Source of the DNA: Clusia tigrina
Taxonomy: Eukaryota; Arthropoda; Insecta; Diptera; Clusiidae
Assembly: GCA_920105625.2 (NCBI GenBank)
Contig: OV050030.1
Location: 165,019,860-165,083,859 of the forward strand
Reading direction: 5' to 3'
DNA length: 64,000 nt
This document shows, piece by piece, positions 1-64,000 of the stretch. The position numbers and the translations under genes were made by a program. Numbering within the stretch: the first letter of the stretch is position 1; each line of letters starts with the position of its first letter. The notes under the pieces are model-generated. The model was given only the letters and a program-made list of their open reading frames with translations. It ran no database searches and was not told the origin of the DNA.

Positions 1-213
1 TTACAATTTCTTGTGAAGATTCGTCAGTAGACATAGTTGTCACCTTTTTACCGTATTCATTCATTAAATGTGAGTAAGTCGATAGTCGTCAATTCTGTGT
101 ATATGAAGATTATTTTTGTAACGAATTTATTGACAAGACAAGTTACAACAGTAGTTGCAATTGCGTATGTGGTTATACCACCGTAATAATTGTTCAATAG
201 AAGAAGAAGAATT

Positions 214-286
214 ATTGAAACATTTTTTTGGCAGATCTTATAGCTATTTCGGACACACCACTTGCCCTCATCAGAGATCTTTCAAT
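214..286 (-). ncRNA. Hammerhead ribozyme, first copy in window
   Basis: The core CTGATGA and GAAA are intact. Stem II carries GGGC opposite GTCC, so one pair is a G-U wobble, and the loop has a T where most copies have C. Predicted cleavage is between 239 and 238. Expected to be functional if folded. Confidence 0.88.
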
Positions 287-878
287 GAAAGGCAATTTTT
301 CCCCAAGCATTTTTTATTATGTCTCAGAAATCAACAGCACACCAATTATGGACCCTCCCAGGAATCGAATCTGGGTCTACAGCTGTTGTAATCTGTCCAG
401 CCAGACAACTACGCTAACTGCAGGTGGTGAACTGACTGATCAAATTCTGTTCATGTACTGTCTCATTCCACCACACACTCTAATCAACTCTGTCTCATTA
501 TTACCCCTCTTTTGTTCCGTTAGGTGTCTCTATCTGTTTTTTTTATTACATTTCAGTGGTGTCATAGTACATTGATTTTGTTAGTGGCAGGCTAATTAAG
601 CCTAATCACACTAACCTTCTAAGGATACAATCTATAAAGATTACAATCTCTTGTGAAGATTCGTCAGTAGACATAGTTGTCACCTTTTTACCGTATTCAT
701 TCTGTTAATGTGAGTAAGTCGATAGTCGTCAATCCTGTGTATATGAAGATTATTTTTGTAACGAATTTATTGACAAGACAAGTTACAAGAGTAGTTGCAA
801 TTGCGTATGTGGTTATGCCACCGTAATAATTTTTCAGAATAAGAAGAAGAATTATTGAAACATTTTTTTGGCAGATTT
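239..878 (-). repeat. Representative cleavage-to-cleavage unit (predicted 640-nt RNA monomer)
   Basis: This is the interval between two successive predicted self-cleavage sites, read on the minus strand. In that direction it starts with AGATCT-type sequence (stem I 3' side), then the pyrimidine (TTC)n tract, a spacer of about 250 nt, the CAGGCT hairpin region, a (GA)n stretch, the tRNA-like segment, and the 5' side of the ribozyme ending in ATAGCTATA. Two AGATCT (BglII) sites 42 bp apart occur in most units because both arms of stem I have the same palindromic sequence. The predicted product would carry a 5'-hydroxyl and a 2',3'-cyclic phosphate, as all hammerhead products do, and could be ligated into a circle. 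Circularisation is inference. Confidence 0.8.
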
Positions 879-2134
879 TAAAGCTATTTCGGACACGCCA
901 CTTGTCCTCATCAGAGATCTTTCAATGAAAGGCAATTTTTCCCCAAGCATTTTTTATTATGTCTCAGAAATCAACAGCACACCAATTATGAACCCTCCCA
1001 GGAATCGAACCTGGGTCTACAGCTGTTGTAATCTGTCCATCCAGAAAACTACGCTAACTGCAGATTGTGAACTGACTGATCAAATTCTGTTCATGGACTG
1101 TCTCATTCCACCACACACTCTAATCAACTCTGTCTCATTATTACCCCTCTTTTGTTCCGTTAGGTCTCTCTCTCTCTTTTTTTATTTCATTTCAGTGGTG
1201 TCATAGTACATTGTTTTTGTTAGTGGCAGGCTAATTAAGCCTGATCAAAATAAACTTTTAAGGATACATTCTATAAAGTTTACAATTTCTTGTGAAGATT
1301 CGTCAGTAGACATAGTTGTCACCTTTTTTACCGTATTCATTCATTAAATGTGAGGAAGTCGATAGTCGTCAATTCTGTGTATATGAAGATTATTTTTGTA
1401 ACGAATTTATTGACAAGACAAGTTACAACAGTAGTTGCAATTGCGTATGTGGTTATGCCACCGTAATAATTGTTCAATAGAAGAAGAAGAATTATTGAAA
1501 CATTTTTTTGGCAGATCTTATAGCTATTTCGGACACACCACTTGTCCTCATCAGAGATCTTTCAATGAAAGGCAATTTTTCCCCAAGCATTTTTTATTAT
1601 GTCTGAGAAATCAATAGCACACCAATTATGGACCCTCCCAGGAATCGAACCTGGGTCTACAGCTGTTGTAATCTGTCCAGCCAGACAACTACGCTAACTG
1701 CAGGTGGTGAACTGACTGATCAAATTCTGTTCATGTACTGTCTCATTCCACCACACACTCTAATCAACTCTGTCTCATTATTACCCCTCTTTTGTTCCGT
1801 TAGGTGTCTCTATCTGTTTTTTTTATTACATTTCAGTGGTGTCATAGTACATTGGTTTTGTTAGTGGCAGGCTAATTAAGCCTGATCACACTAACCTTCT
1901 AAGGATACAATCTATAAAGATTACAATCTCTTGTGAAGATTCGTCAGTAGACATACTTGTCACCTTTTTACCGTATTCATTCTGTTAATGTGAATAAGTC
2001 GATAGTCGTCAATCCTGTGTATATGAAGATTATTTTTGTAACGAATTTATTGACGAGACAAGTTACAACAGTAGTGGCAATTGCGTATGTGGTTATGCCA
2101 CCGTAATAATTTTTCAGAAGAAGAAGAAGAATTA

Positions 2135-2207
2135 TTGAAACATTTTTTTTGGCAGTTCTTATAGCTATTTCGGACACGCCAATTGTCCTCATCAGAGATC
2201 TTTCAAT
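2135..2207 (-). ncRNA. Hammerhead ribozyme with stem I mismatch
   Basis: The 3' side of stem I reads AGAACT against AGATCT, leaving an A-A mismatch in the middle of the six-base helix. Core and stem II are intact, with one loop II base changed. Confidence 0.75.
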
Positions 2208-5200
2208 GAAAGGCAATTTTTCCCCAAGCATTTTTTATTATGTCTCAGAAATCAACAGCACACCAATTATGAACCCTCCCAGGAATCGAACCTGGGTCTA
2301 CAGCTGTTGTAATCTGTTCATCCAGACAACTACGCTAGCACCAGGTGGTGAACTGACTGATCAAATTCTGTTCATGGACTGTCTCATTCCACCACACATT
2401 ATAATCAACTCTGTCTCATTATTACCCCTCTTTTGTTCCGTTAGGTCTCTCTCTCTGTTTTTTTATTACATTTCAGTGGTGTCATAGTACATTGCTTTTG
2501 TTAGTGGCAGGCTAATTAAGCCTGATCACACTAACCTTCTAAGGATACATTCTATAAAGTTTACAATTTCTTGTGAAGATTCGTTAGTAGACATAGTTGT
2601 CACCTTTTTACCGTATTCATTCTGAGAATGTGAGTAAGTCGATAGTCGTCAATTCTGTGTATATGAAGATTATTTTTGTAACGAATTTATTGACAAGACA
2701 AGTGACAACAGTAGTTGCAATTGCGTATGTGGTTATGCCACCGTAATAATTTTTCAGAAGAAGAAGAAGAATTATTGAAACATTTTTTTGGCATGTCTTA
2801 TAGCTATTTCGGACTAGCCACTTGTCCTCATCAGAGATCTTTCAATGAAAGGCAATTTTTCCCCAAGCATTTTTTATTATGTCTCAGAAATCAACAGCAC
2901 ACCAATTATGAACCCTCCCAGGAATCGAACCTGGGTCTACAGCTGTTGTAATCTGTCCATCCAGAAAACTACGCTAACTGCAGATGGTGAACTGACTGAT
3001 CAAATTCTGTTCATGGACTGTCTCATTCCACCACACACTCTAATCAACTCTGTCTCATTATTACCCCTCTTTTGTTCCGTTAGGTCTCTCTCTCTGTTTT
3101 TTTTATTACATTTCAGTGGTGTCATAGTACATTGCTTTTGTTAGTGGCAGGCTAATTAAGCCTGATCACACTAACCTTCTAAGGATACATTCTATAAAGT
3201 TTACAATTTCTTGTGAAGATTCGTCAGTAGATATAGTTGTCACCTTTTTACCGTATTCATTCATTAAATGTGAGTAAGTCGATAGTCGTCAATTCTGTGT
3301 ATATGAAGATTATTTTTGTAACGAATTTATTGACAAGACAAGTTACAACAGTAGTTGCAATTGCGTATGTGGTTATGCCACCGTAATAATTGTTCAATAG
3401 AAGAAGAAGAATTATTGAAACATTTTTTTGGCAGATCTTATAGCTATTTCGGACACACCACTTGTCCTCATCAGAGATCTTTCAATGAAAGGCAATTTTT
3501 CCCCAATCATTTTTTATTATGTCTCAGAAATCAACAGCACACCAATTATGGACCCTCCCAGGAATCGAACCTGGGTCTACAGCTGTTGTAATCTGTCCAG
3601 CCAGACAACTACGCTAACTGCAGGTGGTGAACTGACTGATCAAATTCTGTTCATGTACTGTCTCATTCCACCACACACTCTAATCAACTCTGTCTCATTA
3701 TAACCCCTCTTTTGTTCCGTTAGTTGTCTCTATCTGTTTTTTTTATTACATTTCAGTGGTGTCATAGTACATTGGTTTTGTTAGTGGCAGGCTAATTAAG
3801 CCTGATCACACTAACCTTCTAAGGATACAATCTATAAAGATTACAATCTCTTGTGAAGATTCGTCAGTAGACATAGTTGTCTCCTTTTTACCGTATTCAT
3901 TCTGTTAATGTGAGTAAGTCGATAGTCGTCAATCCTGTGTATATGAAGATTATTTTTGTAACGAATTTATTGACAAGACAGGTGACAACAGTAGTTGCAA
4001 TTGCGTATGTGGTTATGCCACCGTAATAATTTTTCAGAAGAAGAAGAAGAAGGATTATTGAAACATTTTTTTGGCAGATCTTATAGCTATTTCGGACACG
4101 CCACTTGTCCTCATCAGAGATCTTTCAATGAAAGGCAATTTTTCCCCAAGCATTTTTTATTATGTCTCAGAAATCAACAGCACACCAATTATGAACCCTC
4201 CCAGGAATCGAACCTGGGTCTACAGCTGTTGTAATCTGTTCATCCAGACAACTACGCTAGCACCAGGTGGTGAACTGACTGATCAAATTCTGTTCATGGA
4301 CTGTCTCATTCCACCACACATTATAATCAACTCTGTCTCATTATTACCCCTCTTTTGTTCCGTTAGGTCTCTCTCTCTGTTTTTTTATTACATTTCAGTG
4401 GTGTCATAGTACATTGCTTTTGTTAGTGGCAGGCTAATTAAGCCTGATCACACTAACCTTCTAAGGATACATTCTATAAAGTTTACAATTTCTTGTGAAG
4501 ATTCGTTAGTAGACATAGTTGTCACCTTTTTACCGTATTTATTCTGAGAATGTGAGTAAGTCGATAGTCGTCAATTCTGTGTATATGAAGATTATTTTTG
4601 TAACGAATTTATTGACAAGACAGGTGACAACAGTAGTTGCAATTGCGTATGTGGTTATGCCACCGTAATAATTTTTCAGAAGAAGAAGAAGAATTATTGA
4701 AACATTTTTTTGGCATGTCTTATAGCTATTTCGGACTCGCCACTTGTCCTCATCAGAGATCTTTCAATGAAAGGCAATTTTTCCTCAAGCATTTTTTATT
4801 ATGTCTCAGAAATCAACAGCACACCAATAATGAACTTTCCCAGGAATCGAACCTGGGTCTACAGCTGTTGTAATCTGTCCATCCAGACAACTACGCTAAC
4901 AGCAGGTGGTGAACTGACTGATCAAATTCTGTTCATGTACTGTCTCATTCCACCACCCACTCTAATCAACTCTGTCTCATTATTACCCCTCTTTTGTTCC
5001 GTGAGGTCTCTCTCTCTGTTTTTTTATTACATTTCAGTGGTGTCATAGTACATTGCTTTTGTTAGTGGCAGGCTAATTAAGCCTGATCACACTAACCTTC
5101 TAATAATACATTCTATAAAGTTTACAATTTCTTGTGAAGATTCGTCAGTAGACATAGTTGTCACCTTTTTACCGTATTCATTCTGTTAATGTGAGTAAGT

Positions 5201-6793
5201 CGATAGTCGTCAATCCTGTGTATATGAAGATTATTTTTGTAACGAATTTATTGACAAGACAAGCTACAACAGTAGTTGCAATTGCGTATGTGGTTATGCC
5301 ACCGTTATAATTTTTCAGAAGAAGAAGAAGAATTATTGAAACATTTTTTTGGCAGATCTTATAGCTATTTCGGACACACCACTTGTCCTCATCAGAGATC
5401 TTTCAATGAAAGGCAATTTTTCCCCAAGCATTTTTTATTATGTCTCAGAAATCAACAACACACCAATTATGAACCCTCCCAGGAATCGAAACTGGGTCTA
5501 CAGCTGTTGTAATCTGTCCATCCAGACAACTACGCTAACTGTAGATGGTGAACTGACTGATCAAATTCTGTTCATGGACTGTCTCAATCCACCACACACT
5601 CTAATCAACTCTGTCTCATTATTACCCCTCTTTTGTTCCGTGAGGTCTCTCTCTCTGTTTTTTTATTACATTTCAGTGGTTTCATAGTACATTGCTTTTG
5701 TTAGTGGCAGGCTAATTAAGCCTGATCACACTAACCTTCTAAGGATACATTCTATAAAGTTTACAATTTATTGTGAAGATTCGTTAGTAGACATAGTTGT
5801 CACCTTTTTACCGTATTCATTCTGAGAATGTGAGTAAGTCGATAGTCGTCAATTCTGTGTATATGAAGATTATTTTTGTAACGAATTTATTGACAAGACA
5901 AGTGACAACAGTAGTTGCAATTGCGTATGTGGTTATGCCACCGTAATAATTTTTCAGAAGAAGAAGAAGAATTATTGAAACATTTTTTTGGCATGTCTTA
6001 TAGCTATTTCGGACTCGCCACTTGTCCTCATCAGAGATCTTTCAATGAAAGGCAATTTTTCCCCAAGCATTTTTTATTATGTCTCAGAAATCAACAGCAC
6101 ACCAATTATGAACCCTCCCAGGAATCGAACCTGGGTCTACAGCTGTTGTAATCTGTCCATCCAGAAAACTACGCTAACTGCAGATGGTGAACTGACTGAT
6201 CAAATTCTGTTCATGGACTGTCTCATTCCACCACACACTCTAATCAACTCTGTCTCATTATTACCCCTCTTTTGTTCCGTTAGGTCTCTCTCTCTGTTTT
6301 TTTTATTACATTTCAGTGGTGTCATAGTACATTGCTTTTGATCTGCCAAAAAATGCTTCAATAATTCTTCTTCTTCTTCTGAAAAATTATTACGGTGGCA
6401 TAACCACATACGCAATTGCAACTACTGTTGTAACCTGTCTTGTCAATAAATTCGTTACAAAAATAATCTTCATATACACAGGATTGACGACTATCGACTT
6501 ACTCACATTAACAGAATGAGTACGGTAAAAAGGTGACAACTATGTCTACTGACGAATCTTCACAAGATATTGCAAACTTTATAGATTGTATCCTTAGAAG
6601 GTTAGTGTGATCAAGCTTAATTAGCCTGCCACTAACAAAACCAATGTACTATGACACCACTGAAATGTAATAAAAAAACAGAGAGAGAGACCAAACGGAA
6701 CAAAAGAGGGGTAATAATGAGACAGAGTTGATTAGAGTGTGTAGTGGATTGAGACAGTCCATGAACAGAATTTGATCAGTCAGTTCACCATCT

Positions 6794-6862
6794 GCAGTTA
6801 GCGTAGTTGTCTGGATGGACAGATTACAACAGCTGTAGACCCAGGTTCGATTCCTGGGAGGG
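6794..6862 (+). promoter_or_regulatory. tRNA-like polymerase III promoter segment, inverted copy 1
   Basis: The A-box-like TAGCGTAGTTGT is at 6799-6810 and the perfect B box GGTTCGATTCC at 6844-6854. The ribozyme at 6929 lies downstream on the same strand. Confidence 0.75.
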
Positions 6863-6928
6863 TTCATAATTGGTGTGCTGTTGATTTCTGAGACATAATA
6901 AAAAATGCTTGGGGAAAAATTGCCTTTC

Positions 6929-7001
6929 ATTGAAAGATCTCTGATGAGGACAAGTGGCGTGTCCGAAATAGCTATAAGATCTGCCAAAAAAATGTTTCAA
7001 T
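6929..7001 (+). ncRNA. Hammerhead ribozyme in inverted block, copy 1
   Basis: Consensus motif on the plus strand: ATTGAA at 6929-6934, CTGATGA at 6941-6947, stem II GGACA/TGTCC, GAAA at 6965-6968, ATA cleavage triplet at 6974-6976, AGATCT at 6977-6982, TTCAAT at 6996-7001. Cleavage is expected between 6976 and 6977. The motif can be read directly here without reverse complementing. Confidence 0.93.
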
Positions 7002-7432
7002 AATTCTTCTTCTTCCTCTGAAAAATTATTACGGTGGCATAACCACATACGCAATTGCAACTACTGTTGTAGCTTGTCTTGTCAATAAATTCGTTACAAA
7101 AATAGTCTTCATATACACAGAATTGACGACTATCGACTTACTCACATTCTCAGAATGAATACGGTAAAAAGGTGACAACTATGTCTACTAACGAATCTTC
7201 ACAAGAAATTGTAAACTTTATAGAATGTATCCTTAGAAGGTTAGTGTGATCAGGCTTAATTAGCCTGCCACTAACAAAAGCAATGTACTATGGCACCACT
7301 GAAATGTAATAAAAAAACAGAGAGAGAGACCTAACGGAACAAAAGAGGGGTAATAATGAGACAGGGTTGATTATAATGTGTGGTGGAATGAGACAGTCCA
7401 TGAACAGAATTTGATCAGTCAGTTCACCACCT

Positions 7433-7501
7433 GGTGCTAGCGTAGTTGTCTGGATGAACAGATTACAACAGCTGTAGACCCAGGTTCGATTCCTGGGAGG
7501 G
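7433..7501 (+). promoter_or_regulatory. tRNA-like polymerase III promoter segment, inverted copy 2
   Basis: The A-box-like sequence is at 7438-7449 and the perfect B box at 7483-7493, 75 bp before the ribozyme at 7568. This copy is of the TGCTAGCG subtype just upstream of the A box. Confidence 0.75.
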
Positions 7502-7567
7502 TTCATAATTGGTGTGCTGTTGATTTCTGAGACATAATAAAAAATGCTTGGGGAAAAATTGCCTTTC

Positions 7568-7640
7568 ATTGAAAGATCTCTGATGAGGACAAGTGGCGTG
7601 TCCGAAATAGCTATAAGATCTGCCAAAAAAATGTTTCAAT
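7568..7640 (+). ncRNA. Hammerhead ribozyme in inverted block, copy 2
   Basis: All core positions and both stems match the consensus. Cleavage is expected between 7615 and 7616, 639 nt after the previous site, so one complete monomer could be released from a transcript of this block. Confidence 0.93.
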
Positions 7641-7937
7641 AATCCTTCTTCTTCTTCTTCTGAAAAATTATTACGGTGGCATAACCACATACGCAATTGC
7701 AACTACTGTTGTAGCTTGTCTTGTCAATAAATTCGTTACAAAAATAATCTTCATATACACAGGATTGACGACTATCGACTTACTCACTTTAACAGAATGA
7801 ATACGGTAAAAAGGAGACAACTATGTCTACTGACGAATCTTCACAAGAGATTGTAATCTTTATAGATTGTATAATTAGAAGGTTAGTGTGATCATTTATT
7901 ATGTCTCAGAAATCAACAGCACACCAATTATGACCCC

Positions 7938-8007
7938 TCCCAGGAATCGAACCTGGGTCTACAGCTGTTGTAATCTGTCCATCCAGACAACTACGCTAAC
8001 TGCAGAT
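7938..8007 (-). promoter_or_regulatory. Orphan tRNA-like segment without its ribozyme
   Basis: The B box is at 7943-7953 and the A-box-like sequence at 7987-7998 on the minus strand. This forward unit is truncated at about 7894, so the ribozyme normally found downstream is missing. Minus-strand transcripts from here would run straight into the inverted block. Confidence 0.72.
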
Positions 8008-10693
8008 GGTGAACTGACTGATCAAATTCTGTTCATGGACTGTCTCATTCCACCACACACTCTAATCAACTCTGTCTCATTATTATCCCACTTTTGTTCC
8101 GATCGGTCTCTCTCTGTTTTTTTATTACATTTCAGGGGTGTCATAGTACATTGCTTTTGTTAGTGGCAGGCTAATTAAGCCTGATCACACTAACCTTCTA
8201 AGGATATATTCTATAAAGTTTACAATTTCTTGTGAAGATTCGTCAGTAGATATAGTTGTCACCTTTTTACCGTATTCATTCATTAAATGTGAGTAAGTCG
8301 ATAGTCGTCAATTCTGTGTATATGAAGATTATTTTTGTAACGAATTTATTGACAAGACAAGTTACAACAGTAGTTGCAATTGCGTATGTGGTTATGTCAC
8401 CGTAATAATTGTTCAAAAGAAGAAGAAGAATTATTGAAACATTTTTTTGGCAGATCTTATAGCTATTTCGGACACGCCACTTGTCCTCATCAGAGATCTT
8501 TCAATGAAAGGCAATTTTTCCCCAAGCATTTTTTATTATGTCTCAGAAATCAACAGCACACCAATTTTGAACCCTCCCAGGAATCGAACCTGGGTCTACA
8601 GCTGTTGTAATCTGTCCATCCAGACAACTGCGCTAACTGCAGATGGTGAACTGACTGATCAAATTCTGTTCATGGACTGTCTCATTCCACCACACACTCT
8701 AATCAACTCTGTCTCATTATTACCCCTCTTTTGTTCCGTTAGGTCTCTCTCTCTGTTTTTTTATTACATTTCAGTGGTGTCATAGTACATTGCTTTTGTT
8801 AGTGGCAGGCTAATTAAGCCTGATCACACTAACCTTCTAAGGATACAATCTATAAAGATTACAATCTCTTGTGAAGATTCGTCAGTAGACATAGTTGTCT
8901 CCTTTTTACCGTATTCATTCTGTTAATGTGAGTAAGTCGATAGTCGTCAATCCTGTGTATATGAAGATTATTTTTGTAACGAATTTATTGACAAGACAAG
9001 CTACAACAGTAGTTGCAATTGCGTATGTGGTTATGCCACCGTAATAATTTTTCAGAAGAAGAAGAAGAAGGATTATTGAAACATTTTTTTGGCAGATCTT
9101 ATATCTATTTCGGACACGCCACTGGTCCTCATCAGAGATCTTTCAATGAAAGGCAATTTTTCCCCAAGCATTTTTTATTATGTCTCAGAAATCAACAGCA
9201 CACCAATTATGAACCCTCCCAGGAATCGAACCTGGGTCTACAGCTGTTGTAATCTGTTCATCCAGACAACTACGCTAGCACCAGGTGGTGAACTGACTGA
9301 TCAAATTCTGTTCATGGACTGTCTCATTCCACCACACATTATAATCAACTCTGTCTCATTATTACCCCTCTTTTGTTCCGTTAGGTCTCTCTCTCTCTGT
9401 TTTTTTATTACATTTCAGTGGTGCCATAGTACATTGCTTTTGTTAGTGGCAGGCTAATTAAGCCTGATCACACTAACCTTCTAAGGATACATTCTATAAA
9501 GTTTACAATTTCTTGTGAAGATTCGTTAGTAGACATAGTTGTCACCTTTTTACCGTATTCATTCTGAGAATGTGAGTAAGTCGATAGTCGTCAATTCTGT
9601 GTATATGAAGATTATTTTTGTAACGAATTTATTGACAAGACAAGTGACAACAGTAGTTGCAATTGCGTATGTGGTTATGCCACCGTAATAATTTTTCAGA
9701 AGAAGAAGAAGAATTATTGAAACATTTTTTTGCCATGTCTTATAGCTATTTCGGACTCGCCACTTGTCCTCATCAGAGATCTTTCAATGAAAGGCAATTT
9801 TTCCTCAAGCATTTTTTATTATGTCTCAGAAATCAACAGCACACCAATTATGAACCCTCCCAGGAATCGAACCTGTGTCTACAGCTGTTGTAATCTGTCC
9901 ATCCAGAGAACTACGCTAACAGCAGGTGGTGAACTGACTGATCAAATTCTGTTCATGTACTGTCTCATTCCACCACACACTCTAATCAACTCTGTCTCAT
10001 TATTACCCCTCTTTTGTTCCGTGAGGTCTCTCTCTCTGTTTTTTTATTACATTTCAGTGGTGTCATAGTACATTGCTTTTGTTAGTGGCAGGCTAATTAA
10101 GCCTGATCACACTAACCTTCTAAGGATACATTCTATAAAGTTTACAATTTCTTTTGAAGATTCGTCAGTAGACATAGTTGTCACCTTTTTACCGTATTCA
10201 TTCTGTTAATGTGAGTAAGTCGATAGTCGTCAATCCTGTGTATATGAAGATTATTTTTGTAACGAATTTATTGACAAGACAAGCTACAACAGTAGTTGCA
10301 ATTGCGTATGTGGTTATGCCACCGTAATAATTTTTCAGAGGAAGAAAAAGAATTATTGAAACATTTTTTTGGCAGATCTTATAGCTATTTCGGACACGCC
10401 ACTTGTCCTCATCAGAGATCTTTCAATGAAAGGCAATTTTTCCCCAAGCATTTTTTATTATGTCTCAGAAATCAACAGCACACCAATTATGAACCCTCCC
10501 AGGAATCGAACCTGGGTCTACAGCTGTTGTAATCTGTCCATCCAGACAACTACGCTAACTGCAGACGGTGAACTGACTGATCAAATTCTGTTCATGGACT
10601 GTCTCAATCCACTACACACTCTAATCAACTCTGTCTCATTATTACCCCTCTTTTGTTCCGTGAGGTCTCTCTCTCTGTTTTTTTATTACATTT

Positions 10694-10696
10694 CAT
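10694..10696. other. 16-bp deletion junction in one unit
   Basis: Here ACATTTC is followed directly by ATTGCTTTTG. The other units have 16 more bases (AGTGGTGTCATAGTAC) between them. This explains the 623-bp interval and removes the stretch after the acceptor-like TTTCAG. It is a single event, seen only once in the window. Confidence 0.85.
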
Positions 10697-11600
10697 TGCT
10701 TTTGTTAGTGGCAGGCTAATTAAGCCTGATCACACTAACCTTCTAAGGATACATTCTATAAAGTTTACAATTTCTTGTGAAGATTCGTCAGTAGACATAG
10801 TTGTCACCTTTTTACCGTATTCATTCATTAAATGTGAGTAAGTCGATAGTCGTCAATTCTGTGTATATGAAGATTATTTTTGTAACGAATTTATTGAAAA
10901 GACAAGTTACAACAGTAGTTGCAATTGCGTATGTGGTTATGCCACCGTAATAATTGTTCAATAGAAGAAGAAGAATTATTGAAACATTTTTTTGGCAGAT
11001 CTTATAGCTATTTCGGACACACCACTTGTCCTCATCAGAGATCTTTCAATGAAAGGCAATTTTTCCCCAAGCATTTTTTATTATGTCTCAGAAATCAACA
11101 GCACACCAATTATGGACCCTCCCAGGAATCGAACCTGGGTCTACAGCTGTTGTAATCTGTCCAGCCAGACAACTACGCTAACTGCAGGTGGTGAGCTGAC
11201 TGATCAAATTCTGTTCATGTACTGTCTCAATCCACCACACACTCTAATCAACTCTGTCTCATTATTACCCCTCTTTTGTTCCGTTAGGTGTCTCTATCTG
11301 TTTTTTTTTTATTACATTTCAGTGGTGTCATAGTACATTGGTTTTGTTAGTGGCAGGCTAATTAAGCCTGATCACACTAACCTTCTAAGGATACAATCTA
11401 TAAAGATTACAATCTCTTGTGAAGATTCGTCAGTAGACATGGTTGTCACGTTTTTACCGTATTCATTCTGTTAATGTGAGTAAGTCGATAGTCGTCAATC
11501 CTGTGTATATGAAGATTATTTTTGTAACGAATTTATTGACAAGACAAGTTACAACAGTAGTTGCAATTGCGTATGTGGTTATGCCACCGTAATAATTTTT

Positions 11601-11616
11601 CAGAAGAAGAAGAAGA
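11601..11616. repeat. (GAA)n microsatellite inside the unit
   Basis: Each unit has a short GAA tract beside the 3' flank of the ribozyme. Copy number varies: an extra repeat near 4036 and 9056, an interrupted AAGAATAATT form near 17355 and 36520, and AAAAAGAAG near 14797, 56302 and 63315. It is one of the few places where unit length changes. Confidence 0.85.
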
Positions 11617-11619
11617 ATT

Positions 11620-11692
11620 ATTGAAACATTTTTTTGGCAGATCTTATAGCTATTTCGGACACGCCACTTGTCCTCATCAGAGATCTTTCAAT
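11620..11692 (-). ncRNA. Hammerhead ribozyme, type I (consensus copy, reference for all units)
   Basis: Minus strand, 5' to 3': distal helix side ATTGAA, stem I side AGATCT, core CTGATGA (positions 3-9), stem II GGACA/TGTCC closing loop AGTGGCG, core GAA (12-14), A15.1, stem III AUA-GC-UAU, U16.1, H17 = A, then stem I side AGATCT, an A-rich bulge GCCAAAAAAATG, and TTCAAT closing the distal helix. The G10.1-C11.1 and A15.1-U16.1 pairs, both strongly conserved in hammerheads, are present. Cleavage is expected between 11645 and 11644 after triplet AUA. The distal part of stem I could instead pair CATT with AATG, which leaves an internal loop facing loop II, the arrangement that gives natural hammerheads their tertiary contact. 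Stem III is too short to be stable alone, so cleavage may be favoured in dimeric RNA. Activity is inferred from the motif. Confidence 0.93.
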
Positions 11693-11760
11693 GAAAGGCA
11701 ATTTTTCCCCAAGCATTTTTTATTATGTCTCAGAAATCAACAGCACACCAATTATGAACC

Positions 11761-11832
11761 CTCCCAGGAATCGAACCTGGGTCTACAGCTGTTGTAATCT
11801 GTTCATCCAGACAACTACGCTAGCACCAGGTG
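11761..11832 (-). promoter_or_regulatory. tRNA-related segment with polymerase III A and B boxes (reference copy)
   Basis: On the minus strand the B box GGTTCGATTCC (11777 to 11767) matches the polymerase III consensus exactly and sits in a T-arm-like hairpin, CCAGG/CCTGG around TTCGATT. An A-box-like TAGCGTAGTTGT lies 44 bp upstream (11822 to 11811), a normal tRNA spacing. An ACAG/CTGT stem occupies the anticodon-arm place. The flanks do not form a seven-pair acceptor stem and no good D stem is visible, so this is a tRNA-derived promoter of the SINE type and not a working tRNA. It points toward the ribozyme, which begins about 75 bp downstream. The order promoter then hammerhead is as in schistosome Sm-alpha elements. 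Factor binding is inferred. Confidence 0.75.
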
Positions 11833-11992
11833 GTGAACTGACTGATCAAATTCTGTTCATGGACTGTCTCATTCCACCACACATTATAATCAACTCTGTC
11901 TCATTATTACCTCTCTTTTGTTCCGTCAGGTCTCTCTCTCTGTTTTTTTATTACATTTCAGTGGTGTCATAGTACATTGCTTTTGTTAGTGG

Positions 11993-12009
11993 CAGGCTAA
12001 TTAAGCCTG
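11993..12009. other. Conserved 6-bp hairpin, loop AATTA (one per unit)
   Basis: CAGGCT pairs with AGCCTG around AATTA. The hairpin recurs in nearly every unit. Several variants (AATTC, TATTA) touch only the loop, but others (AGCTTG near 15838 and 33083, ACGCCTG near 17115) weaken the stem, so constraint is not strict. It can form in RNA of either strand. No function is known to me. Confidence 0.6.
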
Positions 12010-15000
12010 ATCACACTAACCTTCTAAGGATACATTCTATAAAGTTTACAATTTCTTGTGAAGATTCGTCAGTAGATATAGTTGTCACCTTTTTACCGTA
12101 TTCATTCATTAAATGTGAGTAAGTCGATAGTCGTCAATTCTGTGTATATGAAGATTATTTTTGTAACGAATTTATTGACAAGACAAGTTACAACAGTAGT
12201 TGCAATTGCGTATGTGGTTATGTCACCGTAATAATTGTTCAAAAGAAGAAGAAGAATTATTGAAACATTTTTTTGGCAGATCTTATAGCTATTTCGGACA
12301 CGCCACTTGTCCTCATCAGAGATCTTTCAATGAAAGGCAATTTTTCCCCAAGCATTTTTTATTATGTCTCAGAAATCAACAGCACACCAATTAGGAACCC
12401 TCCCAGGAATCGAACCTGGGTCTACAGCTGATGTAATCTGTCCATCCAGACAACTGCGCTAACTGCAGATGGTGAACTGACTGATCAAATTCTGTTCATG
12501 GACTGTCTCATTCCACCACACACTCTAATCAACTCTGTCTCATTATTACCCCTCTTTTGTTCCGTTAGGTCTCTCTCTCTGTTTTTTTATTACATTTCAG
12601 TGGTGTCATAGTACATTGCTTTTGTTAGTGGCAGGCTAATTAAGCCTGATCACACTAACCTTCTAAGGATACATTCTATAAAGTTTACAATTTCTTGTGA
12701 AGATTCGTCAGTATATAGTTGTCACCTTTTTACCGTATTCATTCATTAAATGTGAGTAAGTCGATAGTCGTCAATTCTGTGTATATGAAGATTATTTTTG
12801 TAACGAATTTATTGACAAGACAAGTTACAACAGTAGTTGCAATTGCGTATGTGGTTATGCCACCGTAATAATTGTTCAAAAGAAGAAGAAGAATTATTGA
12901 AACTTTTTTTTGGCAGATCTTATAGCTGTTTCGGACACGCCACTTGTCCTCATCAGAGATCTTTCAATGAAAGGCAATTTTTCCCCAAGCATTTTTTATT
13001 ATGTCTCAGAAATCAACAGCACACCAATTATGGACCCTCCCAGGAATCGAACCTGGGTCTACAGCTGTTGTAATCTGTCCAGCCAGACAACTACGCTAAC
13101 TGCAGGTGGTGAACTGACTGATCAAATTCTGTTCATGTACTGTCTCATTCCACCACACACTCTAATCAACTCTGTCTCATTATTACCCCTCTTTTGTTCC
13201 GTTAGGTCTCTCTCTCTGTTTTTTTATTACATTTCAGTGGTGTCATAGTACATTGGTTTTGTTAGTGGCAGGCTAATTAAGCCTGATCACACTAACCTTC
13301 TAAGGATACAATCTATAAAGATTACAATCTCTTGTGAAGATTCGTCAGTAGACATAGTTGTCACCTTTTTACCGTATTCATTCTGTTAATGTGAGTAAGT
13401 CGATAGTCGTCAATCCTGTGTATATGAAGATTATTTTTGTAACGAATTTATTGACAAGACAAGTTACAACAGTAGTTGCAATTGCGTATGTGGTTATGCC
13501 ACCGTAATAATTTTTCAGAAGAAGAAGAAGAATTATTGAAACATTTTTTTGGCAGATCTTATAGCTATTTCGGACACGCCACTTGTCCTCATCAGAGATC
13601 TTTCAATGAAAGGCAATTTTTCCCCAAGCATTTTTTATTATGTCTCAGAAATCAACAGCACACCAATTATGAACCCTCCCAGGAATCGAACCTGGGTCTA
13701 CAGCTGTTGTAATCTGTTCATCCAGACAACTACGCTAGCACCAGGTGGTGAACTGACTGATCAAATTCTGTTCATGGACTGTCTCATTCCACCACACATT
13801 ATAATCAACTCTGTCTCATTATTACCTCTCTTTTGTTCCGTCAGGTCTCTCTCTCTGTTTTTTTATTACATTTCAGTGGTGTCATAGTACATTGCTTTTG
13901 TTAGTGGCAGGCTAATTAAGCCTGATCACACTAACCTTCTAAGGATACATTCTATAAAGTTTACAATTTCTTGTGAAGATTCGTCAGTAGATATAGTTGT
14001 CACCTTTTTACCGTATTCATTCATTAAATGTGAGTAAGTCGATAGTCGTCAATTCTGTGTATATGAAGATTATTTTTGTAACGAATTTATTGACAAGACA
14101 AGTTACAACAGTAGTTGCAATTGCGTATGTGGTTATGTCACCGTAATAATTGTTCAAAAGAAGAAGAAGAATTATTGAAACATTTTTTTGGCAGATCTTA
14201 TAGCTATTTCGGACAGGCCACTTGTCCTCATCAGAGATCTTTCAATGAAAGGCAATTTTTCCCCAAGCATTTTTTATTATGTCTCAGAAATCAACAGCAC
14301 ACCAATTAGGAACCCTCCCAGGAATCGAACCTGGGTCTACAGCTGTTGTAATCTGTCCATCCAGACAACTGCGCTAACTGCAGATGGTGAACTGACTGAT
14401 CAAATTCTGTTCATGGACTGTCTCATTCCACCACACACTCTAATCAACTCTGTCTCATTATTACCCCTCTTTTGTTCCGTTAGGTCTCTCTCTCTGTTTT
14501 TTTATTACATTTCAGTGGTGTCATAGTACATTGCTTTTGTTAGTGGCAGGCTAATTAAGCCTCATCACACTAACCTTCTAAGGATACAATCTATAAAGAT
14601 TACAATCTCTTGTGAAGATTCGTCAGTAGACATAGTTGTCACCTTTTTACCGTATTCATTCTGTTAATGTGAGTAAGTCGATAGTCGTCAATCCTGTGTA
14701 TATGAAGATTATTTTTGTAACGAATTTATTGACAAGACAAGTTACAACAGTAGTTGCAATTGCGTATGTGGTTATGCCACCGTAATAATTTTTCAGAAAA
14801 AGAAGAATAATCATTGAAACATTTTTTTGGCAGATCTTATAGCTATCTCGGACGCGCCACTTGTCCTCATCAGAGATCTTTCAATGAAAGGCAATTTTTC
14901 CCCAAGCATTTTTTATTATGTCTCAGAAATCAACAGCACACTAATTATGAACCCTCCCAGGAATCGAACCTGGGTCTACAGCTGTTGTAATCTGTCCATC

Positions 15001-18000
15001 CAGACAACTACGCTAACAGCAGGTGGTGAACTGACTGATCAAATTCTGTTCATGTACTGTCTCATTCCACCACACACTCTAATCAACTCTGTCTCATTAT
15101 TACCCCTCTTTTGTTCCGTTAGGTCTCTCTCTCTGTTTTTTTATTACATTTCAGTGGTGTCATAGTACATTGGTTTTGTTAGTTGCAGGCTAATTAAGCT
15201 TGATCACACTAACCTTCTAAGGATACAATCTATAAAGTTTGCAATCTCTTGTGAAGATTCGTCAGTAGACATAGTTGTCACCTTTTTACCGTACTCATTC
15301 TGTTAATGTGAGTAAGTCGATAGTCGTCAATCCTGTGTATATGAAGATTATTTTTGTAACGAATTTATTGACAAGACAGGTTACAACAGTAGTTGCAATT
15401 GCGTATGTGGTTATGCCACCGTAATAATTTTTCAGAAGAAGAAGAAGAATTATTGAAACATTTTTTTGGCATATCTTATAGCTATTTCGGACACGCCACT
15501 TGTCCTCATCAGAGATCTTTCAATGAAAGGCAATTTTTCCCCAAGCATTTTTTATTATGTCTCAGAAATCAACAGCACACCAATTATGAACCCTCCCAGG
15601 AATCGAACCTGGGTCTACAGCTGTTGTAATCTGTCCATCCAGACAACTACGCTAACAGCAGGTGGTGAACTGACTGATCAAATTCTGTTCATGTACTGTC
15701 TCATTCCACCACACACTCTAATCAACTCTGTCTCATTATTACCCCTCTTTTGTTCCGTTAGGTCTCTCTCTCTGTTTTTTTATTACATTTCAGTGGTGTC
15801 ATAGTACATTGGTTTTGTTAGTTGCAGGCTAATTAAGCTTGATCACACTAACCTTCTAAGGATACAATCTATAAAGTTTGCAATCTCTTGTGAAGATTCG
15901 TCAGTAGACATAGTTGTCACCTTTTTACCGTACTCATTCTGTTAATGTGAGTAAGTCGATAGTCGTCAATCCTGTGTATATGAAGATTATTTTTGTAACG
16001 AATTTATTGACAAGACAGGTTACAACAGTAGTTGCAATTGCGTATGTGGTTATGCCACCGTAATCATTTTTCAGAAGAAGAAGAAGAATTATTGAAACAT
16101 TTTTTTGGCATATCTTATAGCTATTTCGGACACGCCACTTGTCCTCATCAGAGATCTTTCAATGAAAGGCAATTTTTCCCCAAGAATTTTTTATTATGTC
16201 TCAGAAATCAACAGCACACCAATTATGAACCCTCCCAGGAATCGAACCTGGGTCTACAGCTGTTGTAATCTGTCCATCCAGACAACTACGCTAACAGCAG
16301 GTGGTGAACTGACTGATCACATTCTGTTCATGTACTGTCTCATTCCACCACACACTCTAATCAACTCTGTCTCATTATTACCCCTCTTTTGTTCCATTAG
16401 GTCTCTCTCTCTGTTTTTTTTATTACATTTCAGTGGTGTCATAGTACATTGGTTTTGTTAGTGGCAGGCTAATTAAGCTTCATCACACTAACCTTCTAAG
16501 GATACAATCTATAAAGTTTGCAATCTCTTGTGAAGATTCGTCAGTAGGCATAGTTGGCACCTTTTTACCGTACTCATTCTGTTAATGTGAGTAAGTCGAT
16601 AGTCGTCAATCCTGTGTATATGAAGATTATTTTTGTAACGAATTTATTGACAAGACAGGTTACAACAGTAGTTGCAATTGCGTATGTGGTTATGCCACCG
16701 TAATAATTTTTCAGAAGAAGAAGAAGAATTATTGAAACATTTTTTTGGCAGATCTTATAGCTATTTCGGACACGCCACTTGTCCTCATCAGAGATCTTTC
16801 AATGAAAGGCAATTTTTCCCCAAGCATTTTTTATTATGTCTCAGAAATCAACAGAACACCAATTATGAACCCTCCCAGGAATCGAACCTGGGTCTACAGC
16901 TGTTGTAATCTGTCCATCCAGACAACTACGCTAACTGCAGGTGGTGAACTGACTGATCAAATTCTGTTCATGTACTGTCTCATTCCACCACACACTCTAA
17001 TCAACTCTGTCTCATTATTACCCCTCTTTTGTTCCGTTAGGTCTCTCTCTCTGTTTTTTTATTACATTTCAGTGGTGTCATAGTACATTGCTTTTGTTAG
17101 TGGCAGGCTAATTACGCCTGATCACACTAACCTTCTAAGGATACATTCTATAAAGTTTACAATTTCTTGTGAAGATTCGTTAGTAGACATAGTTGTCACC
17201 TTTTTACCGTATTCATTCTGAGAATGTGAGTAAATCGATAGTCGTCACTTCTGTGTATATGAAGATTATTTTTGTAACGAATTTATTGACAAGACAAGTG
17301 ACAACAGTAGTTGCAATTGCGTATGTGGTTATGCCACCGTAATGATTTTTCAGAAGAAGAAGAATAATTATTGAAACGTTTTTTGGCAGGTCTTATAGCT
17401 ATTTCGGACACGCCACTTGTCCTCATCAGAGATCTTTCAATGAAAGGCAATTTTTCCCCAAGCATTTTTGATTATGTCTCAGAAATCAACAGCACACCAA
17501 TTATGAACCCTCCCAGGAATCGAACCTGAGTCTACAGCTGTTGTAATCTGTCCATCCAGACAACTACGCTAACAGCAGGTGGTCAACTGACTGATCAAAT
17601 TCTGTTCATGTACTGTCTCATTCCCCCACACACTCTAATCAACTCTGTCTCATTATTACCCCTCTTTTGTTCCGTTAGGTCTCTCTCTCTGTTTTTTTAT
17701 TACATTTCAGTGGGGTCATAGTACATTGCTTTTGTTAGTGGCAGGCTAATTACGCATGATCACACAAACCTTCTAAGGATACAATCTATAAAGATTACAA
17801 TCTCTTGTGAAGATTCGTCAATAGACATAGTTGCCACCTTTTTACCGTATTCATTCTGTTAATGTGAGTAAGTCGATAGTCGTCAATCCTGTGTATATGA
17901 AGATTATTTTTGTAACGAATTTATTGACAAGACAAGTTACAACAGTAGTTGCAATTGCATATGTGGTTATGCCAGCGTAATAATTTTTCAGAAGAAGAAG

Positions 18001-21000
18001 AAGAATTATTGAAACATTTTTTTGGCAGATCTTATAGCTATTTCGGACACGCCACTTGTCCTCATCAGAGATCTCTCAATGAAAGGCAATTTTTCCCCAA
18101 GCATTTTTTATTATGTCTCAGAAATCAACAGCACACCAATTATGAACCCTCCCAGGAATCGAACCTGGGTCTACAGCTGTTGTAATCTGTCCATCCAGAC
18201 AACTACGCTAACTGCAGGTGGTGAACTGACTGATCAAATTCTGTTCATGTACTGTCTCATTCCACCACACACTCTAATCAACTCTGTCTCATTATTACCC
18301 CTCTTTTGTTCCGTTAGGTCTCTCTCTCTGTTTTTTTATTACATTTCAGTGGTGTCATAGTACATTCCTTTTGTTAGTGGCAGGCTAATTAAGCCTGATC
18401 ACACTAACCTTCTAAGGATACATTCTATAAAGTTTACAATTTCTTGTGAAGATTCGTCAGTAGATGTAGTTGTCACCTTTTTAGCGTATTCATTCATTAA
18501 ATGTGAGTAAGTCGATAGTCGTCAATTCTGTGTATATGAAGATTATTTTTGTAACGAATTTATTGACAAGACAAGTTACAACAGTAGTTGCAATTGCGTA
18601 TGTGGTTATGCCACCGTAATAATTGTTCAAAAGAAGAAGAAGAATTATTGAAACATTTTTTTGGCAGATCTTATAGCTATTTCGGACACGCCACTTGTCC
18701 TCATCAGAGATCTTTCAATGAAAGGCAATTTTTCCCCAAGCATTTTTTATTATGTCTCAGAAATCAACAGCACACCAATTCTGAGCCCTCCCAGGAATCG
18801 AACCTGGGTCTACAGCTGTTGTAATCTGTCCATCCAGACAACTACGCTAACTGCAGATGGTGAACTGACTGATCAAATTCTGTTCATGGACTGTCTCATT
18901 CCACCACACACTCTAATCAACTCTGTCTCATTATTATCCCTCTTTTGTTCAGTTAGGTCTCTCTCTCTGTTTTTTTATTACATTTCAGTGGTGTCATAGT
19001 ACATTGCTTTTGTTAGTGGCAGGCTAATTAAGCCTGATCACACTAACCTTCTAAGGATACATTCTATAAAGTTTACAATTTCTTGTGAAGATTCGTCAGT
19101 CGACATAGTTGTCACCTTTTTACGTACTCATTCTGTTAATGTGAGTAAGTCGATAGTCGTCAATCCTGTGTATATGAAGATTATTTTTGTAACGAATTTA
19201 TTGACAAGACAGGATACAACATTAGTGGCAATTGCGTATGTGGTTATGCCACCGTAATAATTTTTCAGAAGAAGAAGAAGAAATATTGAACAATTTTTTT
19301 GGCAGATCTTATAGCTATTTCGGACACGCCACTTGTCCTCATCAGAGATCTTTCAATGAAAGGCAATTTTTCCTCAAGCATTTTTTATTATGTCTCAGAA
19401 ATCAACAGCACACCAATTATGAACCCTCCCAGGAATCGAACCTGGGTCTACAGCTGTTGTAATCTGTCCATCCAGACAACTACGCTAACAGCAGGTGGTG
19501 AACTGACTGATCAAATTCTGTTCATGTACTGTCTCATTCCACCACACACTCTAATCAACTCTGTCTCATTATTACCCCTCTTTTGTTCCATTAGGTCTCT
19601 CTCTCTGTTTTTTTATTACATTTCAGTGGTGTCATAGTACATTGGTTTTGTTAGTGGCAGGCTAATTAAGCTTGATCACACTAACCTTCTAAGGATACAA
19701 TCTATAAAGTTTGCAATCTCTTGCGAAGATTCGTCAGTAGACATAGTTGTCACCTTTTTACCGTACTCATTCTGTTACTGTGAGTAAGTCGATAGTCGTC
19801 AATCCTGTGTATATGAAGATTATTTTTGTAACGAATTTATTGACAAGACAGGTTACAACAGTAGTTGCAATTCCGTATGTGGTTATGCCACCGTAATAAT
19901 TTTTCAGAAGAAGAAGAAGAATTATTGAAACATTTTTTTGGCAGATCTTATAGCTATTTCGGACACGCCACTTGTCCTCATCAGAGATCTTTCAATGAAA
20001 GGCAATTTTTCCCCAAGCATTTTTTATTATGTCTCAGAAATCAACAGCACACCAATTATGAACCCTCCCAGGAATCGAACCTGGGTCTACAGCTGTTGTA
20101 ATCTGTCCATCCAGACAACTACGCTAACTGCAGGTGGTGAACTGACTGATCAAATTCTGTTCATGTACTGTCTCATTCCACCACACACTCTAATCAACTC
20201 TGTCTCATTATTACCCCTGTTTTGTTCCGTTAGGTCTCTCTCTCTGTTTTTTTATTACATTTCAGTGGTGTCATAGTACATTGCTTTTGTTAGTGGCAGG
20301 CTAATTACGCATGATCACACAAACCTTCTAAGGATACAATCTATAAAGATTACAATCTCTTGTGAAGATTCGTCAATAGACATAGTTGTCACCTTTTTAC
20401 CGTATTCATTCTGTTAATGTGAGTAAGTCGATAGTCGTCAATCCTGTGTATATGAAGATTATTTTTGTAACGAATTTATTGACAAGACAAGTTACAACAG
20501 TAGTTGCAATTGCATATGTGGTTATGCCAGCGTAATAATTTTTCAGAAGAAGAAGATGAATTATTGAAACATTTTTTGGCAGATCTTATAGCTATTTCGG
20601 ACACGCCACTTGTCCTCATCAGAGACCTCTCAATGAAAGGCAATTTTTCCCCAAGCATTTTTTATTATGTCTCAGAAATCAACAGCACACCAATTATGAA
20701 CCCTCCCAGGAATCGAACCTGGGTCTACAGCTGTTGTAATCTGTCCATCCAGACAACTACGCTAACTGCAGGTGGTGAACTGACTGATCAAATTCTGTTC
20801 ATGTACTGTCTCATTCCACCACACACTCTAATCAACTCTGTCTCATTATTACCCGTCTTTTGTTCCGTTAGGTCTCTCTCTCTGATTTTTTATTACATTT
20901 CAGTGGTGTCATAGTACATTCCTTTTGTTAGTGGCAGGCTAATTAAGCCTGATCACACTAACCTTCTAAGGATACATTCTATAAAGTTTACAATTTCTTG

Positions 21001-21200
21001 TGAAGATTCGTCAGTAGACACAGTTGTCACCTTTTTACCGTATTCATTCATTAAATGTGAGTAAGTCGATAGTCGTCAATTCTGTGTATATGAAGATTAT
21101 TTTTGTAACGAATTTATTGACAAGACAAGTTACAAAAGTAGTTGCAATTGCGTATGTGGTTATGCCACCGTAATAATTTTTCAGAAGAAGAAGAATAATT

Positions 21201-21273
21201 ATTCAAACATTTTTTTGGCAGATCTTATAGCTATTTCGGACACGCCACGTGTCCTCATCAGAGATCTTTCAAT
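21201..21273 (-). ncRNA. Hammerhead ribozyme with lengthened stem II
   Basis: A substitution in loop II makes GGACACG pair with CGTGTCC, a 7-bp stem with a 3-nt loop. This stabilises stem II but removes the loop that would contact stem I, so the net effect on activity is uncertain. Confidence 0.75.
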
Positions 21274-21837
21274 GAAAGGCAATTTTTCCTCAAGCATTTT
21301 TTATGATGTCTCAGAAATCAACAGCACACCAATTATGAACCCTCCCAGGAATCGAACCTGGGTCTACAGCTGTTGTAATCTGTCCATCCAGACAACGCTA
21401 ACAGCAGGTGGTGAACTGACTGATCAAATTCTGTTCATGTACTGTCTCATTCCACCACACACTCTAATCAACTCTGTCTCATTATTACCCCTCTTTTGTT
21501 CCGTTAGGTCTCTCTCTCTCTGTTTTTTTATTACATTTCAGTGGTGTCATAGTACATTGATTTTGTTAGTGGCAGGCTAATTCAGCCTGATCACACTAAC
21601 CTTCTAAGGACACATTCTATAAAGTTTACAATCTCTTGTGAAGATTCGTCAGTAGACATAGTTGTTACCTTTTTACCGTATTCATTCTGTTAATGTGAGT
21701 AAGTCGATAGTCGTCAATTCTGTGTATATGAAGATTATTTTTGTAACGAATTTATTGACAAGACAAGTTACAACAGTAGTTGCAACTGCGTATGTGGTTA
21801 TGCCACCGTAATAATTTTTCAGAAGAAGAAGAAGAAT

Positions 21838-21910
21838 TATTGAAACATTTTTTGGCAGATCTTATAGCTATTTCGGACACGCCACTTGTCGTCATCAGAG
21901 ATCTTTCAAT
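21838..21910 (-). ncRNA. Hammerhead ribozyme with G10.1 to C (weakened); type copy of 12
   Basis: Position 10.1 (plus 21891) reads C instead of G on the ribozyme strand, replacing the conserved G10.1-C11.1 pair at the base of stem II with a C-C mismatch. The remaining GACA/TGTC pairs persist. Reduced activity is expected. The same change occurs at plus positions 23168, 32112, 35947, 39782, 41699, 45530, 49363, 55732, 57009, 57645 and 59560. Confidence 0.78.
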
Positions 21911-23499
21911 GAAAGGCAATTTTTCCCCAAGCATTTTTTATTATGTCTCAGAAATCAACAGCACACCAATTATGAACCCTCCCAGGAATCGAACCTGGGT
22001 CTACAGCTGTTGTAATCTGTCCATCCAGCCAACTACGCTAACAGCAGGTGGTGAACTGACTGATCAAATTCTGTTCATGTACTGTCTCATTCCACCACAC
22101 ACTCTAATCAACTCTGTCTCATTATTACCCCTCTTTTGTTCCGTTAGGTCTCTCTCTCTGTTTTTTTATTACATTTCAGTGGTGTCATAGTACATTCCTT
22201 TTGTTAGTGGCAGGCTAATTAAGCCTGATCACACTAACCTTCTAAGGATACATTGTATAAAGTTTACAATTTCTTGTGAAGATTCGTCAGTAGACACAGT
22301 TGTCACCTTTTTACCGTATTCATTCATTAAATGTGAGTAAGTCGATAGTCGTCAATTCTGTGTATATGAAGATTATTTTTGTAACGAATTTATGAACAAG
22401 ACAAGTTACAACAGTAGTTGCAATTGCGTATGTGGTTATGCCACCGTAATAATTTTTCAGAAGAAGAAGAATAATTATTCAAACATTTTTTTGGCAGATC
22501 TTATAGCTATTTCGGACACGCCACTTGTCCTCATCAGAGATCTTTCAATGAAAGGCAATTTTTCACCAAGAATTTTTTATTATGTCTCAGAAATCAACAG
22601 CACACCAATTATGAACCCTCCCAGGAATCGAACCTGGGTCTACAGCTGTTGTAATCTGTCCATCCAGACAACTACGCTAACTGCAGGTGGTGAACTGACT
22701 GATCAAATTCTGTTCATGTACTGTCTCATTCCACCACACACTCTAATCAACTCTGTCTCATTATTACCCCTCTTTTGTTCCGTTAGGTCTCTCTCTCTGT
22801 TTTTTTATTACATTTCAGTGGTGTCATAGTACATTGATTTTGTTAGTGGCAGGCTAATTCAGCCTGATCACACTAACCTTCTAAGGATACATTCTATAAA
22901 GTTTACAATCTCTTGTGAAGATTCGTCAGTAGACATAGTTGTTACCTTTTTACCGTATTCATTCTGTTAATGTGAGTAAGTCGATAGTCAACAATTCTGT
23001 GTATATGAAGATTATTTTTGTAACGAATTTATTGACAAGACAAGTTACAACAGTAGTTGCAACTGCGTATGTGGTTATGCCACCGTAATAATTTTTCAGA
23101 AGAAGAAGAAGAATTATTGAAACATTTTTTGGCAGATCTTATAGCTATTTCGGAAACGCCACTTGTCGTCATCAGAGATCTTTCAATGAAAGGCAATTTT
23201 TCCCCAAGCATTTTTTATTATGTCTCAGAAATCAACAGCACACCAATTATGAACCCTCCCAGGAATCGAACCTGGGTCTACAGCTGTTGTAATCTGTTCA
23301 TCCAGACAACTACACTAGCACCAAGTGGTGAACTGACTGATCAAATTCTGTTAATGTACTGTCTCATTCCACCACACAATCTAATCAACTCTGTCTCATT
23401 ATTACCCCACTTTTGTTCCGTTAGGTCTCTCTCTCTGTTTTTTTATTACATTTCAGTGGTGTCATAGTACATTCCTTTTGTTAGTGGCAGGCTAATTAA

Positions 23500-26400
23500 G
23501 CCTGATCACACTAACCTTCTAAGGATACATTCTATAAAGTTTACAATTTCTTGTGAAGATTCGTCAGTAGACATAGTTGTCATCTTTTTACCGTATTCAT
23601 TCTGTGAATGTGAGTAATTCGATAGTCGTCAATTCTGTGTATATGAAGATTATTTTTGTAACGAATTTATTGACAAGACAAGTTACAACAGTAGTTGCAA
23701 TTGCGTATGTGGTTATGCCACCGTAATGATTTTTCAGAAGAAGAAGAATAATTATTGAAACGTTTTTTGGCAGATCTTATAGCTATTTCGGACACGCCAC
23801 TTGTCCTCATCAGAGATCTTTCAATGAAAGGCAATTTTTCCCCAAGCATTTTTTATTATGTCTCAGAAATCAACAGCACACCAATTATGAACCCTCCCAG
23901 GAATCGAACCTGGGTCTACAGCTGTTGTAATCTGTCCATCCAGACAACTACGCTAACAGCAGGTGGTGAACTGACTGATCAAATTCTGTTCATGTACTGT
24001 CTCATTCCACCACACACTCTAATCAACTCTGTCTCATTAGTACCCCTCTTTTGTTCCGTTAGGTCTCTCTCTCTCTGTTTTTTATTACATTTCAGTGGTG
24101 TCATAATACATTGCTTTTGTTAGTGGCAGGCTAATTAAGCCTGATCACACTAACCTTCTAAGGATACATTCTATAAAGTTTACAATTTCTTGTGAAGATT
24201 CGTCAGTAGACATAGTTGTCACCTTTTTACCGTATTTATTCTGTTAATGTGAGTAAGTCGATAGTCGTCAATTCTGTGTATATGAAGATTATTTTTGTAA
24301 CGAATTTATTGACAAGACAAGTTACAACACTAGTTGCAACTGCGTATGTGGTTATGCCACCGTAATAATTTTTCAGAAGAAGAAGAAGAATTATTGAAAC
24401 ATTTTTTTGGCAGATCTTATATCTATTTCGGACACGCCACTTGTCCTCATCAGAGATCTCTCAATGAAAGGCAATTTTTCCCCAAGCATTTCTTATTATG
24501 TCTCAGAAATCGACAGCACACCAATTATGAACCCTCCCAGGAATCGAACCTGGGTCTACAGCTGTTGTAATCTGTCCATCCAGACAACTACGCTAACTGC
24601 AGGTGGTGAACTGACTGATCAAATTCTGTTCATGTACTGTCTCATTCCACCACACACTCTAATCAACTCTGTCTCATTATTACCCCTCTTTTGTTCCGTT
24701 AGGTCTCTCTCTCTGTTTTTTTATTACATTTCAGTGGTGTCATAGTACATTGGTTTTGTTAGTGGCAGGCTAATTAAGCCTGATCACACTAACCTTCTAA
24801 GGATACATTCTATAAAGTTTACAATTTCTTGTGAAGATTCGTCAGTAGACATAGTTGTCACCTTTTTACCGTATTCATTCATTAAATGTGAGTAAGTCGA
24901 TAGTCGTCAATCCTGTGTATATGAAGATTATTTTTGTAACGAATTTATTGACAAGACAAGTTACAACAGTAGTTGCAATTGCGTATGTGGTTATGCCACC
25001 GTAATAATTTTTCAGAAGAAGAAGAAGAATTATTGAAACATTTTTTTGGCAGATCTTATAGCTTTTTCGGACACGCCACTTGTCCTCATCAGAGATCTTT
25101 CAATGAAAGGCAATTTTTCCTCAAGCATTTTTTATTATGTCTCAGAAATCAACAGCACACCAATAATGAATCCTCCTAGGAATCGAACCTGGGTCTACAG
25201 CTGTTGTAATCTGTCCATCCAGACAACTACGCTAACAGCAGGTGGTGAACTGACTGATCAAATTCTGTTCATGTACTGTCTCATTCCACCACACACTCTA
25301 ATCAACTCTGTCTCATTATTACCCCTCTTTTGTTCCGTTAGGTCTCTCTCTCTGTTTTTTTATTACATTTCAGTGGTGTTATAGTACATTGCTTTTGTTA
25401 GTGGCAGGCTAATTAAGCCTGATCCACTAACCTTCTAAGGATACATTCTATAAAGTTTACAATTTCTTGTGAAGATTCGTCAGTAGACATAGTTGTCACC
25501 TTTTTACCGTATTCATTCTGTGAATGTGAGTAAGTCGATAGTCGTCAATTCTGTGTATATGAAGATTATTTTTGTAACGAATTTATTGACAAGACAAGTT
25601 ACAACAGTAGTTGCAATTGCGTATGTGGTTATGCCACCGAAATGATTTTTCAGAAGAAGAAGAATAATTATTGAAACGTTTTTTGGCAGATCTTATAGCT
25701 ATTTCGGACACGCCACTTGTCCTCATCAGAGATCTTTCAATGAAAGGCAATTTTTCCCCAAGCATTTTTTATTATGTCTCAGAAATCAACAGCACACCAA
25801 TTATGAACCCTCCCAGGAATCGAACCTGGGTCTACAGCTGTTGTAATCTGTCCATCCAGACAACTACGCTAACAGCAGGTGGTGAACTGACTGATCAAAT
25901 TCTGTTCATGTACTGTCTCATTCCACCACACACTCTAATCAACTCTGTCTCATTATTACCCCTCTTTTGTTCCGTTAGGTCTCTCTCTCTGTTTTTTTAT
26001 TACATTTCAGTGGTGTCATAATACATTGCTTTTGTTAGTGGCAGGCTAATTAAGCCTGATCACACTAACCTTCTAAGGATACATTGTATAAAGTTTACAA
26101 TTTCTTGTGAAGATTCGTCAGTAAACATAGTTGTCACCTTTTTACCGTATTCATTCTGTTAATGTGAGTAAGTCGATAGTCGTCAATTCTGTGTATATGA
26201 AGATTATTTTTGTAACGAATTTATTGACAAGACAAGTTACAACAGTAGTTGCAACTGCGTATGTGGTTATGCCACCGTAATAATTTTTCACAAGAAGAAG
26301 AAGAATTATTGAAACATTTTTTTGGCAGATCTTATATCTATTTCGGACACGCCACTTGTCCTCATCAGAGATCTCTCAATGAAAGGCAATTTTTCCCCAA

Positions 26401-29400
26401 GCATTTCTTATTATGTCTCAGAAATCAACAGCACACCAATTATGAACCCTCCCAGGAATCGAACCGGGGTCTACAGCTGTTGTAATCTGTCCATCCAGAC
26501 AACTACGCTAACTGCAGGTGGTGAACTGACTGATCAAATTCTGTTCATGTACTGTCTCATTCCACCACACACTCTAATCAACTCTGTCTCATTATTACCC
26601 CTCTTTTGTTCCGTTAGGTCTCTCTCTCTGTTTTTTTATTACATTTCAGTGGTGTCATAGTACATTGCTTTTGTTAGTGGCAGGCTAATTCAGCCTGATC
26701 ACACTAACCTTCTAAGGATACATTCTATAAAGTTTACAATCTCTTGTTAAGATTCGTCAGTAGACATAGTTGTCACCTTTTTACCGTATTCATTCTGTTA
26801 ATTTGAGTAAGTCGATAGTCGTCAATTCTGTGTATATGAAGATTATTTTTGTAACGAATTTATTGACAAGACAAGTTACAACAGTAGTTGCAATTGCGTA
26901 TGTGGTTATGCCACCGTAATAATTTTTCACAAGAAGAAGAAGAATTATTGAAACATTTTTTTGGCAGATCTTATAGCTATTTCGGACACGCCACTTGTCC
27001 TCATCAGAGATCTTTCAATGAAAGGCAATTTTTCACCAAGAATTTTTTATTATGTCTCAGAAATCAACAGCACACCAATTATGAACCCTCCCAGGAATCG
27101 AACCTGGGTCTACAGCTGTTGTAATCTGTCCATCCAGACAACTACGCTAACAGCAGGTGGTGAACTGACTGATCAAATTCTGTTCATGTACTGTCTCATT
27201 CCACCACACACTCTAATCAACTCTGTCTCATTATTACCCCTCTTTTGTTCCATTAGGTCTCTCTCTCTCTGTTTTTTTATTACATTTCAGTGGTGTCATA
27301 GTACATTGGTTTTGTTAGTGGCAGGCTAATTAAGCTTGATCACACTAACCTTCTAAGGATACAATCTATAAAGTTTGCAATCTCTTGTGAAGATTCGTCA
27401 GTAGACATAGTTGTCACCTTTTTACTGTACTCATTCTGTTAATGTGAGTAAGTCGATAGTCGTCAATCCTGTGTATATGAAGATTATTTTTGTAACGAAT
27501 TTATTGACAAGACAGGTTACAACAGTAGTTGCAATTGCGTATGTGGTTATGCCAGCCTAATAATTTTTCAGAAGAAGAAGAAGAATTATTGAAACATTTT
27601 TTGGCAGATCTTATAGCTATTTCGGACACGCCACTTGTCCTCATCAGAGATCTCTCAATGAAAGGCAATTTTTCCCCAAGCATTTTTTATTATGTCTCAG
27701 AAATCAACAGCACACCAATTATGAACCCTCCCAGGAATCGAACCTGGGTCTACAGCTGTTGTAATCTGTCCATCCAGACAACTACGCTAACAGCAGGTGG
27801 TGAACTGACTGATCAAATTCTGTTCATGTACTGTCTCATTCCACCACACACTCTAATCAACTCTGTCTCATTATTACCCCTCTTTTGTTCAGTTAGGTCT
27901 CTCTCTCTGTTTTTTTATTACATTTCAGTGGTGTCATAGTACATTGCTTTTGTTAGTGGCAGGCTAATTAAGCCTGATCACACTAACCTTCTAAGGATAC
28001 ATTCTATAAAGTTTACAATTTCTTGTGAAGATTCGTCAGTAGACATAGTTGTCACCTTTTTACCGTATTCATTCTGTGAATGTGAGTAAGTCGATAGTCG
28101 TCAATTCTGTGTATATGAAGAATATTTTTTTAACGAATTTATTGACAAGACAAGTTACAACAGTAGTTGCAATTGCGTATGTGGTTATGCCACCGTAATA
28201 ATTTTTCAGAAGAAGAAGAAGAATTATTGAAACATTTTTTGGCAGATCTTATAGCTATTTCGGACACGCCACTTGTCCTCATCAGAGATCTCTCAATGAA
28301 AGGCAATTTTTCCCCAAGCATTTTTTATTATGTCTCAGAAATCAACAGCACACCAATTATGAACCCTCCCAGGAATCGAACCTGGGTCTACAGCTGTTGT
28401 AATCTGTCCATCCAGACAACTACGCTAACTGCAGGTGGTGAACTGACTGATCAAATTCTGTTCATGTACTGTCTCATTCCACCACACACTCTAATCAACT
28501 CTGTCTCATTATTACCCCTCTTTTGTTCCGTTAGGTCTCTCTCTCTGTTTTTTTATTACATTTCAGTGGTGTCATAGTACATTCCTTTTGTTAGTGGCAG
28601 GCTAATTAAGCCTGATCACACTAACCTTCTAAGGATACATTCTATAAAGTTTACAATTTCTTGTGAAGATTCGTTAGTAGACATAGTTGTCACCTTTTTA
28701 CCGTATTCATTCTGTGAATGTGAGTAAGTCGATAGTCGTCAATTCTGTGTATATGAAGATTATTTTTGTAACGAATTTATTGACAAGACAAGTTACAACA
28801 GTAGTTGCAACTGCGTATGTGGTTATGCCACCGTAATAATTTTTCAGAAGAAGAAGAAGAATTATTGAAACATTTTTTTGGCAGATCTTATATCTATTTC
28901 GGACACGCCACTTGTCCTCATCAGACATCTCTCAATGAAAGGCAATTTTTCCCCAAGCATTTCTTATTATGTCTCAGAAATCAACAGCACACCAATTATG
29001 AACCCTCCCAGGAATCGAACCTGGGTCTACAGCTGTTGTAATCTGTCCATCCAGACAACTACGCTAACTGCAGGTGGTGAACTGACTGATCAAATTCTGT
29101 TCATGTACTGTCTCATTCCACCACACACTCTAATCAACTCTGTCTCATTATTACCCCTCTTTTGTTCCGTTAGGTCTCTCTCTCTGTTTTTTTATTACAT
29201 TTCAGTGGTGTCATAGTACATTGCTTTTGTTAGTGGCAGGCTAATTCAGCCTGATCACACTAACCTTCTAAGGATACATTCTATAAAGTTTACAATCTCT
29301 TGTTAAGATTCGTCAGTAGACATAGCTGTCACCTTTTTACCGTATTCATTCTGTTAATGTGAGTAAGTCGATAGTCGTCAATTCTGTGTATATGAAGATT

Positions 29401-32400
29401 ATTTTTGTAACGAATTTATTGACAAGACAAGTTACAACAGTAGTTGCAATTGCGTATGTGGTTATGCCACCGTAATAATTTTTCAGAAGAAGAAGAAGAA
29501 TTATTGAAACATTTTTTTGGCAGATCTTATAGCTATTTCGGACACGCCACTTGTCCTCATCAGAGATCTTTCAATGAAAGGCAATTTTTCACCAAGAATT
29601 TTTTATTATGTCTCAGAAATCAACAGCACACCAATTATGAACCCTCCCAGGAATCGAACCTGGGTCTACAGCTGTTGTAATCTGTCCATCCAGACAACTA
29701 CGCTAACAGCAGGTGGTGAACTGACTGATCAAATTCTGTTCATGTACTGTCTCATTCCACCACACACTCTAATCAACTCTGTCTCATTATTACCCCTCTT
29801 TTGTTCCATTAGGTCTCTCTCTCTCTGTTTTTTTATTACATTTCAGTGGTGTCACAGTACATTGGTTTTGTTAGTGGCAGGCTAATTAAGCTTGATCACA
29901 CTAACCTTCTAAGGATACATTCTATAAAGTTTACAATTTCTTGTGAAGATTCGTTATTAAACATAGTTGTCACCTTTTTACCGTATTCATTCTGTGAATG
30001 TGAGTAAGTCGATAGTCGTCAATTCTGTGTATATGAAGATTATTTTTGTAACGAATTTATTGACAAGACAAGTTACAACAGTAGTTGCAACTGCGTATGT
30101 GGTTATGCCACCGTAATAATTTTTCACAAGAAGAAGAAGAATTATTGAAACATTTTTTTGGCAGATCTTATAGCTATTTCGGACACGCCACTTGTCCTCA
30201 TCAGAGATCTTTCAATGAAAGGCAATTTTTCACCAAGAATTTTTTATTATGTCTCAGAAATCAACAGCACACCAATTATGAACCCTCCCAGGAATCGAAC
30301 CTGGGTCTACAGCTGTTGTAATCTGTCCATCCAGACAACTACGCTAACAGCAGGTGGTGAACTGACTGATCAAATTCTGTTCATGTACTGTCTCATTCCA
30401 CCACACACTCTAATCAACTCTGTCTCATTATTACCCCTCTTTTGTTCCATTAGGTCTCTCTCTCTGTTTTTTTATTACATTTCAGTGGTGTCACAGTACA
30501 TTGGTTTTGTTAGTGGCAGGCTAATTAAGCTTGATCACACTAACCTTCTAAGGATACAATCTATAAAGTTTGCAATCTCTTGTGAAGATTCGTGAGTAGA
30601 CATAGTTGTCACCTTTTTACTGTACTCATTCTGTTAATGTGAGTAAGTCGATAGTCGTCAATCCTGTGTATATGAAGATTATTTTTGTAACGAATTTATT
30701 GACAAGACAGGTTACAACAGTAGTTGCAATTGCGTATGTGGTTATGCCAGCCTAATAATTTTTCAGAAGAAGAAGAAGAATTATTGAAACATTTTTTGGC
30801 AGATCTTATAGCTATTTCGGACACGCCACTTGTCCTCATCAGAGATCTCTCAATGAAAGGCAATTTTTCCCCAAGCATTTTTTATTATGTCTCAGAAATC
30901 AACAGCACACCAATTATGAACCCTCCCAGGAATCGAACCTGGGTCTACAGCTGTTGTAATCTGTCCATCCAGACAACTACGCTAACTGCAGGTGGTGAAC
31001 TGACTGATCAAATTCTGTTCATGTACTGTCTCATTCCACCACACACTCTAATCAACTCTGTCTCATTATTACCCCTCTTTTGTTCCGTTAGGTCTCTCTC
31101 TCTGTTTTTTTATTACATTTCAGTGGTGTCATAGTACATTGCTTTTGTTAGTGGCAGGCTAATTAAGCCTGATCACACTAACCTTCTAAGGATACATTCT
31201 ATAAAGTTTACAATTTCTTGTGAAGATTCGTCAGTAGACATAGTTGTCACCTTTTTACCGTATTCATTCTGTGAATGTGAGTAAGTCGATAGTCGTCAAT
31301 TCTGTGTATATGAAGAATATTTTTGTAACGAATTTATTGACAAGACAAGTTACAACAGTAGTTGCAATTGCGTATGTGGTTATGCCACCGTAATAATTTT
31401 TCAGAAGAAGAAGAAGAATTATTGAAACATTTTTTGGCAGATCTTATAGCTATTTCGGACACGCCACTTGTCCTCATCAGAGATCTCTCAATGAAAGGCA
31501 ATTTTTCCCCAAGAATTTTTTATTATGTCTCAGAAATCAACAGCACACCAATTATGAACCCTCCCAGGAATCGAACCTGGGTCTACAGCTGTTGTAATCT
31601 GTCCATCCAGACAACTACGCTAACTGCAGGTGGTGAACTGACTGATCAAATTCTGTTCATGTACTGTCTCATTCCACCACACACTCTAATCAACTCTGTC
31701 TCATTATTACCCCTCTTTTGTTCCGTTAGGTCTCTCTCTCTGTTTTTTTATTACATTTCAGTGGTGTCATAGTACATTCCTTTTGTTAGTGGCAGGCTAA
31801 TTAAGCCTGATCACACTAACCTTCTAAGGATACATTCTATAAAGTTTACAATTTCTTGTGAAGATTCGTCAGTAGACATAGTTGTCACCTTTTTACCGTA
31901 TTCATTCATTAAATGTGAGTAAGTCGATAGTCGTCAATTCTGTGTATATGAAGATTATTTTTGTAACGAATTTATTGACAAGACAAGTTACAACAGTAGT
32001 TGCAATTGCGTATGTGGTTATGCCACCGTAATAATTTTTCAGAAGAAGAAGAAGAATTAATGAAACATTTTTTTGGCAGATCTTATAGCTATTTCGGACA
32101 CGCCACTTGTCGTCATCAGAGATCTTTCAATGAAAGGCAATTTTTCCCCAAGCATTTTTTATTATGTCTCAGAAATCAACAGCACACCAATTATGAACCC
32201 TCCCAGGAATCGAACCTGGGTCTACAGCTGTTGTAATCTGTCCATCCAGACAACTACACTAACTGCAGGTGGTGAACTGACTGATCAAATTCTGTTCATG
32301 TACTGTCTCATTCCACCACACACTCTAATCAACTCTGTCTCATTATTACCCCTCTTTTGTTCCGTTAGGTCTCTCTCTCTGTTTTTTTATTACATTTCAG

Positions 32401-33350
32401 TGGTGTCAGAGTACATTCCTTTTGTTAGTGGCAGGCTAATTAAGCCTGATCACACTAACCTTCTAAGGATACATTCTATAAAGTTTACAATTTCTTGTGA
32501 AGATTCGTTAGTAGACATAGTTGTCACCTTTTTACCGTATTCATTCTGTGAATGTGAGTAAGTCGATAGTCGTCAATTCTATGTATATGAAGATTATTTT
32601 TGTAACGAATTTATTGACAAGACAAGTTACAACAGTAGTTGCAATTGCGTATGTGGTTATGCCACCGTAATGATTTTTCAGAAGAAGAAGAATAATTATT
32701 GAAACGTTTTTTGGCAGATCTTATAGCTATTTCGGACACGCCACTTGTCCTCATCAGAGATCTTTCAATGAAAGGCAATTTTTCCCCAAGCATTTTTTAT
32801 TATGTCTCAGAAATCAACAGCACACCAATTATGAACCCTCCCAGGAATCGAACCTGGGTCTACAGCTGTTGTAATCTGTCCATCCAGACAACTACGCTAA
32901 CAGCAGGTGGTGAACTGACTGATCAAATTCTGTTCATGTACTGTCTCATTCCACCACACACTCTAATCAACTCTGTCTCATTATTACCCCTCTTTTGTTC
33001 CATTAGGTCTCTCTCTCTGTTTTTTTATTACATTTCAGTGGTGTCATAGTACATTGGTTTTGTTAGTGGCAGGCTAATTAAGCTTGATCACACTAACCTT
33101 CTAAGGATACAATCTATAAAGTTTGCAATCTCTTGTGAAGATTCGTCAGTAGACATAGTTGTCACCTTTTTACCGTACTCATTCTGTTAATGTGAGTAAG
33201 TCGATAGTCGTCAATCCTGTGTATATGAAGATTATTTTTGTAACGAATTTATTGACAAGACAGGTTACAACAGTAGTTGCAATTGCGTATGTGGTTATGC
33301 CACCGTAATAATTTTTCAGAAGAAGAAGAAGAATTATTGAAACATTTTTT
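23500..33350. repeat. Forward block with a 5-unit (3,195-bp) duplication
   Basis: Predicted cleavage points: 23777, 24417, 25056, 25693, 26332, 26971, 27611, 28249, 28888, 29527, 30168, 30806, 31444, 32083, 32721. The stretch of about 27.34-28.56 kb repeats at about 30.54-31.76 kb with shared rare variants: TTTTTACTGTACTC, GCCAGCCTAATAAT and GAAGAATATTTTT. Units at 26971, 29527 and 30168 share TTTCACCAAGAATTT. Stem III reads AUAGAUAU at 24417, 26332 and 28888. Confidence 0.9.
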
Positions 33351-33974
33351 TGGCAGATCTTATAGCTATTTCGGACACGCCACTTGTCCTCATCAGAGAT
33401 CTTTCAATGAAAGGCAATTTTTCCCCAAGCATTTTTTATTATGTCTCAGAAATCAACAGCACACCAATTATGAACCCTCCCAGGAATCGAACCTGGGTCT
33501 ACAGCTGTTGTAATCTGTCCATCCAGACAACTACGCAAACAGCAGGTGGTGAACTGACTGATCAAATTCTGTTCATGTACTGTCTCATTCCACCACACAC
33601 TCTAATCAACTCTGTCTCATTATTACCCCTCTTTTGTTCCGTTAGGTCTCTCTCTCTGTTTTTTTATTACATTTCAGTGGTGTCATAGTACATTCCTTTT
33701 GTTAGTGGCAGGCTAATTAAGCCTGATCACACTAACCTTCTAAGGATACATTCTATAAAGTTTACAATTTCTTGTGAAGATTCGTCAGTAGACATAGTTG
33801 TCACCTTTTTACCGTATTCATTCTGTTAATGTGAGTAAGTCGATAGTCGTCATTTCTGTGTATATAAAGATTATTTTTGTAACGAATTTATTGACAAGAC
33901 AAGTTACAACAGTAGTTGCAACTGCGTATGTGGTTATGCCACCGTAATAATTTGTCAGAAGAAGAAGAAGAATT

Positions 33975-34047
33975 ATTGAAACATTTTTTCGGCAGATCTT
34001 ATATCTATTTTGGACACGCCACTTGTCCTCATCAGAGATCTCTCAAT
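33975..34047 (-). ncRNA. Hammerhead ribozyme with core G12 changed (predicted inactive)
   Basis: Plus-strand position 34011 is T where other copies have C, so the core GAAA reads AAAA. G12 is a catalytic guanine of the hammerhead and its loss is expected to abolish cleavage. Stem III is the AUAGAUAU variant. Confidence 0.8.
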
Positions 34048-37000
34048 GAAAGGCAATTTTTCCCCAAGCATTTCTTATTATGTCTCAGAAATCCACAGCA
34101 CACCAATTATGGACCCTCCCAGGAATCGAACCTGGGTCTACAGCTGTTGTAATCTATCCATCCAGATAACTCCGCCAACTGCAGGTGGTGAACTGACTGA
34201 TCAAATTCTGTTCATGTACTGTCTCATTCCACCACACACTCTAATCAACTCTGTCTCATTATTACCCCTCTTTTGTTCCATTAGGTCTCTCTCTCTGTTT
34301 TTTTATTACATTTCAGTGGTGTCATAGTACATTGGTTTTGTTAGTGGCAGGCTAATTAAGCTTGATCACACTAACCTTCTAAGGATACAATCTATAAAGT
34401 TTGCAATCTGTTGCGAAGATTCGTCAGTAGATATAGTTGTCACCTTTTTACCGTATTCATTCTGTTACTGTGAGTAAGTCGATAGTCGTCAATCCTGTGT
34501 ATATGAAGATAATTTTTGTAACGAATTTATTGACAAGACAGGTTACAACAGTAGTTGCAATTGCGTATGTGGTTATGCCACCGTAATAATTTTTCAGAAG
34601 AAGAAGAAGAATTATTGAAACATTTTTTTGGCAGATCTTATAGCTATTTCGGACACGCCACTTGTCCTCATCAGAGATCTTTCAATGAAAGGCAATTTTT
34701 CCCCAAGCATTTTTTATTATGTCTCAGAAATCAACAGCACACCAATTATGAACCCTCCCAGGAATCGAACCTGGGTCTACAGCTGTTGTAATCTGTCCAT
34801 CCAGACAACTACGCTAACTGCAGGTGGTGAACTGACTGATCAAATTCTGTTCATGTACTGTCTCATTCCACCACACACTCTAATCAACTCTGTCTCATTA
34901 TTACCCCTCTTTTGTTCCGTTAGGTCTCTCTCGCTGTTTTTTTATTACATTTCAGTGGTGTCATAGTACATTCCTTTTGTTAGTGGCAGGCTTATTAAGC
35001 CTGATCACACTAACCTTCTAAGGATACATTCTATAAAGTTTACAATTTCTTGTGAAGATTCGTTAGTAGACATAGTTGTCACCTTTTTACCGTATTCATT
35101 CTGTGAATGTGAGTAAGTCGATAGTCGTCAATTCTGTGTATATGAAGATTATTTTTGTAACGAATTTATTGACAAGACAAGTTACAACAGTAGTTGCAAT
35201 TGCGTATGTGGTTATGGCACCGTAAGAATTTTTCAGAAGAAGAAGAAGAATTATTGAAAAATTTTTTTTGGCAGATCTTATACCTATTTCGGACACGCCA
35301 CTTGTCCTCATCAGAGATCTTTCAATGAAAGGCAATATTTCCCCAAACATTTTTTTATTATGTCTCAGAAATCAACAGCACACCAATTATGGACCCTCCC
35401 AGGAATCGAACCTGGGTCTACAGCTGTTGTAATCTATCCATCCAGATAACTCCGCCAACTGCAGGTGGTGAACTGACTGATCAAATTCTGTTCATGTACT
35501 GTCTCATTCCACCACACACTCTAATCAACTCTGTCTTATTATTACCCCTCTTTTGTTCCGTTAGGTCTCTCTCTCTGTTTTTTTATTACATTTCAGTGGT
35601 GTCATAGTACATTCCTTTTGTTAGTGGCAGGCTAATTAAGCCTGATCACACTAACCTTCTAAGGATACATTCTATAAAGTTTACAATTTCTTGTGAAGAT
35701 TCGTCAGTAGACATAGTTGTCACCTTTTTACCGTATTCATTCATTAAATGTGAGTAAGTCGATAGTCGTCAATTCTGTGTATATGAAGATTATTTTTGTA
35801 ACGAATTTATTGACAAGACAAGTTACAACAGTAGTTGCAATTGCGTATGTGGTTATGCCACCGTAATAATTTTTCAGAAGAAGAAGAAGAATTAATCAAA
35901 CATTTTTTTGGCAGATCTTATAGCTATTTCGGACACGCCACTTGTCGTCATCAGAGATCTTTCAATGAAAGGCAATTTTTCCCCAAGCATTTTTTATTAT
36001 GTCTCAGAAATCAACAGCACACCAATTATGAACCCTGCCAGGAATCGAACCTGGGTCTACAGCTGTTGTAATCTGTCCATCCAGACAACTACGCTAACTG
36101 CAGGTGGTGAACTGACTGATCAAATTCTGTTCATGTACTGTCTCATTCCACCACACACTCTAATCAACTCTGTCTCATTATTACCCCTCTTTTGTTCCGT
36201 TAGGTCTCTCTCTCTGTTTTTTTATTACATTTCAGTGGTGTCATAGTACATTCCTTTTGTTAGTGGCAGGCTAATTAAGCCTGATCACACTAACCTTCTA
36301 AGGATACATTCTATAAAGTTTACAATTTCTTGTGAAGATTCGTTAGTAGACATAGTTGTCACCTTTTTACCGTATTCATTCTGTGAATGTGAGTAAGTCG
36401 ATAGTCGTCAATTCTGTGTATATGAAGATTATTTTTGTAACGAATTTATTGACAAGACAAGTTACAACAGTAGTTGCAATTGCGTATGTGGTTATGCCAC
36501 CGTAATGATTTTTCAGAAGAAGAAGAATAATTATTGAAACGTTTTTTGGCAGATCTTATAGCTATTTCGGACACGCCACTTGTCCTCATCAGAGATCTTT
36601 CAATGAAAGGCAATTTTTCCCCAAGCATTTTTTATTATGTCTCAGAAATCAACAGCACACCAATTATGAACCCTCCCAGGAATCGAACCTGGGTCTACAG
36701 CTGTTGTAATCTGTCCATCCAGACAACTACGCAAACAGCAGGTGGTGAACTGACTGATCAAATTCTGTTCATGTACTGTCTCAATCCACCACACACTCTA
36801 ATCAACTCTGTCTTATTATTACCCCTCTTTTGTTCCGTTAGGTCTCTCTCTCTGTTTTTTTATTACATTTCAGTGGTGTCATAGTACATTCCTTTTGTTA
36901 GTGGCAGGCTAATTAAGCCTGATCACACTAACCTTCTAAGGATACATTCTATAAAGTTTACAATTTCTTGTGAAGATTCGTTAGTAGACATAGTTGTCAC

Positions 37001-37809
37001 TTTTTTACCGTATTCATTCTGTGAATGTGAGTAAGTCGATAGTCGTCAATTCTGTGTATATGAAGATTATTTTTGTAACGAATTTATTGACAAGACAAGT
37101 TACAACAGTAGTTGCAATTGCGTATGTGGTTATGCCACCGTAATGATTTTTCAGAAGAAGAAGAATAATTATTGAAACGTTTTTTTGGCAGATCTTATAG
37201 CTATTTCGGACACGCCACTTGTCCTCATCAGAGATCTTTCAATGAAAGGCAATTTTTCCCCAAGCATTTTTTATTATGTCTCAGAAATCAACAGCACACC
37301 AATTATGAACCCTCCCAGGAATCGAACCTGGGTCTACAGCTGTTGTAATCTGTCCATCCAGACAACTACGCAAACAGCAGGTGGTGAACTGACTGATCAA
37401 ATTCTGTTCATGTACTGTCTCATTCCACCACACACTCTAATCAACTCTGTCTCATTATTACCCCTCTTTTGTTCCGTTAGGTCTCTCTCTCTGTTTTTTT
37501 ATTACATTTCAGTGGTGTCATAGTACATTCCTTTTGTTAGTGGCAGGCTAATTAAGCCTGATCACACTAACCTTCTAAGGATACATTCTATAAAGTTTAC
37601 AATTTCTTGTGAAGATTCGTCAGTAGACATAGTTGTCACCTTTTTACCGTATTCATTCTGTTAATGTGAGTAAGTCGATAGTCGTCATTTCTGTGTATAT
37701 AAAGATTATTTTTGTAACGAATTTATTGACAAGACAAGTTACAACAGTAGTTGCAACTGCGTATGTGGTTATGCCACCGTAATAATTTGTCAGAAGAAGA
37801 AGAAGAATT

Positions 37810-37882
37810 ATTGAAACATTTTTTCGGCAGATCTTATATCTATTTTGGACACGCCACTTGTCCTCATCAGAGATCTCTCAAT
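37810..37882 (-). ncRNA. Hammerhead ribozyme with core G12 changed (predicted inactive)
   Basis: This is the copy of the 33999 locus in the second 3,835-bp block. It has the same C-to-T change on the plus strand at 37846, so the mutation was spread by block duplication. Confidence 0.8.
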
Positions 37883-40800
37883 GAAAGGCAATTTTTCCCC
37901 AAGCATTTCTTATTATGTCTCAGAAATCCACAGCACACCAATTATGGACCCTCCCAGGAATCGAACCTGGGTCTACAGCTGTTGTAATCTATCCATCCAG
38001 ATAACTCCGCCAACTGCAGGTGGTGAACTGACTGATCAAATTCTGTTCATGTACTGTCTCATTCCACCACACACTCTAATCAACTCTGTCTCATTATTAC
38101 CCCTCTTTTGTTCCATTAGGTCTCTCTCTCTGTTTTTTTATTACATTTCAGTGGTGTCATAGTACATTGGTTTTGTTAGTGGCAGGCTAATTAAGCTTGA
38201 TCACACTAACCTTCTAAGGATACAATCTATAAAGTTTGCAATCTGTTGCGAAGATTCGTCAGTAGATATAGTTGTCACCTTTTTACCGTATTCATTCTGT
38301 TACTGTGAGTAAGTCGATAGTCGTCAATCCTGTGTATATGAAGATAATTTTTGTAACGAATTTATTGACAAGACAGGTTACAACAGTAGTTGCAATTGCG
38401 TATGTGGTTATGCCACCGTAATAATTTTTCAGAAGAAGAAGAAGAATTATTGAAACATTTTTTTGGCAGATCTTATAGCTATTTCGGACACGCCACTTGT
38501 CCTCATCAGAGATCTTTCAATGAAAGGCAATTTTTCCCCAAGCATTTTTTATTATGTCTCAGAAATCAACAGCACACCAATTATGAACCCTCCCAGGAAT
38601 CGAACCTGGGTCTACAGCTGTTGTAATCTGTCCATCCAGACAACTACGCTAACTGCAGGTGGTGAACTGACTGATCAAATTCTGTTCATGTACTGTCTCA
38701 TTCCACCACACACTCTAATCAACTCTGTCTCATTATTACCCCTCTTTTGTTCCGTTAGGTCTCTCTCGCTGTTTTTTTATTACATTTCAGTGGTGTCATA
38801 GTACATTCCTTTTGTTAGTGGCAGGCTTATTAAGCCTGATCACACTAACCTTCTAAGGATACATTCTATAAAGTTTACAATTTCTTGTGAAGATTCGTTA
38901 GTAGACATAGTTGTCACCTTTTTACCGTATTCATTCTGTGAATGTGAGTAAGTCGATAGTCGTCAATTCTGTGTATATGAAGATTATTTTTGTAACGAAT
39001 TTATTGACAAGACAAGTTACAACAGTAGTTGCAATTGCGTATGTGGTTATGGCACCGTAAGAATTTTTCAGAAGAAGAAGAAGAATTATTGAAAAATTTT
39101 TTTTGGCAGATCTTATACCTATTTCGGACACGCCACTTGTCCTCATCAGAGATCTTTCAATGAAAGGCAATATTTCCCCAAACATTTTTTTATTATGTCT
39201 CAGAAATCAACAGCACACCAATTATGGACCCTCCCAGGAATCGAACCTGGGTCTACAGCTGTTGTAATCTATCCATCCAGATAACTCCGCCAACTGCAGG
39301 TGGTGAACTGACTGATCAAATTCTGTTCATGTACTGTCTCATTCCACCACACACTCTAATCAACTCTGTCTTATTATTACCCCTCTTTTGTTCCGTTAGG
39401 TCTCTCTCTCTGTTTTTTTATTACATTTCAGTGGTGTCATAGTACATTCCTTTTGTTAGTGGCAGGCTAATTAAGCCTGATCACACTAACCTTCTAAGGA
39501 TACATTCTATAAAGTTTACAATTTCTTGTGAAGATTCGTCAGTAGACATAGTTGTCACCTTTTTACCGTATTCATTCATTAAATGTGAGTAAGTCGATAG
39601 TCGTCAATTCTGTGTATATGAAGATTATTTTTGTAACGAATTTATTGACAAGACAAGTTACAACAGTAGTTGCAATTGCGTATGTGGTTATGCCACCGTA
39701 ATAATTTTTCAGAAGAAGAAGAAGAATTAATCAAACATTTTTTTGGCAGATCTTATAGCTATTTCGGACACGCCACTTGTCGTCATCAGAGATCTTTCAA
39801 TGAAAGGCAATTTTTCCCCAAGCATTTTTTATTATGTCTCAGAAATCAACAGCACACCAATTATGAACCCTGCCAGGAATCGAACCTGGGTCTACAGCTG
39901 TTGTAATCTGTCCATCCAGACAACTACGCTAACTGCAGGTGGTGAACTGACTGATCAAATTCTGTTCATGTACTGTCTCATTCCACCACACACTCTAATC
40001 AACTCTGTCTCATTATTACCCCTCTTTTGTTCCGTTAGGTCTCTCTCTCTGTTTTTTTATTACATTTCAGTGGTGTCATAGTACATTCCTTTTGTTAGTG
40101 GCAGGCTAATTAAGCCTGATCACACTAACCTTCTAAGGATACATTCTATAAAGTTTACAATTTCTTGTGAAGATTCGTTAGTAGACATAGTTGTCACCTT
40201 TTTACCGTATTCATTCTGTGAATGTGAGTAAGTCGATAGTCGTCAATTCTGTGTATATGAAGATTATTTTTGTAACGAATTTATTGACAAGACAAGTTAC
40301 AACAGTAGTTGCAATTGCGTATGTGGTTATGCCACCGTAATGATTTTTCAGAAGAAGAAGAATAATTATTGAAACGTTTTTTGGCAGATCTTATAGCTAT
40401 TTCGGACACGCCACTTGTCCTCATCAGAGATCTTTCAATGAAAGGCAATTTTTCCCCAAGCATTTTTTATTATGTCTCAGAAATCAACAGCACACCAATT
40501 ATGAACCCTCCCAGGAATCGAACCTGGGTCTACAGCTGTTGTAATCTGTCCATCCAGACAACTACGCAAACAGCAGGTGGTGAACTGACTGATCAAATTC
40601 TGTTCATGTACTGTCTCAATCCACCACACACTCTAATCAACTCTGTCTTATTATTACCCCTCTTTTGTTCCGTTAGGTCTCTCTCTCTGTTTTTTTATTA
40701 CATTTCAGTGGTGTCATAGTACATTCCTTTTGTTAGTGGCAGGCTAATTAAGCCTGATCACACTAACCTTCTAAGGATACATTCTATAAAGTTTACAATT

Positions 40801-43800
40801 TCTTGTGAAGATTCGTTAGTAGACATAGTTGTCACTTTTTTACCGTATTCATTCTGTGAATGTGAGTAAGTCGATAGTCGTCAATTCTGTGTATATGAAG
40901 ATTATTTTTGTAACGAATTTATTGACAAGACAAGTTACAACAGTAGTTGCAATTGCGTATGTGGTTATGCCACCGTAATGATTTTTCAGAAGAAGAAGAA
41001 TAATTATTGAAACGTTTTTTTGGCAGATCTTATAGCTATTTCGGACACGCCACTTGTCCTCATCAGAGATCTTTCAATGAAAGGCAATTTTTCCCCAAGC
41101 ATTTTTTATTATGTCTCAGAAATCAACAGCACACCAATTATGAACCCTCCCAGGAATCGAACCTGGGTCTACAGCTGTTGTAATCTGTCCATCCAGACAA
41201 CTACGCTAACAGCAGGTGGTGAACTGACTGATCAAATTCTGTTCATGTACTGTCTCATTCCACCACACACTCTAATCAACTCTGTCTCATTATTACCCCT
41301 CTTTTGTTCCGTTAGGTCTCTCTCTCTGTTTTTTTTATTACATTTCAGTGGTGTCATAGTACATTCCTTTTGTTAGTGGCAGGCTAATTAAGCCTGATCA
41401 CACTAACCTTCTAAGGATACATTCTATAAAGTTTACAATTTCTTGTGAAGATTCGTCAGTAGACATAGTTGTCACCTTTTTACCGTATTCATTCATTAAA
41501 TGTGAGTAAGTCGATAGTCGTCAATTCTGTGTATATGAAGATTATTTTTGTAACGAATTTATTGACAAGACAAGTTACAACAGTAGTTGCAATTGCGTAT
41601 GTGGTTATGCCACCGTAATAATTTTTCAGAAGAAGAAGAAGAATTAATCAAACATTTTTTTGGCAGATCTTATAGCTATTTCGGACACGCCACTTGTCGT
41701 CATCAGAGATCTTTCAATGAAAGGCAATTTTTCCCCAAGCATTTTTTATTATGTCTCAGAAATCAACAGCACACCAATTATGAACCCTCCCAGGAATCGA
41801 ACCTGGGTCTACAGCTGTTGTAATCTGTCCATCCAGACAACTACGCTAACTGCAGTTGGTGAACTGACTGATCAAATTCTGTTCATGTACTGTCTCATTC
41901 CACCACACACTCTAATCAACTCTGTCTCATTATTACCCCTCTTTTGTTCCGTTAGGTCTCTCTCTCTGTTTTTTTATTACATTTCAGTGGTGTCATAGTA
42001 CATTCCTTTTGTTAGTGGCAGGCTAATTAAGCTTGATCACACTAACCTTCTAAGGATACAATCTATAAAGTTTGCAATCTCTTGTGAAGATTCGTCAGTA
42101 GACATAGTTGTCACCTTTTTACCGTACTCATTCTGTTAATGTGAGTAAGTCGATAGTCGTCAATCCTATGTATATGAAGATTATTTTTGTAACGAATTTA
42201 TTGACAAGACAGGTTACAACAGTAGTTGCAATTGCGTATGTGGTTATGCCACCGTAATAATTTTCAGAAGAAGAAGAAGAATTATTGAAACATTTTTTTG
42301 GCAGATCTTATAGCTATTTCGGACACGCCACTTGTCCTCATCAGAGATCTTTCAATGAAAGGCAATTTTTCCCCAAGCATTTTTTATTATGTCTCAGAAA
42401 TCAACAGCACACCAATTATGAACCCTCCCAGGAATCGAACCTGGGTCTACAGCTGTTGTAATCTGTCCATCCAGACAACTACGCAAACAGCAGGTGGTGA
42501 ACTGACTGATCAAATTCTGTTCATGTACTGTCTCATTCCACCACACACTCTAATCAACTCTGTCTCATTATTACCCCTCTTTTGTTCCGTTAGGTCTCTC
42601 TCTCTGTTTTTTTATTACATTTCAGTGGTGTCATAGTACATTCCTTTTGTTAGTGGCAGGCTAATTAAGCCTGATCACACTAACCTTCTAAGGATACATT
42701 CTATAAAGTTTACAATTTCTTGTGAAGATTCGTTAGTAGACATAGTTGTCACCTTTTTACCGTATTCATTCTGTGAATGTGAGTAAGTCGATAGTCGTCA
42801 ATTCTGTGTATATGAAGATTATTTTTGTAACGAATTTATTGACAAGACAACTTACAACAGTAGTTGCAATTGCGTATGTGGTTATGCCACCGTAATGATT
42901 TTTCAGAAGAAGAAGAATAATTATTGAAACATTTTTTGGCAGATCTTATAGCTATTTCGGACACGCCACTTGTCCTCATCAGAGATCTTTCAATGAAAGG
43001 CAATTTTTCCCCAAGCATTTTTTATTATGTCTCAGAAATCAACAGCACACCAATTATGAACCCTCCCAGGAATCGAACCTGGGTCTACAGCTGTTGTAAT
43101 CTGTCCATCCAGACAACTACGCTAACAGCAGGTGGTGAACTGACTGATCAAATTCTGTTCATGTACTGTCTCATTCCACCACACACTCTAATCAACTCTG
43201 TCTCATTATTACCCCTCTTTTGTTCCATTAGGTCTCTCTCTCTGTTTTTTTATTACATTTCAGTGGTGTCATAGTACATTGGTTTTGTTAGTGGCAGGCT
43301 AATTAAGCTTGATCACACTAACCTTCTAAGGATACAATCTATAAAGTTTGCAATCTCTTGTGAAGATTCGTCAGTAGACATAGTTGTCACCTTTTTACCG
43401 TACTCATTCTGTTAATGTGAGTAAGTCGATAGTCGTCAATCCTGTGTATATGAAGATTATTTTTGTAACGAATTTATTGACAAGACAGGTTACAACAGTA
43501 GTTGCAATTGCGTATGTGGTTATGCCACCGTAATAATTTTTCAGAAGAAGAAGAAGAATTATTGAAACATTTTTTTGGCAGATCTTATAGCTATTTCGGA
43601 CACGCCACTTGTCCTCATCAGAGATCTTTCAATGAAAGGCAATTTTTCCCCAAGCATTTTTTATTATGTCTCAGAAATCAACAGCACACCAATTATGAAC
43701 CCTCCCAGGAATCGAACCTGGGTCTACAGCTGTTGTAATCTGTCCATCCAGACAACTACGCAAACAGCAGGTGGTGAACTGACTGATCAAATTCTGTTCA

Positions 43801-44199
43801 TGTACTGTCTCATTCCACCACACACTCTAATCAACTCTGTCTCATTATTACCCCTCTTTTGTTCCGTTAGGTCTCTCTCTCTGTTTTTTTATTACATTTC
43901 AGTGGTGTCATAGTACATTCCTTTTGTTAGTGGCAGGCTAATTAAGCCTGATCACACTAACCTTCTAAGGATACATTCTATAAAGTTTACAATTTCTTGT
44001 GAAGATTCGTTAGTAGACATAGTTGTCACTTTTTTACCGTATTCATTCTGTGAATGTGAGTAAGTCGATAGTCGTCAATTCTGTGTATATGAAGATTATT
44101 TTTGTAACGAATTTATTGACAAGACAGGTTACAACAGTAGTTGCAATTGCGTATGTGGTTATGCCACCGTAATGATTTTTCAGAAGAAGAAGAATAATT

Positions 44200-44272
44200 A
44201 TTGAAACGTTTTTTTGGCAGATCTTATAGCTATTTTGGACACGCCACTTGTCCTCATCAGAGATCTTTCAAT
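44200..44272 (-). ncRNA. Hammerhead ribozyme with core G12 changed (predicted inactive)
   Basis: G12 is lost by the plus-strand change at 44236. Stem III is the usual AUAGCUAU, unlike the 33999 lineage, so the same core loss seems to have arisen independently or been transferred by conversion. Confidence 0.78.
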
Positions 44273-46753
44273 GAAAGGCAATTTTTCCCCAAGCATTTTT
44301 TATTATGTCTCAGAAATCAACAGCACACCAATTATGAACCCTCCCAGGAATCGAACCTGGGTCTACAGCTGTTGTAATCTGTCCATCCAGACAACTACGC
44401 TAACAGCAGGTGGTGAACTGACTGATCAAATTCTGTTCATGTACTGTCTCATTCCACCACACACTCTAATCAACTCTGTCTCATTATTACCCCTCTTTTG
44501 TTCCGTTAGGTCTCTCTCTCTGTTTTTTATTACATTTCAGTGGTGTCATAATACATTGCTTTTGTTAGTGGCAGGCTAATTAAGCTTGATCACACTAACC
44601 TTCTAAGGATACAATCTATAAAGTTTGCAATCTCTTGCGAAGATTCGTCAGTAGACATAGTTGTCACCTTTTTACCGTATTCATTCTGTTAATGTGAGTA
44701 AGTCGATAGTCGTCAATTCTGTGTATATAAAGATTATTTTTGTAACGAATTTATTGACAAGACAAGTTACAACAGTAGTTGCAACTGCGTATGTGGTTAT
44801 GCCACCGTAATAATTTTTCAGAAGAAGAAGAAGAATTATTGAAACATTTTTTCGGCAGATCTTATATCTATTTCGGACACGCCACTTGTCCTCATCAGAG
44901 ATCTCTCAATGAAAGGCAATTTTTCCCCAAGCATTTCTTATTATGTCTCAGAAATCAACAGCACACCAATTATGAACCCTCCCAGGAATCGAACCTGGGT
45001 CTACAGCTGTTGTAATCTGTCCATCCAGACAACTACGCTAACAGCAGGTGGTGAACCGACTGATCAAATTCTGTTCATGTACTGTCTCATTCCACCACAC
45101 ACTCTAATCAACTCTGTCTCATTATTACCCCTCTTTTGTTCCATTAGGTCTCTCTCGCTGTTTTTTTATTACATTTCAGTGGTGTCATAGTACATTCCTT
45201 TTGTTAGTGGCAGGCTTATTAAGCCTGATCACACTAACCTTCTAAGGATACATTCTATAAAGTTTACAATTTCTTGTGAAGATTCGTCAGTAGATATAGT
45301 TGTCACCTTTTTACCGTATTCATTCATTAAATGTGAGTAAGTCGATAGTCGTCAATTCTGTGTATATGAAGATTATTTTTGTAACGAATTTATTGACAAG
45401 ACAAGTTACAACAGTAGTTGCAATTGCGTATGTGGTTATGCCACCGTAATAATTTTTCAGAAGAAGAAGAAGAATTAATCAAACATTTTTTTGGCAGATC
45501 TTATAGCTATTTCGGACACGCCACTTGTCGTCATCAGAGATCTTTCAATGAAAGGCAATTTTTCCCCAAGCATTTTTTATTATGTCTCAGAAATCAACAG
45601 CACACCAATTATGAACCCTCCCAGGAATCGAACCTGGGTCTACAGCTGTTGTAATCTGTCCATCCAGACAACTACGCTAACTGCAGGTGGTGAACTGACT
45701 GATCAAATTCTGTTCATTTACTGTCTCATTCCACCACACACTCTAATCAACTCTATCTCATTATTACCCCTCTTTTGTTCCGTTAGGTCTCTCTCTCTGT
45801 TTTTTTATTACATTTCAGTGGTGTCAGAGTACATTCCTTTTGTTAGTGGCAGGCTAATTAAGCCTGATCACACTAACCTTCTAAGGATACATTCTATAAA
45901 GTTTACAATTTCTTGTGAAGATTCGTTAGTAGACATAGTTGTCACCTTTTTATCGTATTCATTCTGTGAATGTGAGTAAGTCGATAGTCGTCAATTCTGT
46001 GTATATGAAGATTATTTTTGTAACGAATTTATTGACAAGACAAGTTACAACAGTAGTTGCAATTGCGTATGTGGTTATGCCACCGTAATGATTTTTCAGA
46101 AGAAGAAGAATAATTATTGAAACGTTTTTTGGCAGATCTTATAGCTATTTCGGACACGCCACTTGTCCTCATCAGAGATCTTTCAATGAAAGGCAATTTT
46201 TCCCCAAGCATTTTTTATTATGTCTCAGAAATCAACAGCACACCAATTATGAACCCTCCCAGGAATCGAACCTGGGTCTACAGCTGTTGTAATCTGTCCA
46301 TCCAGACAACTACGCAAACAGCAGGTGGTGAACTGACTGATCAAATTCTGTTCATGTACTGTCTCATTCCACCACACACTCTATTCAACTCTGTCTTATT
46401 ATTACCCCTCTTTTGTTCCGTTAGGTCTCTCTCTCTGTTTTTTTATTACATTTCAGTGGTGTCATAGTACATTCCTTTTGTTAGTGGCAGGCTAATTAAG
46501 CCTGATCACACTAACCTTCTAAGGATACATTCTATAAATTTTACAATTTCTTGTGAAGATTCGTTAGTAGACATAGTTGTCACTTTTTTACCGTATTCAT
46601 TCTGTGAATGTGAGTAAGTCGATAGTCGTCAATTCTGTGTATATGAAGATTATTTTTGTAACGAATTTATTGACAAGACAAGTTACAACAGTAGTTGCAA
46701 TTGCGTATGTGGTTATGCCACCGTAATGATTTTTCAGAAGAAGAAGAATAATT

Positions 46754-46826
46754 ATTGAAACGTTTTTTTGGCAGATCTGATAGCTATTTCGGACACGCCA
46801 CTTGTCCTCATCAGAGATCTTTCAAT
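46754..46826 (-). ncRNA. Hammerhead ribozyme with AUC cleavage triplet
   Basis: The plus strand reads AGATCTGATAGC, so H17 is C and not A. NUC triplets are generally cleaved well, so this copy may be more active than the AUA consensus. Core and stem II are intact. Its duplicate lies at 50587-50659 with the same change. Confidence 0.8.
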
Positions 46827-47391
46827 GAAAGGCAATTTTTCCCCGAGCATTTTTTATTATGTTTCACAAATCAACAGCACACCAATTATGAACCCTCCCA
46901 GGAATCGAACCTGGGCCTACAGCTGTTGTAATCTGTCCATCCAGACAACTACGCTAACAGCAGGTGGTGAACTGACTGATCAAATTCTGTTCATGTACTG
47001 TCTCATTCCACCACACACTCTAATCAACTCTGTCTCATTATTACCCCTCTTTTGTTCCGTTAGGTCTCTCTCTCTGTTTTTTATTACATTTCAGTGGTGT
47101 CATAATACATTGCTTTTGTTAGTGGCAGGCTAATTAAGCCTGATCACACTAACCTTCTAAGGATACATTCTATAAAGTTTACAATTTCTTGTGAAGATTC
47201 GTCAGTAGACATAGTTGTCACCTTTTTACCGTATTCATTCTGTTAATGTGAGTAAGTCGATAGTCGTCAATTCTGTGTATATAAAGATTATTTTTGTAAC
47301 GAATTTATTGACAAGACAGGTTACAACAGTAGTTGCAATTGCGTATGTGGTTATGCCACCGTAATGATTTTTCAGAAGAAGAAGAATAATT

Positions 47392-47464
47392 ATTGAAACG
47401 TTTTTTTGGCAGATCTTATAGCTATTTTGGACACGCCACTTGTCCTCATCAGAGATCTTTCAAT
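47392..47464 (-). ncRNA. Hammerhead ribozyme with core G12 changed (predicted inactive)
   Basis: This is the duplicate of the 44224 locus at offset 3,192, with the same change at 47428. Confidence 0.78.
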
Positions 47465-50400
47465 GAAAGGCAATTTTTCCCCAAGCATTCTTTATTATGT
47501 CTCAGAAATCAACAGCACACCAATTATGAACCCTCCCAGGAATCGAACCTGGGTCTACAGCTGTTGTAATCTGTCCATCCAGACAACTACGCTAACAGCA
47601 GGTGGTGAACTGACTGATCAAATTCTGTTCATGTACTGTCTCATTCCACCACACACTCTAATCAACTCTGTCTCATTATTACCCCTCTTTTGTTCCGTTA
47701 GGTCTCTCTCTCTGTTTTTTATTACATTTCAGTGGTGTCATAATACATTGCTTTTGTTAGTGGCAGGCTAATTAAGCTTGATCACACTAACCTTCTAAGG
47801 ATACAATCTATAAAGTTTGCAATCTCTTGCGAAGATTCGTCAGTAGACATAGTTGTCACCTTTTTACCGTATTCATTCTGTTAATGTGAGTAAGTCGATA
47901 GTCGTCAATTCTGTGTATATAAAGATTATTTTTGTAACGAATTTATTGACAAGACAAGTTACAACAGTAGTTGCAACTGCGTATGTGGTTATGCCACCGT
48001 AATAATTTTTCAGAAGAAGAAGAAGAATTATTGAAACATTTTTTCGGCAGATCTTATATCTATTTCGGACACGCCACTTGTCCTCATCAGAGATCTCTCA
48101 ATGAAAGGCAATTTTTCCCCAAGCATTTCTTATTATGTCTCAGAAATCAACAGCACACCAATTATGAACCCTCCCAGGAATCGAACCTGGGTCTACAGCT
48201 GTTGTAATCTGTCCATCCAGACAACTACGCTAACAGCAGGTGGTGAACCGACTGATCAAATTCTGTTCATGTACTGTCTCATTCCACCACACACTCTAAT
48301 CAACTCTGTCTCATTATTACCCCTCTTTTGTTCCATTAGGTCTCTCTCGCTGTTTTTTTATTACATTTCAGTGGTGTCATAGTACATTCCTTTTGTTAGT
48401 GGCAGGCTTATTAAGCCTGATCACACTAACCTTCTAAGGATACATTCTATAAAGTTTACAATTTCTTGTGAAGATTCGTTAGTAGACATAGTTGTCACCT
48501 TTTTACCGTATTCATTCTGTGAATGTGAGTAAGTCGATAGTCGTCAATTCTGTGTATATGAAGATTATTTTTGTAACGAATTTATTGACAAGACAGGTTA
48601 CAACAGTAGTTGCAATTGCGTATGTGGTTATGCCACCGTAAGAATTTTTCAGAAGAAGAAGAAGAATTATTGAAAAATTTTTTTTGGCAGATCTTATAGC
48701 TATTTCGGACACGCCACTTGTCCTCATCAGAGATCTTTCAATGAAAGGCAATATTTCCCCAAACATTTTTTTATTATGTCTCAGAAATCAACAGCACACC
48801 AATTATGGACCCTCCCAGGAATCGAACCTGGGTCTACAGCTGTTGTAATCTATCCATCCAGATAACTCCGCCAACTGCAGGTGGTGAACTGACTGATCAA
48901 ATTCAGTTCATGTACTGTCTCATTCCACCACACACTCTAATCAACTCTGTCTCATTATTAGCCCTCTTTTTTTCCGTTAGGTCTCTCTCTCTGTTTTTTT
49001 ATTACATTTCAGTGGTGTCATAGTACATTCCTTTTGTTAGTGGCAGGCTAATTAAGCCTGATCACACTAACCTTCTAAGGATACATTCTATAAAGTTTAC
49101 AATTTCTTGTGAAGATTCGTCAGTAGATATAGTTGTCACCTTTTTACCGTATTCATTCATTAAATGTGAGTAAGTCGATAGTCGTCAATTCTGTGTATAT
49201 GAAGATTATTTTTGTAACGAATTTATTGACAAGACAAGTTACAACAGTAGTTGCAATTGCGTATGTGGTTATGCCACCGTAATAATTTTTCAGAAGAAGA
49301 AGAAGAATTAATCAAACATTTTTTTGGCAGATCTTATAGCTATTTCGGACACGCCACTTGTCGTCATCAGAGATCTTTCAATGAAAGGCAATTTTTCCCC
49401 AAGCATTTTTTATTATGTCTCAGAAATCAACAGCACACCAATTATGAACCCTCCCAGGAATCGAACCTGGGTCTACAGCTGTTGTAATCTGTCCATCCAG
49501 ACAACTACGCTAACTGCAGGTGGTGAACTGACTGATCAAATTCTGTTCATTTACTGTCTCATTCCACCACACACTCTAATCAACTCTATCTCATTATTAC
49601 CCCTCTTTTGTTCCGTTAGGTCTCTCTCTCTGTTTTTTTATTACATTTCAGTGGTGTCATAGTACATTCCTTTTGTTAGTGGCAGGCTAATTAAGCCTGA
49701 TCACACTAACCTTCTAAGGATACATTCTATAAAGTTTACAATTTCTTGTGAAGATTCGTTAGTAGACATAGTTGTCACCTTTTTATCGTATTCATTCTGT
49801 GAATGTGAGTAAGTCGATAGTCGTCAATTCTGTGTATATGAAGATTATTTTTGTAACGAATTTATTGACAAAACAAGTTACAACAGTAGTTGCAATTGCG
49901 TATGTGGTTATGCCACCGTAATGATTTTTCAGAAGAAGAAGAATAATTATTGAAACGTTTTTTGGCAGATCTTATAGCTATTTCGGACACGCCACTTGTC
50001 CTCATCAGAGATCTTTCAATGAAAGGCAATTTTTCCCCAAGCATTTTTTATTATGTCTCAGAAATCAACAGCACACCAATTATGAACCCTCCCAGGAATC
50101 GAACCTGGGTCTACAGCTGTTGTAATCTGTCCATCCAGACAACTACGCAAACAGCAGGTGGTGAACTGACTGATCAAATTCTGTTCATGTACTGTCTCAT
50201 TCCACCACACACTCTATTCAACTCTGTCTTATTATTACCCCTCTTTTGTTCCGTTAGGTCTCTCTCTCTGTTTTTTTATTACATTTCAGTGGTGTCATAG
50301 TACATTCCTTTTGTTAGTGGCAGGCTAATTAAGCCTGATCACACTAACCTTCTAAGGATACATTCTATAAAGTTTACAATTTCTTGTGAAGATTCGTTAG

Positions 50401-50586
50401 TAGACATAGTTGTCACTTTTTTACCGTATTCATTCTGTGAATGTGAGTAAGTCGATAGTCGTCAATTCTGTGTATATGAAGATTATTTTTGTAACGAATT
50501 TATTGACAAGACAAGTTACAACAGTAGTTGCAATTGCGTATGTGGTTATGCCACCGTAATGATTTTTCAGAAGAAGAAGAATAATT

Positions 50587-50659
50587 ATTGAAACGTTTTT
50601 TTGGCAGATCTGATAGCTATTTCGGACACGCCACTTGTCCTCATCAGAGATCTTTCAAT
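50587..50659 (-). ncRNA. Hammerhead ribozyme with AUC cleavage triplet
   Basis: This is the partner of the 46778 locus at offset 3,833. H17 is C, with core and stem II intact. Confidence 0.8.
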
Positions 50660-51439
50660 GAAAGGCAATTTTTCCCCGAGCATTTTTTATTATGTTTCAC
50701 AAATCAACAGCACACCAATTATGAACCCTCCCAGGAATCGAACCTGGGCCTACAGCTGTTGTAATCTGTCCATCCAGACAACTACGCTAACAGCAGGTGG
50801 TGAACTGACTGATCAAATTCTGTTCATGTACTGTCTCATTCCACCACACACTCTAATCAACTCTGTCTCATTATTACCCCTCTTTTGTTCCGTTAGGTCT
50901 CTCTCTCTGTTTTTTATTACATTTCAGTGGTGTCATAATACATTGCTTTTGTTAGTGGCAGGCTAATTAAGCCTGATCACACTAACCTTCTAAGGATACA
51001 TTCTATAAAGTTTACAATTTCTTGTGAAGATTCGTCAGTAGACATAGTTGTCACCTTTTTACCGTATTCATTCTGTTAATGTGAGTAAGTCGATAGTCGT
51101 CAATTCTGTGTATATAAAGATTATTTTTCTAACGAATTTATTGACAAGACAAGTTACAACAGTAGTTGCAACTGCGTATGTGGTTATGCCACCGTAATAA
51201 TTTTTCAGAAGAAGAAGAAGAATTATTGAAACATTTTTTCGGCAGATCTTATATCTATTTCGGACACGCCACTTGTCCTCATCAGAGATCTTTCAATGAA
51301 AGGCAATTTTTCCCCAAGCATTTTTTATTATGTCTCAGAAATCAACAGCACACCAATTATGAACCCTCCCAGGAATCGAACCTGGGTCTACAGCTGTTGT
51401 AATCTGTCCATCCAGACAACTACGCTAACTGCAGGTGGT

Positions 51440-54400
51440 GAACTGACTGATCAAATTCTGTTCATGTACTGTCTCATTCCACCACACACTCTAATCAACT
51501 CTGTCTCATTATTACCCCTCTTTTGTTCCGTTAGGTCTCTCTCGCTGTTTTTTATTACATTTCAGTGGTGTCATAGTACATTCCTTTTGTTAGTGGCAGG
51601 CTTATTAAGCCTGATCACACTAACCTTCTAAGGATACATTCTATAAAGTTTACAATTTCTTGTGAAGATTCGTCAGTAGACATAGTTGTCACCTTTTTAC
51701 CGTATTCATTCTGTTAATGTGAGTAAGTCGATAGTCGTCAATTCTGTGTATATGAAGATTATTTTTGTAACGAATTTATTGACAAGACAAGTTACAACAG
51801 TAGTTGCAACTGCGTATGTGGTTATGCCACCGTAATAATTTTTCACAAGCAGAAGAAGAATTATTGAAACATTTTTTTGGCAGATCTTATATCTATTTCG
51901 GACACGCCACTTGTCCTCATCAGAGATCTCTCAATGAAAGGCAATTTTTCCCCAAGCATTTCTTATTATGTCTCAGAAATCAACAGCACACCAATTATGA
52001 ACCCTCCCAGGAATCGAACCTGGGTCTACAGCTGTTGTAATCTGTCCATCCAGACAACTACGCTAACAGCAGGTGGTGAACTGACTGATCAAATTCTGTT
52101 CATGTACTGTCTCATTCCACCACACACTCTAATCAACTCTGTCTCATTATTACCCCTCTTTTGTTCCATTAGGTCTCTCTCTCTGTTTTTTTATTACATT
52201 TCAGTGGTGTCATAGTACATTGGTTTTGTTAGTGGCAGGCTAATTAAGCTTGATCACATTCTAAGGATACAATCTATAAAGTTTGCAATCTCTTGTGAAG
52301 ATTCGTCAGTAGACATAGTTGTCACCTTTTTACCGTACTCATTCTGTTAATGTGAGTAAGTCGATAGTCGTCAATCCTGTGTATATGAAGATTATTTTTG
52401 TAACGAATTTATTGACAAGACAGGTTACAACAGTAGTTGCAATTGCGTATGTGGTTATGCCACCGTAATAATTTTTCAGAAGAAGAAGAAGAATTATTGA
52501 AACATTTTTTTAGCAGATCTTATAGCTATTTCGGACACGCCACTTGTCCTCATCAGAGATCTTTCAATGAAAGGCAATTTTTCCCCAAGCATTTTTTATT
52601 ATGTCTCAGAAATCAACAGCACACCAATTATGAACCTCCCAGGAATCGAACCTGGGTCTACAGCTGTTGTAATCTGTCCATCCAGACAACTACGCTAACT
52701 GCAGGTGGTGAACTGACTGATCAAATTCTGTTCATGTACTGTCTCATTCCACCACACACTCTAATCAACTCTGTCTCATTATTACCCCTCTTTTGTTCCG
52801 TTAGGTCTCTCTCTCTGTGTTTTTATTACATTTCAGTGGTGTCATAGTACATTGCTTTTGTTAGTGGCAGGCTAATTACGCCTGATCACACAAACCTTCT
52901 AAGGATACAATCTATAAAGATTACAATCTCTTGTGAAGATTCGTCAATAGACATAGTTGTCACCTTTTTACCGTATTCATTCTGTTAATGTGAGTAAGTC
53001 GATAGTCGTCAATCCTGTGTATATGAAGATTATTTTTGTTACGAATTTATTGACAACACAAGTTACAACAGTAGTTGCAATTGCGTATGTGGTTATGCCA
53101 GCGTAATAATTTTTCAGAAGAAGAAGAAGAATTATTGAAAAATTTTTTGGCAGATCTTATAGCTATTTCGGACACGCCACTTGTCCTCATCAGAGATCTC
53201 TCAATGAAAGGCAATTTTTCCCCAAGCATTTTTTATTATGTCTCAGAAATCAACAGCACACCAATTATGAACCCTCCCAGGAATCGAACCTGGGTCTACA
53301 GCTGTTGTAATCTGTCCATCCAGACAACTACGCTAACTGCAGGTGGTGAACTGACTGATCAAATTCTGTTCATGTACTGTCCAATTCCACCACACACTCT
53401 AATCAACTCTGTCTCATTATTACCCCTCTTTTGTTCCGTTAGGTCTCTCTCGCTGTTTTTTATTACATTTCAGTGGTGTCATAGTACATTCCTTTTGTTA
53501 GTGGCAGGCTTATTAAGCCTGATCACACTAACCTTCTGAGGATACATTCTATAAAGTTTACAATTTCTTGTGAAGATTCGTCAGTAGACATAGTTGTCAC
53601 CTTTTTACCGTATTCATTCTGTTAATGTGAGTAAGTCGATAGTCGTCAATTCTGTGTATATGAAGATTATTTTTGTAACGAATTTATTGACAAGACAAGT
53701 TACAACAGTAGTTGCAATTGCGTATGTGGTTATGCCACCGTAATAATTTTTCACAAGCAGAAGAAGAATTATTGAAACATTTTTTTGGCAGATCTTATAT
53801 CTATTTCGGACACGCCACTTGTCCTCATCAGAGATCTCTCAATGAAAGGCAATTTTTCCCCAAGCATTTCTTATTATGTCTCAGAAATCAACAGCACACC
53901 AATTATGAACCCTCCCAGGAATCGAACCTGGGTCTACAGCTGTTGTAATCTGTCCATCCAGACAACTACGCTAACAGCAGGTGGTGAACTGACTGATCAA
54001 ATTCTGTTCATGTACTGTCTCATTCCACCACACACTCTAATCAACTCTGTCTCATTATTACCCCTCTTTTGTTCCATTAGGTCTCTCTCTCTGTTTTTTT
54101 ATTACATTTCAGTGGTGTCATAGTACATTGGTTTTGTTAGTGGCAGGCTAATTAAGCTTGATCACATTCTAAGGATACAATCTATAAAGTTTGCAATCTC
54201 TTGTGAAGATTCGTCAGTAGACATAGTTGTCACCTTTTTACCGTACTCATTCTGTTAATGTGAGTAAGTCGATAGTCGTCAATCCTGTGTATATGAAGAT
54301 TATTTTTGTAACGAATTTATTGACAAGACAGGTTACAACAGTAGTTGCAATTGCGTATGTGGTTATGCCACCGTAATAATTTTTCAGAAGAAGAAGAAGA

Positions 54401-55360
54401 ATTATTGAAACATTTTTTTGGCAGATCTTATAGCTATTTCGGACACGCCACTTGTCCTCATCAGAGATCTTTCAATGAAAGGCAATTTTTCCCCAAGCAT
54501 TTTTTATTATGTCTCAGAAAGCAACAGCACACCAATTATGAACCTCCCAGGAATCGAACCTGCGTCTACAGCTGTTGTAATCTGTCCATCCAGACAACTA
54601 CGCTAACTGCAGGTGGTGAACTGACTGATCAAATTCTGTTCATGTACTGTCTCATTCCACCACACACTCTAATCAACTCTGTCTCATTATTACCCCTCTT
54701 TTGTTCCGTTAGGTCTCTCTCTCTGTGTTTTTATTACATTTCAGTGGTGTCATAGTACATTGCTTTTGTTAGTGGCAGGCTAATTACGCCTGATCACACA
54801 AACCTTCTAAGGATACAATCTATAAAGATTACAATCTCTTGTGAAGATTCGTCAATAGACATAGTTGTCACCTTTTTACCGTATTCATTCTGTTAATGTG
54901 AGTAAGTCGATAGTCGTCAATCCTGTGTATATGAAGATTATTTTTGTTACGAATTTATTGACAACACAAGTTACAACAGTAGTTGCAATTGCGTATGTGG
55001 TTATGCCAGCGTAATAATTTTTCAGAAGAAGAAGAAGAATTATTGAAAAATTTTTTGGCAGATCTTATAGCTATTTCGGACACGCCACTTGTCCTCATCA
55101 GAGATCTCTCAATGAAAGGCAATTTTTCCCCAAGCATTTTTTATTATGTCTCAGAAATCAACAGCACACCAATTATGAACCCTCCCAGGAATCGAACCTG
55201 GGTCTACAGCTGTTGTAATCTGTCCATCCAGACAACTACGCTAACTGCAGGTGGTGAACTGACTGATCAAATTCTGTTCATGTACTGTCCAATTCCACCA
55301 CACACTCTAATCAACTCTGTCTCATTATTACCCCTCTTTTGTTCCGTTAGGTCTCTCTCT
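51440..55360. repeat. Higher-order repeat: 3-unit block (1,908 bp) in two tandem copies
   Basis: Cleavage points 51887, 52520, 53157 recur at 53795, 54428, 55065. Shared marks are TTTCACAAGCAGAAG, a 6-bp deletion leaving GATCACATTCTAAGG (52255 and 54163), a one-base deletion leaving ATGAACCTCCCAGG, CTCTGTGTTTTT, GACAACACAAG and TGTCCAATTCC. The period is 1,908 bp and not three times 639 because of the deletions. Confidence 0.9.
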
Positions 55361-58300
55361 CTGTTTTTTTATTACATTTCAGTGGTGTCATAGTACATTG
55401 ATTTTGTTAGTGGCAGGCTAATTCAGCCTGATCACACTAACCTTCTAAGGATACATTCTATAAAGTTTACAATCTCTTGTGAAGATTCGTCAGTAGACAT
55501 AGTTGTCACCTTTTTACCGTATTCATTCTGTTAATGTGAGTAAGTCGATAGTCGTCATTTCTGTGTATATGAAGATTATTTTTGTAACGAATTTATTGAC
55601 AAGACAAGTTACAACAGCAGCTGCAACTGCGTATGTGGTTATGCCACCGTAATAATTTTTCAGAATAAGAAGAAGAATTATTGACACATTTTTTGGCAGA
55701 TCTTATAGCTATTTCGGACACGCCACTTGTCGTCATCAGAGATCTTTCAATGAAAGGCAATTTTTCCCCAAGCATTTTTTATTATGTCTCAGAAATCAAC
55801 AGCACACCAATTATGAATCCTCCCAGGAATCGAACCTGGGTCTACAGCTGTTGTAATCTGTTCATCCAGACAACTACGCTAGCACCAGGTGGTGCACTGA
55901 CTGATCAAATTCTGTTCATGTACTGTCTCATTCCACCACACAATCTAATCAACTCTGTCTCATTATTACCCCTCTTTTGTTCCGTTAGGTCTCTCTCTCT
56001 GTTTTTTTATTACATTTCAGTGGTGTCATAGTACATTCCTTTTGTTAGTGGCAGGCTAATTAAGCCTGATCACACTAACCTTCTAAGGATACATTCTATA
56101 AAGTTTACAATTTCTTGTGAAGATTCGTCAGTAGACATAGTTGTCACCTTTTTACCGTATTCATTCTGTGAATGTGAGTAAGTCGATAGTCGTCAATTCT
56201 GTGTATATGAAGATTATTTTTGTAACGAATTTATTGACAAGACAAGTTACAACAGTAGTTGCAATTGCGTATGTGGTTATGCCACCGTAATGATTTTTCA
56301 GAAAAAGAAGAATAATTATTGAAACGTTTTTTGGCAGATCTTATAGCTATTTCGGACACGCCACTTGTCCTCATCAGAGATCTTTCAATGAAAGGCAATT
56401 TTTCCCCAAGCATTTCTTATTATGTCTCAGAAATCAACAGCACACCAATTATGAACCCTCCCAGGAATCGAACCTGGGTCTACAGCTGTTGTAATCTGTC
56501 CATCCAGACAACTACGCAAACAGCAGGTGGTGAACTGACTGATCAAATGCTGTTCATGTACTGTCTCATTCCACCACACACTCTAATCAACTCTGTCTCA
56601 TTATTACCCCTCTTTTGTTCCGTTAGGTCTCTCTCTCTGTTTTTTTATTACATTTCAGTGGTGTCATAATACATTGCTTTTGTTAGTGGCAGGCAAATTA
56701 AGCCTGATCACACTAACCTTCTAAGGATACATTCTATAAAGTTTACAATTTCTTGTGAATTTTCGTCAGTAGACATAGTTGTCACCTTTTTACCGTATTC
56801 ATTCTGTTAATGTGAGTAAGTCGATAGTCGTCAATTCTGTGTATATGAAGATTATTTTTGTAACGAATTTATTGACAAGACAAGTTACAACAGTAGTTGC
56901 AACTGCGTATGTGGTTATGCCACCGTAATAATTTTTCAGAAGAAGAAGAAGAATTATTGAAACATTTTTTTGGCAGATCTTATAGCTATTTCGGACACGC
57001 CACTTGTCGTCATCAGAGATCTTTCAATGAAAGGCAATTTTTCCCCAAGCATTTTTTATTATGTCTCAGAAATCAACAGCACACCAATTATGAACCCTCC
57101 CAGCAATCGAACCTGGGTCTACAGCTGTTGTAATCTGTCCATCCAGACAACTACGCTAACTGCAGGTGGTGAGCTGACTGATCAAATTCTGTTCATGTAC
57201 TGTCTCATTCCACCACACACTCTAATCAACTCTGTCTCATTATTACCCCTCTTTTGTTCCGTTAGGTCTCTCTCTGTTTTTTTATTACATTTCAGTGGTG
57301 TCATAGTACATTGCTTTTGTTAGTGGCAGGCTAATTCAGCCTGATCACACTAACCTTCTAAGGATACATTCTATAAAGTTTACAATCTCTTGTGAAGATT
57401 CGTCAGTAGACATAGTTGTCACCTTTTTACCGTATTCATTCTGTTAATGTGAGTAAGTCGATAGTCGTCAATTCTGTGTATATGAAGATTATTTTTGTAA
57501 CGAATTTATTGACAAGACAAGTTACAACAGTAGTTGCAACTGCGTATGTGGTTATGCCACCGTAATAATTTTTCAGAAGAAGAAGAAGAATTATTGAAAC
57601 ATTTTTTGGCAGATCTTATAGCTATTTCGGACACGCCACTTGTCGTCATCAGAAATCTTTCAATGAAAGGCAATTTTTCCCCAAGCATTTTCTATTATGT
57701 CTCAGAAATCAACAGCACACCAATTATGAACCCTCCCAGGAATCGAACCTGGGTCTACAGCTGTTGTAATCTGTTCATCCAGACAACTACGCTAGCACCA
57801 GGTGGTGAACTGACTGATCAAATTCTGTTCATGTACTGTCTCATTCCACCACACAATCTAATCAACTCTGTCTCATTATTACCCCTCTTTTGTTCCGTTA
57901 GGTCTCTCTCTCTGTTTTTTTATTACATTTCAGTGGTGTCATAGTACATTCCTTTTGTTAGTGGCAGGCTAATTAAGCCTGATCACACTAACCTTCTAAG
58001 GATACATTCTATAAAGTTTACAATTTCTTGTGAAGATTCGTCAGTAGACATAGTTGTCACCTTTTTACCGTATTCATTCTGTGAATGTGAGTAAGTCGAT
58101 AGTCGTCAATTCTGTGTATATGAAGATTATTTTTGTAACGAATTTATTGACAAGACAAGTTACAACAGTAGTTGCAATTGCGTATGTGGTTATGCCACCG
58201 TAATGATTTTTCAGAAGAAGAAGAATAATTATTGAAACGTTTTTTGGCAGATCTTATAGCTATTTCGGACACGCCACTTGTCCTCATCAGAGATCTTTCA

Positions 58301-61300
58301 ATGAAAGGCAATTTTTCCCCAAGCATTTTTTATTATGTCTCAGAAATCAACAGCACACCAATTATGAACCCTCCCAGGAATCGAACCTGGGTCTACAGCT
58401 GTTGTAATCTGTCCATCCAGACAACTACGCAAACAGCAGGTGGTGAACTGACTGATCAAATTCTGTTCATGTACTGTCTCATTCCACCACACACTCTAAT
58501 CAACTCTGTCTTATTATTACCCCTCTTTTGTTCCGTTAGGTCTCTCCCTCTGTTTTTTTATTACATTTCAGTGGTGTCATAGTACATTCCTTTTGTTAGT
58601 GGCAGGCTAATTAAGCCTGATCACACTAACCTTCTAAGGATACATTCTATAAAGTTTACAATTTCTTGTGAAGATTCGTTAGTAGACATAGTTGTCACTT
58701 TTTTACCGTATTCATTCTGTGAATGTGAGTAAGTCGATAGTCGTCAATTCTGTGTATATGAAGATTATTTTTGTAACGAATTTATTGACAAGACAAGTTA
58801 CAACAGTAGTTGCAACTGCGTATGTGGTTATGCCACCGTAATAATTTTTCAGAAGAAGAAGAAGAATTATTGAAACATTTTTTCGGCAGATCTTATATCT
58901 ATTTCGGACACGCCACTTGTCCTCATCAGAGATCTTTCAATGAAAGGCAATTTTTCCCCAAGCATTTTTTATTATGTCTCAGAAATCAACAGCACACCAA
59001 TTATGAACCCTCCCAGGAATCGAACCTGGGTCTACAGCTGTTGTAATCTGTCCATCCAGACAACTACGCTAACTGCAGGTGGTGAACTGACTGATCAAAT
59101 TCTGTTCATGTACTGTCTCATTCCACCACACACTCTAATCAACTCTGTCTCATTATTACCCCTCTTTTGTTCCGTTAGGTCTCTCTCGCTGTTTTTTTAT
59201 TACATTTCAGTGGTGTCATAGTACATTCCTTTTGTTAGTGGCAGGCTTATTAAGCCTGATCACACTAACCTTCTAAGGATACATTCTATAAAGTTTACAA
59301 TTTCTTGTGAAGATTCGTTAGTAGACATAGTTGTCACCTTTTTACCGTATTCATTCTGTGAATGTGAGTAAGTCGATAGTCGTCAATTCTGTGTATATGA
59401 AGATTATTTTTGTAACGAATTTATTGACAAGACAAGTTACAACAGTAGTTGCAACTGCGTATGTGGTTATGCCACCGTAATAATTTTTCAGAAGAAGAAG
59501 AAGAATTATTGAAACATTTTTTGGCAGATCTTATAGCTATTTCGGACACGCCACTTGTCGTCATCAGAAATCTTTCAATGAAAGGCAATTTTTCCCCAAG
59601 CATTTTTTATTATGTCTCAGAAATCAACAGCACACCAATTATGAACCCTCCCAGCAATCGAACCTGGGTCTACAGCTGTTGTAATCTGTTCATCCAGACA
59701 ACTACGCTAGCACCAGGTGGTGAACTGACTGATCAAATTCTGTTCATGTACTGTCTCATTCCACCACACAATCTAATCAACTCTGTCTCATTATTACCCC
59801 TCTTTTGTTCCGTTAGGTCTCTCTCTCTGTTTTTTTATTACATTTCAGTGGTGTCATAGTACATTCCTTTTGTTAGTGGCAGGCTAATTAAGCCTGATCA
59901 CACTAACCTTCTAAGGATACATTCTATAAAGTTTACAATTTCTTGTGAAGATTCGTCAGTAGACATAGTTGTCACCTTTTTACCGTATTCATTCTGTGAA
60001 TGTGAGTAAGTCGATAGTCGTCAATTCTGTGTATATGAAGATTATTTTTGTAACGAATTTATTGACAAGACAAGTTACAACAGTAGTTGCAATTGCGTAT
60101 GTGGTTATGCCACCGTAATGATTTTTCAGAAGAAGAAGAATAATTATTGAAACGTTTTTTGGCAGATCTTATAGCTATTTCGGACACGCCACTTGTCCTC
60201 ATCAGAGATCTTTCAATGAAAGGCAATTTTTCCCCAAGCATTTTTTATTATGTCTCAGAAATCAACAGCACACCAATTATGAACCCTCCCAGGAATCGAA
60301 CCTGGGTCTACAGCTGTTGTAATCTGTCCATCCAGACAACTACGCAAACAGCAGGTGGTGAACTGACTGATCAAATTCTGTTCATGTACTGTCTCATTCC
60401 ACCACACACTCTAATCAACTCTGTCTTATTATTACCCCTCTTTTGTTCCGTTAGGTCTCTCCCTCTGTTTTTTTATTACATTTCAGTGGTGTCATAGTAC
60501 ATTCCTTTTGTTAGTGGCAGGCTAATTAAGCCTGATCACACTAACCTTCTAAGGATACATTCTATAAAGTTTACAATTTCTTGTGAAGATTCGTTAGTAG
60601 ACATAGTTGTCACTTTTTTACCGTATTCATTCTGTGAATGTGAGTAAGTCGATAGTCGTCAATTCTGTGTATATGAAGATTATTTTTGTAACGAATTTAT
60701 TGACAAGACAAGTTACAACAGTAGTTGCAATTGCGTATGTGGTTATGCCACCGTAATGATTTTTCAGAAGAAGAAGAATAATTATTGAAACGTTTTTTTG
60801 GCAGATCTTATAGCTATTTCGGACACGCCACTTGTCCTCATCAGAGATCTTTCAATGAAAGGCAATTTTTCCCCAAGCATTTTTTATTATGTCTCAGAAA
60901 TCAACAGCACACCAATTATGAACCCTCCCAGGAATCGAACCTGGGTCTACAGCTGTTGTAATCTGTCCATCCAGACAACTACGCTAACAGCAGGTGGTGA
61001 ACTGACTGATCAAATTCTGTTCATGTACTGTCTCATTCCACCACACACTCTAATCAACTCTGTCTCATTATTACCCCTCTTTTGTTCCGTTAGGTCTCTC
61101 TCTCTGTTTTTTATTACATTTCAGTGGTGTCATAATACATTGCTTTTGTTAGTGGCAGGCTAATTAAGCCTGATCACACTAACCTTCTAAGGATACATTC
61201 TATAAAGTTTACAATTTCTTGTGAAGATTCGTCAGTAGACATAGTTGTCACCTTTTTACCGTATTCATTCTGTTAATGTGAGTAAGTCGATAGTCGTCAA

Positions 61301-64000
61301 TTCTGTGTATATAAAGATTATTTTTGTAACGAATTTATTGACAAGACAAGTTACAACAGTAGTTGCAACTGCGTATGTGGTTATGCCACCGTAATAATTT
61401 TTCAGAAGAAGAAGAAGAATTATTGAAACATTTTTTCGGCAGATCTTATATCTATTTCGGACACGCCACTTGTCCTCATCAGAGATCTTTCAATGAAAGG
61501 CAATTTTTCCCCAAGCATTTTTTATTATGTCTCAGAAATCAACAGCACACCAATTATGAACCCTCCCAGGAATCGAACCTGGGTCTACAGCTGTTGTAAT
61601 CTGTCCATCCAGACAACTACGCTAACTGCAGGTGGTGAACTGACTGATCAAATTCTGTTCATGTACTGTCTCATTCCACCACACACTCTAATCAACTCTG
61701 TCTCATTATTACCCCTCTTTTGTTCCGTTAGGTCTCTCTCGCTGTTTTTTTATTACATTTCAGTGGTGTCATAGTACATTCCTTTTGTTAGTGGCAGGCT
61801 TATTAAGCCTGATCACACTAACCTTCTAAGGATACATTCTATAAAGTTTGCAATTTCTTGTGAAGATTCGTTAGTAGACATAGTTGTCACCTTTTTACCG
61901 TATTCATTCTGTGAATGTGAGTAAGTCGATAGTCGTCAATTCTGTGTATATGAAGATTATTTTTGTAACGAATTTATTGACAAGACAAGTTACAACAGTA
62001 GTTGCAATTGCGTATGTGGTTATGCCACCGTAATGATTTTTCAGAAGAAGAAGAATAATTATTGAAACGTTTTTTGGCAGATCTTATAGCTATTTCGGAC
62101 ACGCCACTTGTCCTCATCAGAGATCTTTCAATGAAAGGCAATTTTTCCCCAAGCATTTTTTATTATGTCTCAGAAATCAACAGCACACCAATTATGAACC
62201 CTCCCAGGAATCGAACCTGGGACTACAGCTGTTGTAATCTGTCCAGCCAGACAACTACGCTAACTGCAGGTGGTGAGCTGACTGATCAAATTCTGTTCAT
62301 GTACTTTCTCATTCCACCACACACTCTAATCAACTCTGTCTCATTATTACCCCTCTTTTGTTCCGTTAGGTCTCTCTCTCTGTTTTTTTATTACATTTCA
62401 GTGGTGTCATAGTACATTGGTTTTGTTAGTGGCAGGCTAATTAAGCTTGATCACATTCTAAGGATACAATCTATAAAGTTTGCAATCTCTTGTGAAGATT
62501 CGTCAGTAGACATAGTTGTCACCTTTTTACCGTACTCATTCTGTTAATGTGAGTAAGTCGATAGTCGTCAATTCTGTGTATATGAAGATTATTTTTGTAA
62601 CGAATTTATTGACAAGACAGGTTACAACAGTAGTTGCAATTGCGTATGTGGTTATGCCACCGTAATAATTTTTCAGAAGAGGAAGAAGAATTATTGAAAC
62701 ATTTTTTTGGCAGATCTTATAGCTATTTCGGACACGCCACTTGTCCTCATCAGAGATCTTTCAATGAAAGGCAATTTTTCCCCAAGCATTTTTTATTATG
62801 TCTCAGAAATCAACAGCACACCAATTATGAACCTCCCAGGAATCGAACCTGGGTCTACAGCTGTTGTAATCTGTCCATCCAGACAACTACGCTAACTGCA
62901 GGTGGTGAACTGACTGATCAAATTCTGTTCATGTACTGTCTCATTCCACCACACACTCTAATAAACTCTGTCTCATTATTACCCCTCTTTTGTTCCGTTA
63001 GGTCTCTCTCTCTGTGTTTTTATTACATTTCAGTGGTGTCATAGTACATTGCTTTTGGTAGTGGCAGGCTAATTACGCCTGATCACACAAACCTTCTAAG
63101 GATACAATCTATAAAGATTACAATCTCTTGTGAAGATTCGTCAATAGACATAGTTGTCACCTTTTTACCGTATTCATTCTGTTAATGTGAGTAAGTCGAT
63201 AGTCGTCAATCCTGTGTATATGAAGATTATTTTTGTTACGAATTTATTGACAACACAAGTTACAACAGTAGTTGCAATTGCGTATGTGGTTATGCCACCG
63301 TAATGATTTTTCAGAAAAAGAAGAATAATTATTGAAACGTTTTTTGGCAGATCTTATAGCTATTTCGGACACGCCACTTGTCCTCATCAGAGATCTTTCA
63401 ATGAAAGGCAATTTTTCCCCAAGCATTTTTTATTATGTCTCAGAAATCAACAGCACACCAATTATGAACCCTCCCAGGAATCGAACCTGGGTCTACAGCT
63501 GTTGTAATCTGTCTATCCAGACAACTACGCAAACAGCAGGTGGTGAACTGACTGATCAAATTCTGTTCATGTACTGTCTCATTCCACCACACACTCCAAT
63601 CAACTCTGTCTCATTATTATCCCTCGTTTGTTCCGTTAGGTCTCTCTCTCTGTTTTTTTATTACATTTCAGTGGTGTCATAGTACATTCCTTTTGTTAGT
63701 GGCAGGCTAATTAAGCCTGATCACACTAACCTTCTAAGGATACATTCTATAAAGTTTACAATTTCTTGTGAAGATTCGTTAGTAGACATAGTTGTCACCT
63801 TTTTACCGTATTCATTCTGTGAATGTGAGTAAGTCGATAGTCGTCAATTCTGTGTATATGAAGATCATTTTTGTAACGAATTTATTGACAAGACAAGTTA
63901 CAACAGTAGTTGCAATTGCGTATGTGGTTATGCCACCGTAATGATTTTTCAGAAGAAGAAGAATAATTATTGAAACGTTTTTTGGCAGATCTTATAGCTA
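55361..64000. repeat. Right forward block, continues past window
   Basis: Predicted cleavage points: 55703, 56341, 56980, 57616, 58254, 58893, 59531, 60169, 60808, 61446, 62084, 62717, 63354, and 63992 (ribozyme cut by the window end). Units 57616-58254 recur at 59531-60169 (offset 1,915) and 58893 matches 61446 (offset 2,553). The stretch of about 62.44-63.27 kb carries the 6-bp deletion and GACAACACAAG marks of the 51.9-55.1 kb block, so it is a third, displaced copy of part of it. Confidence 0.9.

Follow-up and report, generated by a model that had tools for sequence, protein, structure and literature searches.

A 64-kb satellite array of Clusia tigrina with type I hammerhead motifs and tRNA-like Pol III promoter boxes

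The satellite array and its unit

A satellite array with a period of 638-639 bp was found to fill the window, that is, the whole stretch of 64,000 bp analyzed (1..64000, no strand assigned), and touched both of its ends. The array comprised 102 unit segments, including 98 full-length units. The distance from one CTGATGA to the next was most commonly 639 bp (30/91 intervals), followed by 638 bp (25/91), and the G+C content of the window was 37% (23808/64000). The unit used here as an example, located at 16518..17155 on the minus strand, covered 638 of 639 bp, one junction base lying outside the BLAST segments. Tandem Repeats Finder, with a longest period of 500, reported no repeat in the window. 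An origin of the unit as a dimer of a half-size repeat was rejected, the two halves being without similarity beyond the overlap of the compared slices.

Four of the seven ORFs listed in bases 1-2600 had no match in Pfam at E values up to 1, and no protein relatives of one ORF were found at the same threshold. DNA relatives of one unit were missing from a plasmid collection, and exact searches with three unit patterns in viral contigs and with two patterns in genome contigs gave no hits; these DNA-level negatives say little because the collections are viral, plasmid, and prokaryotic.

Hammerhead motifs in the array

CTGATGA was found 99 times in the window, 97 times on the minus strand and twice on the plus strand, and a gapless type I hammerhead was present in 99 of the 102 unit segments. 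The complete motif was missing from the segments 6340-6575 and 7895-8218, which are truncated at an inversion, and from the unit that the window end interrupts. In the example unit, the hammerhead was located at 16750..16797 (minus strand) by a descriptor and by a covariance model trained on unrelated hammerheads only (hereinafter referred to as R1; 20.0 bits). Cleavage of this copy is predicted after A17, between 16756 and 16755. Stem I of the consensus motif was 6 bp long (AGATCT/AGATCT) and stem II 5 bp, the latter with a loop of 7 nt; CTGATGA and GAAA were both present, together with an A15.1-U16.1 pair and A17 at the predicted cut site. This confirmed the stem I, stem II, A15.1-U16.1, and H at the cut site claimed in the first-pass annotation. 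All stems were present, with stems II and III closed and stem I open, as defined for a type I hammerhead.

The catalytic core, tested as CUGANGA ... GAAA, A15.1-U16.1, and H17, was intact in 94 of the 99 gapless copies. The five broken cores carried G12A (four copies) or A14G (one copy). The core and all 13 tested stem pairs were kept in 69/99 copies, and pair 10.1-11.1 was lost in 12/99. A17 occupied the predicted cut site in 97/99 copies; C17 is commoner than A17 at hammerhead cut sites. The earlier statement that all 99 loci carry the hammerhead in exact order therefore stands for the gapless motif (99/99), but an intact core was found in only 94. It had also placed the motif on one strand only, which is incorrect for two of the 99 motifs (6935-6982 and 7574-7621, plus strand); both are inside an inverted block of ~1.55 kb at 6340..7894 on the plus strand.

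No compensatory change was detected among the 99 copies, as 0/13 stem pairs were altered on both sides, and there was thus no covariation. Conservation of the core did not differ significantly from that of random columns (p 0.12), giving no significant support for selection on the core.

In addition, a hammerhead-like hairpin was found at consensus 25-60, 334/304 nt from the true motif. It was not counted as a ribozyme because it was without GAAA and stem III. R1 in its default setting listed this hairpin in two units; with filters off, in 13961-17155, it was also scored in a third unit (15.1 bits) and in two more (4.4 bits).

In simulation, the hammerhead descriptor matched 19 times per 2.28 billion bases on one strand, corresponding to a chance match of ~1e-5 per unit on both strands, for which the 99 copies were counted as one independent sequence, not as 99. 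R1 detected 87/99 copies and missed 12/99, with a best E value of 1.6e-6 and values of ~4.5e-4 for consensus copies in 64 kb. Together, the descriptor and the independently trained covariance model provide good support for type I hammerheads in almost all of the units.

A search with the Rfam hammerhead models had been proposed beforehand, with the absence of a match named as a refuting outcome. No match was obtained for the whole window at the gathering cut-off, for bases 1-2000 at E values up to 10, or for 68-81-base pieces of three copies at E values up to 10; one of these three copies had stem mutations (R1 13.8 bits), and the other two were better. The same cut-off was reached by 0/20 pattern-bearing viral loci used as controls, of which 12 contained a candidate that passed a structural filter. 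The Rfam negative is thus a weak test, since the cut-off also rejects 20/20 control loci. Some weight against a hammerhead nevertheless stays, because one control locus scored 23.4 bits in the short Rfam search (cut-off 34) and the window copies did not score. These results suggest that the Rfam type I hammerhead cut-off misses satellites of such type, so that annotation would under-count them.

The tRNA-like promoter and predicted RNA folds

A tRNA-like stretch was predicted by folding at 16864..16946 (minus strand) of the example unit, corresponding to consensus 210-292. The Rfam tRNA model matched another unit with 17.1 bits, below its cut-off of 29. The sequence TAGCGTAGTTG at 16923..16933 (minus strand) was identified as box A of an internal Pol III promoter, and the strict box A pattern was found in 75/98 full units. 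Box B, GGTTCGATTCC, was located at 16878..16888 (minus strand) in a T-arm-like hairpin and was found in 94/98. Both boxes occurred together in 71/98 units, upstream of the hammerhead and on the same strand, an arrangement expected by chance at ~1e-5, and the tRNA-like promoter ended ~80 nt upstream of the hammerhead. The first-pass annotation had overlooked this promoter. Pol III boxes of a tRNA-like head and a type I hammerhead were hence combined on one strand, as in Sm-alpha. Runs of T4 on the hammerhead strand were absent from the consensus and from 79/98 units (p ~0.05).

The boxes also bear on the idea that the hammerhead descriptor was matched by chance by an inert sequence, copies of which then accumulated along with the satellite. 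The missing Rfam hammerhead match and the absence of covariation are in accordance with such a resemblance, and the window was chosen for its motif, so that many windows were in effect tested. However, the motif and the promoter boxes each have a chance expectation of ~1e-5, separately and on the same strand, and together they match the make-up of a known element, which makes a chance resemblance very improbable.

Stem III consisted only of the short palindrome AUAGCUAU, and activity would therefore be expected mainly as a dimer. The calculated fold energy was -27.1 kcal/mol for a double hammerhead vs -10.4 kcal/mol for two monomers. For the monomer, a rival fold (-10.6) was more stable than the hammerhead fold (-5.2), and the minimum of the dimer folded without restriction (-31.8) was not a hammerhead. 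Compared with shuffles, the hammerhead region folded no better in two of three lengths, with a z of -1.86 in the third. Stem I extended past an internal loop in the predicted fold. A highly self-paired unit RNA was not borne out by folding.

A short stem III is shared with Penelope-like elements and Terminons, for which minimal type I hammerheads are described in the available text of PMC7761336, and a fragment of such a retroelement might have turned into a satellite. This origin appears very improbable, as no Pfam match, and hence no reverse transcriptase, was obtained for four of the seven ORFs listed in bases 1-2600, and a tRNA-like head is not described for those elements in the same text (PMC7761336).

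Array growth, proposed mechanism, and known systems

Duplications of three-unit and six-unit blocks were found in the array, broken hammerhead copies included. Two six-unit block copies adjoined each other at 33762..41431 on the minus strand (33762-37596 and 37597-41431), and their corresponding units were at least 0.995 identical. Each of them began with a broken G12A unit (33762-34399 and 37597-38234). Recent array growth thus looks like DNA-level copying of multi-unit blocks, for which the ribozyme is not needed.

The duplication of these G12A units along with their block would fit a relic, in which the hammerhead of a former ribozyme retroelement is now untranscribed and unused and is simply carried along as the satellite is amplified at the DNA level; the lack of compensatory changes points in the same direction, as does the conservation of the core, which does not exceed the background. 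We regard this as unlikely, because 94/99 cores are intact and both promoter boxes are still present in 71/98 units.

The reading that we favor, with a probability of about 0.7, is a satellite similar to retrozymes and Sm-alpha, composed of SINE-like units that would be promoted by Pol III and whose transcripts would cut themselves. Speaking against this reading are the missing Rfam hammerhead match, the lack of compensatory changes and of significant core conservation, the competing folds, A17 in place of the commoner C17, the strict box A in only 75/98 units, the p of ~0.05 for the lack of T4 runs, and the 12 copies missed by R1. The unit would be a non-coding, SINE-like satellite monomer with a tRNA-derived internal Pol III promoter, and the type I hammerhead would sit ~80 nt past box B. 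Two hammerheads within one transcript would probably act jointly as a dimer, and array transcripts are predicted to self-cleave into ~639-nt monomers. Circles may also be formed, and past retrotransposition of the units may have occurred. Less probably, the array might represent a Pol III-driven retrozyme, possibly beyond schistosomes, in which a tRNA-SINE head is joined to a type I hammerhead, T-run terminators have been lost from the transcribed strand, Pol III therefore reads through several units, and dimeric cutting yields monomers and circles of ~639 nt, longer than the ~170-400 nt reported for the RNAs of animal retrozymes.

If the RNA of the array cuts itself, it would be a long-unit, tRNA-headed addition to animal hammerhead satellites and would support the view of such repeats as SINE-like elements, with the Pol III promoter filling their missing transcription step. 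A single array would also separate two processes, RNA processing by a ribozyme and DNA-level satellite spread that carries broken copies.

Satellites bearing hammerheads are already known from newt, Dolichopoda, and schistosomes; judged by sequence, the present array could plausibly be an undescribed family. The newt repeat is ~330 bp according to the available text of PMC7229834, compared with 639 bp here. For pDo500 of Dolichopoda cave crickets, compensatory stem changes are described in the available text of PMC2837043, which is different from the array, and the word 'tRNA' is absent from the text of PMC2808323 on pDo500.

Metazoan non-LTR retrozymes are described in the available text of PMC7229834 as non-coding, low-GC tandem repeats of 150-450 bp with a type I hammerhead, and the axolotl retrozyme has a weak stem III and dimer activity; a Pol III promoter is not mentioned in the searched text of that article. 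The array is likewise non-coding, tandem, and low in GC (<45%), with a type I hammerhead and a weak stem III, whereas its unit of 638-639 bp falls outside the ~150-450 bp range, and circular RNA, reported for retrozymes, is a possible product here. The first-pass description of the unit as larger than animal retrozymes thus agrees with the reported repeats and with their RNAs of ~170-400 nt, although circles of 150 to >1000 nt are cited in the discussion (PMC7229834).

The Schistosoma mansoni satellites Sm-alpha/W36.2, W25.2, W26.2, and W27.2 are, in the available text of PMC8490949 and PMC2770079, non-coding, with units of 332-428 bp, ~100+ copies, and one type I hammerhead with a very short stem III per unit. 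Three predicted intact hammerheads cleave in vitro, and Sm-alpha is termed SINE-like and resembles tRNA-Gln-TTG-derived elements (PMC8490949, PMC2770079). The array differs from these satellites in its 639-bp unit, and resembles Sm-alpha, by description only, in its tRNA-like head, its type I hammerhead with a short stem III in each unit, and its ~100 copies.

Satellite array and hammerhead motif

A single satellite occupied the whole window, and both window ends were reached by the array. With the first 639 bases as BLAST query, 102 segments were matched in the window, 3 of which were inverted relative to the other 99. The full-length units (n = 98) had a mean pairwise identity of 0.969 (range 0.942-1.000), and of the 91 hammerhead-to-hammerhead distances, taken from 92 motifs found with a looser pattern, 30 were 639 and 25 were 638. 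The first-pass annotation, which had described a ~639-bp unit in an array of ~100 copies, was thus borne out by spacing, unit number and the filled window. The consensus comprised 638 columns because the BLAST segments omitted one base at unit junctions. DNA queries identified no relatives in viral, plasmid or prokaryote collections.

CTGATGA occurred 97 times on the minus strand and twice on the plus strand. By alignment column, a gapless motif (16750-16797, minus strand, in the example unit 16518-17155) was present in 99 of 102 segments; two of the other three were truncated at an inversion and one was a unit interrupted at the edge of the window. The core, scored as C3, U4, G5, A6, G8, A9, G12, A13, A14, A15.1, U16.1 and H17 (not G), was unbroken in 94 of the 99 copies, four of the others carrying G12A and one A14G. 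The motif claimed for all 99 loci was therefore recovered, but with an intact core in 94 only, and its restriction to one strand did not hold, two of the 99 lying on the plus strand in an inverted block.

Core and all 13 tested pairs were kept in 69 of 99 copies. Pair failures were heaviest at 10.1-11.1 (12 copies), followed by 2.4-1.4, 2.5-1.5 and 10.5-11.5 (6 each), and were rare at 15.2-16.2 (3), 2.2-1.2 (2) and 10.4-11.4 (1). No compensatory change was found across the 99 copies, none of the 13 pairs being altered on both sides. Position H17 was A in 97 copies and C in two.

About half a unit away from the true motif, a 36-nt hairpin was observed at consensus 25-60 (17096-17131 of the example unit, minus strand), with GTTAGTG and CACTAAC around GGCT and AGCC. 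It looked like the first (5') half of a hammerhead and contained TGATGA in two units, but GAAA and stem III were missing; the best copies were at 14539-14574 and 16457-16492.

Chance expectation, covariance models and predicted folding

A descriptor requiring at least 5, 4 and 2 bp in stems I, II and III, respectively, matched 68 loci on the minus strand and 2 on the plus strand of the window; random sequence with the dinucleotide make-up of the unit gave 19 matches in 2.28 billion bases on one strand. As the array represents one independent event, the relevant chance is ~1e-5 per unit. The simulation thus agreed with the earlier view that chance was very unlikely, but the figure is strong rather than absolute, since many windows were in effect read at the first stage.

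The Rfam hammerhead models, named beforehand as the refuting check, gave no match anywhere tried: none on the window at the gathering threshold, none within bases 1-2000 with E allowed up to 10, and none on short stretches with one mutated copy or two better copies. As a control, viral contigs were retrieved by a general hammerhead pattern (at least 120 stretches); among those listed, 99 candidates in 74 loci passed a structural filter, all of them predictions. The Rfam hammerhead cut-off was reached by none of 20 control loci (12 with a filtered candidate), and the score of one control candidate was 23.4 bits, where the cut-off is 34. The weight of the Rfam null is limited, because predicted control hammerheads also fell below the cut-off; it keeps some weight, as the control candidate, unlike the window copies, scored in the short search. 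Several viral contigs (e.g., L008, L026 and L066) carried at least two predicted hammerheads within a few kb, which the Rfam type I cut-off rejects.

A covariance model trained only on predicted hammerheads unrelated to the window (R1) was built from 28 of 44 non-redundant control sequences. At E up to 10, R1 gave 89 matches in the window, of which 87 fell on hammerheads (out of 99) and two elsewhere in the unit; with default filters it misses 12 of 99. Consensus copies scored 20.0 bits (E ~4.5e-4) and the best two, the C17 copies at 46773-46820 and 50606-50653 (minus strand), 27.0 bits (E 1.6e-6), these E-values being rough. Each of the 20 control loci was matched by R1 (E up to 1), but several of them were in its training set, and control hammerheads reached 69.9 bits, with window copies far lower.

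In a 100-nt consensus stretch, the pairing probability was ~0.66-0.75 for stems I and II and ~0 for stem III. For the 48-nt motif, the hammerhead fold had a predicted energy of -5.2 kcal/mol, or -8.0 if stem III was left out, and a rival fold had -10.6. The sequence of stem III, AUAGCUAU, is perfectly palindromic; the predicted energy of a double hammerhead was -27.1 kcal/mol versus -10.4 for two monomers, and the unrestricted dimer minimum (-31.8 kcal/mol) was another structure, not the double hammerhead. The motif region had no unusual stability (z -0.38, -1.86 and -0.96 at three lengths), and the whole unit folded no better than shuffles. For other type I hammerheads, a palindromic stem III/loop III and dimer models have been described (PMC3088659), and in axolotl repeats the monomer is reported to cleave poorly and the dimer better (PMC7229834).

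tRNA-like head and array growth

Upstream of the hammerhead (start, consensus 359) and on the same strand, a tRNA-like stretch overlooked by the first-pass annotation was found. A box A pattern, TAGCGTAGTTG, lay at consensus 223 and a box B, GGTTCGATTCC, at consensus 268-278 in a T-arm-like hairpin. Exact box B was present in 94 and strict box A in 75 of 98 full units (both in 71); by chance the pair occurs at ~1e-5 per unit (3 matches in 400 million bases). The Rfam tRNA model gave 17.1 bits (cut-off 29) and ARAGORN called no tRNA, so the stretch may at best be a degenerate SINE-type head and candidate Pol III promoter. Four-T runs on the hammerhead strand were absent from the consensus and from 79 of 98 units, numbered 43 in the window versus 865 on the opposite strand, and left free stretches of up to 21 units (among 96 full units in the main orientation). 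This absence is only suggestive, as the probability of a shuffle without any such run was ~0.05. Shortly after the hammerhead, a (CTT)n run was seen at consensus 430-439 (16717-16726 in the example unit) and at the same place in other units; it may represent the simple-repeat tail of a SINE starting at the tRNA-like head.

The closest relative of a unit was most frequently located six units away (24 of 98) or three units away (19 of 98). A six-unit block (33762-37596) was repeated adjacently (to 41431) with at least 0.995 identity per unit, the first unit of both blocks being a G12A copy. The inverted block (about 6340-7894, ~1.55 kb, plus strand) lay alongside a truncated unit (7895-8218), and ~20 and ~75 bases were apparently lost at its ends. 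Given this kinship, the duplication of the G12A block and the inversion, the best explanation of recent array growth is exchange at the DNA level, which would proceed whether or not the ribozyme is active. Conservation was 0.9954 in core columns and 0.9802 in the unit (p 0.12), leaving selection on the core unproven, a situation likewise reported in pDo500 for its hammerhead region (PMC2808323).

Comparison with known hammerhead repeats

In all probability the array is a genuine type I hammerhead satellite of the Sm-alpha/retrozyme kind, carrying a predicted ribozyme in an unusually long unit; a limited test of open-licence literature found no account of a 639-bp hammerhead unit. In Schistosoma, the satellites W25.2, W26.2, W27.2 and W36.2 (Sm-alpha) have units of 332-428 bp that carry type I hammerheads with very short stem III, in arrays of ~100 or more copies; three of five tested candidates self-cleave, and the other two have predicted defects (PMC8490949). 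Sm-alpha is described as SINE-like, resembling tRNA-Gln-TTG-derived elements (PMC2770079), and animal retrozymes could, per one review, count as a novel SINE family (PMC7761336). Animal retrozymes are reported with repeats of 150-450 bp and RNAs of ~170-400 nt, while circles of 150 to >1000 nt are mentioned in the discussion of the same source (PMC7229834). The window unit, at 638-639 bp, exceeds these repeats, as the first reading had stated, and the Schistosoma satellites.
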